From Persicaria tinctoria (Eukaryota; Streptophyta; Magnoliopsida; Caryophyllales; Polygonaceae): 64,000 bases of DNA. Positions 1-64,000 of this stretch are shown one piece after another (within the stretch, counting starts at the first letter, position 1; each line of letters starts with the position of its first letter). The notes beneath the pieces were generated by a model. The model saw only the letters and a program-made list of their open reading frames with translations, had not been told where the DNA came from and ran no database searches. Both the position numbers and the translations under genes were made by a program. Location of the stretch: contig JBANSL010000012.1 in NCBI GenBank assembly GCA_037127255.1, forward strand, positions 40,973,115-41,037,114. The letters run 5' to 3'.

Positions 1-894
1 ACCGGTTGCTTAGGACTTAGGAGGGTTGGTTCCGCCATTCTACCAAGTACTTTGAGAATTTGTGTTATTTGTATGTTAAATTCATGCAGGACTAGGGTTG
101 CATATAGATGTAAGGGGTTGATAGGATTTGAGGAATGTCAATCTATATAAACCAAAGTCGGAATAACATTAAATTGAATTAGAACAACTAGAAATCAAAC
201 CAATGATCTTGAATCACAACTATTGATGGGAATTACAGATGAAGCGCTTTACTCCTATTGATAAACCAAATCGCGACCACTCATCTCTTTATTTTCCTTG
301 CATTATATCTTACTTCTCAATTGTGTTATTTAGTTATTTTAATTAGCATAAAAACACATCTAAACGTTATCTCTACGTGGGTTCGACTCCTTACAAATAA
401 CTGAAATCGAGACCATCAAAACCCAAACCCAATCCAACCCAAATGACCAAATCATTAGACAATAGACAATACCCAAAACCTGAATGATTTGAAACCCGAA
501 TATCCGAACTCGGGGAGATAGCCACCAATCTTATGTTTGATTCTGGAACACCCCTCCTACAATACAGGGAATCAAATTTATTTGACAAACATTTTTATAC
601 AAGCTAGCGACCCCAGAAGCGTAGGATTCAATTTCACTATGTACCACATACAACTTATTATCACAATATTACATTACATTTTTTATGACAAATGAATAGA
701 CCAACCTCATAAGTCATAAATGCATATTTAATGGGTGAACTCAACCACGTGAAACACAGCATGATAATTGATTAAACGACCTTGGTGTAGCCAAATCAAA
801 CCACAACGATGACTGTATGATGATGACTGTAGCAGCTTCGTATTTCATGTAAACACAAGCAGCTTACCTCCAGAATGCAACATACCATGTTTTC
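1..894. other. Intergenic DNA downstream of the adenylate kinase gene
   Basis: AT-rich sequence without a convincing reading frame, repeat or RNA gene. The part next to position 894 must include the 3' UTR of the minus-strand adenylate kinase gene. I see nothing else that can be supported. Confidence 0.5.
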
Positions 895-3800
895 TCAAGC
901 AGCAGCAGACTGTTCATGGTCCAGGTCATCAACGTTCAAAAGATGAAGCAATTTGGGCCAAGATTCCGGGATTCCCCCAGGAAGATCGAACTGTAACAGC
1001 TTGCCTTGTCTACGATAGAACTCCTCAACTGGTTCAGTCTGCAATAATTAGCTTACAGTTCAAAATGTGAATATGTGAATAACACAGGCAGGAACATCAT
1101 TTAAAGATGAGTTAACTTGTGTTTGTTATTGGTTTTGGTAATTTTTTCAGGTTTTGTGTGGAGCTGGCCTGATCGTTCTTCTCCAGCCGGGTTTAATCAA
1201 GGATATCTTGTCAGGACTTGTCAGATCGGCAATCTTATTAGAATATAAGTTGATGTTATTTAACAACTATAATCTTAACCACACAAGTCAAAGAAAGCAC
1301 TAAGTTTGAAAAAAAAACATACTGTCTCATGGTATATTTGAAGCCTTTTCTTCACAACTTCTTCTTCATCATCAGTCCGAGTAATAAGTTTTGATTCACA
1401 TTCTGGAGGAGGAAGAAGTGGAGACATATACAAAGCAGGGCCGCCATTGTCGTTCTTTAGGTCAATGCTAGCGACATTGAAGTTTCCACCACACTTGCTA
1501 CAAATCCTTCTTCCCAAACATTTTGCAATTAATGCCTCCTCTCTGAGCTTCAGATTGATAACTAAGTCTATATCAACTACCCCATCCAAAATTTCCTGGA
1601 AAAGTGCAAGATCAGACATGAGACTATTCAATGAGCAAGAGAACAAGAAAGGTACGATCAACCATCAACTGATTTCAACTATAAGCAGAAAACTCATATC
1701 TCAAACAAGATCAACCAAGAGTTCATATGATGCCAGTTAGTTAACGTACGATTTAATGTAGTTTTGACATTGCAATTATAAGCTTGTGATTCTACAATGA
1801 GTGAACTTACCTTTCTGAACAATCGCGATCTGTTTTCCTGAAAAGCAACATGTTCGAGTTGATGATGCTTAGCGTAACTGTTTGTAATAGCTGTTAATGT
1901 AAAGATTGGTTGCAGCAGATCAGCACTTTGATCATGAAAGCCTGCTGTTACAATCTTCATTAACTTGTGCAAGCTCCAAACAGGGTGCTCAGATATATTT
2001 TCGATAAACATTACAACCATTTTAATTGCATGCAGAAAAATAAATTAAGAGAGAGCAATGCAAAAAGGTCATTCTGCCTCAATTGATAACTTGGGATAGG
2101 TTGAAACACTATTTTGTTGTTCCTCAAACAATAAACTTAATGACAAGCTCGAAACCAAGCTTCATCCATAGAAGGAAGCATTGGCTTAATTGCTGTTATG
2201 TGACTCTTCGATTGGAGTTTTGTATCGCGTAACAAAGATTATTGCTAACCCACTCTGATAATATTCACTATGCAACTAACTAAATGCACAAAATGATGCA
2301 GGACACAGGTAAATCAAGATTCAAACCCCTAAATAAACAATAACTTGAAGACAGTCCTGTCTTAAGGAGTTTTAGTTCACGGTCCTCTAGAAGTTCATAA
2401 TGATCTTATTCCTTTTTATCAACTGAAACTCGGAACGAACATGATAATATAAAGGGCACTCACTCATGCAGACTCCTGTTAGTCTTGCAAGAAATATGAA
2501 AATAACCTATCTTATCAAAGTCACACCATCTTCAATTTGTGCATGCTACTTATTCAGGGATGCTGGTATTATTGACATGTTGGCCAGGATTTTGTGTGTT
2601 TAGGAGCTGCATTGGGAGATAATTATTCAGCATACCAGTTTGAAAACTGGATGCCCAAATCACCTCATACAAGTATATAACATAAATAAAAACATGAGCA
2701 TACATCTCGAGGGCCGGGATGTGGATTCAATGCCAAAATTAATCAAAATACCAACTACTGAATTAACAAGCTATGGAAACAACCAACTATGAAAGTAAAC
2801 AAGAATACATTATTTTACATGATGCTCACCGCTTGTCTTACAGTACGAGGAAAACCATCAAGAATAAATCCAGATACACCCTTGGATTGTCCATCTTCAA
2901 GATGTTTCGATAGGAGATCAAATATGATTTCATCTGGAACCAACTTGCCATGCTTAACAATTTCCGCAAGCTGCAATAGACACAGGATACGTTTGCTTGA
3001 TAAAAAGTGGTAGAAACTTAATTACAATTTCATCTGGAAGCAATTGGTTGTGCTTAACAGTTCCACACAAAGTTTAAAGAATATAATACCTTCAAAACTA
3101 ACCAGATCCTAGCATGTCTTACTCAACAAAACGGACAAATACAAAAGTTTGAGGAATATAATGCAGAGTTTTAATCCTAAGCCTTTATAACATTGACACC
3201 ACTTTGTCCTCTTATATATTAATCAAACGTCAAGAAATAGTACTCAAATTTATTTGAATATTGCTTCATATTTGAAACAGTCCTTGGACTTTCTCCTTGT
3301 CTAATAATGAGTAGCGAAATCCAATTCTACAACATGTTGAATGTCAGGTTTACGTTTCTTGTTTCTGCCTTTGCCAACAACCAATTCCACAACAGCCATG
3401 AAAAGGAAATAGAAAAGACTTTGTCAAATCTTAGCTCCAAATATTGGATCCTACTAATTTCCATTTTCAAACCAAAAACAACATCATCACTTCATCAACC
3501 CTTAAAAATGGATCCTTCATCACCTTAAAGTAAGGCAACATTTAAATACCCTATTTTAACAAGGAATCGGAGTGTTACTTGCCAAATTGATTAACTGTGA
3601 ACAAGATTCAAAGGTGCCCATATTAATACGGATAATGCATGAATTCCACAGAGATTGAAGAGCCAATGCACATTTGAAATGCTACCACTCCGTTTAAATG
3701 AATATCTCTATCCAGTTTTCAAAAGCACAAATCCCGATTTCCACCATCAATCTCTCTGAGATGGGACAGAAGATATATATCCTCACGAAATCAGAAACGC

Positions 3801-4204
3801 GACACATAGTTTCATCTCCAATTTAGTTTGCAAAGTCAAAAGTAGGAGCAGAGAACAAAAGAAGCAAAATAAAAAGTCAGAGGATAGGCGGAGACCTTGG
3901 AAGCTAGAGGGCCAGAAGAGGAGAGCTCGTGGCGGACCAGATCACCAGTAGCGATATGAGGAACGCCAAGGAGGCGGGAGAGACGACTAGCGTAGGTGCC
4001 CTTACCGACGCCGGGACAGCCTAAAAACACCCAATGGATCTTCCTCTTCTCTCCTTCCTCATCGCTGCCATTAGTGGCGGTAACAGAAGCGGAACCGGCG
4101 GGAATGCAGCGATCCGTGGAAAAAGAGGCTCGATAGGCCATGGAAGAGAAGATAGAGGTCGGGATCGAAGGCCTCGGGCGAAGGAATCTGGATAAAACTG
4201 CCAT
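895..4204 (-). CDS. ADK: Adenylate kinase, plastid/mitochondrial type (four exons)
   Basis: Exons on the minus strand are 4204-3896, 2970-2830, 1595-1323 and 1038-895. All introns are phase 0 and GT-AG, giving 288 aa. The enzyme interconverts ATP + AMP and 2 ADP. Residues 1-55 are Ser/Arg-rich and look like an organelle transit peptide. The P-loop GCPGVGKGT is at about 62-70 and the AMP-site segment [10 protein letters not shown] follows. Exon 2 carries [10 protein letters not shown]. Exon 3 holds the LID region with a CSKC pair and [12 protein letters not shown]. Exon 4 ends with [15 protein letters not shown]. Length and order match the plant chloroplast adenylate kinase close to Arabidopsis At2g37250 (about 284 aa), from memory. 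The ATG at 4204 is the first in frame and precedes the transit peptide. The gene looks intact and shares its promoter region with the divergent NUFIP gene. Plastid versus mitochondrial targeting cannot be settled by eye. Confidence 0.95.
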
Positions 4205-4538
4205 GGCCGGCGACCGAGAGAGGGGTCAGAGGGAGAGAATTGAGGCGGTCTGGTTTTTATAAAAGAAAAAGGGAAATTTGGCGTGGTCAAAGAACGGAGT
4301 ATTATCCATTATCCTTGTCGGTTCAACCCGACCCGCAACTCTTCGGGACAAAGTGACAAACCAGCCAACTCTCGGGCCCTTTCTCCCGCGTTAACATTTG
4401 AGGGTTCCACTCAACTCTGCCTCTGCAGTAGCCCAAAGTACTTGACAAACCCTAAAATCCCTCCAATTTGATGATTACTTGAGCAGCTCTTCTCAATCCT
4501 GACTCTTCAGTCACCTTCTTCCACTTCCGACTCCAAAG
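4205..4538. promoter_or_regulatory. Bidirectional promoter between ADK and NUFIP
   Basis: Only 334 bp separate the two divergent start codons, so both genes must be transcribed from this interval. It is more GC-rich than the introns, has no clear TATA box for either gene and contains a telo-box near the NUFIP side. This fits a housekeeping promoter. Transcription starts cannot be placed by eye. Confidence 0.7.
4447..4455 (+). promoter_or_regulatory. Telo-box (AAACCCTAA)
   Basis: A perfect AAACCCTAA lies about 85 bp upstream of the NUFIP start codon. Plant telo-boxes are known from promoters and leaders of ribosome-biogenesis and translation genes, which fits a snoRNP assembly factor. Function here is inferred. 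Confidence 0.6.
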
Positions 4539-7500
4539 ATGCTTCCTTTCTACCCTTACATCGCCAACCAAGGCAACGGAGCTCCCAACGCCTCCCTCCC
4601 TCAACAGGTCTCCTCCCTCTCTCACGTTCCAAGATACCGTTTCGATTTTTCAAGTAATTTTGCATTTCGTCTGTTGATTACGAGTCTTACCTTCTAGGTT
4701 TTGTTTGAATTTGTTGTATCATCCACTAGGGTACTGGAAATCAGAGTAATGGAATGCCAAATTTCATGCCACTTCAAGGACAACCTCAATTGGGGTTTAA
4801 CCCAAACCCTCAAAATCCACCTCCCTTCAACAACCCCAATTCTGTATTGGGGCAGGGAAATCAGAGTTTTACGCAGAACAATCACCAGGGTAACTCCCTT
4901 CTGGGTTCTGCTCCTGGTATGCCTCAGCAAACACATGGTGGTTTTGGTCCACAAAACTTAAATGCCTTTGCAGGTTTGCCTTTGAATGGGCCTGTTGAAA
5001 ATTTGGTTGCACAAAATTTGCTCTCTGGGTTGCTTTCAAGCGGTTCTATGAATGGTTTAAACCCTAATGCTGCTCTGGTGAATGCCCAATTAGCCTGGCA
5101 GAACCAGTTACAGTGTGTAAATCAGCTTCTTAGTATGGCGCTGCTGAATCCTTCACAACTGGGTTCTTTCAATCCAATGGTTGCATGTGGGAATCAAGTA
5201 GCACAAGGGGTGATTCCTCCTACGAATGGGGCTTTTTATGGAAATCCGCAGCCGGGTCTGCTCCAACCCAATGGGTTCGGGCAACAGGCTAATATGCAGC
5301 ATAACACGTTCCCTCCTATGGTGGATGGGAATGCATTAAAGCAGTTTCCTGCAACAAGTCAACAAATACAGATGAATTCTCTTGCAGCATCAAGTTCTGG
5401 ATCATCTCTACCACATAATGGTCAAGCTATGAGTCCTCAGGTAGCTTTTAAGTCTTATTGTTGTTTACTGTCTTCAACTCTTTTTAGATTTCTTAGTTGG
5501 CCTTGCTTCAGGTCAAAAGTTAAGTTTCTTTCTCATGATCTCTTAATACTATGTTATTCATAATAAATGGATGATTAGGCATGACTCCATCCTGCACCTA
5601 AGCTCAAGAATTTGCAATTTGTTATCCCTATGTCTTCAATATCAATTAAAGCCTAAGCTAGTTTTATTTTCAAAATCTTTGGTGTACACTTATGTCTTAG
5701 GTTGTTGCTGTGGGGAAGATATTTTTAAATCATTATGCATATTTAATAGAAGTTGATGAAAGCTGAATATTGTGCATATGGCCTTGTTTTATGAGATTTG
5801 ATTCATACTGTCTATCTTCCCTTGTTTTCTTGGGAGGGGAGTTCGGATTGCACTCTGCTCTGCATTTTCCCTTGCTGCTGAAACACCTCTTCCCTTTTAA
5901 GCGAGGAATTTCAGTCAAATTTAATAGTCATTAACTACAGGGAAACAGGAGCAGGATGAATCTTTCAACTCCAAATCACAAACAAAATAATAATTTTAAC
6001 CGGGATAACAAGGCAGGGGCATCTACTTGGAGGTATTATGCACGCAATATTGTTTATTATTTTCCATGTCTGGGTTAATTTGGGATTGTACTTGGATTAT
6101 GATTATGGTTTTCACTTGGGCAGGCCTCAGAAGGCACAGAATCAGTATCCTCAGAAAACGAATGGAAAACAGAAGTTTACTAATGAAAGTAGTGAAAAAG
6201 GTTTGTGGTGTAAATAGCTTATTTTTATCAATTATTTTCATGCTTATTGTCATGATTGGTGATTATTGCGTCATACATCAAGCTTTGTAATTTGTGTGAA
6301 GTCCCACATAATCTAATGGATTAGACTATTTATAGAACTTCACAAGAGATGAACTTGTGTATGTAGTCTCTGTGTTAATATCTTCTTGTATAGGGACTTT
6401 TCATTTTGCATTTTTAATCTAAGTAGTCATAAATTATAATGTGTCTAGACCTAGTAGTGTTTATCAGCTATCCCACTTGCAACTGTAGAAGAGTGATTAG
6501 ACTGAGTTATTTTGGTTAGTATTTTCGAAGTAAAAAGATTCCCTCTAAGTGTTATTTGTCGCCATGTGACATGCTGCTTTTTTTAAGGGAATAATTTGAT
6601 GTTTTCAAATATACACATTGCTATTTGGTTGCCCTATCTATTCAGCAGCTGGGGGTTATTAGTGTCATGCTGTCGTGAATAATACGAGAATTCCTTTTTG
6701 TTTTTATGCTGTCACTTATGAGTTGCAAAACATATACTAAGAGATCGATTGTTTCTTATGTTGTTTTCATGAGGAACAGGCAATATAAAGGATGGTGGCA
6801 CGGAACTTGTAAATAGTTCTAGAAATGATTCAAAAGGTGGTAAGCGGAGGTAATTTTCCTCCCCGGCAAACTTGTATGATATCTGCTCCTGAAATTATAA
6901 ATTTCTCAGTTTAAGACTTATTTTTGCCTTCCGATTCCAAATGTTGTGGCTCTGGTTTCATCTAAATGTTTCGTCCTTGAGATTCTAATTTCTTTTGCTT
7001 TTTCACCTACATGTTTTATATCCATTTCACATTTACGACTCGTTTTCAAGAGAAAAAAACATATGAATTTACATTGTAATATTTCAAGTCAATACTGACT
7101 AATGACTATACACTGGTGTTACCGTGTTAGTTAGAATTGCGAAGCTTGCCTAGTTTCATTCACTTCCCTTGCTTAATGAAGAATAGTAGGACACTTCTAT
7201 ATTTTGTTTGCCTTCAATGTTTTTCCTTTCAAATGCAGCGCGCTTGTGATGCAATATTCAGAGAAAGAAATCCAGCAGTGGAGAGAAGAAAGAAGGAAAT
7301 ATTATCCTACAAATGCAAATGTACAAAAGGTTTGTATGAATTGCTAATGTTCTTTGTGAAAGCTGTAGATTTGTGCCATCTAATAATGATTGCTCCTCTT
7401 TCCCACCAGAAGCAGCTTCGCGATGGAAAAAGATCCAGTGATGCTGAGCAAGAAGCAGAACTACGACGGCAGGTACATAAGCATAACTGCGATCCGCGAG

Positions 7501-8734
7501 GAGAAATGTCTACATCCAATGTGGATTCCACATATGAGTGTTCTTGGGACAACAATTCATTTAGCCTGTCTGGTTTATGGTTACCCCTTTACAACGTGAA
7601 AACTGTTGTGGTGAAGTGGGAGCGAGAGAGGATAGTGAGACATGAAATTCATACTCGCTATTTCTTAAACTGTTAACCCTTTAGTCAAGTATGCAAGTGT
7701 TAAAGATCTGGATATACTGTGCCATTGGGTAGTTGGTTCTAAGCTTTGGGAAGAGAATAATAGTTTAAGATAGAATATAAAAAACATCAAAGGCAATAGC
7801 CTTTTACATGGTAAACATAATTGGAAAGTTGAACACTGAATGATGGCTTTAGATGAGCTGTGACCAAGCAGTATGCGTGTCACACACATTGTCTTTACAT
7901 GTTGACAATTTCGTCGAAGAATGTTCTGTATCCATCCCACTCTAGAGCACAAGACTTTTAGTGTCTATTGTGTTTCAAAATTCAAACTTCAATAGTTGAA
8001 TGTTCACTTCAAAATCTGTATCTAAAATCTCCAAATTTCAAGATATATTAACTCTGTTGGGCCATAATTTGATATTCTTTCAGCTGCTTTCGGTAGTCTT
8101 TCATCTATACTTGTAGCTATTTCCCAGTATGATAAACTAAACTTACTTTGTACTCTACTGGATGTCTTTGCAGCAACTAAAGAATATACTGGCAAAACAG
8201 GCCGAGATGGGTTTTGAAGTTCCAGAAATCCCACCACATTATTTAGCAGATACAGAAGCCAAAGAACATGGAAGTGATCAGAGGAAAAGGCCATTCAGAC
8301 AAAATGAGCGTTTTCAGAACCGGTTTAACAAAAGAGGAAGGTTTGATCGTAGTGAGCCCTTCAAAGCAAGGGGGCCAGTGGACAAGAAGCCATTCCAAAA
8401 GCATGCACATTTTGCTTCAAAACAGGGGAGACAAGATGAAAACGGCACATGGAAGACTCATCAGAACACAAGGAAGCCAACGCTTCTGGAGAAGCTTATG
8501 AAAGAAGATCTAAAGAGAGACAAATGCCACCTGCTGCAGGCTTTTAGGTTCATGGTGATGAACTCATTTTTCGAAGATGACAGGAAGCCCTTGAAGTTCC
8601 CTAAGGTTACGGTGAAAGAAACATCATCCCAGCTGGCTGAACTGGCCAAGATTGAAGAATTGGATGCTATTGAAGACATTTATGATGATGAAACTGTAAA
8701 GGATGAGGCTGAAGAAGGCGAGCTTACGGAGTAA
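4539..8734 (+). CDS. NUFIP: NUFIP1-domain box C/D snoRNP assembly factor (eight exons)
   Basis: Exons are 4539-4607, 4730-5440, 5941-6032, 6124-6200, 6780-6849, 7239-7329, 7410-7472 and 8174-8734. Every junction has GT-AG and keeps frame, giving 577 aa. The N-terminal half (about 1-260) is low-complexity and rich in Asn, Gln, Pro and Gly. Exon 6 carries the NUFIP1 core, YSEKEIQQWREERRKYYPT, at about residues 346-364. The C-terminus is basic with RGRFDR-like stretches, then TLLEKLMKEDLKRDKCHLLQ, and ends in an acidic tail. NUFIP is a nuclear scaffold that brings box C/D snoRNP proteins together with the R2TP/HSP90 machinery. The first ATG at 4539 is followed at once by coding sequence and the stop is TAA at 8732. 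The gene appears intact. Exon 2 has no conserved domain, and small alternative exons cannot be excluded. Confidence 0.9.
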
Positions 8735-9378
8735 TCGTTGAAGGTTTTCCCTGTTGTATGTATGATATCCAGAAACGTGGTGATTATTTTGAATTTTGCA
8801 GGGTTCTTAATCACAAGTTTCTAGTGAAAATGACATAACAAGACCTTTATGGATAAAACAAGCATGCATTTGTGTTCTAATGTCTTAACAACTTGGCAAT
8901 TCCAGGTTGTGTTGAGATCAGACCTGATCGTGGGTGGCTTCGGCCTGGCGTTACACACATACGGGCACGGCTTTACATTCCAATCAAGTTGTGACATTTA
9001 CATAGCGTATGTTGAGGAAATTCACCTAGTTATTTAGGCTTTCCAGTGCTCTCTCTCTTTTATGGAACCGTGAAGAATTTGGCCAACTGCAAGGGCAGTC
9101 AACCAAGAGCGTCCCAAATCGAGAAAAGACCGAACGGGGGGAGATCAAGTTAGAGTAAGGGACTGGACGTGAGACAGAAGGTCCGCAACACGATTAGCCT
9201 CCTCACTGTTGTTGCTCTTATAATTTGTATCAATCGGTTTTATTTATTTATTTATTAAAAAAGAGAGTAATTCGATCCATCAAATATGTCTAGTGTATTT
9301 AAGAGACTGAAAATCGTTCGAAGGATTAAACATTATGCAAAACACATGATAACAATAGACATAAGTGGAAAACCAAAT
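8735..9378. other. 3' UTR and intergenic DNA after NUFIP
   Basis: Holds the NUFIP 3' UTR and AT-rich spacer, including a short TTTA run near 9240. No further gene is visible. It is the last non-repetitive stretch before the transposon zone. Confidence 0.5.
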
Positions 9379-9519
9379 AAAATGAGAATCATTGTAATTA
9401 AAGGAGATACACTCAAACTGAAAAAGAAGACGTTGGTGATTAGGGATTGATAGCTTGTCTTTCTACGGACAGTTTTTTATTTTTCGTTTTGACTTTTTTT
9501 GTTACTCTCTTAATTTTAG
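9379..9519. repeat. 141-bp segment duplicated at 25,014-25,154
   Basis: Nearly identical to 25,014-25,154 (I see about one difference). In both places it is followed by the same element-terminus sequence. It starts GAGAATCATTG and ends with a T-rich stretch before GGGG. It either belongs to the transposon beyond its apparent terminus or is flanking DNA carried with it. Confidence 0.75.
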
Positions 9520-9760
9520 GGGGTTGTTCGTTACACCGCTAATTTTTACTGGATACACCGCTAATCTACGCATAAAGTTGTGGAACGAAATACGCATTCT
9601 GTTGCGTAAATCGGCAGGGGGCAGGTCAAACAGGGTGTTTGATACAGTTTTACTACGCATAATGTTGCGTAACTAGGGGACACTGTTTACAAGTCCGCCA
9701 AACAAGGTCTGACGGTGGTGTTTTGTTCCGCAATACGATGCGGACCTAAGGCAACAGGGA
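9520..9760. mobile_element. MULE-type terminus with three CGCA-N6-TGCG dyads
   Basis: Begins GGGGTTGTTCGTTACACCGC and repeats TACACCGCTAAT within 30 bp. Three 18-bp dyads follow: 9591-9608 (TACGCATTCTGTTGCGTA), 9654-9671 (TACGCATAATGTTGCGTA) and 9727-9744 (TCCGCAATACGATGCGGA). A related terminus starts the PMD-MULE at 60,048. No gene is attached here, so it is a fragment. The right limit is not defined. Confidence 0.6.
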
Positions 9761-10022
9761 TTTGCCGTATGACAGACATTGTACTCCTTACCTGATAATC
9801 GGTAAAATAACTGTAGTTATGTTAGTTAAAGAATACTTCATTGAGAACGTGACACATTCATAGAAAGTCATAAATAATCCTTAAAATAAGTGTATTGAAT
9901 TGTAGTTTTAATAAACAAAAGTCGGAAGGGACGAGTAACACATCGGAATATCACAGGTAGAACAGGGGGGGTCCATCTCGAAGTCGGAAAGGAGGGTATT
10001 GGTTGATTTTTTCTAGAAACGG
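9761..10022. other. Unassigned AT-rich sequence
   Basis: Lies between the MULE terminus and the retroelement polyprotein tail. I recognise no gene or repeat in it. Confidence 0.4.
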
Positions 10023-10229
10023 TTGATCCCAACCAACAACGCTCTTTTGTCGGTGTCGATACCTGATGCAGTGCAATTATCGATGACTCTTGATGACATT
10101 GAGGACAACATGAAGGTTCCATTCGATGGTCCTGTCACTCGTGCAAGGGCCAAGAAGATTCAAATTGCAATTAAAGCCTTTCTTGTCCGTCACCATGGAA
10201 CTTTAGAGCAAGGGTTCAGGCCACCCTAG
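10023..10229 (+). pseudogene. C-terminal tail of a Ty3/gypsy polyprotein
   Basis: An open frame of about 68 codons contains DGPVTRARAKKIQIA. The G-P-[VMI]-T-R-A-R-A-[KR] signature is the usual C-terminal tail of plant gypsy polyproteins, just before the 3' LTR. It has no start and no integrase in front, so it is a truncated remnant. It lies upstream of the LTR whose downstream side carries PBS and gag. Confidence 0.6.
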
Positions 10230-10234
10230 ATCAC

Positions 10235-11293
10235 TTGGCTCAAGGTTACACCACCAGCACAAGAAGTGAGTTTGCGTCCACACACGGAGCTCATGAAGAC
10301 TCGTCAGCACCCACCATGAACCAACCATACTCGGCTTGGTCTTGGATCACTCGACATTACCATGGGCCGAGTGGGCCTAGATCATTGTCGACAAAGATGG
10401 GCCGAGTTACTCTTGTGCATGGGCCGAGATATCTTAGTTAATTAATTATGTTATTATTTTATGCAACTTAGATAAATAAGGTGGAATTATTTATATCTCT
10501 TCTAGATATAATCCTTGGCCACCAAGTTATTAAACATTTATCTTTATTAGGAAATATTTATCTTAGGATATAATAAATCTATTCAAACCCATTTCCTTTG
10601 CAAGGAAGGATTGGTTAGATCTCCCATAGCTTTTCTATGTATATTCATGTCATGCACTTTGAATTAATTAGATTGAATTAGAATTGAGAACCCCTTTATG
10701 GATTAAAGGGTTCTTGGTTATCAATCCCAAAACACTATCATCACTTTTGTTCTTGAGACTTTCGGCAACACAATCACCATCCCCTCCCTGTTTTCGTCGA
10801 CATCGAGCACAAGCCAAACCCTTGAACCTGTCGCAAGAAGAAGGCCGGACATCGGCAGCGCTCGCCAGGACATCCGCTTCCAGCGAGGGCGCGCCCAGGC
10901 CTTGCGCGCATAGGCGCCCAGCGTCGATCGTTCCTGCGCTCTCGTCTTCGCTCCCGCGCACATCTCTCGCCATCACTCTCGCTCCCAGCAAGAGAAGTCT
11001 CCGCGCGCCTGCACCTGCACACCCTGAGGACCCGTCCTGTGTGCCCAGCAATCACGCGCATCCACTTCCGCTTCTCTCTCGCTGACCTTGTTTCGTTTCT
11101 GTCGCTATTTCATAGTTAGAAATTGCTGAAAATTTACCAAGTCTTAAACTGTCGCTATTTCAGAAATTTAATTACTTGTTTAAATTGTTCCCAATCAGGA
11201 GATATCAAAGAGCATTGCAAGATCAGACAAATATACGGCGTGGTTCTTGATCTTGAGCCCACAGGCGAAGGATCGGGTATCTCAAACGTATCA
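10235..11293 (+). repeat. Probable LTR of the Ty3/gypsy element (left edge uncertain)
   Basis: Inferred from position: it follows a polyprotein tail and is followed two bases later by a primer-binding site. The right edge ends in ...TATCA at 11,293. AT-rich U3-like sequence occupies about 10,440-10,680 and a GC-rich region about 10,850-11,080. I found no second LTR copy, so the left edge is a guess anywhere in 10,230-10,480. Confidence 0.45.
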
Positions 11294-11295
11294 AG

Positions 11296-11305
11296 TGGTA
11301 TCAGA
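11296..11305 (+). other. Primer-binding site, initiator-Met tRNA type
   Basis: TGGTATCAGA matches the first 10 bases of the common plant retroelement PBS complementary to the 3' end of tRNA-iMet. It lies two bases after the inferred LTR end, and gag follows about 1 kb downstream. Confidence 0.6.
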
Positions 11306-12291
11306 TATCAGGTTAATGCAAGTTCTTTACTCTCTTGATTTCTTATTTGAGTGATTTATTTTTCGTGCCTATTTTTCACCATAGCCGCTGCATAAAAGTT
11401 AAATCTTTATTATTCACCCATAAAAATTGGCACTTTATTTTTGTTATTCTTTGTTTGGATCTTTATTTTCGAAGATATTGAGTTCTTGACTGCAAGTTTT
11501 GATCTTTTATTCCTAGTTGCTACATATCATGCATATGGCTGTGATTCTTGGATTAAAAGCATTATATAAACTTGTACCACTAAAGAACCCAAATTTCTCC
11601 AGTTTCTAGCCTATTTCCGTTATTTTCCTTATTTTTGCTTACTTTTAGATCATCGTAGCTTGTTATTTTTATTTTTTTTCTCTTGCTCTTATTTTCGGTT
11701 ACTGCACATATATTACAACAGCCATTTATTAGTTAAAAAAAAAGCATTCTTTCATCTTAAATTGTTGATTTAGTAACTCTTCCTTGTTATTTCTTTCTTG
11801 CTACATGTTAGATGATCTGATCGGTTTTAAGCATTACAAAAGAACCCTACTTTGTGTGATTTTGTGTTGTGCCGACACTGGAGCCTTGGTCACACCCCTC
11901 TTTTTCTGAACCGTGTTGTAACCGTCAGATAATAGTTGACGGAGTGTGTGCACTTGATTGCCCTTGTGATTGCTATTGTCGATTATTACACATTCATATT
12001 ATTCAAGCATCACATTGTAGATCTTATTCTATACACATTAAGCCGCTTGTTTATACTTGTTATCCTTGATATCCGACTTGTGGCTGATTTAATTTGCAAT
12101 TTTGATTATTACTTGTTGTCTTCAATATTGCAAAATTCTTTGTCCAGGGGAATTGCTTGAATATAGTGCCTTGTTTTTCTCGCTCTTTGATTTCTAAAAC
12201 TTAAATCACTCTTAGGAATCACTAGAGCTTGCATTACTTGGTTTCTGGTCTTTGCTTCGGTTACTTGTTGCTCTTTTGATATTGTAGGAAC
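11306..12291 (+). other. Untranslated leader of the gypsy element
   Basis: About 1 kb of T-rich sequence between PBS and the first gag ATG, with no long reading frame. A long leader is normal in large plant gypsy elements. No other feature is seen. Confidence 0.5.
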
Positions 12292-14709
12292 ATGGCAACC
12301 GAAAGTACACCCCATACTGCCCCTATCCCTATTTCTGATGAGACCTTGGAGCATATTATTCAGGCCACTACTAAAGCTTCTATGGCCGAACATAGAGAAC
12401 TCATCGAAGCCGTTGAGGAGCGGTGGAACAAGCGCTTCCACGATCAATTGGCCCAACAAGCTAGCCTAGTTACTACTCGGGCTATAAGTGGTGTTCTGCG
12501 ACATCTTGAGGAGCTGAAACAATAGGAGGCTTCTGGTTCTACACCCCCGGGTGGTATGCCGCCTCCTACAGACACTACACCTCCGACAGATCCTACTCCA
12601 CCTACAGGTAATACACCACCTCCAAGTAACACTTCTTATTCTTTTAAACCTCCCTCTTCTGGTCAATTACATTTTAAACTTAAGTCTGCTACTCCTAACC
12701 CTTTCAATGGAGAGAATGACAACGATCATCTGGCGGGCTTCAATGGTAACCAAGATCGTTGTGAGCACACACCCCCACGACATCAACAGCAAGGGAGGAC
12801 AAATCAGCGTCATCAGCAGCCATTGCACACCCGTTCTAACTGGGATGACAGCCGCAACAATAATGATCTTTATAAGACGCCGCATTTGGAGGATGCTTAC
12901 CATGAGGTAAATCCTAACTTTGATGATTTACCTCCTCCTAATTTTGGTCATCCTAGATTTGATAATGCTCAAGCTATTCAGAGACGTGATGTTAAGCTTA
13001 AATTAGAAACCTTTGATGGTAACACTAATCCTGAAGCTTATCTTGTTTGGGAAAATCATACTGACTATCTGCTTGAACATTTACGCTATGAGGAAACGGA
13101 GAAGTTGGAAGTTGTTATATTGCATTTAGTAGGTAAAGCTCGCACCTGGTGGTTCCGCACTCGTGAGATGCGCCGTCGTCAGGACAAGCAACCTGTTGAA
13201 ACCTGGCCACAACTTCGCTATCTCCTGAAGAAGAGACATGTGCCTGAGGAATACACGGAGTCCATGAGGATGCAGCTCGCATCCTGCCGCCAAAGAACTC
13301 GCTAACCTAATGACTACAGAGATGAGCTTGAATGGCTCTCCCATCAGGCTAATGTTTATCTTACTGAACGTGCTTTGTGTACTCAATTTCTTGTTGGTCT
13401 TAATATTTCTATTAAAAATCCTTTATCTATCCATTCCATTAGACATATTAACACTTTGTCTCATAAAGCACAACTTCTGTATGAACAACAGCAACAGCAG
13501 CTCCGCCAGAGGACTAGATTCGACCAGATCTCTCAAGGTCGCAGGTTTGTTCCCTTTAACCCTTCTAGTCAATCTAAACCTTCTACTTCTAACCCTTCCA
13601 TGCAGCAAAAGGGAGTTTCCAACTCACCTCAACAGGGTTATCAGGTTGAAACTAGGAGAGTTGTTGCACCCTCTACAGATCGCAACAAAGATATCCGTTG
13701 CTTCACTTGTGGTGGTTCTGGGCATGTCTCTCGTAATTGCCCTCAGAAAAAGAAGGTTCTTCTCAGTGATTTGGGAGACCATTACTATGAGGAAGAGACT
13801 GTTGAGGACCATGTAATTTTGAGTGAAGTGGAGGAAGACCAGCCGTCTGAGTCTATTGAGGAGATCGATACTTCAGAGTCCGACAACTTGCTTTGCATTA
13901 TCAATCGGTGGGTCCTACACATTCAGGAATCTCCCATGACTGATCAAAGGGAGAACATCTTCCACACTAGGTGTGTGGTTCGCGAGGCTACCTTAAGCGT
14001 TATCATCGACGGTGGGAGTTGCTGCAATCTCATCAGTGAAAAGGTAGTGGATTTCCTCCATTTAACTACTACTTCTAGAGCTACTCACTATGGATTAAAT
14101 GGCATTACTGATGATGGATCTGATATAATGGTCACCAAACAATGTTTAGTTTCCCTTTCTATTGGATCATATCATGATAAAGTTTTATGTGATGTTGCTC
14201 GCATGGATTGTAGTCATATATTGTTAGGTCGTCCTTGGTTATATGATCGTTCTGTTCTTCATGATGGTCGTGCGAATACATATGCCTTCACTTTTGATGG
14301 GAGGAGAGTTACTCTCCTACCCCTTTCGCCTCAAACTATTCTGTAGGACCAGGTTCGCTAGAAAAAACAAGAGGACGCTCAAAAAGAGGCCCAAATGAAG
14401 AAGAAGCTTAAGGAGAGCTCGGCACAACAGGCCGCACCCGCAACCCAAAATGTCGTGCCCACGGCCTCCACTCCTGCGCCCGCAGCCCCCTCGGCGTCAC
14501 CTCCTTCCCCCTCGACGTCCGCTCAGCCCTCTTCTGCTTCACTAAAGGGCTCTGTAGAACGTCGATCACTGGTCTCTCAACCTCAGAAAGGGACCATCAC
14601 ATGGAATGCTCATCGACCTCATATTCTCCTGGTAATGAAACAGGTATTACTTAATGTTGAATTGAGTCATATTCCTGCACCTATTGCTGCTCTCTACAGG
14701 ATTATTTAG
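12292..14709 (+). pseudogene. Ty3/gypsy gag-protease, broken by stops
   Basis: One reading frame runs from ATG 12,292 to 14,709 but carries in-frame stops at 12,523 (TAG), 13,303 (TAA) and 14,344 (TAG). The N-terminal part is acidic and alpha-helical, then Pro/Thr-rich (TPPTDPTPPTG). Next comes the gag core, with LKLETFDGNTNPEAYLVWE and ARTWWFR. The nucleocapsid CCHC knuckle CFTCGGSGHVSRNC lies at about 13,699-13,740. The protease region has IIDGGSCCNLIS at about 14,000, the DGGSC variant of the aspartic protease site seen in many plant gypsy elements. A +1 shift near 14,700 separates it from reverse transcriptase. It cannot make a full polyprotein as it stands. Confidence 0.85.
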
Positions 14710-14723
14710 ATGTTCTTCCAGCT

Positions 14724-16098
14724 GAACTACCCCAAGGCTTGCCTCCTATTAGAGGTATTGAGCACCAGATTGACTTTGTGCCAGGGGCAGCCTTGCCTAA
14801 TTGCGCCGCTTATAGAGCTAGTCATGAGGAGACAAAGGAGGTCCAACACCAAGTCACGGAGTTAATGGATAAGGGCTTCGTGCAAGAAAGCCTGTCTCCC
14901 TGTGCCGTGCCTGTTATTTTGGTTCCAAAGAAGGATGGCTCCTGGCGCATGTGTGTTGATTGTCGCGCAATCAACCAAATAACGGTTAAGTATCGCCACC
15001 CTATTCCTCATTTAGATGATATGCTTGATGAACTTCATGGTGCTTCTATTTTTTTCTAAAATTGACCTTAGAAGTGGATATCATCAAATTAGGATGAAAC
15101 AGGGTGATGAATGGAGAACGACTTTTAAAACTAAGTATGGCTTATATGAATGGTTAGTAATGCCTTTTGGATTAACAAATGCACCTTCTACTTTTATGAG
15201 GCTTATGAACCATGTGCTTAGGAGACACTTACGAAAATTTATCGTTGTCTATTTTGACGATATCTTAATTTATAGCAAGAATATGCATGATCACTTAAGT
15301 CATTTAAAATTGGTTTTTGATTCTCTTAGGAAAGAAAAATTATATGCCAATTTAAAGAAGTGTTCTTTTGCATCCGAGTCTACCATTTTTCTTGGTTTTG
15401 TAGTGACTGCATCTGGATTGAAGGTGGATGAGGAGAAGATTCGTGCTATTCAGGAGTGGGCTCAGCCGCATACACCCACTCATGTCCGCTCATTCTTGGG
15501 CCTTGCTGGTTTCTATCGACGCTTTGTCAAAGATTTCAGCCTCATTGCCGCCCCCCTACACGAGCTGAGAAAGAAAGATGTGACATTTTGCTGGACAGAC
15601 TCTCACCAGAAGGCTTTCGACTCCCTCAAAGATCGCCTGACTCATGCTCTAGTGCTGCAGTTACCTGACTTTGCTCAACCTTTTGAGCTCGAGTGTGACG
15701 TTTCTGGCACTGGCATTGTTGGGGTTCTGCTGCAGAACAAGCGTCCCATCGCCTACTTCAGCGAAAAGTTGGGCTCCGCTGAGCTCAACTATTCTACCTA
15801 TGACAAGGAGCTTTTTGCATTGGTTCGCTGCTTAAAGACTTGGCAACATTATCTATGGCCTATGGATTTGTGATTCATTCAGATCTTGAAGATCTAAAGT
15901 ACCTCAAAGGACAAGCAGTGCTCAGCAGGCGACTTGCTCGGTGGGTGGAGTTTATAGAGACCTTTTCCTATGTGGTTCACCATAAGAAGGGAAAGGATAA
16001 TGTGGTAGCTGACGCGCTATCACGCAGTTATGTCCTCCTTAACCATATGGATGCACATGTTTTGGGTTTTGCTTTGATAAAGGAACTGTATGCTTTTG
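14724..16098 (+). pseudogene. Reverse transcriptase-RNase H, tandem unit 1
   Basis: Encodes the RT palm and fingers ([30 protein letters not shown]), the catalytic YFDDIL near 15,250, the thumb/connection [16 protein letters not shown], and RNase H up to [16 protein letters not shown]. Two frameshifts are visible. One extra T lies in a T run near 15,050. One T is missing near 15,868, before the VIHSD segment. Instead of integrase, the sequence runs straight into a second copy of the RT start ([18 protein letters not shown]) at 16,099. Gypsy-type order and motifs are clear; the gene is dead. Confidence 0.85.
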
Positions 16099-17470
16099 AA
16101 CTACCCCAAGGCTTGCCTCCTATTAGAGGTATTGAGCACCAGATTGACTTTGTGCCTGGGGCAGCCTTGCCTAATCGCGCCGCTTATAGAGCTAGTCTTG
16201 AGGAGACAAAGGAGCTCCAACACCAAGTCACGGAGTTAATGAATAAGGGCTTCGTGCGGGAAAGCCTGTCTCCTTGTGCCGTGCCTGTCATTTTTGGTTC
16301 CAAAGAAGGATGGCTCCTGGCGCATGTGTGTTGATTGTCGCGCAATCAACCAAATAACAGTTAAGTATCGCCACCCTATTCCTCGTTTAGATGATATGCT
16401 TGATGAACTTATGGTGCTTCTATTTTTTCTAAAATTAACCTTAGAAGTGGATATCATCAAATTAGGATGAAAATGGGTGATGAATGGAGAACGGCTTTTA
16501 AAACTAAGTATGGCTTATATGAATGGTTAGTAATGCCTTTTGGATTAACAAATGCACCTTCTACTTTTATGAGGCTTATGAACCATGTGCTTAGGAGACA
16601 CTTAGGAAAATTTGTCGTTGTCTATTTTGACGATATCTTAATTTATAGCAAGAATATGCATGATCACTCAAGTCACTTAAAATTGGTTTTTGATTGTCTT
16701 AGGAAAGAAAAATTATATGCCAATTTAAAGAAGTGTTCTTTTGCATCCGAGTCTACCATTTTTCTTGGTTTTGTAGTGACTGCGTCTGGATTGAAGGTGG
16801 ATGAGGAGAAGATTCGTGCTATTCAGGAGTGGGCTCAGCCGCATACACCCACTCATGTCCGCTCATTCTTGGGCCTTGCTGGTTTCTATCGACGCTTTGT
16901 CAAAGATTTCAGCCTCATTGCCGCCCCCCTACACGAGCTGACAAAGAAAGATGTGACATTTTGCTGGACAGACTCTCACCAGAAGGCTTTCGACTCCCTC
17001 AAAGATCGCCTGACTCATGCTCTAATGCTGCAGTTACCTGACTTTGCTCAACCTTTTGAGCTCAAGTGTGACGCTTCTGGCACTGGCATTGTTGGGGTTC
17101 TGCTGCAGAACAAGCGTCCCATCGCCTACTTCAGCGAAAAGTTGGGCTCCGCCGAGCTCAACTATTCTACCTACGACAAGGAGATTTTTGCATTGGTTCG
17201 CGGCTTAAAGACTTGGCAACATTATCTATGGCCTAAGGATTTGTGATTCATTCAGATCATGAAGCTCTAAAGTACCTCAAAGGACAAGCAGTGCTCAGCA
17301 GGCGACTTGCTCGGTGGGTGGAGTTTATAGAGACCTTTTCCTATGTGGTTCACCACAAGAAGGGAAAGGATAATGTGGTAGCTGACGCGCTATCACGCAG
17401 TTATGTCCTCCTTAACCATATGGATGCACATGTTTTGGGTTTTGCTTTGATAAAGGAACTGTATGCTTCT
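16099..17470 (+). pseudogene. Reverse transcriptase-RNase H, tandem unit 2
   Basis: A direct repeat of unit 1 (period about 1,373 bp) with high identity and the same domain order, including YFDDIL and the RNase H block. It shares the missing T before VIHSD with unit 1, so that frameshift predates the duplication. It has its own damage: one extra T near 16,290 and a two-base loss near 16,410, where unit 1 reads CTTCATGG. No integrase follows; a third copy starts at 17,471. Confidence 0.85.
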
Positions 17471-17670
17471 GAACTACCCCAAGGCTTGCCTCCTATTAGA
17501 GGTATTGAGCACCAGATTGACTTTGTGCCTGGGGCAGCCTTACCTAATCGCGCCGCTTATAGAGCTAGTCTTGAGGAGACAAAGGAGCTCCAACACCAAG
17601 TCACGGAGTTAATGGATAAAGGCTTCGTGCGAGAAAGCCTGTCTCCCTGTGTCGTGCCTGTCATTTTTGG
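17471..17670 (+). pseudogene. Reverse transcriptase, truncated tandem unit 3
   Basis: Repeats the first 200 bp of units 1 and 2 ([11 protein letters not shown] through CVVPVIFG) and stops abruptly where MULE sequence begins. The break falls inside the codons that precede the SKEG/PKKDG region in the other units. Confidence 0.85.
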
Positions 17671-17684
17671 CCTTCATCTGGCTA
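17668..17684. other. Junction filler between the gypsy and MULE sequences
   Basis: The stretch TTGGCCTTCATCTGG at the break is found again about 76 bp to the right, inside the MULE sequence near 17,745. It looks like a templated insertion made while the ends were joined. Confidence 0.5.
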
Positions 17685-18489
17685 AAGAAAAGACCTCCTA
17701 CCACGTCAGAGTCAGGCCTCCTCCTTATAACGTAGAAGTACCGCTTGGCCTTCATCTGGTGTAGAACGTCTTGGGTGATGCTCATGTCACCTCGAGCCTG
17801 GAACTTAAGCTTGGCCTTGGCGTTATATAGCTAACGTCGTGATGTAACACATCCCTCTTCTGAGTGCAGCAACGAGTATATCGGCTTAGGCAGGGTCCCA
17901 TGCGACGATAACGTCTTCACGACCTCCAATGCCTGCGGGTGGATACGCCCCCGGTAGGCGTGACCTAGTAGAATATCTGGAAGGTCGTGGTTGTGCGTTC
18001 CAGATAAAACGTACATGTGCCACTTTCCACGTTGGAATTCCCGACCCATTAAAGAGAATGGACAATTTGTGAGTTTCGTGTTACCCTTCTTCGTTGCCTC
18101 GCCGCGCTCCCTATGTTCTCTCACCTTCTTTCTCGGTTCATAGATGCCGAATTTTTCACACGCAAGGAGTACGCTACCGAGGAGGCGTTCGGTTGACGGG
18201 CACGATCTCTTGATCACTAGCACCATTTTTAGATGGGTAGCGGCTGCGTCTTGGAATGCCCGGTTTGTTGTAAAAATATCTGTGAAATCTGGCATTTCTA
18301 CTGAGGCGTTTACGTCTTCGTCCTATTCAAATTTGCGAGTTGCGTGCATAATTTAGACGGAGAGTAACAAATTTGTTGTTGTGAATGTGATGAAAATGGT
18401 CGGAAATTGAAGTATACCTCGTCGACGGAGAATTGTTCTGTTGGTACGTCATCGACGGAAACGCGATCGACGGGATCGGCAAAAGACAT
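17685..18489 (-). pseudogene. OTU-type MULE transposase, truncated copy 1 (N-terminus only)
   Basis: Minus strand. Exon 1 is 18,489-18,418 (MSFADPVDRVSVDDVPTEQF...) and exon 2 runs from 18,322 to the break at 17,685. It encodes the FAR1/WRKY-GCM-like DNA-binding region, with LLACEKFGIYEPRK, TNCPFSLMGREFQRGKWHMY and the zinc-ligand HNHD. Compared with the copy at 25-28 kb it lacks about 11 codons after TTNR and has CAG changed to TAG in TSRRQLY. The transposase core, SWIM and OTU parts are missing because the element is cut off against the gypsy sequence. Non-functional. Confidence 0.85.
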
Positions 18490-19095
18490 GGCAACGCAAA
18501 CCCAAAGACGAGATGCGGGGGGGGGGGGAGGTTTTGAGATGTGAGGAGAGAAAGAGTTCGACGATTGGGGAATCAAGTTATGCTTACTATTTGTTGTCAG
18601 TTGTAATCGACAATTATAGTAGTTGTCAGTGGGCCTAATTACTCCGCAACGTCATGCGGAGAAGACCGACGCGTACTCTAGGGCCCACATGATGCGACAG
18701 GACCGTTGAAACGCGTGATTTGTTACGCAAATAATTGCGTAGTTGTGGGATGCACTACGTATCAGGTTGCGTAATAATACGCTATAAAGTGCGGATGATT
18801 GGAGCCTTGCGGAGACGGTAACCGACATGGACAAATATGAAATTTGGCCGCGACGAAATCGCGTGCCGTAACGCATCATCATGCGTAATGAATTCGGTCG
18901 TTGCAGCTGGACAAATTTGAAATTTGAACGGCTTAAATGGTCCGCAACGTCGTGCTTTACTAATATTAGTGCAGATTGTCAATGGTAAATATTAATACTG
19001 AATAACTATAAAGATTTGAGAAAATTTACATAATTCATGACTATTTTGTAATCGTTATACAACTGCATTATGTGGGAGTTTAGAAAAATTTGGAC
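18490..19095. repeat. 5' flank of the OTU-MULE copy 1, with dyads
   Basis: Homologous to 28,261-28,945 upstream of the larger copy; part of it is repeated again at 20,266-20,660. It contains a G12 run at 18,517-18,528 and 18-bp dyads such as TCCGCA-ACGTCA-TGCGGA near 18,643 and TACGCA-AATAAT-TGCGTA near 18,724. Similarity to the other copy ends near the shared GGACAACCC, which marks the likely element end. Confidence 0.7.
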
Positions 19096-19840
19096 AACCC
19101 ATCCACGTGGTATTTATAATTGTTAAACATTACAAGGTACATATTTACACTTTATAATTGTTAAACATTACAAGGTACATATTTACACTGTATCACACAT
19201 TAATACAACCCGTCCAAACGGGTACGCAACGTAGTTATCAATTTCATCGTACAACTTGAACACTTACACCAATTATATGAAGATTTTAGTTAGGTTTACA
19301 TAAAAAACACTATTGTAGTTGTGTGCCACATATAAAGCAATGCAATCATGCAAGTAGAAATGATGATATTTGGAACGAATATTCGGATATGTCATCAAAA
19401 TGTTCACCAATCTTTACTTCAATTCGTAGGAATTGTAGCAAAAGATCGGTGAAACACTTTGATAATATATTGATATTCGACAACGTACACCCATGTGGAA
19501 AGAATATTTTGAGTTCTATTGAGATCGGCGCTAAAGTTGGTCAATTGGATAACCGGATAATCTATCAAAGTATTCTATGATCTTCGACTAATCTTCATAG
19601 AGATTATATAAAGATCACAGAAGCACTTTGATAGTTTACAGGTATCCATAAACGACGATAGAAGATACGAATTATGGAGAGAGAAAGCGGAGGGTGCAAC
19701 GATGTGTGGTGGGGAGGGGACGTATTTATAGGGGATCGGGGTAGATGGAGTTGCCTCTGTTCCGCGGTTCGACACGTATAGATCCGCACGATGTAGCGGT
19801 TAGTAACGCGGTCGATTGCGAAATTCTAGCGCAGTAGTGC
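19096..19840. promoter_or_regulatory. Non-autonomous cassette with minus-strand TATA and leader motifs
   Basis: A minus-strand TATA box (plus-strand TATTTATAGG near 19,720) is followed downstream by a degenerate leader motif on the minus strand near 19,567-19,584. Plus-strand copies of the same motif lie near 19,447 and 19,612. A 38-bp tandem duplication with TTATAATTGTTAAACATTAC lies at about 19,115-19,190. No protein-coding gene is supported. Confidence 0.5.
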
Positions 19841-20265
19841 CCGCTTGCATCGAAATCGGCGGCTCGTGGTTGACAAGATACGCATCGGCATGCATAGCTT
19901 TACGCATCGTAATGCGGATCTGTTGGGCCGACAGAGGGCAAAACTAAAGAGAGAAGACTGGTATGCAGTTCTTGATCACTCGCATGAACGTATCTACGAC
20001 AATTCGATGGCCACTTAATTTTGTGTATACCCTTACTTATTTTTTCTATAATCATCATATGGAATCTAAAGTACAATATCGAATACAAATTATATATTGT
20101 CAATTGGCTTTCAGTATTGTTACAATATAGATTAAATACAATTACACTGCAACGTAACACATTTGAAACAATTGAGAGTATATATTATCAATTGAAACAA
20201 ATACGTTACACTGCGAAGTAACACATTTGAAACACTGCAACGTAACACATTTGAAACAATTGAAA
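19841..20265. repeat. Dispersed repeat block B, copy 1
   Basis: Contains the dyad TACGCATCGTAATGCGGA near 19,900, the marker TTGGGCCGACAGAGGGC and the AT-rich CGATGGCCACTTAATTTTG segment. The same succession occurs at about 20,760-21,150 and partly at 22,173-22,420. No gene. Confidence 0.6.
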
Positions 20266-20660
20266 GAGTTCGACGATTGGGGAATCAAGTTATGCTTACT
20301 ATTTGTCGTCAGCTGTAATCGACAATTATAGTAGTTGTCATTGGGCCTAATTACTCCGCAACGTCATGCGGAGAAGACCGACGCGTACTCAGGGGCCCAC
20401 ATGATGCGACAGGACCGTTGAAATGCGCGTTTTGTTATGCAAATAAATGCGTAGTTGTGGGATGCACTACGTATCAGGTTGCGTAATAATACGCTATAAA
20501 GTGCGAATGATTGGAGCCTCGCGGAGGCGGTAACCGACATGGACAAATATGAAATTTGTCCGTGACGAAATCGCGTGTCGTAACGCATCATCATGCGTAA
20601 TGAATTCGGCCGTTGCAGCTGGACAAATTTGAATTTTGAACGGCTTAAATTGTCGGGATA
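20266..20660. repeat. Dispersed copy of the OTU-MULE 5' flank
   Basis: Nearly identical to 18,557-18,950 and clearly related to 28,330-28,750, including the dyads at the same relative positions. There is no transposase next to it, so it is a solo fragment or part of a deletion derivative. Confidence 0.7.
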
Positions 20661-21157
20661 GATGGAGTTGCCTCTGTTCCGAGGTTCGACGCGTATATAT
20701 CCGCACGATGAAGCGGTTAGTAACGCGGTCGATTGCGAAATTCTAGCGCAGTAGGGGCCGCTGTTGGGCCCTACTGCGCATCGTAATGCCGATCGGCATG
20801 CATAGCTTTACGCATCGGCATGCATAGCTTTACGCATCGTAATGAGGATATATTGGGTCGACAGAGGGCAGAACTAAAGAGAGAAGACTGGTATGCAGTT
20901 CTTGATCACTCGCATGAACGTTTCTACGACAATTCGATGGCCACTTAATTTTGTGTATACCCTTACTTATTTTTTCTACAATAATCATATTATCAATTGG
21001 CTTTCAGTATTGTTACAATGTAGATTAAATACAATTACACTACAACGTAACACATTTGAAACAATTGAAAGTATATATTATCAATTGAAACAAATACGTT
21101 ACACTGCGAAGTAACACAATTACATTACACTGAAACAATTACGTTACATTACTGAAA
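20661..21157. repeat. Dispersed repeat block B, copy 2
   Basis: Repeats the sequence of 19,740-20,230 with small deletions and a short duplication (GCATGCATAGCTTTACGCATCG occurs twice in its first part, described here only by its core GCATAGCTTTACGCATCG). Ends in a run of GTTACACTG-like units. Confidence 0.6.
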
Positions 21158-21720
21158 CTTAAACGGGTGAGCCAGAATACGACCAGTGTGGTACCCTCGC
21201 AGCGTGGGGCAAAATACGACAAGTCTGCTACGACATTCTGCGCAGCTTGGTCTATTCAATTCCAAAGTGTTTCACCGATCTCTACTCGCCTCGAAACGTA
21301 GATTGATTTCAATCCACACATATAATGAAATATTGTTGCCAATGACACATATGCGGATGTGAGGACCGACAAGAGATGGACTAGTATTTATAGGGACTTT
21401 TGTCCTCCTTACGAAGACATTCGCGACAAAACGCGGATATATACGCATTACATTGTGGATACATACGCGGATATATTTGCGGATTTTGAAGGGTCCCTTC
21501 CATCTATATAAACGCAGCACCATTAATCTTGAGCATATGCTTTAACAGTCAGTCACATGTACAACACTAATATATTCTCCACATTGTACAGTCCAAGGTA
21601 AAGATCATGGAAGCTCTTTGGGGTAGGGACGATGAAAATACACCGCCGGTTGTGTAACCTCAAACTCTCGCCCTGTCGGGGGTGGGTGGACCGGTCGATG
21701 TGGTGGATTCTCGCCGGTTG
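21158..21720. promoter_or_regulatory. Divergent promoter cassette 1
   Basis: A minus-strand TATA box (TATTTATAGGG, 21,384-21,394) and a plus-strand TATA box (CTATATAAAC, 21,504-21,513) face away from each other across about 110 bp rich in ACGCGGATATA-type half-sites. The leader motif lies downstream on each side: minus strand 21,263-21,280 and plus strand 21,603-21,620. The plus-strand motif contains an ATG opening a short frame, MEALWGRDDENTPPVV. A close paralogue is at 22,414-22,800. Confidence 0.6.
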
Positions 21721-21726
21721 TGTAAC

Positions 21727-22172
21727 CTCGATCTCCTTCTCCTTGTCCCTGTTCAGATTCACTCTTTGTACATTACTCTCCTTTAGATCATCAACATCTT
21801 CATCAGATCCATCCACATCAACCTTCCCTCTCTTCGGAAACTTGCCTCGCACGCCACTCTCCTCATCGTCAAGATGCTCGTCCTCCTTAACAGTAGGTCT
21901 TTCCAAAGATTGAGTCTTGGCGTGGGCGGTTCCACTTCCCTCTATCCGACTCCGAGGCTCGACTGAACCGGAATTGATTTGGGGCTCTTCGTCCTCCTCA
22001 GAATCGGAACTCTCCTCCTCGTATTCGGAGCTCTCATCATCGGAGTCGGAACTCTCAGAAATTTCAGAGATTTCAGAAAGTTCAGAGCTCGAAACCAGCA
22101 AATGTTGGGATTTTTCAACTCCATTTCCGGTCTCCATCAACTCCTCATTTTGCAAGTCTCTGATCAGGGCCC
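21727..22172 (-). pseudogene. Probable captured gene fragment, acidic Ser/Glu-rich
   Basis: Minus-strand open sequence encodes an acidic protein segment with SSEYEEESSDSEEDEEP and later GKFPKRGKVDVDGSDEDVDD. Both flanks match repeat DNA: the left side equals cassette 2 at 22,770-22,900 and the right side equals block B, but the middle has no repeat partner in the window. That is the structure of a gene fragment carried by a non-autonomous MULE (Pack-MULE). I do not recognise the source gene; it looks like a nuclear or chromatin protein only by composition. Confidence 0.55.
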
Positions 22173-22413
22173 ACTTGCATCGAAACCGGCGGCCCGAAGT
22201 TGACAAGATACGCATCGACATGCGTAGCTGTACGCATTGTAATGCGGGTCTGTTGGGCCGACAGAAACTGCAAATTTTTTCTACAATCATCATATGGAAT
22301 GTAAAGTACAATATCGAATACAAATTATATATTGTCAATTGGCTTTCAGTATTGCTACAATGTAGATTAAATACAGTTACATTACACTGAAACAATTACG
22401 TTACATTACGGAA
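22173..22413. repeat. Dispersed repeat block B, copy 3 (partial)
   Basis: Resumes the block B sequence with GCATCGAAACCGGCGG and the dyad TACGCATCGACATGCGTA near 22,209, then the AT-rich tail. It directly follows the captured fragment. Confidence 0.6.
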
Positions 22414-22800
22414 ACTTAAACGTGTGAGCCAGCAGTCTGCTACCCAGAATACGACCAGTTTGATACGACATTTTGCGCAGCTTGGTCTATTCAATTCCAA
22501 AGTGTTTCACCGATCTCTACCCGCCTCGATGTGAGGACCGACAAGATATGGACTAGTATTTATAGGGACTTTTGTCCTACATACTAAGACATTCGCAACA
22601 AATCGCGGATATATACGCATGACAGTGCGGATACATACGCGGATATATGCGCGGATTTTGAAGGGTCCTTTCCATCTATATAAACGCAACACCATTAATC
22701 TTGAACATATGCTTTAACAGTCAGTCACATGTACAACACTGATATATTCTCCCACATTGTACAGTCCAAGGTAAAGATCATGGAAGCTCTTTGAGGTAGG
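22414..22800. promoter_or_regulatory. Divergent promoter cassette 2
   Basis: Paralogue of 21,158-21,720. The minus TATA is at 22,558-22,567 and the plus TATA at 22,676-22,685. Leader motifs are at 22,498-22,515 (minus) and 22,776-22,793 (plus). It lacks the captured fragment, so it shows the empty state of the cassette. Confidence 0.6.
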
Positions 22801-23960
22801 GACGATGAAAATACACCGCCGGTTGTGTTACCTCAAACTCTCTCCCTGTCGGGGGTGGGTCGACCGGTCGATGTGGTGGATTCTTGGGTGCTGGAAGAAG
22901 CGATATAGCCAGTTGGGCACTAACATGAGAGTGCGGACCGCCGACGAATGGCTCTTCCTCTTTCGCAGTAGGGGACACGTTGAGACAATGTGTCTCGTAC
23001 GAAAAAATTTGAAGGAATACCTGCGCACTTACATACGTAGCATTTAAGCACTTCCACGTGCACATGTTACGAATCTACATCTGTAACTTCTGTAGAGGCT
23101 TCCCTTGCCGTTTACATACGAATACACAGTTGTGGTAGTGTTATTGTATTCGTTTTTCTTTCATGTAGCGTTTTTTTCCCAAAGCTTTTCCATTAAAGAT
23201 GTTACGAAGTCCTTACAAAGTTTTGTAATGATCGGTGAACCACGTCAATTATAATGCGATATAAGAAATATGGTCTTCCTTTGGCAGTAGTACGTATTCT
23301 TTACAACACCTGCGGGGGTTGTCCATTTTCCGTTTTATAATGTATGAACAAGCACACTTATGGGACGGAGAATATGGTCTTCCTTTGTGGTCACTTCTTA
23401 AGTAGGTACGCATCCTCATCCGTTTCAGCACGTGGTGACAGAAACTGCACGGTAGGACCGATTGCATCAAAACCAGCGACCCTCAACTTCACACATTACA
23501 CAACGGATTGCGTAGCTGTACGCTGTCGACCGACACTGCAGGGCCCGTACCGAACCAGCGCATGCTTGGGAACTTGCTGTCATAGTTACGCATCGTAATG
23601 CGGATATAAATCTATTAGCTGGCAGAAATTACAGGCGAAGACAGGGCCTGGTTGTCTCTTGACCACGTCCTATGCAGATGCTACGCATCGACATGCGTAA
23701 CGTCCGCATATCGACACAAACGACAATTGATACGCAGGAAATTGCGCAATACAATGCGCACGGGTATATATACGTCAACATGCATTCTGGTAATATTTGT
23801 GTTACAGTCATTTAAATGTATTGCACTTCCGCATTCTCCTTTGTAAAGTTAGAATAGAACAAAAGAGCACGGAAGCACTTTGGAGTTATGAGGCGAGAAG
23901 ACACTTCTCGTCCCATCGTTGTAGGGTCGAACATGTATCGATGTACACACTTCCACATTC
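22801..23960. repeat. Degenerate non-autonomous MULE sequence
   Basis: No coding gene can be supported. A dyad TACGCATCGACATGCGTA lies at 23,682-23,699. A plus-strand TATA-like GGTATATATACG lies near 23,765. A leader-motif relative with ATG changed to ACG (CACGGAAGCACTTTGG) lies near 23,867. Confidence 0.45.
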
Positions 23961-23964
23961 TCCT

Positions 23965-24105
23965 TAATTGTTTATATTAATTCTTACAATGTCGTTGTAC
24001 ACACTTCATATCAAATATAATTTGCAAAATCTAATGGAAATTCTAAATGCGTTTCCCAACAGATAATTTACTTTATTACATCGAAATAATTTTACAACAA
24101 AAGAA
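23965..24105. repeat. Direct repeat flanking a small gene fragment, copy 1
   Basis: Shares the succession TGTACACACTTCATATC, AATCTAATGGAAATTCTAA and TAATTTACTTTATTACATCG with 24,865-25,010 (period about 907 bp). A third, diverged copy lies near 51,110-51,210. Confidence 0.6.
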
Positions 24106-24249
24106 AATGGATTTTCATAGTTTTCGTACAAAATATAACAAATGTGTTGACATAATAAACTCATCAGATACACCAACGACTAGGCACGAGGTTCACACGG
24201 TTGCTGTTGAACCGCAATTATTGATCCAGGTACACGCCAACATTTACTC

Positions 24250-24570
24250 ATGACGGCGTTGGAGATAAAACCGTGCTTACCCAGGGATATTTCAACCTCC
24301 CAACCCTTTCGGACGAAGTCACGTCGCACTCACAGCTCATTGGATCCTCTGAGCTGTAACGACGTCTACATGACTTCACCACGTGCGATGGGAGTTTTTT
24401 TATTATTACACTCAAAGTGTTACACCGATCCTTCACCACCTCTCTCATTGAAATCACCGCTTGGAATGAGTGTTTTACACCAAACAATTCGGGCGAGTAA
24501 GAAACAACCATTTCGAGAAATGAATGCAACTTCCCGAGCACGACCAACTGAATTTATAGGCTGAAATGCC
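24250..24570 (-). pseudogene. Small element gene fragment with TATA box, copy 1
   Basis: The minus-strand TATA (plus-strand GAATTTATAGGC near 24,550) is followed by a leader, the leader motif at 24,413-24,430 and an apparent 84-bp exon. That exon is bounded by TAG on its left and a GTAAGC donor on its right, coding DPMSCECDVTSSERVGRLKYPW in the open frame. The second copy at 52,550-52,850 conserves the exon and its splice signals but not the frame in front of it. I do not recognise the protein. Confidence 0.4.
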
Positions 24571-24864
24571 GCCAACCTACGAACGAACTAGGGTAAGCCC
24601 CACGGTTCGGATATTTCCGCAACTTTATGCGGATATTTACACATCTCCTTTCGGACAGAAATCTGGCAGGTCCGAACCGGGCCACTGCATGCACGCGTGT
24701 TTTGGACTTTTTCTCTTTTGATAGACACCTACATGCGTAGCTTTCCGCCAGCTTCCGGTTCGAACCCAATGACAGAACCCTCCACCTAACGTGACTACGC
24801 AAAACAGACATATGTACACATATGGAGTTCCCATTGTGTACTTTTTTTAATTGTTTATATTAAT

Positions 24865-25010
24865 TGCTATTTACTAAATTTAATGTCAATTCTTACAATG
24901 TCGCTGTACACACTTCATATCGAATGTAATTTACAAAATCTAATGGAAATTCTAAATGCGTTTCCCGACAGATAATTTACTTTATTACATCGAAATAATT
25001 TTACAACGAC
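24865..25010. repeat. Direct repeat flanking a small gene fragment, copy 2
   Basis: Second copy of 23,965-24,105. It runs straight into the duplicated 141-bp segment at 25,014. Confidence 0.6.
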
Positions 25011-25013
25011 AGA

Positions 25014-25154
25014 AAAATGAGAATCATTGTAATTAAAGGAGATACACTCAAACTGAAAAAGAAGACGTTGGTGATTAGGGATTGATAGCTTATCTTTCTA
25101 CGGACAGTTTTTTATTTTTCGTTTTGACTTTTTTTGTTACTCTCTTAATTTTAG
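25014..25154. repeat. 141-bp segment duplicated from/at 9,379-9,519
   Basis: About 99% identical to 9,379-9,519 by eye, with the same order relative to the following terminus. Confidence 0.75.
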
Positions 25155-25222
25155 GGGGTTGTTCGTTACACCACTAATTTTTACTGGATACACCGCTAAT
25201 CTACGCATAAAGTTGCAGAACG
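25155..25222. mobile_element. MULE-type terminus next to the OTU-MULE gene
   Basis: GGGGTTGTTCGTTACACCAC and the repeated ACACCGCTAATCTACGCAT match 9,520-9,587. Similarity stops after GAACG, where the C-terminal end of the OTU-MULE gene begins. The region between terminus and gene, present at 9.6 kb as dyads, is missing here. Confidence 0.6.
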
Positions 25223-28200
25223 TTTGTGGTTGTGAGCAATGAGTGCCGATACCACTCAGGGTATATGGGTGGGAGCAATGAGTCGTCACGCAACCATACC
25301 TGTGGAAAGATCAAAATGAATACGTCAGTGTTTGTGGTTGTGAAGTCTGAATAAAATATGTCATGTAATTGGTAGCTCACCGGCACCCAATGTGTTCTGT
25401 TGTTGACGATGCAGATTGCCAAGTTTGCTTTATGTGGAGGAGGGTCGCGTGCATCGAGAGGGAGTAGAAGCATCAGATAGTTCCTGCTGAGGATGACTAA
25501 GGGCGTCTGGAATCTTGTGGCGAAGACGAAACCCATCATAGGACACTACATCCAGTACTCTCGGTCGATAATGGGACCAGTGAAGGTACATTTAAAAATG
25601 TAGTCGTCCAGTCGCGGTTCGTGGCTATAAGCGTGTCGATGCTCTGTCATCTCCTGTGCGAGGGCGAGGCGGACTTGTTTCCACTCATTCTCGCCCAAAC
25701 TAAGGATCTCAGCAAATGCTCGATATCCGCAATGGCCGTCAGACCCGACGTTCTTCACTCTCTTGATGAAGATTGTCATGAATGGGTCGATGTCATCATC
25801 TGCCCAGGGGAAATGAGTCTGCATGACTGGTACGGTTGATGGGGCCTCCGCGTCGGCTATGTTGGAAGCCGCCTCTTTGTCGTGCATCACATCTGTGGAG
25901 TCGTTATGTGCACGGTCGCGGCCGTGACCACGCCCGCGGCTATTTCCGTGTGGACGTGGTGCCTTTGCCCGCTCCTGATGGCGTCGTTCAGCCGATTGCG
26001 TTCTCTCCCATGCCAAGGGGTTAGTTTGACAGGGGTTACGGCGCCCTCGTCCCCGAGGTCTGCCCCTCGATAGCTCAGGTGGATTGGGTGGAACTAGGTT
26101 GGTGGTAGCAGGGAACTAGCCGTCAGCCAACGTAGTTGCCACTCTAGCCAACTCGTCATCGGGCACTTCACCGCGTTAGTACCTTTGCAAGAAGTCATTG
26201 ATGGCGATCTGAGCCTCGGTCATGGGGATGGAGTCCGACAACGAGTCCTGCTGAATGACCTTCCAATCCAACTGCTTCCAAAACATGTGAATCTGGCTCG
26301 GCATAATAGGCGTACTATCTTGGATGCAGCGATATATGTCGTGAGTACATGGTAGCCCGTACGTGACTCTCCAAAACTGGTCGGTGCATTCTGGGGTCGA
26401 TGGAGTGGCTTTGACCTTCTGGTATAGTGCGTTGAGAATCGGACCCGGCAAAAATGTCAACGTTGTGCATGCTGGTGCACCACGTGTTGCGGTCCCTATT
26501 TAGTGACGCTCTGACCTCTAAAATTTGATCCTTCATCATCAAGTCGATCGTTGCGAACACGCAACCGAAGTCTCCTACGGGGGAATGTAACGCGTTTTTC
26601 AGTGCTGAGTGTGCGAACTCGACCCTTAAATGAAAATTCCATTTTGTTCAGCTTAGCATAAAATATATACGTGAAAACGTAAAGGTATAGATTGAGAAGG
26701 GCAGTGAATTTAAAATTTGTTTGTGGTCCTCGTCCCTAAGTGAAGGCTGGTGTCCACCCAAGCTGTGATAATTTTGTTTCGGTGATGCAGGAGCCACGTG
26801 GAGGAGAGGTACTGCATAAATCCGGGGATGTGGTTCCACTTGGCATATATCCACCGGCGCCATGACTCGTACGACTCGGGGGATTTCGACTCGAACACAA
26901 CTCTACAGTCGTTATTGAACTTTCGCGATGTTTCTAAGTCGCGGGTCCGTTCGAAGACCGCTTGCTCGCACCCCCGCAGAACGTGGACCCAGCATAATAT
27001 ATGGTTGACTGTGGGGAAGGAAGCGGAAATCGCACCAAGTAGACCAAGCTCCCTGTTAGTGACGATAGCCTCCGGTGCCTTTTCTCCGTAGAGGAAGCGG
27101 AGATGGTTGAGGGCCCAAGTGTAAGACTTTGTGGTCTCATCGCAGAGGAAAGTGAAAGCTATGCTGAAGTTCATCCCCGTGCATGTGAAGCCGATGAACT
27201 CAACCAATGGCATTTTGTACCTTCAGATGTGGAAGAAAAAAAAATGTGAGTTGAAACTGAGGCGATAAATATTAGATGAAATTTGTTACAAATTGCAAAG
27301 AACATAGCAGTTAAAGGGAATGCTATGAAGACGTACTGGTTGGTTTTGTACGTATTGTCGATTTCGATGACATACGGAAATAGTTTCAGAAAATGCTGGG
27401 TGTCCGGGTGGGTGAAGAAAAGACCTCCTACCACATCGGAGTCAGGCCTCCTCCTTACAACGTAGAAGTACCGCTTGACCTTCATCTGGTGTAGAACGTC
27501 TTGGGTGATGGTCCTGTCACCTCGAGCCTGGAACTTAAGCTTGGCCTTGGCGTTATATAGCTGACGTCGTGATGTAACACATCCCTCTTCTGAGTGCAGC
27601 AACGAGTATATCGGCTTTGGTGGTGTCCCATGCGACGATAACATCTTCACAACCTCCAATGCCTGCGGGTGGATATGCCCACGGTAGGCGTGACCTAGTA
27701 GAATATCTGAAAGGTCGTGGTTGTGCGTTCCAGATAAAACGTACATGTGCCACTTTCCGCGTTGGAATTCCCGACCCATTAAAGATAATGGACAATTTGT
27801 GAGTTTCGTGTTACCCTTCTTCGTTGCCTCGTCGTGCTCCCTACGTTCCCTCACCTCCTTCCTCGGTTCGTAGATGCCGATTTTTTCACACGCGAGGAGT
27901 ACGCTACCGAGGAGGCGTTCGGTTGACGGCCACGATCTCTTGATCACTAGCACCATTTTCAGATGGGTAGCGGTTGCGTCTTGGAATATCCGAACCATCT
28001 CGTCACGATTTGTCCACTCCCGATTGGTTGTAAACATATCTGTGAAATTTGGCATTTCTACTGAGGCGTTGACGTCTGCGTCCTATTCAATTTTGTGAGT
28101 TACGTGCACAAGTTAGACAGAGAGTAACAAATTTGCGTGCATAAGTTAGACGGAGAGTAACAAAGTAGACGGAGGAAATGAAGCATACCTCGTCGACGGA

Positions 28201-28260
28201 GAACTGTTCTATTGGTACATCATCAACGGAAACGCGTTCGACGGGATCGGCAGCAGACAT
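25223..28260 (-). pseudogene. MULE transposase fused to an OTU-like cysteine protease (nearly full length, broken)
   Basis: Minus strand. Exon 1 is 28,260-28,189, exon 2 28,082-27,337, exon 3 from 27,220, and the last exon from 26,624. Domains in order: FAR1/WRKY-GCM-like DNA-binding region (TNCPLSLMGREFQRGKW, HNHD); MULE DDE core (FPYVIEIDNTYKTN, then IVTNRELGLL, then CWVHVLRGCEQAVF); SWIM-like ligands (CTDQF...YGLPCTHDI); a basic linker (RGRPRGRGRRNP); and an OTU protease with VGSDGHCGYRAFAEI (Asp/Cys) and NNRTHWVPV (His). Damage: the second catalytic Asp is Asn; the donor after exon 3 reads AT instead of GT at 26,716-26,715; one frameshift lies near 26,450; in-frame stops lie near 26,177, 26,117 and 25,547. 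The 3' end is fused to an element terminus. The phase-2 intron in KTNQ|YK is shared with the PMD-MULE at 63.4 kb. Confidence 0.85.
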
Positions 28261-28945
28261 GGCAATGCAAACCCGGAGATGGGGGGGGGGGGGGGGGGGA
28301 GGATTTGAGAGATGAGGAGAGAAAGAGTTCGACGATTAGGGAATCAAGCGACGCTTACTATTTGCAGTCAGCTGTAATCGACAATTATAGTATTTGTCAG
28401 TGGGCCTAATTACTCCGCAACGTCTTGCGGAGAGGAACGACGCGTAATAAGGGGCCTACATGATGCGACAGGACCGTTGAAAGGCGCGTTTAGTTCGGCA
28501 ACCAATTGCGTAGTGGTGGGAATGCATTACGGAGCAAGTTGCGTAATAGTAAGCCGCAAAGTGCGGAACAATAGAGCCTCGCGGAGGCGGTAAGCAACAT
28601 GGGCCATTCTCCGCATGAAGTTGCGGACGGAAGTCGACCATTACGAAAGCGCGTGCCATAACGCATCATCATGCGTAATGAATTCGGCCGTTGCCAGTGG
28701 ACAAATTTGAAATTTGAACGGCTTAAATGGTCCGCAACGTCGTGCGTTGGTATTATGCGACGAATTTTCCATACGTGACAGATACAACATGTTACTAATA
28801 CTAGTGCAGATTGTCAATGGTAAATATCGATACGTCAATGGATACTGAATAACTATAAAGATTTGAGAAAATTTCCATAAATGATCACTATTTTGTAATC
28901 GTTATACAGGTGCATTATGTGGGAGTTTAGAAAAAAGAGGACAAC
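28261..28945. promoter_or_regulatory. 5' flank of the OTU-MULE with dyads and a G19 tract
   Basis: Upstream region of the minus-strand transposase. A run of 19 G (28,281-28,299; C in the transcript sense) sits about 20 bp upstream of the ATG. Dyads include TCCGCA-TGAAGT-TGCGGA near 28,608 and AACGCA-TCATCA-TGCGTA near 28,661. Similarity to 18,490-19,095 ends near GGACAACCC, which I take as the element end. No clear TATA box. Confidence 0.55.
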
Positions 28946-29478
28946 CCCCTCTCCCCTCCAGCAATTTCTGCGGCCGCCACTGCTTGCATAGTTGCCACAA
29001 TGTAAAGTATGGAGTATTAATTTTCAAAGAGGATTTCTCTTCTACCCCGAGAATTTAATTTTTTTTTAACATGGAGGAGAACTTTTCCCGTTGAACCTTT
29101 CTTAAGCAAAATAATACACCCTTGATTTCAATCAAAAAATTTCCAAGCCATGCATTAATGATATTTTTAATTATTTGAAAAAAAAACCAATACACTGGCC
29201 ATCATGCAGGCTCACCTAAGCAAATTGTGCAAGGAATGGGATTTGAACCCTTGACCTCTTGTAAGGGTCACCTCTCCTTTACTAGTAGGGCAATGGGTCA
29301 TTGGTTTAATACACTCCCTTCTTAAGTCCTTTTTTTATTAGGTGTATTTTTGTTAGGTAAAAAATGTACGACCTACATCCGAGAATTGCAGTCCAAACCC
29401 AAGCCATAGCCTCCCACCACTACCAGGGCATTTCAAGCCGAAACAAATTCACATCTGCAACCCCGACATTGTCCGACA
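28946..29478. other. Spacer with a tRNA-derived SINE-like segment
   Basis: At about 29,205-29,310 the minus strand reads GGTCAAGGGTTCAAATCCC, a good RNA polymerase III B-box, but the A-box is poor. It could be an old SINE or tRNA fragment. The rest is AT-rich with no gene. The ATG of the BED-finger gene follows. Confidence 0.35.
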
Positions 29479-29667
29479 ATGTCTTCTACCAAAGTTGAAA
29501 TCCCGCGGGAGGACTTGTTCACCCGTCACTACGAGAAGGAGGTGATAGCAGGAACCGCCTTCCATGCAACATGCCGTCACTGTGGCCACCGCTACAAAGT
29601 GACGAATAATCTACAGTACGGACATCTGAAGAGGCACATCACCACCAAACATTCCGACGAGGTCTAA
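29479..29667 (+). CDS. Stand-alone BED-type zinc-finger protein (62 aa)
   Basis: An intact single-exon frame from ATG 29,479 to TAA. The protein has one zinc finger: CRHC, then YKVTNNLQYGHLKRHITTKH, i.e. C-x2-C ... H-x5-H spacing as in BED fingers of plant transposases and their domesticated relatives. Nothing follows the finger except an acidic tail (SDEV), so it would be a DNA-binding module without a catalytic domain. Dyad-like CGCA/TGCG sites lie downstream at about 29,930-30,030. A closely related coding stretch is amplified four times in front of the MULE transposase at 63,052-63,208. Whether it is an independent gene or exon 1 of a decayed transposase is not decidable here. Confidence 0.55.
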   Translation: MSSTKVEIPREDLFTRHYEKEVIAGTAFHATCRHCGHRYKVTNNLQYGHLKRHITTKHSDEV

Positions 29668-30165
29668 GTCATATGCAGTCATTATTTGTAGTTGCTTTTT
29701 TCTGTTGGAAACTTGACTTATTTACATCTCTAAAGTTGTAAGAAAGTGGGTTGTTAAACATAATATAATATTTTGGTGTTTTCATTTTAACATGTCCTTA
29801 TGTAGTTCCGTTTGTTAAAGATCTACAACCTGTGTTGATGATTTCCGTTTTTATTTTTACTGCACTCGTCATCAGGCAACGGTAAATCCGTGTAACAACG
29901 CGTACTACGGTTATAGGCTACGCACGGAAATGCGGAGCCTTCCGCGACTTTGTGCGCAACACTTAGCGGCGGTCATGTAGTCCTTTCTATGCATCTGATA
30001 TACGTCCGCAATCGGTTGTGGAACATTCGAGCTGCCGTCTAACAACGTAATCAAATGTACCCTCATGTTTGTATTTTCTTCAAATAATTTTAAAAATGTA
30101 ACTTTCGTCTAAATTAAATACTTGGTTGATGACAGGTGAATAAAGATGCATATCACAAATCCGGG
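29668..30165. other. Downstream region of the BED-finger gene
   Basis: AT-rich, then a patch of half-sites (GGCTACGCACGGAAATGCGG, TTCCGCGACTTTGTGCGC) at about 29,925-30,030. No reading frame worth reporting. Confidence 0.4.
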
Positions 30166-30735
30166 TACATTACATTACAAATTTACAACAATTACGAAAC
30201 ATTACAACTGAAACATAGAAACAATTACGTTACATTAAAACAATAACGTGTACATTACATTACATTCAAACATTTACGTTGTAATGCGACATAAACAATT
30301 ACATTAAACTGAAACAATTACGTTACATTGAAACAATTACGTTACATTAAAACAATAACGTGTATACTGTTTTGTGGTATTCACCGGTATCGTGTTTGCT
30401 GCAAGTTGTATACGTGCAGCCAAACTTGGCGTCCATACCATTTGAACTCTACATCTGCATACCCTCGCAGCTTGAGCCAAAATACGACCTGGCGGATACA
30501 ACATTCATATAATGAAATATCGTTGCCAATGACTTGCGCAGCGTGGTCTATTCAATACCAATGCATACCCTCGCAGAATACGACCTGGCTTGCGCAGCTT
30601 GAGCCAGAATATGACCTGGCTTGCCAATGACTTGCGCAACATTCATATAATGAAATATCGTTGCTAATGCATACCCTTGGAGCTTAAGCCAGAATACGAC
30701 CTAGCTTGCGCAACGTGGTCTATTCAGTACCAAAG
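30166..30735. repeat. Short scrambled tandem repeats
   Basis: 30,170-30,370 consists of variants of ACAATTACGTTACATTGAAAC. 30,450-30,720 consists of rearranged repeats of CATACCCTCGCAG, GAATACGACCTGGCTTGCGC and CATTCATATAATGAAATATC. Related single copies lie at 21,110-21,340 and 22,370-22,500. No gene. Confidence 0.6.
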
Positions 30736-30870
30736 TGTTTCACCGATCTCTACACATGTTGAAACGTAAATTGACTTCAAACCATACATATAATGAAATA
30801 CCGTTGCCAATGACTCATATGTGTGGATGGGAGGATCAACAGCAATTGGACACGTATTTATTGGGAATTT
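30731..30870 (-). promoter_or_regulatory. Minus-strand promoter and leader motif
   Basis: The leader motif lies at 30,731-30,748 on the minus strand (plus strand CAAAGTGTTTCACCGATC). A TATA-like TATTTATTGGG lies upstream in the minus sense, near 30,856. It resembles the minus half of cassettes 1 and 2. Confidence 0.45.
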
Positions 30871-31067
30871 TGTCCTCCGTAGAAGTTACGCAGTCTTTCG
30901 GGACAAAACGCGGATATATACGCATGCAATTACGTAGTTGTTGTCGTGCTTGCGTATGTGTATTTTCTCCCTGTTGGGGTTCTAATTCATGCTCGTTCAA
31001 GGACATGTTTATCTCATTAGATGCCCAGCAGCATGCGTAGCTAACCAACGGGAATGAGCAAAGTCCG

Positions 31068-31700
31068 AACAGTTATGTCATATCTACTTTATCAAATGAA
31101 ACTACATCGATAGAAAACAAAACTCCATCCATAAGATATGCTTAATCGTAAAATTTTAGTTCAGATTAAATAAAAAAAATGGGTTGTTACAATTATGGAG
31201 AAACATATCTGATGGGAATGATCGAAGTCCGAACATTTATCTCATATCTACTTTATCAAATGAAACTACATCGACAGAAAACAAAACTTCATCCACAAGA
31301 TATGCTTAATCTTCAAATTTAAGTTAAGATTAAATCAAATAAAATGGGTTTTTACAATTGTGGAGGGGACTGGGGTAATATTTTACAGAAGAGGTTCGAG
31401 CGATGGCGACCGCGAGCGTCAGATATTAAGCGAGGCTCGAGGTAACACATATGGAGGCTCGAGGTGCCAGATCTTTAGAGAGCGGACTAGAGACGAGACG
31501 AAGGAGAGGAGACACCCGTCTTGCAGGATACATGTCATGGCCGGAGGGAGGAAGCTCGTACGAGCCGATTAAATGTCGTGGCCAGAGGGACAAAGCTACT
31601 CTAACAGCCAGCACACACCCCACCTGTTGGCTCTCCCCCGCAACCTGTCCACTCCCCCTCGGCAACCTGTCTACTCCGCTCCGCGTATTTAAAATCCAAG
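31068..31700. repeat. Duplicated subterminal sequence and GC-rich block
   Basis: 31,070-31,205 and 31,225-31,365 are tandem copies with CTACTTTATCAAATGAAACT and AGATATGCTTAATC. The following GC-rich block (31,390-31,690) has relatives at 34,400-34,620, 37,280-37,560 and 49,930-50,180. In the minus sense it carries a recurring coding-like phrase RGSGQVA. A leader-motif relative (CAAGTACTTCCCTGATC) lies near 31,698. Confidence 0.5.
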
Positions 31701-31859
31701 TACTTCCCTGATCTTTAAAGTGTTTATTTCAAATGTGAGATATACCATTTGGAAAGCATCGCTGCATGAAAATTAGACCATTCCACTATATGCTTCTGAG
31801 GTTTAGCAACACATTTCAAACCACTATGAAAACAGTCATTGCCAGAAATGTGTTAAACA

Positions 31860-32756
31860 TCCGGAGCACAACCGACTCTATTTATAGAGTGAAATGACGC
31901 CAACCACCGAACGAGATACGGTATGCCCCAGGGTGCAGATGCTTCCGCACCTAGTTGCGGATGGCTCCGCACCATAACGTGTAACTTAACGCATAGAAAT
32001 GCGGACCATATCGAAGTGACATGTGGACTTGTAGGTGCCACAGGTCTCCCCTGAATACTTACAGAGTCACGGACGAAGTTACTTTTGGAATTGTAGGTCA
32101 CATAAAATTCAAGTCTATATTGGTACTCAGTCATTCCTGACAGTTTACAGTCCATATAATTGTAACGACGCATCTCACAAAGACGTGTACAGGAGAAAAC
32201 GTAGGGGACGATTCCTGACAGCCATGCCTGAACCAAGGCAGTGTACGATTGTGCCCGAGTTTATCTGCTCATGAACCTGAACCCCCGACGGAAATCTGAC
32301 GGCCCTGACCCCTTCCAGTGCACAAGTGTGTCGGGCTTGATCTCACTCGATACGCAGCTTCATGCGTATCTCACCAGCCGGACGTGTATTGCGTAATCTT
32401 TACTCATCCAGACGTGTAGCTTGGCTAAAAGTACAAGCTCGCAGCAGAGAGTTAGCTCTCGGCAATGTCCGATGAACGGGCAAGGCTGCTATCTGTACGC
32501 AACATATCGCGGTTTTATACGCATGTCTTAATTTGCGTACGTCTACGCACCCACTTGAGATTTTATTCGCACATAGTCAAGGTTACTGAAATATTGGTCC
32601 TCCATTATAAATACCCGAGGATTGTGTTGTTAATCATTGAGCCATTGTCGGTATCATAGGTTCCAAACACGTTCGGGCCAATGGGTTATTTTCAAGGGTT
32701 GAACAGGGAGCGTAATCCCAAAATATAAGTTATGTAAGGGTCATGGAAGCACTTTG
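31860..32756. promoter_or_regulatory. Divergent promoter cassette with dyads
   Basis: The minus TATA (CTATTTATAG, 31,878-31,887) and plus TATA (TATAAATA, 32,606-32,613) enclose a dyad-rich interval. Examples are CCGCACCTAGTTGCGGA near 31,950 and TACGCAGCTTCATGCGTA near 32,352. The plus leader motif is at 32,739-32,756 (GGTCATGGAAGCACTTTG). No long gene follows. Confidence 0.5.
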
Positions 32757-33701
32757 AAGACAATTGTTTATTTTGCATTTCATTAGGGTTTCGTGAAACA
32801 CACTCTATCCAAATGACGGGACGTCCACGGCCACCTCGAGAGGGTCAAGTTGGCTGCTCTGCGTCAACCTCGTCATGGCAGGTTGACTCACGAGTGAATC
32901 TGGTGAATCGAACTCTATCTATGCCAACACTCGAACCCAGGACCTAGGTCTACTAAGCAAATGAGAGTAGAGGTTCGAATCCAATTTTTGAACCCACGGG
33001 ATTAATTCACTATGCAAAAACAGACATTTACACATATGAAGTGGTCATTCTGTACTTTTTCCTGTAACTGTTACCATTCTCATATATGAAGTGGTCATTC
33101 TGTAATTTTTTATGTCATTGTTTCCATTTTTAATGTAGCAGTGTAAATGGGATATTATCTTGAAACAATACAATAATCTGACTTTCATCAAAATACTTTG
33201 AAGAGACGGGAGAATAAAGACGCATATCACAAATACGTGTACATTATATTCAAACAATCACGGAGAGATATAAGTTTTATAAAGCACCGTTGTTTGGGAA
33301 TTAGACCATTCTATTAAATGCTTATCAGATTGAGAGCATCCCCATCCGCTGCCTTTTGTAGACGTCTTAGTTGGGGATTTGCATTACGCAATTTGATGCG
33401 TTTTGTTTTGCGGTTGTCTGCATCTGCACTCCGCATGCTAATGCGTAATTACCCACGAATATCGCCGAAACCGCCACGCAATCGTTTCCGTACTATCATT
33501 CTTTCAATCTTAATGCTCGCCACATTCGTAAAGTCCAGCAACACGGTGTGAAGATCATGGAAGCACTTTGACTTTATGGTGACAAAAGGAAATCGTCGGT
33601 TTGCCTTCTTGGATCCATCATCTCAGAATGTCTCGGATCACCTGTGTAACCATTGACTCTCAGCCCGACATGGTGGTTCCGAAGTACTGAGAAATGCTCG
33701 A
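32757..33701. repeat. Left flank of the tandem triplication
   Basis: Contains sequence related to internal parts of the 5,154-bp unit and a plus-strand leader motif at 33,553-33,570. A dyad-like CCGCATGCTAATGCG lies near 33,432. No gene is supported. The triplication starts at TTT 33,702. Confidence 0.45.
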
Positions 33702-34314
33702 TTTCATCTAAGAATCAAACCTTACGAAGTGACGTTTATAATAGGTGTGTATTATATTGTAGTCTTTTAAATTGTAATCGTTGGAATGGACATGATTTTG
33801 TGGTGCTCTTTGGTTCAATTGTCATTGTCACATCTCAATACATAATCGATTATGACGACTACTTCCCAAGTATTGTGCACTGGCGAGACGCAATATGTCG
33901 CAATGAATGCGGTATGCTCATTCTAATGTCAGTATCGAACGTAACCACGTATTCAACGCGGATAGTTTCGTAGTATATTTATTTTGAGGTCCGCATGTTA
34001 TTGCGGAACATCACGCATTTCGCCGCGGAACCGTACACGGTATTAATCGGCGGCTTCAGCGCTTAGCGCCAACCACCTTGTGAGGCCGACATTTACAAAA
34101 CAATTATCAAATCAAACTACTGTTTTGGCGCTACAAAGTCCGAACAGTTCTGTCATATCTACTGTTATCAAATCAAACTACATCGATGGAAAACAAAACT
34201 GTATAAACAAGATATGCTACACATTAACATTATTAAGCCAATATTTAATCAAAGAAAAGGCATTGTTACAATTGTGGAGGGGATCTGGGTAATATTTTCA
34301 TAGTGATTTTCCAG

Positions 34315-34400
34315 ATCTTATGTCTGTCAGGGTTCGAACGCAAGACCTTTGGTTTTATAGGCAAACCTAAAGCCACTGAGACTACCAGGTTGGCGATTGG
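34315..34400 (-). repeat. tRNA-derived SINE-like segment
   Basis: Minus strand reads an A-box-like TAGTCTCAGTGG and, about 45 bases on, a B-box GCGTTCGAACCC: the spacing of an RNA polymerase III tRNA-type promoter. No anticodon arm or acceptor stem can be folded by eye, so it is SINE-like rather than a tRNA gene. Repeated at +5,154 and +10,308. Confidence 0.45.
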
Positions 34401-34811
34401 GGGCGTAAGCTTCGAGCGAGGTGACATATATGGAGGCTCGAGGGCACAGATCTTAAGAGATATGACTCGAGACGGAGGAGAGGAGACACCCGCCTTGCCG
34501 CATACATGTCGTTGTCGGAGGGACGAGGCTAGTCTAATAGCCAGCACACACCCCACCTGTCGGCTCTCATCCGCAACCTGTCCACTCCCCCTCCACAACC
34601 TGTCCACACCGCTCTGCGTATCTGAAATCAAAGTAGTTCCCTGATCTTTTAAGTGTTCATTTCATATGAGAGATATAATGTTTGTAAAGCATTGCTGTAT
34701 GGAAATTAGATCATTCAACGATATGCTTATGAGGTTCAAAAGCCCCATCTCAAACGAGTATGAAAACAATCATTTCTAGAATTGGGTGCAACTTCCGAAG
34801 CACGATCGACT

Positions 34812-35393
34812 CTATTTATAGGGTGGAATGACGGTTGGCCCCAGGGTTCAGATGCCTCCGCACCTTGTTGCAGATGGCTCCGCATCTTGTTCATGGTTCC
34901 GCAACATGTTGTATTGCTACGCCATTTAGTGTGGAACCTATACGCAACCAGATGTGTAGAAGTTTACCTGAACCATTTCTTTATACTCTTGTTACGCATC
35001 TAGACGCTTGTGACGAAGTTAATCTCAATAGATACGCAACATCATGCGTAAGCCAACAAACTGCGAATATTCACAACCCCTGCCACATCGACATGCTTGT
35101 AACTCCAAGGGTTCAGATGCCTCCGCACCTAGTTGCGGATGGCTCCGCATCGTAACGTGTAACTCCACGCATAGATGTTGCATACAGAACCGCACTGTCA
35201 TGCGGACCACACCGAAGTGACATGCGGGCTTGTAGATGCCACAAGTCTCCCCTGCATAGTTAAAGTGTCAAGAATGACGTTACTTTCGGAATTGTAGGTG
35301 ACATGAAATTCAAGTCTATAGTGGTACTCAGTCATTCATCACTTCATTTTATTGCCCATTTATAACTGTTGTAAGGGTCATGGAAGCACTTTG
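34812..35393. promoter_or_regulatory. Divergent promoter with dyads inside unit 1
   Basis: The minus TATA CTATTTATAGGG is at 34,812-34,823 and the plus TATA-like CATTTATAAC near 35,358. Between them lie dyads including TACGCAACATCATGCGTA near 35,034 and TCCGCACCTAGTTGCGGA near 35,123. The plus leader motif is at 35,376-35,393. Repeated in units 2 and 3. Confidence 0.5.
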
Positions 35394-35532
35394 TCGCGAA
35401 CTAGTTTCGGCTTACAGCATCCATGGCGACAACCCCAATCAGAATGTCTTTCTGTATGTAGGTCGCCAGCCAAAGCAATTGTTTGTCGATTATATTATTT
35501 CAGAGGCTTGTTTTGACAGCCAATTATTATAA
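35380..35532 (+). CDS. Small ORF beginning in the leader motif (50 aa)
   Basis: The ATG inside the leader motif opens a 50-codon frame, MEALCRELVSAYSIHGD..., ending TAA at 35,530-35,532. Copies are at 40,534-40,686 and 45,688-45,840. Other leader motifs also open with MEAL or MEAV but stop or diverge after few codons, so this could be a residual first exon of an element gene. I recognise no domain. Confidence 0.3.
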   Translation: MEALCRELVSAYSIHGDNPNQNVFLYVGRQPKQLFVDYIISEACFDSQLL

Positions 35533-35726
35533 TGATTTCACTCGTTAATGAGATTGTGTTATATTTTGACAGTAGGCAATAGGTTACAATACAACGTCAA
35601 ACATCATGTTTTATCGAGACGAAATTTAGTGCGGAACTGTTACGCATGAAGACGTGTAGACATTTATCTCAATCTCAAGAGGAAATGTTACGCATCTTGA
35701 TGCTTGCAGCGGAGGTTATCCGACTA

Positions 35727-36150
35727 GATACGCAACTGCATGCGTAGCAATCCGAACTCAACCACCAGCACAAATCTGACTAGCATAACCCATGCCAGTG
35801 CACGAGTTTGTCGGAGGTTATCAGACTAGATACGCAACTGCATGCGTAGCTATCCAACCTCAACCCCCAACACAAATCTGACTGGCCTGACCCCCCATGT
35901 CAGTGCACGAGTTTGTCGGAGTTTATCAGACTCGATACGCAACTGAATGCGTAGCTAACCAACCTTAACCCCCAACACAAATCTGACTTGCCTGACCCCC
36001 CATGCCAGTGCACGAGTTTGGCGGAGTTTATCAGACTAGATACGCAACCGCATGCGTAAATATCCAACCTCAACCCCCGACACAAATCTGACTGGCCTGA
36101 CCCATGCCAGTGCACGAGTGTGGGGGTTTATCTCAGTAGCTACGCATCGG
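35727..36150. repeat. Minisatellite of about 102-105 bp with a dyad in each unit
   Basis: Starts of the GATACGCAAC unit lie at 35,727, 35,829, 35,934, 36,039 and (diverged) 36,139. Each unit carries TACGCA-N6-TGCGTA followed by CAACACAAATCTGACT and GCCAGTGCACGAGTTTG. Present again in units 2 and 3 of the large tandem repeat. Confidence 0.8.
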
Positions 36151-36356
36151 CCAGCGTAGCATCCACTCTGACCCTCCGCCACATATCTGACTGGACTGAC
36201 CGAGTCGAACTGCACTCCTGCGTCGGACTTTATCTCCGTAGATACGCACATGCATGTGTATCTCGCCGCCATCTACGCAGTGGTATGCGTATGGTTCCGC
36301 ACCTACGTGTGGTTGTATCCACAAATACTCAGGGTGACCGAACTATTGCTCCACCA

Positions 36357-36509
36357 TTATAAATAAACGACGACTGTGTAATGAACCACTGAGCCATTGT
36401 TGATATCATAGGTTCGGAACACGTTTGGGCCAATGGGATATTTTCAAGGGTTAAACAATGAGCATACTCCCCCAACGATAAGTTATGTAAGGGTCATGGA
36501 AGCACTTTG
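36357..36509 (+). promoter_or_regulatory. Plus-strand promoter and leader motif downstream of the minisatellite
   Basis: TATAAATAAA at 36,357-36,366 follows the dyad minisatellite. The leader motif GGTCATGGAAGCACTTTG is at 36,492-36,509. The frame from its ATG stops after four codons. Confidence 0.5.
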
Positions 36510-37559
36510 ATAACACTTGTTTATTTGGGATTTGGTTAGGGTTTCGTGCGACACACTCGATGTAAATAACGGGACGAGCCGTTCACGGAGGGGCCCAACA
36601 CTCTCTCCACCCTGCGCCGTTTGCCTCCGCAATGATCCGCAATATCATAAGGGGAAGTGGAGGGCAGACTCATGGATCTTCATATCCACGGTGAGAGAGC
36701 CGTAGGCACTGCATCAATCCCAACGTGATCGACTCGATCATGGAATGGTAAGGCAGACTCATGGAATTCCATGGCCACTTCGAGAGGGTCAAGTTTTCTG
36801 CTCTGCGTCAATCCCGTTAGGACCGACTCCTAAGTGAAAGTGGTCCCGCTAACCCTATCGAAGCCAAGGTTCGAACCCAAGACTTAGGTTTACAAAGCAA
36901 AGGAGAGTAGAGATTCGAACCCAATGTTCGAACCCAAGACTATTATGTGATTATTTTGGTCATTGTTCTCGTTCTCACATATACCACTGGAAGTGGCCAG
37001 TGTATCAGTGTAAAAGGAGATATTTTGTAATGAAGAAACATATTGCAAAAACACAAACATTGAAACATAGTCCGAACAATTGTGATTGCTATTTCTTGAA
37101 TTTCTTCGAAATGAACATAGTCCGAACAATTGTGTAATATGTACTGTCTCCAAATCAAACTACATCGACTGCAAAAACCTCCATACACAACATATGCTTA
37201 ATCTTAAATTTTAAGCCAAGATCTAATCAAACAACATGTCTTATTACAATTTTCTATGGGATGTGGTAATATTTTAGAGGAAAGCTTCGAGCGAGTGCGA
37301 CCGCGACCGTCGTATCTGATGTGGAGGGCCGAAACGAGACGATGGCGGAGACGAAGACGAGACGGAGACTGAGATGGAGGAGACGGAGGATAGGACACAC
37401 ACTAGTCGGAGGGACGAAGCTCGTCCGGGCCGCTGACATGCCATGGTCGGAGGGACGAAACTAGTTGAAGAGCTAGCAGGCACCCCCACCTGTCCGCTCC
37501 CCTCCGCAACCTCTCCACTCCCCCTATGCAAGCGTGCCACTCCGCCCCGCATATCTAAA

Positions 37560-37835
37560 ATCAAAGTACTTCCATGATCTTTAAAGTTTTTATTTCATAC
37601 GGGAGATATAAGGTCTGAAAAGCATCGTTGTATGGGAATTAGACCATTCCATTATATGCTTATGAGGTTGAGCATCCCCATCCGTTGCCTTTTATAGACG
37701 TATGCGTTCCGCAGGTAAATGCGGATATATATTGTGTGATGTAGTGCGGATCGTTTTGCAGTTGCATGCGTCTCTTTTCCCCTTATTAATGCGGTTGGGG
37801 ACTGCCCACCACTGTAGTGTAGCTGCGTATAAATA
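37560..37835. promoter_or_regulatory. Second divergent promoter inside unit 1
   Basis: The minus TATA (CTTTTATAGACG near 37,689) and plus TATA (GCGTATAAATACGG near 37,822) flank a dyad TTCCGCAGGTAAATGCGGA near 37,708. The minus leader motif is near 37,563-37,579 (AAAGTACTTCCATGATC). Further minus-type motifs lie at 38,266-38,283 and 38,678-38,695, the last with its own TATA near 38,789. Confidence 0.5.
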
Positions 37836-38855
37836 CGGTAACTTGCTTGCTAGGCACTTACAATGGGTGTATATTATGTTGTAGTCGTTTATATTGCAAT
37901 CGTTGCAATGTACATAATTTTTGGGTATGTCTTGTTTCAATTCTCATTGTCCCAACCCAGTAATGATTACCTTGTTTCGTAGCGGGAAAGTGGATGCGTG
38001 GAAGATACATCGAGCAAGGGCCATTTCGTAGCGGGTGATGCGAAACATGTCATTTTGTATGCGTAAAATATAATTGAAAGAACGTTACAAATTTGAACCG
38101 ACTTTAGGATTGAAACACCATTTCATAGAAATGCGCACACATCTATCTTCACCGATCTCTCCTTCACTTTAGGCAATTAAAGTGCTTCACCGATCTGTCA
38201 TTGTTGTCGTATGAGATGAGAAAATTTCACCTTCGTTGAATTGTATGTACACATAATTTGTATGGCAAAGTGCTTCACCGATCTCTCCTTTACCAAATGT
38301 AATAGACATTGCCAGAATTTATTTGCAACCTTCATTCTGTTGTAGATAATGTGTGACCCCATAAAATTTGGAACAAATTATTAATACATCGATTTAAATA
38401 CAAACTAGTCCATACCTCAATTATCATTTACAGTATTGCATAAAGGCAATTAGAGTAACAACACATAATATACATCATAAAGAAACTCTTCACTATTTGT
38501 CATTTTCACTTACCATAATAGCACTGCCCTTGACAAGGCGGATGGAGAACCAGCAGGTGTAAGTTAGCACCCATCGCTCTGGGAATCACAATTCTGTATG
38601 GAGCACAAGAGTGATTACTGCAACTCCCTGACCAGCTGATTCATTTCCATCACCAGCAGTTTCATATCCATACAAATCAAAGTGATTCCGTGATCTTTTG
38701 ATAGTTAATGTATGAATACATATTATGGAGGTGGGTGAGAAATATACCATAGTATGAGCCATGATATGGGGATACGGTTGGTCTGGGCTGTATTTATAGG
38801 CATCTAGCAGATTTACGCAGCTAGGTGTGTAACAAGTGGCCTCGTTAGTTGCGTG

Positions 38856-41800
38856 TTTCATCTAAGAATCAAACCTTACGAAGTGACGTTTATAATAGGT
38901 GTGTATTATATTGTAGTCTTTTAAATTGTAATCGTTGGAATGGACATGATTTTGTGGTGCTCTTTGGTTCAATTGTCATTGTCACATCTCAATACATAAT
39001 CGATTATGACGACTACTTCCCAAGTATTGTGCACTGGCGAGACGCAATATGTCGCAATGAATGCGGTATGCTCATTCTAATGTCAGTATCGAACGTAACC
39101 ACGTATTCAACGCGGATAGTTTCGTAGTATATTTATTTTGAGGTCCGCATGTTATTGCGGAACATCACGCATTTCGCCGCGGAACCGTACACGGTATTAA
39201 TCGGCGGCTTCAGCGCTTAGCGCCAACCACCGTGTGAGGCCGAAATTTACAAAACAATTATCAAATCAAACTACTGTTTTGGCGCTACAAAGTCCGAACA
39301 GTTCTGTCATATCTACTGTTATCAAATCAAACTACATCGATGGAAAACAAAACTGTATAAACAAGATATGCTACACATTAACATTATTAAGCCAATATTT
39401 AATCAAAGAAAAGGCATTGTTACAATTGTGGAGGGGATCTGGGTAATATTTTCATAGTGATTTTCCAGATCTTATGTCTGTCAGGGTTCGAACGCAAGAC
39501 CTTTGGTTTTATAGGCAAACCTAAAGCCACTGAGACTACCAGGTTGGCGATTGGGGGCGTAAGCTTCGAGCGAGGTGACATATATGGAGGCTCGAGGGCA
39601 CAGATCTTAAGAGATATGACTCGAGACGGAGGAGAGGAGACACCCGCCTTGCCGCATACATGTCGTTGTCGGAGGGACGAGGCTAGTCTAATAGCCAGCA
39701 CACACCCCACCTGTCGGCTCTCATCCGCAACCTGTCCACTCCCCCTCCACAACCTGTCCACACCGCTCTGCGTATCTGAAATCAAAGTAGTTCCCTGATC
39801 TTTTAAGTGTTCATTTCATATGAGAGATATAATGTTTGTAAAGCATTGCTGTATGGAAATTAGATCATTCAACGATATGCTTATGAGGTTCAAAAGCCCC
39901 ATCTCAAACGAGTATGAAAACAATCATTTCTAGAATTGGGTGCAACTTCCGAAGCACGATCGACTCTATTTATAGGGTGGAATGACGGTTGGCCCCAGGG
40001 TTCAGATGCCTCCGCACCTTGTTGCAGATGGCTCCGCATCTTGTTCATGGTTCCGCAACATGTTGTATTGCTACGCCATTTAGTGTGGAACCTATACGCA
40101 ACCAGATGTGTAGAAGTTTACCTGAACCATTTCTTTATACTCTTGTTACGCATCTAGACGCTTGTGACGAAGTTAATCTCAATAGATACGCAACATCATG
40201 CGTAAGCCAACAAACTGCGAATATTCACAACCCCTGCCACATCGACATGCTTGTAACTCCAAGGGTTCAGATGCCTCCGCACCTAGTTGCGGATGGCTCC
40301 GCATCGTAACGTGTAACTCCACGCATAGATGTTGCATACAGAACCGCACTGTCATGCGGACCACACCGAAGTGACATGCGGGCTTGTAGATGCCACAAGT
40401 CTCCCCTGCATAGTTAAAGTGTCAAGAATGACGTTACTTTCGGAATTGTAGGTGACATGAAATTCAAGTCTATAGTGGTACTCAGTCATTCATCACTTCA
40501 TTTTATTGCCCATTTATAACTGTTGTAAGGGTCATGGAAGCACTTTGTCGCGAACTAGTTTCGGCTTACAGCATCCATGGCGACAACCCCAATCAGAATG
40601 TCTTTCTGTATGTAGGTCGCCAGCCAAAGCAATTGTTTGTCGATTATATTATTTCAGAGGCTTGTTTTGACAGCCAATTATTATAATGATTTCACTCGTT
40701 AATGAGATTGTGTTATATTTTGACAGTAGGCAATAGGTTACAATACAACGTCAAACATCATGTTTTATCGAGACGAAATTTAGTGCGGAACTGTTACGCA
40801 TGAAGACGTGTAGACATTTATCTCAATCTCAAGAGGAAATGTTACGCATCTTGATGCTTGCAGCGGAGGTTATCCGACTAGATACGCAACTGCATGCGTA
40901 GCAATCCGAACTCAACCACCAGCACAAATCTGACTAGCATAACCCATGCCAGTGCACGAGTTTGTCGGAGGTTATCAGACTAGATACGCAACTGCATGCG
41001 TAGCTATCCAACCTCAACCCCCAACACAAATCTGACTGGCCTGACCCCCCATGCCAGTGCACGAGTTTGTCGGAGTTTATCAGACTCGATACGCAACTGA
41101 ATGCGTAGCTAACCAACCTTAACCCCCAACACAAATCTGACTTGCCTGACCCCCCATGCCAGTGCACGAGTTTGGCGGAGTTTATCAGACTAGATACGCA
41201 ACCGCATGCGTAAATATCCAACCTCAACCCCCGACACAAATCTGACTGGCCTGACCCATGCCAGTGCACGAGTGTGGGGGTTTATCTCAGTAGCTACGCA
41301 TCGGCCAGCGTAGCATCCACTCTGACCCTCCGCCACATATCTGACTGGACTGACCGAGTCGAACTGCACTCCTGCGTCGGACTTTATCTCCGTAGATACG
41401 CACATGCATGTGTATCTCGCCGCCATCTACGCAGTGGTATGCGTATGGTTCCGCACCTACGTGTGGTTGTATCCACAAATACTCAGGGTGACCGAACTAT
41501 TGCTCCACCATTATAAATAAACGACGACTGTGTAATGAACCACTGAGCCATTGTTGATATCATAGGTTCGGAACACGTTTGGGCCAATGGGATATTTTCA
41601 AGGGTTAAACAATGAGCATACTCCCCCAACGATAAGTTATGTAAGGGTCATGGAAGCACTTTGATAACACTTGTTTATTTGGGATTTGGTTAGGGTTTCG
41701 TGCGACACACTCGATGTAAATAACGGGACGAGCCGTTCACGGAGGGGCCCAACACTCTCTCCACCCTGCGCCGTTTGCCTCCGCAATGATCCGCAATATC

Positions 41801-44009
41801 ATAAGGGGAAGTGGAGGGCAGACTCATGGATCTTCATATCCACGGTGAGAGAGCCGTAGGCACTGCATCAATCCCAACGTGATCGACTCGATCATGGAAT
41901 GGTAAGGCAGACTCATGGAATTCCATGGCCACTTCGAGAGGGTCAAGTTTTCTGCTCTGCGTCAATCCCGTTAGGACCGACTCCTAAGTGAAAGTGGTCC
42001 CGCTAACCCTATCGAAGCCAAGGTTCGAACCCAAGACTTAGGTTTACAAAGCAAAGGAGAGTAGAGATTCGAACCCAATGTTCGAACCCAAGACTATTAT
42101 GTGATTATTTTGGTCATTGTTCTCGTTCTCACATATACCACTGGAAGTGGCCAGTGTATCAGTGTAAAAGGAGATATTTTGTAATGAAGAAACATATTGC
42201 AAAAACACAAACATTGAAACATAGTCCGAACAATTGTGATTGCTATTTCTTGAATTTCTTCGAAATGAACATAGTCCGAACAATTGTGTAATATGTACTG
42301 TCTCCAAATCAAACTACATCGACTGCAAAAACCTCCATACACAACATATGCTTAATCTTAAATTTTAAGCCAAGATCTAATCAAACAACATGTCTTATTA
42401 CAATTTTCTATGGGATGTGGTAATATTTTAGAGGAAAGCTTCGAGCGAGTGCGACCGCGACCGTCGTATCTGATGTGGAGGGCCGAAACGAGACGATGGC
42501 GGAGACGAAGACGAGACGGAGACTGAGATGGAGGAGACGGAGGATAGGACACACACTAGTCGGAGGGACGAAGCTCGTCCGGGCCGCTGACATGCCATGG
42601 TCGGAGGGACGAAACTAGTTGAAGAGCTAGCAGGCACCCCCACCTGTCCGCTCCCCTCCGCAACCTCTCCACTCCCCCTATGCAAGCGTGCCACTCCGCC
42701 CCGCATATCTAAAATCAAAGTACTTCCATGATCTTTAAAGTTTTTATTTCATACGGGAGATATAAGGTCTGAAAAGCATCGTTGTATGGGAATTAGACCA
42801 TTCCATTATATGCTTATGAGGTTGAGCATCCCCATCCGTTGCCTTTTATAGACGTATGCGTTCCGCAGGTAAATGCGGATATATATTGTGTGATGTAGTG
42901 CGGATCGTTTTGCAGTTGCATGCGTCTCTTTTCCCCTTATTAATGCGGTTGGGGACTGCCCACCACTGTAGTGTAGCTGCGTATAAATACGGTAACTTGC
43001 TTGCTAGGCACTTACAATGGGTGTATATTATGTTGTAGTCGTTTATATTGCAATCGTTGCAATGTACATAATTTTTGGGTATGTCTTGTTTCAATTCTCA
43101 TTGTCCCAACCCAGTAATGATTACCTTGTTTCGTAGCGGGAAAGTGGATGCGTGGAAGATACATCGAGCAAGGGCCATTTCGTAGCGGGTGATGCGAAAC
43201 ATGTCATTTTGTATGCGTAAAATATAATTGAAAGAACGTTACAAATTTGAACCGACTTTAGGATTGAAACACCATTTCATAGAAATGCGCACACATCTAT
43301 CTTCACCGATCTCTCCTTCACTTTAGGCAATTAAAGTGCTTCACCGATCTGTCATTGTTGTCGTATGAGATGAGAAAATTTCACCTTCGTTGAATTGTAT
43401 GTACACATAATTTGTATGGCAAAGTGCTTCACCGATCTCTCCTTTACCAAATGTAATAGACATTGCCAGAATTTATTTGCAACCTTCATTCTGTTGTAGA
43501 TAATGTGTGACCCCATAAAATTTGGAACAAATTATTAATACATCGATTTAAATACAAACTAGTCCATACCTCAATTATCATTTACAGTATTGCATAAAGG
43601 CAATTAGAGTAACAACACATAATATACATCATAAAGAAACTCTTCACTATTTGTCATTTTCACTTACCATAATAGCACTGCCCTTGACAAGGCGGATGGA
43701 GAACCAGCAGGTGTAAGTTAGCACCCATCGCTCTGGGAATCACAATTCTGTATGGAGCACAAGAGTGATTACTGCAACTCCCTGACCAGCTGATTCATTT
43801 CCATCACCAGCAGTTTCATATCCATACAAATCAAAGTGATTCCGTGATCTTTTGATAGTTAATGTATGAATACATATTATGGAGGTGGGTGAGAAATATA
43901 CCATAGTATGAGCCATGATATGGGGATACGGTTGGTCTGGGCTGTATTTATAGGCATCTAGCAGATTTACGCAGCTAGGTGTGTAACAAGTGGCCTCGTT
44001 AGTTGCGTG
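38856..44009. repeat. 5,154-bp tandem repeat, unit 2
   Basis: Complete copy of 33,702-38,855, differing at only a few positions. The junction on its left reads GTGTTTCATC, where the left flank of unit 1 reads GATTTCATC. Confidence 0.95.
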
Positions 44010-47000
44010 TTTCATCTAAGAATCAAACCTTACGAAGTGACGTTTATAATAGGTGTGTATTATATTGTAGTCTTTTAAATTGTAATCGTTGGAATGGACA
44101 TGATTTTGTGGTGCTCTTTGGTTCAATTGTCATTGTCACATCTCAATACATAATCGATTATGACGACTACTTCCCAAGTATTGTGCACTGGCGAGACGCA
44201 ATATGTCGCAATGAATGCGGTATGCTCATTCTAATGTCAGTATCGAACGTAACCACGTATTCAACGCGGATAGTTTCGTAGTATATTTATTTTGAGGTCC
44301 GCATGTTATTGCGGAACATCACGCATTTCGCCGCGGAACCGTACACGGTATTAATCGGCGGCTTCAGCGCTTAGCGCCAACCACCGTGTGAGGCCGAAAT
44401 TTACAAAACAATTATCAAATCAAACTACTGTTTTGGCGCTACAAAGTCCGAACAGTTCTGTCATATCTACTGTTATCAAATCAAACTACATCGATGGAAA
44501 ACAAAACTGTATAAACAAGATATGCTACACATTAACATTATTAAGCCAATATTTAATCAAAGAAAAGGCATTGTTACAATTGTGGAGGGGATCTGGGTAA
44601 TATTTTCATAGTGATTTTCCAGATCTTATGTCTGTCAGGGTTCGAACGCAAGACCTTTGGTTTTATAGGCAAACCTAAAGCCACTGAGACTACCAGGTTG
44701 GCGATTGGGGGCGTAAGCTTCGAGCGAGGTGACATATATGGAGGCTCGAGGGCACAGATCTTAAGAGATATGACTCGAGACGGAGGAGAGGAGACACCCG
44801 CCTTGCCGCATACATGTCGTTGTCGGAGGGACGAGGCTAGTCTAATAGCCAGCACACACCCCACCTGTCGGCTCTCATCCGCAACCTGTCCACTCCCCCT
44901 CCACAACCTGTCCACACCGCTCTGCGTATCTGAAATCAAAGTAGTTCCCTGATCTTTTAAGTGTTCATTTCATATGAGAGATATAATGTTTGTAAAGCAT
45001 TGCTGTATGGAAATTAGATCATTCAACGATATGCTTATGAGGTTCAAAAGCCCCATCTCAAACGAGTATGAAAACAATCATTTCTAGAATTGGGTGCAAC
45101 TTCCGAAGCACGATCGACTCTATTTATAGGGTGGAATGACGGTTGGCCCCAGGGTTCAGATGCCTCCGCACCTTGTTGCAGATGGCTCCGCATCTTGTTC
45201 ATGGTTCCGCAACATGTTGTATTGCTACGCCATTTAGTGTGGAACCTATACGCAACCAGATGTGTAGAAGTTTACCTGAACCATTTCTTTATACTCTTGT
45301 TACGCATCTAGACGCTTGTGACGAAGTTAATCTCAATAGATACGCAACATCATGCGTAAGCCAACAAACTGCGAATATTCACAACCCCTGCCACATCGAC
45401 ATGCTTGTAACTCCAAGGGTTCAGATGCCTCCGCACCTAGTTGCGGATGGCTCCGCATCGTAACGTGTAACTCCACGCATAGATGTTGCATACAGAACCG
45501 CACTGTCATGCGGACCACACCGAAGTGACATGCGGGCTTGTAGATGCCACAAGTCTCCCCTGCATAGTTAAAGTGTCAAGAATGACGTTACTTTCGGAAT
45601 TGTAGGTGACATGAAATTCAAGTCTATAGTGGTACTCAGTCATTCATCACTTCATTTTATTGCCCATTTATAACTGTTGTAAGGGTCATGGAAGCACTTT
45701 GTCGCGAACTAGTTTCGGCTTACAGCATCCATGGCGACAACCCCAATCAGAATGTCTTTCTGTATGTAGGTCGCCAGCCAAAGCAATTGTTTGTCGATTA
45801 TATTATTTCAGAGGCTTGTTTTGACAGCCAATTATTATAATGATTTCACTCGTTAATGAGATTGTGTTATATTTTGACAGTAGGCAATAGGTTACAATAC
45901 AACGTCAAACATCATGTTTTATCGAGACGAAATTTAGTGCGGAACTGTTACGCATGAAGACGTGTAGACATTTATCTCAATCTCAAGAGGAAATGTTACG
46001 CATCTTGATGCTTGCAGCGGAGGTTATCCGACTAGATACGCAACTGCATGCGTAGCAATCCGAACTCAACCACCAGCACAAATCTGACTAGCATAACCCA
46101 TGCCAGTGCACGAGTTTGTCGGAGGTTATCAGACTAGATACGCAACTGCATGCGTAGCTATCCAACCTCAACCCCCAACACAAATCTGACTGGCCTGACC
46201 CCCCATGCCAGTGCACGAGTTTGTCGGAGTTTATCAGACTCGATACGCAACTGAATGCGTAGCTAACCAACCTTAACCCCCAACACAAATCTGACTTGCC
46301 TGACCCCCCATGCCAGTGCACGAGTTTGGCGGAGTTTATCAGACTAGATACGCAACCGCATGCGTAACTATCCAACCTCAACCCCCGACACAAATCTGAC
46401 TGGCCTGACCCATGCCAGTGCACGAGTGTGGGGGTTTATCTCAGTAGCTACGCATCGGCCAGCGTAGCATCCACTCTGACCCTCCGCCACATATCTGACT
46501 GGACTGACCGAGTCGAACTGCACTCCTGCGTCGGACTTTATCTCCGTAGATACGCACATGCATGTGTATCTCGCCGCCATCTACGCAGTGGTATGCGTAT
46601 GGTTCCGCACCTACGTGTGGTTGTATCCACAAATACTCAGGGTGACCGAACTATTGCTCCACCATTATAAATAAACGACGACTGTGTAATGAACCACTGA
46701 GCCATTGTTGATATCATAGGTTCGGAACACGTTTGGGCCAATGGGATATTTTCAAGGGTTAAACAATGAGCATACTCCCCCAACGATAAGTTATGTAAGG
46801 GTCATGGAAGCACTTTGATAACACTTGTTTATTTGGGATTTGGTTAGGGTTTCGTGCGACACACTCGATGTAAATAACGGGACGAGCCGTTCACGGAGGG
46901 GCCCAACACTCTCTCCACCCTGCGCCGTTTGCCTCCGCAATGATCCGCAATATCATAAGGGGAAGTGGAGGGCAGACTCATGGATCTTCATATCCACGGT

Positions 47001-49163
47001 GAGAGAGCCGTAGGCACTGCATCAATCCCAACGTGATCGACTCGATCATGGAATGGTAAGGCAGACTCATGGAATTCCATGGCCACTTCGAGAGGGTCAA
47101 GTTTTCTGCTCTGCGTCAATCCCGTTAGGACCGACTCCTAAGTGAAAGTGGTCCCGCTAACCCTATCGAAGCCAAGGTTCGAACCCAAGACTTAGGTTTA
47201 CAAAGCAAAGGAGAGTAGAGATTCGAACCCAATGTTCGAACCCAAGACTATTATGTGATTATTTTGGTCATTGTTCTCGTTCTCACATATACCACTGGAA
47301 GTGGCCAGTGTATCAGTGTAAAAGGAGATATTTTGTAATGAAGAAACATATTGCAAAAACACAAACATTGAAACATAGTCCGAACAATTGTGATTGCTAT
47401 TTCTTGAATTTCTTCGAAATGAACATAGTCCGAACAATTGTGTAATATGTACTGTCTCCAAATCAAACTACATCGACTGCAAAAACCTCCATACACAACA
47501 TATGCTTAATCTTAAATTTTAAGCCAAGATCTAATCAAACAACATGTCTTATTACAATTTTCTATGGGATGTGGTAATATTTTAGAGGAAAGCTTCGAGC
47601 GAGTGCGACCGCGACCGTCGTATCTGATGTGGAGGGCCGAAACGAGACGATGGCGGAGACGAAGACGAGACGGAGACTGAGATGGAGGAGACGGAGGATA
47701 GGACACACACTAGTCGGAGGGACGAAGCTCGTCCGGGCCGCTGACATGCCATGGTCGGAGGGACGAAACTAGTTGAAGAGCTAGCAGGCACCCCCACCTG
47801 TCCGCTCCCCTCCGCAACCTCTCCACTCCCCCTATGCAAGCGTGCCACTCCGCCCCGCATATCTAAAATCAAAGTACTTCCATGATCTTTAAAGTTTTTA
47901 TTTCATACGGGAGATATAAGGTCTGAAAAGCATCGTTGTATGGGAATTAGACCATTCCATTATATGCTTATGAGGTTGAGCATCCCCATCCGTTGCCTTT
48001 TATAGACGTATGCGTTCCGCAGGTAAATGCGGATATATATTGTGTGATGTAGTGCGGATCGTTTTGCAGTTGCATGCGTCTCTTTTCCCCTTATTAATGC
48101 GGTTGGGGACTGCCCACCACTGTAGTGTAGCTGCGTATAAATACGGTAACTTGCTTGCTAGGCACTTACAATGGGTGTATATTATGTTGTAGTCGTTTAT
48201 ATTGCAATCGTTGCAATGTACATAATTTTTGGGTATGTCTTGTTTCAATTCTCATTGTCCCAACCCAGTAATGATTACCTTGTTTCGTAGCGGGAAAGTG
48301 GATGCGTGGAAGATACATCGAGCAAGGGCCATTTCGTAGCGGGTGATGCGAAACATGTCATTTTGTATGCGTAAAATATAATTGAAAGAACGTTACAAAT
48401 TTGAACCGACTTTAGGATTGAAACACCATTTCATAGAAATGCGCACACATCTATCTTCACCGATCTCTCCTTCACTTTAGGCAATTAAAGTGCTTCACCG
48501 ATCTGTCATTGTTGTCGTATGAGATGAGAAAATTTCACCTTCGTTGAATTGTATGTACACATAATTTGTATGGCAAAGTGCTTCACCGATCTCTCCTTTA
48601 CCAAATGTAATAGACATTGCCAGAATTTATTTGCAACCTTCATTCTGTTGTAGATAATGTGTGACCCCATAAAATTTGGAACAAATTATTAATACATCGA
48701 TTTAAATACAAACTAGTCCATACCTCAATTATCATTTACAGTATTGCATAAAGGCAATTAGAGTAACAACACATAATATACATCATAAAGAAACTCTTCA
48801 CTATTTGTCATTTTCACTTACCATAATAGCACTGCCCTTGACAAGGCGGATGGAGAACCAGCAGGTGTAAGTTAGCACCCATCGCTCTGGGAATCACAAT
48901 TCTGTATGGAGCACAAGAGTGATTACTGCAACTCCCTGACCAGCTGATTCATTTCCATCACCAGCAGTTTCATATCCATACAAATCAAAGTGATTCCGTG
49001 ATCTTTTGATAGTTAATGTATGAATACATATTATGGAGGTGGGTGAGAAATATACCATAGTATGAGCCATGATATGGGGATACGGTTGGTCTGGGCTGTA
49101 TTTATAGGCATCTAGCAGATTTACGCAGCTAGGTGTGTAACAAGTGGCCTCGTTAGTTGCGTG
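44010..49163. repeat. 5,154-bp tandem repeat, unit 3
   Basis: Complete copy, nearly identical to unit 2; one visible difference is GCGTAACTATCC in place of GCGTAAATATCC near 46,368. On its right side the sequence leaves the repeat at GTGTTTATAAGC. Confidence 0.95.
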
Positions 49164-51320
49164 TTTATAAGCGTCCCACCTACCCTTCCCAGAATTGTGC
49201 CGGTCGTGTAGTTACGCATATTCATGCGTAACTCAACGGTCGACACAATTCAAGTGTACGTGATGGGACATCCGTTTGATATACTGCGAACACTTCGCAT
49301 ATAGCCGCGTACATGACCTCAGCTAATTGAGGACGTGCATGATTTGGGGTGTATATATCCAGCACGGCGAACATGTATATATACATCACCATGTATTCCG
49401 CTAATATTTACATTTAACTCATTTTAATGTTTGTCACTTGTCACTACAACATCCTCCTTTTTACAGTCATTCCACCAGGACCAAAGATCATGGAAGCAGT
49501 TTGGAGTTACGGGGGCGACCGCAATCGTCAGTCTGTCGTGGTACAGTGAAACATGTCCCAACAATGGAGTCTGGTAAACAAATACCAAATTTGTGTTGCC
49601 TATTTGTCGATTATGCATGTAACGGCCGATGTATCCGTGTAAATCCGCGGATATTTTGTCATTAACTAACTGCACACAAGAAACATATTGGAAAAACACA
49701 AACATTGAAACATAGTATGAACAATTGTGATTGTTATTTCTTGAATTTCTTGGAAATGAACATAGTCCGAACAATTGTGTAATATGTACTGTAACCAAAT
49801 CAAACTACATCGACTGCAAAAAAACCCCTTACACAATAAATGTTTAATCTAAAATATTAAGCCAAGATCAAATCAAACAACATGCCTTATTAAAATTGTC
49901 GAGGGGATGGGTTAATATTTTAAAGGTAAGCTTCGAGCGAGGGCGACAGCGACCGTCATATCTTATGTGGAGTGCCGAAGCGAGACAATGACGGAGACAG
50001 AGACGAGACGGAGACAGAGGAGACGGAGGATGGGAGACACACTAGCCGGAGGGACAAATCTCGTCCGGCCCGCTGACATGCCATGGCTGGAGGGACGAAA
50101 CTAGTTTCAGATCCAGCAGGCACCCCACCTGTCCGCTCCCCTCCACAACCTCTCCACTCCCCCTCTGCAAGCGTGCCAATCAACGTACTTCCATGATCTT
50201 TAAAGTGTTCATTTCATACGGGAGATATAAGGTTTGAAAAGCATCGCTGTATGGGAATTAAACTATTCCACTATCTGCTTATAAGGTTCAGCATCCCCAT
50301 CCGCTGCCTTTTATAGACGTCTGAGTTCCACAAATAAATGCGGATATATATTGCGTGATGTGGTGCGGATCGTTTCGCAGTTTCCTGCGTCTCTTTTCCC
50401 CTTCTTAATTACGCATAATTACAAATTTGAACCGACGTTATGATTGAAACACCATTTCACTTGTTGTGCGGCTCTGTTACGCAGGTAGGTACGTAACCAG
50501 GGGCCTCGTTAGTTGCGTCCTCATAAGCGTCCCACCTACCATTCCCAGAATTGTGCGCCCTGTTTAATTACGCATATTCATGCGTAACTCAACGGCCGAC
50601 ACAATTCGGCATATCGGACTGGGACATGGGTTTGAGATACTGTGAACACTTCGCATATAGCCGCGTACATAATCGCAAGGGAATGCGGATACAACCGCAA
50701 CGACATCCGGCCCTCAGCTAAATGATTACGAACATGTATATATACATGACCATTTCTTCAGCTAATATGTACATTTAACTCATTTGAATGTTTTTCACTG
50801 CAATATCCTCCTTTTTACCGTCGTTCCGCTAGGACCAACGATCATGGAAGCACTTTGGAGTTAAGGGGGCGACAAGGCACCGCCAGTCTATCGTGGTACG
50901 GTCCAACATGTCCCGACAATGATGTCTGGTAAACAAATACCAGATTTGTGTTGCCTATTCGTCGATTGTGCATGTAACGTCCGAAGACTACGTAGCAGTT
51001 CTTAGTCACTCGCATGAACGTATCTACGGCGAATTGCTCATCTCCCCTCAATAATGTCACTCAATTCGTGCGATAGACGTTAAAAAGTTCTCATACTAAG
51101 CACTTTGTTATTTAGTGAATTTCATGTCTATTCTTACAGTGTCGTTGTACGCACGTCATATCGAATGTTGATCACCAAATGTAATGGAAATTCTAAGGTC
51201 GTTGCCCAATGTTGTTATGCATATCGCACCTAAAGAAATAAAGTAACAGTACTACTTAGACATAAAAACAATATAAAATCTACACAATTGTACACATTCC
51301 GACATCAACCTTTCGCCTCC
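49164..51320. repeat. Related cassettes right of the triplication
   Basis: Two related stretches (49,164-49,510 and 50,510-50,860) each contain the dyad TACGCATATTCATGCGTA (49,213-49,230; 50,569-50,586), TATA-like GTATATATACAT and a plus leader motif (49,486-49,503; 50,840-50,857). After the motif both keep a coding-like phrase, RGTV.HVPTM.SGKQIP. 49,780-50,320 repeats the subterminal and GC-rich blocks of the tandem unit. No intact gene. Confidence 0.5.
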
Positions 51321-51321
51321 A

Positions 51322-51750
51322 TCATGTCGTTTTTGGGATCACTTGAATCTTAAGCTCATTGAATGCAAAGGTTCGGACCTCCATATTTGCTTCCTTAACA
51401 AGTACTCTTGCATGTTGGGCTACATCTATGTGGTCATGTTCGCTTAACTTCGGGAAGAATGATCGAATACGTTCTAAAAGAAGGGCTCCAACCCTCCAGT
51501 AATACGCTCCAGGAATACCCTGATGAAACTGGTTGCAGTAAGCGCAACCAAACTGTAAGGGAGCGGATATGTGAGTGTCATTTTCACACTCCACTCGAAA
51601 TAGTGTGCATGGATGGATGCCATTGTATTCTGGATTGCGGCAAGCACAATCGGACTCGTCAGGCGGTGTCGAATACCGATCCCATTGAATTACAAAATCA
51701 ATGCGTGGATTTGAACCGCAATGTTCAGTTGTCACCGGCTCCATACGCAT
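51322..51750 (-). CDS. Unrecognised Cys-rich element protein (142 aa)
   Basis: Intact minus-strand frame from ATG 51,750 (MRMEPVTTEHC...) to the stop at 51,322. A second ATG two codons in is an alternative start. The middle has clustered Cys residues (CACRNPEYNG, HPCTLFRVEC, FGCAYC), suggesting a metal-binding fold. The C-terminal half is predicted helical and basic/acidic (LLLERIRSFFPKLSEHDHIDVAQHARVLVKEANMEVRTF). A TATA box lies about 50 bp upstream and seven phased CGCA-N6-TGCG dyads lie 110-290 bp upstream, the same promoter layout as the PMD-MULE gene. An intact frame in otherwise decayed DNA suggests recent or selected coding. I do not recognise the family; a DNA-binding regulator of the element is possible but unproven. 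Confidence 0.6.
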   Translation of the reverse strand: MRMEPVTTEHCGSNPRIDFVIQWDRYSTPPDESDCACRNPEYNGIHPCTLFRVECENDTHISAPLQFGCAYCNQFHQGIPGAYYWRVGALLLERIRSFFPKLSEHDHIDVAQHARVLVKEANMEVRTFAFNELKIQVIPKTT

Positions 51751-51798
51751 TAAGTACAATGTGGAGTTGTGTAATTCATATGTGTATCAATTGGGGTG

Positions 51799-51806
51799 TT
51801 TATAAA
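51799..51806 (-). promoter_or_regulatory. TATA box of the 142-aa gene
   Basis: TTTATAAA, about 50 bp upstream of the ATG at 51,750. The expected start site would leave a leader of about 20 nt. Confidence 0.55.
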
Positions 51807-51859
51807 GCACGTCAGAGGTGGAGCGTAGGCGACAAAAACAACAGAAGGGGCTCATAATT

Positions 51860-52036
51860 AGCGCATGCAAATGCGTATGAAAACGCAACCCAATGCATAT
51901 AGATACGCAAGCCAATGCATATACATACGCAACTCAATGCGCATATGCGGTGTTCCAGTCAAACTGCGTATAGATACGCAACCCAATGTCTATAGATACG
52001 CAAGCCAATGCATATACATACGCAACTCAATGCGCA
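51860..52036. promoter_or_regulatory. Array of seven dyads in 22-bp phase
   Basis: 18-bp dyads of the form NACGCA-N6-TGCNNA start at 51,860, 51,882, 51,904 and 51,926, exactly 22 bp apart. After a 93-bp duplication they start again at 51,975, 51,997 and 52,019, also 22 bp apart. The array is upstream of the minus-strand 142-aa gene. Confidence 0.75.
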
Positions 52037-52549
52037 TATGCAGTGTTCCAGTCAAACTGCACTTCCGGCGGGCAAGCGCATCCTTCCATCGACATTGGGC
52101 CCACGACCTCTTCATGCGGGCCGCATCTGCCTGCGAAACTAAACAATCGAGACAAGCTCTGTAAAGGACCTAACCCACGGACCTAGCCAGTTGATACACG
52201 CTGAATCCATGATTGAATCGAACAAAGGACAGTGTATATATTTTATAGACATGCGTATGTAGTCGTTGGTGGATGCGGAGCACCACCGAACATAGCCTGC
52301 GTCTCCAATTAATCAAGTGTACATTCAATTGAAATCGTCGGCAAATGTCGTTTATTAAATCGAAATCATTCTACAATAACAGAGAATGTATTTTCACAAT
52401 ATTAGTACACAAATAACAAACGTGTTTACATCAGAAACTCATCAGATACACCAACGAGCAGACACGAGGTTCACCCGGTTGTTGTTGAACCGCCATTGTT
52501 GATCCAGGTAGACGCCAACATTTACACATTACGGCGTTAGGGGTGAAAT
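52037..52549. other. Spacer between the dyad array and small gene fragment
   Basis: Partly related to 24,050-24,240 in its right half (CTCATCAGATACACCAACGA, GAACCGCCATT). No gene is supported. Confidence 0.4.
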
Positions 52550-52850
52550 CATGCTTACCCAGGGATATTTCAACCTCCCAACCCTGTCGGACGAAGTGAC
52601 GTCGCACTCACAGCTCATTGGATCCTCTGAGCTGTAACGACGTCTACATTACTTTGCCACCTGCGACGAGAGTTTTCTAGTATTCAACTCAAAGTGTTCC
52701 ACCGATCCTTTACCACCTCCCTCTTTGAAATTACCGTTTGGAATGAGTATTTTACAACAAACAATTTCAACGAGTAAGAAACAACCATTTCGAGAAATGG
52801 GTGCAACTTCCCGAGCACGACCAACTGTATTTATAGGCTGAAATGCCGCC
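52550..52850 (-). pseudogene. Small element gene fragment with TATA box, copy 2
   Basis: Homologue of 24,250-24,570: minus TATA (GTATTTATAGGC near 52,828), leader motif at 52,690-52,707, and the conserved exon between TAG and GTAAGC coding MSCECDVTSSDRVGRLKYPW. The frame in front of the exon is interrupted here (TGA after the motif), which supports an intron or decay. Confidence 0.4.
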
Positions 52851-52874
52851 AACCTACGAACGACCTAGGGTCAG

Positions 52875-55829
52875 TGATAGGGTCTATTTTAGTCATGTTT
52901 TTAGTATAGATTTGCATAGTAATTTAGAGCATTTTTACCTATTTTGTAGTTAATTTATATTATTTGATTTTCGGAGTCTACACTAGTGCTTTTATATATT
53001 TCGGGTATTTTCGAGTTGGATCGTATAAATTTAGAGGAAGATCGCAATTTAAGGGCTTATTGGGCGAATTAAAAATGGACCGGCTACGTATTTGGGCCGA
53101 TGAATTACATACCGGCATACCATATCCAATGGTGGAGGAGATGCGGTTCGGCGTTGGTCTCACAAGCCGCATTAACTTATACGAAATTATATATAAATTA
53201 GATATATATTATATAAATAAATAATAAATTAGGATATTTAGAATACTCCGTATTATATTTATATATATTTTTTTTTTATTAGGAAATAATTCGAGACCGG
53301 ACAGGCCCGGACCTCGAGAGGCCGACAAAGTCGGCAGACGGCAAGCCGTCTAAACATACAACATAGTAAAAGAAAATACAACAGGAAACAGAATACAGAC
53401 ACCTAATACAAAAAAATAACTACACAAAATAAACCCGGAAAGCCCCAGACCCTAAGCACACAAGCGGACACAGGAGCGAGAAGAAGGAGACCCGGCATGG
53501 AGAAGTGGATAGCGAGCGCATGGGACAGCAAAGCTGACTCGATGTCTCGCCGTCGGAAAGACGGAAAGAAGTAATCCACGTAGGGCAAAGACGACTCCTG
53601 GGAAAGTGTGGATCACACGACGTTCCCTCCACCTAGATGAAGGATCTTCGGAGACCACGAACACCACCAACACGATCATCGATCAACCAGGGCCGCAGAA
53701 CTGCTCCTCAACCGAAACTAACCACGAATCCAACGGACGGAACTCCAACCAACCCGAGAAAGTGAAGCACGACCGCGAGAGGACGAAGAGCGCAAGAAAA
53801 TTCCGGAAAATATTTACGCAAGTTATTTTATTCCGGAAAATACCAACCCAAACGGGATTTAATCCAAGCTCTTTCGAACGATGTTTCGAACCCTTGTGGG
53901 ATATTTATTTTTAGTTATTTAATATAATTTACTACTTGTAATTTTTAATTTGATTAAAGAAAAATACCAAAATCAAATGGGTTAGCTTTGGGCCCAAGAC
54001 TTTGCCTTGGGCCCAAAGAGCAAAACAAGGGCCCGAAGAGTAGAAAGGGTACTAGGTTTTGCTGAAACAAAACGACGTCGCATCCACCGAGGCTGCAGAG
54101 AGATGTGTCGAGCAAGGAGAAGGACGTCGATAGAGGCAGCACGCCCCAACCGAGCACTGCAGCGACGCCCGGGAGACAGTGGAAAGGCGCGCCGAGGGTG
54201 AAGCCGAGGGGTTCAAGAGGCGGAGGACGCCCTGAGTTCCATTTGAGGGAAAAGAGGCTTGGGAAATCTGGAGGGGAAACGGATTGAAGAGTCGATACAA
54301 TCCGAACAGAAGCCGCGGCTCGATTCAAGGCTAATCAATAATGAATCAACCTGAAAAAAGAGACAAGGAGCCCCGATTGGAAGGAATTGAAGAAAGCACC
54401 CAACTTCCCAATCGGGGAGGACAAGGAGCGTCGAAGGCCGATGGATCCAACCAGCGCCCAAAGAGGCCGGAGATGTGCGAAAGGGGGGAGACGAAGCTAT
54501 CGTCGACGATGGCAGCCAGAGATATTGAACCACAACGGCGAAACGGACCAAAACGCCAGTCGGACCAAGCCCGGGCAAGACGAGATGGAGGTGGACAGAA
54601 CGAGTGGTTGAGGGACACTAGAGGAGCCGACGGCGCCGAGGAGAGGCAACCAGAAGAGGGAGCACCGTCACCGGACCGGGAAGCACAAAAGTGGCTTGGT
54701 AGAGGAGATTTTAGACCACCGCCGCCGGCGACAGGCCCCACGGCGGTGGAGGGTTTTGTCGAAGGGAAGCCCCGCGGAGGAGCTAGCCACTGTTTCGAGC
54801 ACTCTCCGAGGAGAGGAAGGGCTCCCGGAGGAGATTTGGGCCTCCCGGAGGAGGATGTTTTAGGCTCCCGAAGGAGATTTGGGCCTCCGGGAGGAGGATG
54901 TTTTAGGCTCCGGAGGAGATGTTGTGCTTCTGAAGGAGTGATACTCTCGAGTACCTTCTTTACTCCCGTATTATATTTATATGAATTTAGATAGATTAGG
55001 TTTTTCACAGTACTATATATACATTGATTCATACGGTGCACCAATACCGCGGCCGCGGCCGTGACTAACTCTTCTAACCTAAAACCCTTATTATGTTTTG
55101 TCTTATTTTTATGGAGATCTAAACTCCTCTGTTTTGTCTATGGACTGAAGCTTTGATTTGATAAATTTGTGAAATTTCTATTCTTATTCTATTCTTATTG
55201 ATTCGTATTGATTCTTTTGCAAATATTATTGATTTCTTCTAGTCCGCGCAACTAGTTGAGATTATTGCTAGGATTTTGTAGATTCCTCGTAGCGAACCTT
55301 AATCCATAGTAGCAATCATGCCTTTTTAGGACTCGTAGGACTAAACTGGTGTGTAGAGAATCAATTATATGTTGAATGCTGACTCGTAGCTTGGTGTTCC
55401 ATATATCCTGGTTAATCCTTAATCTTAATGCTAATATTGGGTTGAATCTTAACCGTGTTAGGGTTATCTAATTAGTAAGGGTTATTAGGACTCGTAGGAC
55501 TAGTAATTTACACAAGATCAGGACAGGAACAATAATAGAATGAAAAGAGAGCTTGAAGAAGAATCAAGGATCAACTAGTCAAACTAAAGTGGATGTTTAT
55601 AGATGAAACTAGTTCTTTAATTGTTATCTCCGTTAATTTGTTTATAGTTTATTTTATTTTCTTTCTTAATCTCAATCATAAAAACCCCATTTTTCTATTA
55701 ATTGGTAAATAGACTTAACTTAGAAATATCTTGATTCTTTGTGGGATCGACTCGTACTTACCACGCTCCATTAGTTAGTAAGTTCGAATTTATTTTGACA
55801 CGGTTTAGGCGACTAAAAACCAATCATCA
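52875..55829 (+). repeat. 5' LTR of a non-autonomous (TR-GAG-like) element, with an insertion
   Basis: Starts TGATAGGGTCTATTTTAGTC. Its first 370 bp or so are repeated at 59,678-60,047. It ends ...TCATCA just before a tRNA-Asp-type primer-binding site. An insertion of about 1.7 kb (53,262-54,965) interrupts it, so the LTR proper is about 1.25 kb. Confidence 0.8.
53262..54965 (-). mobile_element. Insertion inside the 5' LTR, probably a retroposon in reverse orientation
   Basis: Flanked on both sides by GTATTATATTTATAT (about 53,247 and 54,967), consistent with a target-site duplication of about 15 bp. The left end is a T-rich run, as expected for a poly(A) tail read from the opposite strand. 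The interior is GC-rich on the right and AT-rich in the middle. Minus-strand frames there are Pro/Ser-rich and show no reverse transcriptase. It could be a 5'- or internally deleted LINE or a composite; the class is uncertain. Confidence 0.45.
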
Positions 55830-55832
55830 AAT

Positions 55833-55850
55833 TGGCGTCGTTGCCGGGGA
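55833..55850 (+). other. Primer-binding site, tRNA-Asp type
   Basis: TGGCGTCGTTGCCGGGGA differs by one base from the TGGCGCCGTTGCCGGGGA site known from plant Athila/Tat-type gypsy elements. Confidence 0.8.
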
Positions 55851-55955
55851 ATCAAAGTTTATTTCTTTGTTTTGTGTGTTTATCAATTTTGTATATATCT
55901 AATTTGTTGTGAACCTATCTTACGGTTCATAACACCCTTGCTACTAACTTTTGAG

Positions 55956-56861
55956 ATGCTGAGGTTATTGCAGTTTCAAGGTGAAAACTTTCACCAATAT
56001 CTTACTAGATTGCAGAGATGTGTTGACATCCGTAAGTCACGGGGCTATCAAGACAGCATCCGAGATATGATTGTTTGCCTAATTGACGGGATGACTGCTG
56101 AGACACGAGCGCTTGCTGAGCACATGAGTAACGGAGGCCTAGCACGGTTAGGTTTGTCGGGGTTGTGGGATTTTTTCTGTTATATGGATTACCATATTGC
56201 GCATGAAGAATCCTTCACTTCGGCATCACTACCAATGGGGGACTCTGTCACACACTTGGACGATGAAATCCAAGCCCTTACTCAAGCGATACAGGAGAAT
56301 TCTCAAGCGATACAGGAGAATGGTGAGAGGATCAAAAACTTGGGGGAACAAATTAGCCAACTTACTCAAAGATCAAGCGAGATAATAGCTGAGCAGATGG
56401 CCACCCCGCAAGTTGATAAAGAAAGCCAACCCATTTCGTCATCTCCTGAGACAGATGGCCACCCCGCAAGTTGATAAAGAAAGCCACCCCGCAAGTTGAT
56501 AAAGAAAGCCACCCCGCAAGTTGAGCAGATGGCCACCCGGCAAGTTGATAAAGAAAGCCAACCCATTTTGTCATCTCCTGAGACAGTGAAGGATGCAAGA
56601 ATGGAAGATCATGCCGAAGTCATTGTGCTTAATTCATTCCCTCCTAGTTGGTTTCATAACGAGGAAGAATTCTTCATAGACAACAATAGTTTCTTTGCCG
56701 ATGGAGAAGATGGTCCAGTGCTTCCTGACATAGAATCTCATGAGTCGACGCATGAGGTTTTAGATGTTGTGTCCCCTACTCCATCCAATGAATTTAGTCT
56801 GATCTCCCCCGTTGATGAACCATGTCCAGAGCCACCTGCTGAGGCTCGAGAGGCAATATAG
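55956..56861 (+). pseudogene. Retrotransposon gag-like protein with an internal repeat
   Basis: From ATG 55,956 the frame has a gag core (FQGENFHQYLTRLQRCVDI, YMDYHIAHEESF), a coiled-coil-like region (QAIQENSQAIQENGERIKN) and a repeated PQVDKES segment. The GCAAGTTGATAAAGAAAGCC unit is repeated at 56,408-56,560 and shifts the reading phase, so a TGA interrupts at 56,472. The frame then continues with an acidic segment to TAG at 56,859. There is no protease, RT or integrase anywhere in the element. Confidence 0.65.
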
Positions 56862-59650
56862 GTAAACGTTTGCAATTTGGAAGGTAACGGTGATTTTGTT
56901 GATCCTTTTAATTGTTATTTTGAAAAGCCACCAGTGGAACTGAATTGGTGGTATCATATTCCATCAGTGGAGTCATACATTTGATAAATTGAAAGTGTTT
57001 CTAACCTATATAGTATTATATAATTTCAATTTATTAGTGTGCTACAATGTTTTGGGTAAGATGTGTGCACGGGAATATGACAGACTGCTGAGGGCTTTGA
57101 CAATGTCTGATAGGTAAGGATTGGAAGGCAACCCAAGGTATGAGTTTTTTTTTTATATATTTCCGTTTTATTTTTAGTTATTTTTTATTTCCTTTTTATT
57201 GTTAGTTAGGATTATTATATATATTTTTTTTTTTTTAAATTTTCGAAAAAAAAGAAAGAAAAAAGAACAAAAAGAAAAAGAAAAAAAAATATGTCGAGCC
57301 CTACGTCCTCATCCTACCGCCTCTTCTCTGTGCACCTCTCTCCACCACCACCCTAGCCGACGCCGCACCACACGCCCCTCCACCGGACTTTCTCCCTTTC
57401 AATCCCCGACCTAATTCGCCACCCCCTGTTCCCCATGCCCGCGCTCTGCTCCAGTCCAACTCCGCCATCGCTGCTGTTGCTCCTTGTGGCAGTGATTCCT
57501 CTCGACCTGACTGTGACTCGCCAGGGACATGGATTTCAGTATTCGACAGGTAAGTAAAGGTATAATCAAATTTCCACTTCGAGCTTTCTGGATTGGGTTT
57601 TATTATTCTCTTGGCTTGGATTTGATTGGTTATGATTGAGATTATAATTACTTATTAGTTAAATTGGTGCTCAAGATTGGCAAGTGCAACTAAATTGCTC
57701 CAGTTTGATTTTGAAATCCTGCTGCCCGGATTCTATGCTGAATTTTCATGCAGCTGAATTGGTTGTGGTTTTGTTGGAATTTGATGTTGCTTGCAGATGA
57801 TTACTAAGCCTAAGATGTTTTGATTTCATAGGGTCAGATTACTTTTGTGTGAGCTAAATATGATTTCATAGGGTTAGAATTAGTTGGACTGATCTTGGAC
57901 TATCTTAGATGATGATAGTAGCTCTGCTGAAATTTCGGACTTCATATCACTTCTTCTCTGCTATGTGGTGCTTTTGTTGTGGGATATTATGCTTCACCAC
58001 ATGTGTTTGTTAGCCTTCACTTTATGTTTACCCATGTGTGAAGATTAATTAAAACTTATAGCTGAATTTGATCACCTTAGCTGCTGATTTTGGTTGTTTC
58101 TTCATGATTATTTGTAGTTGAGGCTACTACTATTGGCTCACTTAGTTCTTGAGATATGACGATGTCCGTCCTTTATTTCTTTTGCTTGTATCTTGCTCCC
58201 TGTGTCCATCAATTTTTGACGATTTTATCTGCAAAATATGGATGAGCATGAGCCGTAGGATTGATTTTTGTTTTACTAGTTTTTGTTTTCGGTCCCTATG
58301 TTTGGATGATATATTTTCTTGGATGTTGGAATGTGTTTGGTTGTGGTGCATTTTTTTTTTTTTGTGTCTTGGCCAGGGCCGATTGAAAAGGGATATGTCA
58401 TACCGTTCCGACTCCAAGAAGGTTCACAAATGCATATTGCATCCAAGAGGGAGTGGCTGGCAAATATTGTGCTTCGAATCTCCGTTTGATCGGTTAAGAG
58501 GCTACACAACTACCTCCAGAGTTGAATTGAAGATTTATGGTCGAAATGCCTATTCACATTGTGAGTTTCCTCTTACTCTTTCTTTTTTTTTTCTTTACTT
58601 TGAGGACAAAGTAAGATTTTAAGCATGGGGTGGGGGAATTCAAGTGTAGCTTCGTGTTTTGTGTTTTATGTTAGTCTTTTTTTGCTCTATTTTTAATTTT
58701 TACATCACATTGCACTGCATTATAGTTATTTCATAATTATCCCATGGCCATAGTAAGCTATTGAGTCCTTGTTTTATATTTGTTAGTTTTTCTTTTAGTT
58801 TTGTTAAGAATTTGTCTCTATGATTGGTATGACCTCGATGATGATATATGGTTTTTCATGGCTTAAGAGTTAATAAATTTGAATTTTAATTGAATTACGA
58901 CACTTGTGGGATTCCCATAGATAATCTGGATTATGAGCTTTAGTTATAACTTGATTATTGGTTGGATGTTCAGTTTAGAGCAATTGTTAGTATTTATATG
59001 ATTTCTAATGTTTATGTCTAAACCCCTAATGAAAAGCACTAGTAAATTCGGTTATCTATTTGATGTGAATTGTGATGTGCGTTGATATATTTTGGGTTGA
59101 TGAGTGTAAGGAGAATAAAATTCACTTACACCGCTTGAGGAGGATAAAATTCACTCGAGTGAAAAGAATCATCAATAAACCAATGTTCGAGGAGGATAAA
59201 ATTCACTCGACAATCATGAGAAAAGAAAAAAAATACGGTTAGTAACCAATCCTGTTTGTGGAGGATAAAATTCATGCGAGGAAGAAAAAAATAATAATTA
59301 GAAATACTTGGAAACAAAGAAAGAAAAATATGAGCTTTATTGAAATTCCGAAATAGAAAAAGCATAGTAATCTATGGGTGTTTATGACGATTTTTTTTGT
59401 GCTTAATGAATTTGATTGCTCAATACATTCTGAATGCAAGCATCCCCTGAACCTAATTAGAGTTTAAAGCAATGAGTCTGAAGAGTTTGATGTGGGTCTC
59501 ATAGTGTCATAACTATTTTGAGCTTTAACATAATAAATACTCCGGTAGCCATGAGAACCATACTGATGAGTGATCATTCATAGAAATTTCTTTGAGTCTC
59601 TTGTCTTCCATTTTGAGTCTGCATTTGTCTGTGATAGTTTGCTTGGAGAC
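56862..59650 (+). other. Internal non-coding region of the TR-GAG-like element
   Basis: Contains an A-rich run near 57,240-57,290 followed by a C/T-rich leader-like stretch with ATG at 57,291, an intron-like AT-rich region, and a possible exon near 58,376-58,560 (CILHPRGSGWQILCFESPFDRLRGY). Four copies of GGAGGATAAAATTCACTCGA-like sequence lie at 59,108-59,280. No pol genes. Any coding role is uncertain. Confidence 0.4.
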
Positions 59651-59677
59651 AAGCAAAAGTCTAAGCATGTGGTAGTT
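59651..59677 (+). other. Polypurine-tract region
   Basis: AAGCAAAAGTCTAAGCATGT followed by GGTAGTT directly precedes the 3' LTR. It matches the purine-rich context that plant gypsy-type elements show before TGATAGAGTC-type LTR starts. Confidence 0.5.
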
Positions 59678-60047
59678 TGATAGAGTCTATTTTAGTCATG
59701 TTTTTAGTATAGATTTGCATAGTAATTTAGAGCATTTTTACCTATTTTGTAGTTAATTTATATTATTTGATTTTCGGAGTCTACACTAGTGCTTTTATAT
59801 ATTTCAGGTATTTTCGAGCTGGATCGTATAAATTTAGAGGAAGATCGCAATTTAAGGGCTTATTGGGCGAATTAAAAATGGACCGGCTACGTATTTGGGC
59901 CGATGAAGTACATACCGGCATACCATATCCAATGGTGGAGGAGATGCGGTTCGGCGTTGGTCTCACAAGCCGCATTACATATAAATTAGATATATATTAT
60001 ATAAATAAATAATAAATTAGGATATTTAGAATACTCCGTATTATATT
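59678..60047 (+). repeat. 3' LTR, truncated
   Basis: Repeats 52,875-53,260 at high identity, with a small deletion near 59,980, and is cut off after GTATTATATTT where the PMD-MULE terminus begins. The rest of the LTR is missing or lies beyond the window. Confidence 0.85.
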
Positions 60048-60097
60048 TGGGGTATGATATGTACACCGCTAATTTTTATTATTTACACCGCAAATCC

Positions 60098-60420
60098 ACC
60101 GCATACCTATGCGGTGTCTTAATCAAAATTTAGCCTAACATACCGCATGTACATGCGGTATGTCCGTTGACCGTATAAAAACACCGCATGTACGTGCGGT
60201 GGGTTAGGTTGAAACGGAGTCCGTAATACGATAATCCGGTTGGGTCGAAGTTATCTGAAACAAACCGCATACCCATGCGGTGGAATTTTAAAATATTTAA
60301 AACGCATACCGCATACCCATGCGGTATGATTTTAAATCTGGGTAAGAACATACCGCATCTCCATGCGGTATTTTTTTACCGTCGTGACAACGGTAAAAAA
60401 ATACCGCATGGAGATGCGGT
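60098..60420. promoter_or_regulatory. Seven ACCGCA-N6-TGCGGT dyads upstream of the PMD promoter
   Basis: 18-bp dyads lie at 60,098, 60,142, 60,183, 60,264, 60,308, 60,352 and 60,403. Six have perfect ACCGCAT/ATGCGGT arms; the one at 60,183 ends GTGCGGT. Spacers vary while arms are conserved, as expected for protein-binding sites. The last two form a larger inverted repeat. Confidence 0.85.
60352..60420. repeat. Perfect 69-bp inverted repeat
   Basis: Arms of 31 bp, each starting or ending with a full dyad and a T7/A7 run followed by ACCGT/ACGGT, are separated by a 7-base loop (CGTGACA). It could extrude as a cruciform. It lies 25 bp upstream of the TATA box. Confidence 0.85.
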
Positions 60421-60444
60421 ATTTTTGAACCGTTGGGGGCCCAT

Positions 60445-60454
60445 TATAAATAGG
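60445..60454 (+). promoter_or_regulatory. TATA box of the PMD gene
   Basis: TATAAATAGG, about 130 bp upstream of the PMD start codon and directly downstream of the dyad array. Confidence 0.7.
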
Positions 60455-60577
60455 CGTGGGGGGCCCAGTTGTCCGACACACCGAATCTTCTTCGATTCCT
60501 TTCTTTTCGAGCCCGACTTTTGGTTCCGTCCATTCCCCGTCCCTATATCTACCACCACTTTGTACCCGAGTTTTGAG

Positions 60578-63060
60578 ATGGTGAAAGACAATCGTGGAAA
60601 AGCCACGGCTGATGATGTCGGTCCTTTTCGGAGACATCCGTTACAGGTAACATTTAATGTTTATAAAAATCAATTTGCTTTATTTTTTAATTTGAAGGAA
60701 ATAGTGTTAACATTTCATTGTTATATATAATGTAGCCGGAACCCACTATACAGAGGCGGAGGACGACAGATGTACCGCCACCGCTGGAGACACAGCCTCT
60801 GCCTACGGTATGTTAAAATTGTTACTAGGTGTAGGGAAATTGATATTGAATAAGTATATATTTCTGTTTTCTTACGAATTGATAGTATTAGGCTGAAATC
60901 ATTTATAAACCTTTGGAAAATCTTGCAAGATTTAGTCAGTCATACGATATAGTATCGTATTCGAGCCATAGGATTCTGACAAATACTAGGTGTAGGGAAA
61001 TGGAAATCGAATAAGTATATATTTATGTTTTCTTATGAATTGTTAGTATTAAGATGATATCATTAATATACTTACGAAAATCTTGCCACATTTAGACAGT
61101 CATACGATATAGTATTGTAATTGAGCGATAGGATTCTGACAAATATATTTTAATTTACACAGTCTGTGTTATCGAGAAATTTGGGAGAGAGGGTAGTGTT
61201 GCAATCTGCTAGGAGAGTTGCCATTAGGGAGAGGCAGACGTTGGAGGATGTATCAGTTCCTATGGATGCAGATAGCAACGCGGTAGATGATGATACCGAG
61301 GCTGCCGTCAGGGAGAGCCAGACGGTGGAGGATGTAGTGGATCCTCCGCAGAGGGATATTGAGACTGTAGGAGTTGATATTAGGCCATCTTCTCAGTCAC
61401 GTGTTGACCAGAGTGACGGTTTAGGGCACACGTCCCAGTCGTCTATAGAGACATATCAGAGTCTGGTGCAGATTGAGCTGGTCTTGATGTCTGACCACAC
61501 GGATGACCCATTGGTGCAGTCGACCGGAGAGTCTGGTCAAGGCGACCAGGGTATTGAGATGGTGGAGGAGTACCTACGAGGGGACCGAGCACGACAGACG
61601 GATGAGCATTTGCAGACTGGAGCTGAGAGAGTGGTAGAGCAGTTGTAGACTCATCATGACAGTTATCAGGACTACTTTGGGACTCAGTTTACCAGCGAAC
61701 AATTGAACTCGTATGACGACATGGCACCTCTGCTCGGAGATGTGGGTGTTGGGACGAGTCATGCCAGAGGTGGCGACCAGGAGCCATGGGCCGTTGGGCA
61801 GATAGATTTTGCGTCGTTCACCCTGGTAGGTTCTACGGGTGTAGGGAGGACGCCTGGGAGTCAGTATGCGGTGCCATCGTCGACGCCGAGGACCGTCGAG
61901 CCTGAGCCGATCATCGGGAGTTAGCATGTGGCGACAGCAGCGACACCTAGGAACTGGGAGGGTGTGCCGATTGTCGGGGGGCATGAGAGGGATGTACGTG
62001 GACAGAGAAGTTCTTCGGCCCCACCTATTGAGTCAGCTGCACTTTCTAGGCATGTGTCGCTGGATATGGGAGGAGACCAGAGGCATGATCCGATGTATGG
62101 GGCATCTGACGATGTTCGTCAGGATATGGGAGGAGACCAGGCGGCACAACCCCCTGTCCGTGTAGTGCAGAGGAGGCGGAGACAGCGTGGCGAGAGCAGT
62201 AGGGCAGGTGGTGCTGGGCAGCATGGTGAGGGGAGTAGTGCAGGAGGTGATAGGCAGCATGGCGAGCCTAGCAGGACAGGGGTCATTCGGGCTGTTCTGC
62301 CCGAATGGCCAGGGGGGCCACATACCGTTTCCCTTCTGAGAGACTACGAGACCCACATTGCACAGGCTGTTTGGAGACGGGAGGACGAAGCCTTGCGTAG
62401 GGGTGTGCGTGTGCAGAGACGAGGGCAGTCGTTGGGCCGTGTAGAGGCGTTATTGGAGGTTGATGGACGGGAGTCATGGTTTCCCGCAGTGCGGGAGACT
62501 GGGTTCTGGGACCTGAGGGATTTCGAGTGGGATCATGTGGATCACACTCTGATCGGTGCGTTTGTTGAGCACTAGCACCCCGAGACGAATAGTTTTCACT
62601 TCGCATGGGGAGAGATCACCATCACACTACACGATGTGGTATTCATACTTGGCCTTGGTTTGGACGGAGAAGAGTGTATTCCTTTGGATGACGTGGGCAT
62701 CTCGAGGGACACAGTTGTGGAGTATTATGGCTTGACTCAGAACAAGCGGACGAGCGCATGGGCCCATGGAGGCCCTACTGTTCAGCTCCTCCTTCAGAAG
62801 ATAGCACCGATGCGACAGCGGGTTCTAGATGGCGCCCCACTTGAGCATGATATGGAGTGCATCTTGGGTGTTCTGATGGGGATGATTGCGACTGCGACCT
62901 TGTTCATCGACAAGTCGGGCGGAAGATTGCGTCCGGAGGTGATCCGTAGGTTTATGGATGCAGTGCAGGTGTCGCATCTTTCTCTAGCTGTAGGGGTCTT
63001 GGCGTGCTTGTATCGGGGATTGGGCAAGGCGACCCGGGAGTTGGCCAAAGACATCTTAAG
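60578..63060 (+). pseudogene. Plant mobile domain (PMD, aminotransferase-like) protein, broken by stops
   Basis: Exons 60,578-60,646 (MVKDNRGKATADDVGPFRRH...), 60,736-60,807 and 61,163 onward join in frame with GT-AG introns. The N-terminal 400 codons are acidic, then Gly/Arg-rich (QRRRRQRGESSRAGG). The PMD follows: VRETGFWDLRDFEWD, LIGAFVEH, HPETNSFHFAWGEITITLHD, VVFILGLGLDGEECIPLDD, and LAVGVLACLYRGLGKATREL. This is the module of plant MAIN/MAIL proteins and of some gypsy and MULE elements. In-frame TAG stops lie at 61,646, 61,922 and 62,573; the last replaces the usual Trp before HPETN, a one-base TGG-to-TAG change. The C-terminal part ends in the BED-like repeats. It could be a separate accessory gene or fused to the transposase. 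Confidence 0.8.
60822..61144. repeat. Tandem duplication within PMD intron 2
   Basis: About 162 bp starting TACTAGGTGTAGGGAAAT occurs twice (near 60,822 and 60,985), sharing AGTCATACGATATAGTAT and ATAGGATTCTGACAAATA. It lengthens the intron and leaves both splice sites intact. Confidence 0.8.
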
Positions 63061-63208
63061 AGGCACATAAACAACCTACAGCACGGTCATCTTAAGAGGC
63101 ACATAAACAACAACCTGCAGCACGGTCATCTTAAGAGGCACATAAACAACAACCTGCAGCATGGTCATCTTAAGAGGCAGATAAACAACAGCACGGTCAT
63201 CTTAAGAG
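63052..63208 (+). repeat. 39-bp tandem repeat coding BED-finger-like NNLQHGHLKRHI
   Basis: CATCTTAAGAGGC starts at 63,052, 63,088, 63,127, 63,166 and 63,198 (steps 36, 39, 39, 32). In the frame that continues into the transposase it reads GHLKRHINNNLQH repeatedly. The matching stretch NNLQYGHLKRHI lies in the BED finger at 29,479-29,667. Only the His half of the finger is repeated, so no complete zinc site is formed. Confidence 0.8.
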
Positions 63209-64000
63209 CAAAGTTTAAAGCTGAAGCGAGAGGAGATCGAACAGTCTCCCAGGAAGCACTCCGCATTTTGCGGGATAAGGGTTACTACTACTGTACGAGG
63301 AGATCCCCTAACGATCCCAACAGGCTTCAAGATCTATTCATCGCCCATACAGACGCTCGCCATCTTCTATCCATGTTTCCATACGTCGTCCTCGTCGATA
63401 GTACATACCGGACGAATGCGTAAGTTTCTATATACACTTATTCTTTTACCCCTACCCAACAGGGTCTGCGAACTAAAATATGTCATTGTGCAGGTACGGG
63501 ATCCCTTTGTGTGAGTTCGTTGGATTTACTTGCACAAAGAAGAACTTCGTCATCGGGTTCTGCTTCATGTCGCACGAGAACACAGATACGTACATTTGGG
63601 CGTTGGGGCAGCTCGTTTACCTCATGCGAGGTAATCTTCCTAACGTTGTTGTCACTGATCGAGAATTGGGGTTGATTGCGGCGCTACGAGAAGTTCTTCC
63701 CAATGTCAGGCATATGTTGTGCACAGTGCACGTCCTCCGACGATGCGAAGAAGCTGCTTTCCAGAAGTCAAAAAATCTTGATGTTGCTAGGCATTTCAAG
63801 AACGCATGTGTTGGCCTGTTCCAATCCAGATCGGTTGAAACTTTCGCCGCTAGAAGGAGGGGTATGCATGCAGAGTAGGGGCATATCGAAGGGCTTATGC
63901 CGTATTTGGAGGCGACGTGGTTACGAGATTACTCGGAGCAGATAGTTCGTGCATGGACAGACGCAATCCAGCATTTTGGTACGACCACGACGAATAGGTG
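63209..64000 (+). pseudogene. MULE transposase core, one stop, runs off the window
   Basis: Exon to 63,419 and exon from 63,494, with a phase-2 GT-AG intron in the same place as in the OTU-MULE (RTNA|YG). It carries FPYVVLVDSTYRTN (first Asp), VVVTDRELGLI (second Asp, intact here) and MLCTVHVLRRCEEAAFQ, then the Trp-rich segment and HFGTTTTNR at the edge. A TAG at 63,876 interrupts HAE|GHIEG where related proteins have Trp. Upstream, AEARGDRTVSQEALRIL matches the OTU-MULE region before the core. The DNA-binding N-terminus seen in the OTU-MULE is absent and replaced by the BED-like repeats and PMD. Confidence 0.85.

What the first reader, a model, noticed from the sequence alone, without database searches (positions are those of the whole stretch)
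9591..60420. An 18-bp dyad, CGCA-N6-TGCG, is spread over two MULE families with family-specific outer bases
Seen: dozens of near-perfect dyads with a fixed 6-bp spacer. In the OTU-MULE zone (9.5-52 kb) arms are TACGCA/TGCGTA or TCCGCA/TGCGGA, e.g. 9,591, 9,654, 9,727, 23,682, 49,213, 50,569. In the PMD-MULE (60.1-60.4 kb) they are ACCGCA/TGCGGT. Spacers are free to vary while arms are kept, which points to binding by a dimeric protein. Known parallel: VANDAL MULEs amplify short motifs bound by their own VANC proteins. Inference: the two families carry divergent versions of one protein-operator system.
Basis: partly seen in the sequence, partly recalled or inferred. Interest (0 to 1): 0.85.

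Follow-up and report, generated by a model that had tools for sequence, protein, structure and literature searches.

The report
Paired-site operator lattice in plant transposons
Several related plant jumping-gene families carry many copies of a small mirror-image DNA site, often spaced at regular two-turn steps in front of their own genes, which looks like the docking array for a protein that the elements themselves make, with different preferred letters in different families.

Summary
CGCA-N6-TGCG occurs 72 times in the window against 0-5 for any other spacer from 0 to 20; 0 of 72 lie in the 24.3 kb that I delimit as non-MULE. Genome-wide, TMCGCA-N6-TGCGKA occurs 2,691 times against 57 at spacer 5. 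The PMD version ACCGCA-N6-TGCGGT occurs 7,715 times; mixed arms 197.

Beyond the finding: (1) many dyads stand on a 22-bp lattice. (2) They sit inside TIRs, in front of the transposase gene, and in front of a Cys-rich "gene B" (window 51325-51786, minus strand). Gene B is upstream and co-oriented in 29 of 29 gene B-transposase pairs found. (3) In 8 of 9 sampled promoters of more distant gene B relatives the CGCA dyads are replaced by GACGTTG-N3-CAACGTC-type dyads: same 10-bp half-site offset, 23-bp lattice; four of the eight show the same TIR core.

Best reading: an element-encoded dimer, most likely gene B, with the transposase a close rival, binds the arrays cooperatively to regulate or de-silence the element. 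It works like VANC/VANDAL or TnpA/Spm; membership is not shown. No binding data exist.

The parts
9518..10063 (-). right end of OTU-MULE copy A: TIR (TTAGGGGGTTGTTCGTTACACCGCTAATTTTTACTGGATACACCGCTAATC) followed by dyads at 9593, 9656, 9729
   Evidence: matches C1 copy 22716-23261
17679..25016 (-). rest of copy A after a Gypsy insertion (10064-17678, no dyads); dyads at 18645-24618
25153..25221 (-). right TIR of OTU-MULE copy B, truncated just inside
25201..26115 (-). OTU-like part of the transposase gene (DGHC read by eye, the OTU reading is recalled; Pfam OTU not reached)
26710..28082 (-). transposase exons: FAR1-like DNA-binding domain (27171-28082, 25.7 bits, below the cut-off of 28.1) and MULE domain (26710-27222, 60.3 bits)
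28412..28760 (.). dyad cluster 150-500 bp upstream of the likely transposase start codon (28260, by eye): perfect sites 28416, 28612, 28662, 28733
29919..50690 (.). noncoding dyad-rich region of copy B, including three 5,154-bp tandem modules (33702-49166)
51325..51786 (-). gene B: Cys-rich open reading frame of 154 aa (first Met at 51744)
51860..52136 (.). gene B promoter array: CGCA dyads, some with one mismatch, on a 22-bp lattice (51862, 51884, 51906, 51928; 51999, 52021), plus 52122
60046..60097 (+). start of the PMD-MULE (outer limit approximate): TIR core TACACCGCTAATTTTTATTATTTACACCGCAAATC, two TACACCGC 22 bp apart
60098..60422 (.). seven ACCGCA-N6-TGCGGT dyads, four of the six steps 41-44 bp, upstream of the PMD-MULE's first long frame (Met at 60578, by eye)
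62576..63878 (+). PMD domain (62576-63070) and MULE transposase domain (63477-63878) of the PMD-MULE; the element runs off the window

Best explanation
The dyads are operator sites of a dimeric DNA-binding protein encoded by the elements. Each half-site carries one CpG, the two half-sites of a dyad start 10 bp apart, and many neighbouring dyads repeat at 22 bp (CGCA type) or 23 bp (ACGTT type), about two helical turns, so dimers can line up cooperatively on one face of the DNA. Arrays sit just inside the TIRs, in front of the gene B TATA box, in front of the transposase gene, and through long noncoding stretches. Shown: the sequence architecture, its statistics, its family specificity. Inferred: binding, dimer, cooperativity. 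Most likely binder: the product of gene B, which would control its own promoter and the transposase and, by occupying CpG-bearing sites, keep the element from being silenced. In more distant gene B relatives the half-site differs while geometry and TIR core are kept.
For: Spacer specificity, shuffles and genome counts. 26 of 30 OTU-MULE transposase loci (one is the window's own) carry 1-7 perfect dyads, 92 sites with spacer 6 against 6 for twelve other spacers together. 20 gene B loci: 120 against 19; 0 in the first 1,000 bp from the start of the gene B match. 25 of 25 dyads in the C1:39684501-39709500 stretch lie between its two TIRs. Gene B promoter consensus of 19 copies: four dyads at exact 22-bp steps (one with a mismatch), about 55 bp before TTTATAAA. 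Half-site distances in the window: CGCA to TGCG 10/32/54 bp = 52/12/9; CGCA to CGCA 22/44 = 20/10. Gene B is upstream and co-oriented in 29 of 29 pairs, chance 0.18; dN/dS 0.26-0.40 between the two promoter types in the three pairs tested. 8 of 9 sampled promoters of relatives at 55-71% identity have ACGTT dyads and no CGCA dyad even with one mismatch; five of them pooled give offsets of 10 bp (16), 13 (23), 23 (16 and 13). GACGTT-N5-AACGTC 1,246 genome-wide, control 125, with sites within 410 bp upstream of 4 of 6 listed C1 gene B copies in range.
Against: No binding, expression or methylation data. Gene B has no recognised DNA-binding domain and its AlphaFold model is unusable (pLDDT 37.9). 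The PMD family has CGCA-core dyads, but no gene B was found in the part of its element in the window nor near its likely transposases in capped lists (2 of 114 within 100 kb, chance 0.9). The TIR also carries CCGC repeats 22 bp apart, which suits the transposase. That the two promoter types match two gene B clades is not proven: the gene was read for only 3 of the 8 ACGTT loci (L067-L069), identity to the window protein does not separate the types (L076 at 71% is ACGTT, L072 at 70% is CGCA), and the missing genes could not be fetched. Many neighbour distances are off the lattice (50, 71, 81, 115, 121 bp). In the gene B promoter the linkers (0.941) are as conserved as the arms (0.940). Arm CpGs of the transposase promoter are kept only slightly more often than other CpGs, 203 of 262 against 793 of 1,106.
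Confidence: 0.48

Rival explanations
1. The transposase itself, through its FAR1-like N-terminus, binds the dyads; they are an extension of the TIR binding sites and also let the transposase repress or activate its own promoter.
For: TIRs hold two TACACCGC repeats exactly 22 bp apart in both the OTU and PMD elements, and the dyads begin right inside; CCGC resembles the PMD half-site ACCGCA. A TIR-bounded non-autonomous element of about 0.9 kb keeps dyads towards both ends. OTU and PMD transposases appear related (the 45%-identity class; C1:3966402 lies among 13 listed ACCGCA dyads) and their elements share the CGCA core.
Against: The TIR core TACACCGC[A/T]AAT is kept in four of eight ACGTT-type loci, where the dyads are different; dyads are also spread over tens of kb and in front of gene B, far from the ends in OTU-MULEs. 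The transposase of the ACGTT-type elements was not identified, so this cannot be closed.
Confidence: 0.35
2. A host transcription factor binds the dyads and the elements have collected its sites.
For: Sites stand beside TATA boxes in promoters.
Against: 0 of 72 outside MULE DNA in the window; 45 of the first 50 listed genome sites lie within 5 kb of another (counted by eye); half-sites are specific to element families, mixed arms 197 against 2,691 and 7,715. A host factor would not be expected to need a different site in each family.
Confidence: 0.08
3. No function: tandem duplication inside the elements has spread a chance palindrome.
For: Part of the region is recently duplicated (three 5,154-bp copies at 99.9%); non-arm bases of 19 pairs of 22-bp neighbours are 43% identical on average, up to 79% in the 51.9-kb array.
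Against: Spacers vary while spacer length does not (57 against 2,691); 6 of 19 pairs of 22-bp neighbours share 0-29% of non-arm bases; arms beat spacers in conservation in two promoter alignments, 0.895 vs 0.819 and 0.940 vs 0.891; the same geometry is built from unrelated letters in the ACGTT type.
Confidence: 0.05
4. The dyads act as hairpins or cruciforms rather than protein sites.
For: They are inverted repeats; outer positions of the two arms are mildly correlated (Fisher p 0.01).
Against: 26 of 77 sites with A/C and T/G outer positions are mixed and cannot pair there; the 22/23-bp phasing of separate dyads is unexplained.
Confidence: 0.03

Closest known systems
VANC proteins and their motif arrays in Arabidopsis VANDAL MULEs (PMC5735166, PMC10398659; passages read)
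   Same: Related MULEs; short motif repeated in noncoding DNA, often as tandem repeats; motif differs between related families; accessory gene beside the transposase.
   Different: Published VANC21 motif YAGTATTAY and VANC6 motifs AGTTGTCC/AGTTGTAC are short and not described as dyads in the passages read; no CpG in YAGTATTAY. Here: strict dyad, fixed spacer, 22/23-bp lattice, one CpG per half-site, and a protein with no Pfam match.
TnpA / subterminal repeats of En/Spm and other CACTA elements (PMC2613891, passages read)
   Same: Subterminal repeats bound by an element-encoded DNA-binding protein that also regulates the element; TIR and transposase conserved while repeats and binder diverge; TnpA linked to demethylation (PMC10398659 passage).
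   Different: Different superfamily and TIR; gene B was not compared with TnpA.
Mosquito MULE Muta1 (PMC5225508, passages read)
   Same: MULE with short subterminal repeats (nine 12-bp tandem units) and an imperfect palindromic terminal motif.
   Different: Tandem units with 3-4 bp linkers inside a 145-bp TIR; no accessory gene and no promoter dyad lattice in the passages read.

Membership tests
MULE (Mutator-like element) | MULE transposase domain | tested here: met
   PF10551 60.3 bits (26710-27222) and 63.1 bits (63477-63878)
MULE (Mutator-like element) | terminal inverted repeats | tested here: met
   C1 element: inverted TIR core at 1527(+) and 23218(-) of a 25-kb stretch; L001 element. 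The window copies show single ends only
MULE (Mutator-like element) | 8-9 bp target-site duplication | tested here: inconclusive
   TTTTTAAA seen by eye on both sides of the C1 element; one element only
VANDAL/VANC system | family-specific motif arrays in noncoding element DNA | tested here: met
VANDAL/VANC system | accessory protein homologous to VANC | not tested
   No VANC sequence was fetched or compared; gene B has no Pfam match
VANDAL/VANC system | accessory protein binds the motif and removes DNA methylation | not testable with these tools
   needs binding and bisulfite data
VANDAL/VANC system | VANDAL-type ends without long TIRs (recalled) | tested here: inconclusive
   a TIR core of about 50 bp is clear here; how VANDAL ends look was not checked
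CACTA TnpA system | CACTA TIR and CACTA-type transposase | tested here: not met
   TIR TTAGGGGG...TACACCGC and MULE transposase

The most novel reading that the evidence does not exclude
A new family of small Cys-rich, transposon-encoded regulators (gene B) forms a cooperative filament of dimers on a two-turn lattice of CpG-bearing dyads. The protein and its half-site have switched together (CGCA to ACGTT) between MULE families while dimer geometry and the transposase's TIR stayed fixed: an independent invention of VANC-like, sequence-specific anti-silencing, or of TnpA-like control, with tens of kb of operator arrays per element.
Probability: 0.33. Interest if true: 0.88.

Novelty: new variant of a known kind. 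Interest (0 to 1): 0.72.

Why it matters
If true, this is a natural series of matched protein-operator pairs with one geometry and swapped letters. That makes it possible to test how DNA-binding specificity co-evolves with its sites inside selfish elements, whether CpG-bearing sites let an element resist methylation directly, and to obtain new sequence-specific regulators beyond VANC. It also offers a simple genome-wide marker (11,652 perfect sites of three types) for a group of very large plant MULEs.

Tried and rejected
Structure of gene B: AlphaFold on 15 sequences gave pLDDT 37.9, so no fold search was run. Protein database search of gene B: 1 match among 6 candidates, unnamed. BED-like ORF 29410-29667 as binder: no meaningful match in four other OTU-MULE copies (best E 0.93), so dropped. 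Link between the more distant gene B relatives and the 45%-class transposases: 2 of 114, chance 0.9; both lists are capped (150 of 1,972 and 130 of 3,357 candidates scored), so this is weak. Lattice by Fourier scan: no single sharp period, because many transposase-promoter distances (50, 71, 81, 115) are off lattice; the exact-multiple count (37 of 121 distinct pairs at multiples of 22, 5.7 expected) is the better summary, and it counts mutated versions of one homologous pair separately. Placing L072 by 20 residues was inconclusive (15 of 20 to the window protein, 9-14 of 20 to three ACGTT-type proteins). A genome count of the TIR core was asked many times and never answered. In one search, 36 of 150 gene B rows and 59 of 132 transposase rows were used, with a 70-kb limit set after seeing a 60-kb pair; the other 114 and 68; five transposase rows were left out of both (four second pieces of copies already counted and the short copy C16:61085422). 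L052, a near-duplicate of L049, was left out of the promoter alignment. On re-check one count changed from 18 to 19 (gene B loci, other spacers), the ACGTT result was restated as 8 of 9 sampled promoters instead of 8 of 8 of a clade, and odds for gene B were lowered slightly. Literature: nine searches, none aimed at the dyad letters; their listings showed no paper on such dyads or on gene B. The library lacks most subscription journals.
Full report
Check of the observation. The window lies in an unnamed 1.68-Gb genome (G000:C12:40973115-41037114), a plant by its MULE, PMD and FAR1-type genes (inference). CGCA-N6-TGCG is present 72 times; every other spacer from 0 to 20 gives 0-5. Without two of the three copies of a 5,154-bp tandem repeat, 52 remain, against a mean of 0.49 in 100 dinucleotide shuffles; the word has the highest z among gapped 4+4-base words seen 20 times or more. 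None of the 72 lies in the 24.3 kb that I delimit as host, Gypsy and LTR-retrotransposon DNA, and none in the transposase/OTU or gene B coding regions. The motif is T[A/C]CGCA[T/A]N4[A/T]TGCG[T/G]A, with the outer T at 91% (95 sites).

Genome scale. TMCGCA-N6-TGCGKA occurs 2,691 times (reversed control 383), the same arms at spacer 5 only 57 times (control 44). ACCGCA-N6-TGCGGT occurs 7,715 times (control 315). Mixed arms occur 114 + 83 times (controls 25 + 20). So the outer bases belong to families. On contig C1, 45 of the first 50 listed TMCGCA sites are within 5 kb of another (counted by eye); one cluster of 18 sites spans an OTU-MULE transposase copy (C1:39704469). Thirteen of the first 50 ACCGCA sites surround a transposase of the 45%-identity class (C1:3966402), which I take to be the PMD family; this is one case.

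Anatomy. OTU-MULE copies end in TTAGGGGGTTGTTCGTTACACCGCTAATTTTTACTGGATACACCGCTAATC, and dyads begin a few bases further in. The PMD element starts at about 60,046 with the same kind of core, TACACCGCTAATTTTTATTATTTACACCGCAAATC. In both, the two TACACCGC repeats are exactly 22 bp apart. A 25-kb stretch of C1 (L044-L046) has both TIRs, a likely 8-bp target duplication (TTTTTAAA, by eye), one large insertion, and 25 of 25 dyads between the TIRs; spacers 4, 5, 7 and 8 give 1, 1, 1, 0 there. A TIR-bounded non-autonomous element of about 0.9 kb also keeps its dyads (L001).

Transposase side. 26 of 30 transposase loci have 1-7 perfect dyads, mostly 330-660 bp upstream of the matched coding exon; the four without are L014, L025, L030, L034. 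In the alignment of these 30, five consensus dyads have arms at 0.895, spacers at 0.819 and other noncoding columns at 0.850 mean conservation. That is modest, as expected for decaying copies. Each consensus dyad is intact in 15-19 of the 20-28 copies that have letters there.

Gene B. The frame at 51325-51786 (minus strand) encodes 154 residues with C-x-C, C and C-x2-C-x3-H, and no Pfam match. It has 150 scored matches in the genome (1,972 candidates, so a lower bound). Of 36 close copies, 29 have an OTU-MULE transposase within 70 kb, and in 29 of 29 gene B is upstream on the same strand (chance 0.18); 7 of 36 have none, and 30 of 59 transposase copies have no listed gene B within 70 kb. Distances run from 2.7 to 60 kb, median 21 kb, so the elements are very large or riddled with insertions. 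dN/dS is 0.26-0.40 in three pairs across promoter types, 0.53-0.63 in three pairs among ACGTT-type genes, and 0.24-0.50 in five of six close pairs; the sixth, with little divergence, gives 2.5. So gene B is a maintained protein-coding gene.

The lattice. In 20 gene B loci there are 120 spacer-6 dyads against 19 for twelve other spacers, and none in the first 1,000 bp from the start of the gene B match. In the consensus of 19 aligned promoters, four dyads stand at 22-22-22 bp, ending about 55 bp before TTTATAAA; one consensus dyad has a mismatch, and not every copy keeps all four. In the window, half-sites repeat at 10, 32, 54 bp (CGCA to TGCG: 52, 12, 9) and 22, 44 bp (CGCA to CGCA: 20, 10). 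In the C1 copy the same 22-bp signal is weaker (5 and 2). Over all loci, 37 of 121 distinct pairs at 15-121 bp are exact multiples of 22 (5.7 expected), but homologous pairs with mutated spacers count separately, and the distances of the transposase promoter (50, 71, 81, 115 bp) are off the lattice. PMD dyads in the window step by 44, 41, 81, 44, 44 and 51 bp.

The switch. I could read nine promoters of gene B relatives at 55-71% identity. Eight (L070, L071, L073-L078) have no CGCA dyad even with one mismatch; all eight have 1-5 ACGTT-N5-AACGT dyads (mostly GACGTTG-N3-CAACGTC) upstream of a TATAAA box. In five of them, pooled offsets are 10 bp (forward to reverse, 16), 13 (reverse to forward, 23) and 23 (forward-forward 16, reverse-reverse 13). 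Four of the eight show the TIR core TACACCGCAAAT upstream of the array (L070, L074, L075, L078). The ninth, L072 (70%), has three CGCA dyads with at most one mismatch, 44 and 22 bp apart. Genome-wide, GACGTT-N5-AACGTC occurs 1,246 times (control 125), including within 410 bp upstream of 4 of 6 listed gene B copies on C1 in the range shown. Thus geometry and TIR core stay while the half-site changes. Whether the two promoter types are two gene B clades is not proven: only three of the eight ACGTT-type genes were read, and the rest could not be fetched. Each half-site (CGCA, ACCGCA, ACGTT) contains one CpG (sequence).

Mechanism. The pattern (fixed spacer, symmetric arms, arms better kept than spacers, phasing at about two turns, placement at TIR and promoters) is what a dimer that binds cooperatively on one face of the helix would leave. 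It is inference; nothing here shows binding. Gene B is favoured because an array stands at its own promoter in both types and differs between them while the TIR core does not. The transposase is the close rival: the TIR has related repeats on the same 22-bp step, and the PMD family has CGCA-core dyads while gene B was not found in the part of its element seen here. The likely effect is autoregulation and possibly resistance to CG methylation, as reported for VANC and TnpA (passages).

Known relatives. It works like VANC/VANDAL and TnpA/Spm. It is a MULE by its transposase. It is not filed as VANDAL/VANC: homology to VANC was not tested and no demethylation data exist. The CACTA membership test fails.

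Noticed in passing
window 33702-49166: Three head-to-tail copies of a 5,154-bp module at 99.9% identity, each with about ten dyads: recent amplification of operator-bearing DNA, or an assembly artefact.
   Followed up: partly
window 29410-29667 (+) and 63052-63208 (+): A small ORF with a finger-like CRHCGHRYKVTNNLQYGHLKRHITTKH (weak CpXC and BED scores below cut-off) and a 39-bp tandem repeat encoding LKRHINNNLQHG in the PMD-MULE share the peptide NLQxGHLKRHI; possibly a displaced zinc finger.
   Followed up: partly
L040:79-534 (C5, 5.9 kb upstream of a transposase): A second, very divergent gene B relative (25% identity over 131 residues, E 5e-11; weak FAM221 match below cut-off) within the 54 kb between gene B and the transposase.
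   Followed up: no
window 9379-9587 and 25014-25222: 98% identical 209-bp pieces that join 139 bp of apparent flank to about 70 bp of TIR: trace of an aberrant transposition or duplication.
   Followed up: no
window 52875-60048: LTR-retrotransposon-like element with 95% identical direct end repeats between the OTU-MULE remains and the PMD-MULE; no dyads inside.
   Followed up: no
window 14723-17670: Gypsy-like element with a 1.37-kb internal tandem duplication of its reverse-transcriptase region at about 95-97% identity.
   Followed up: no
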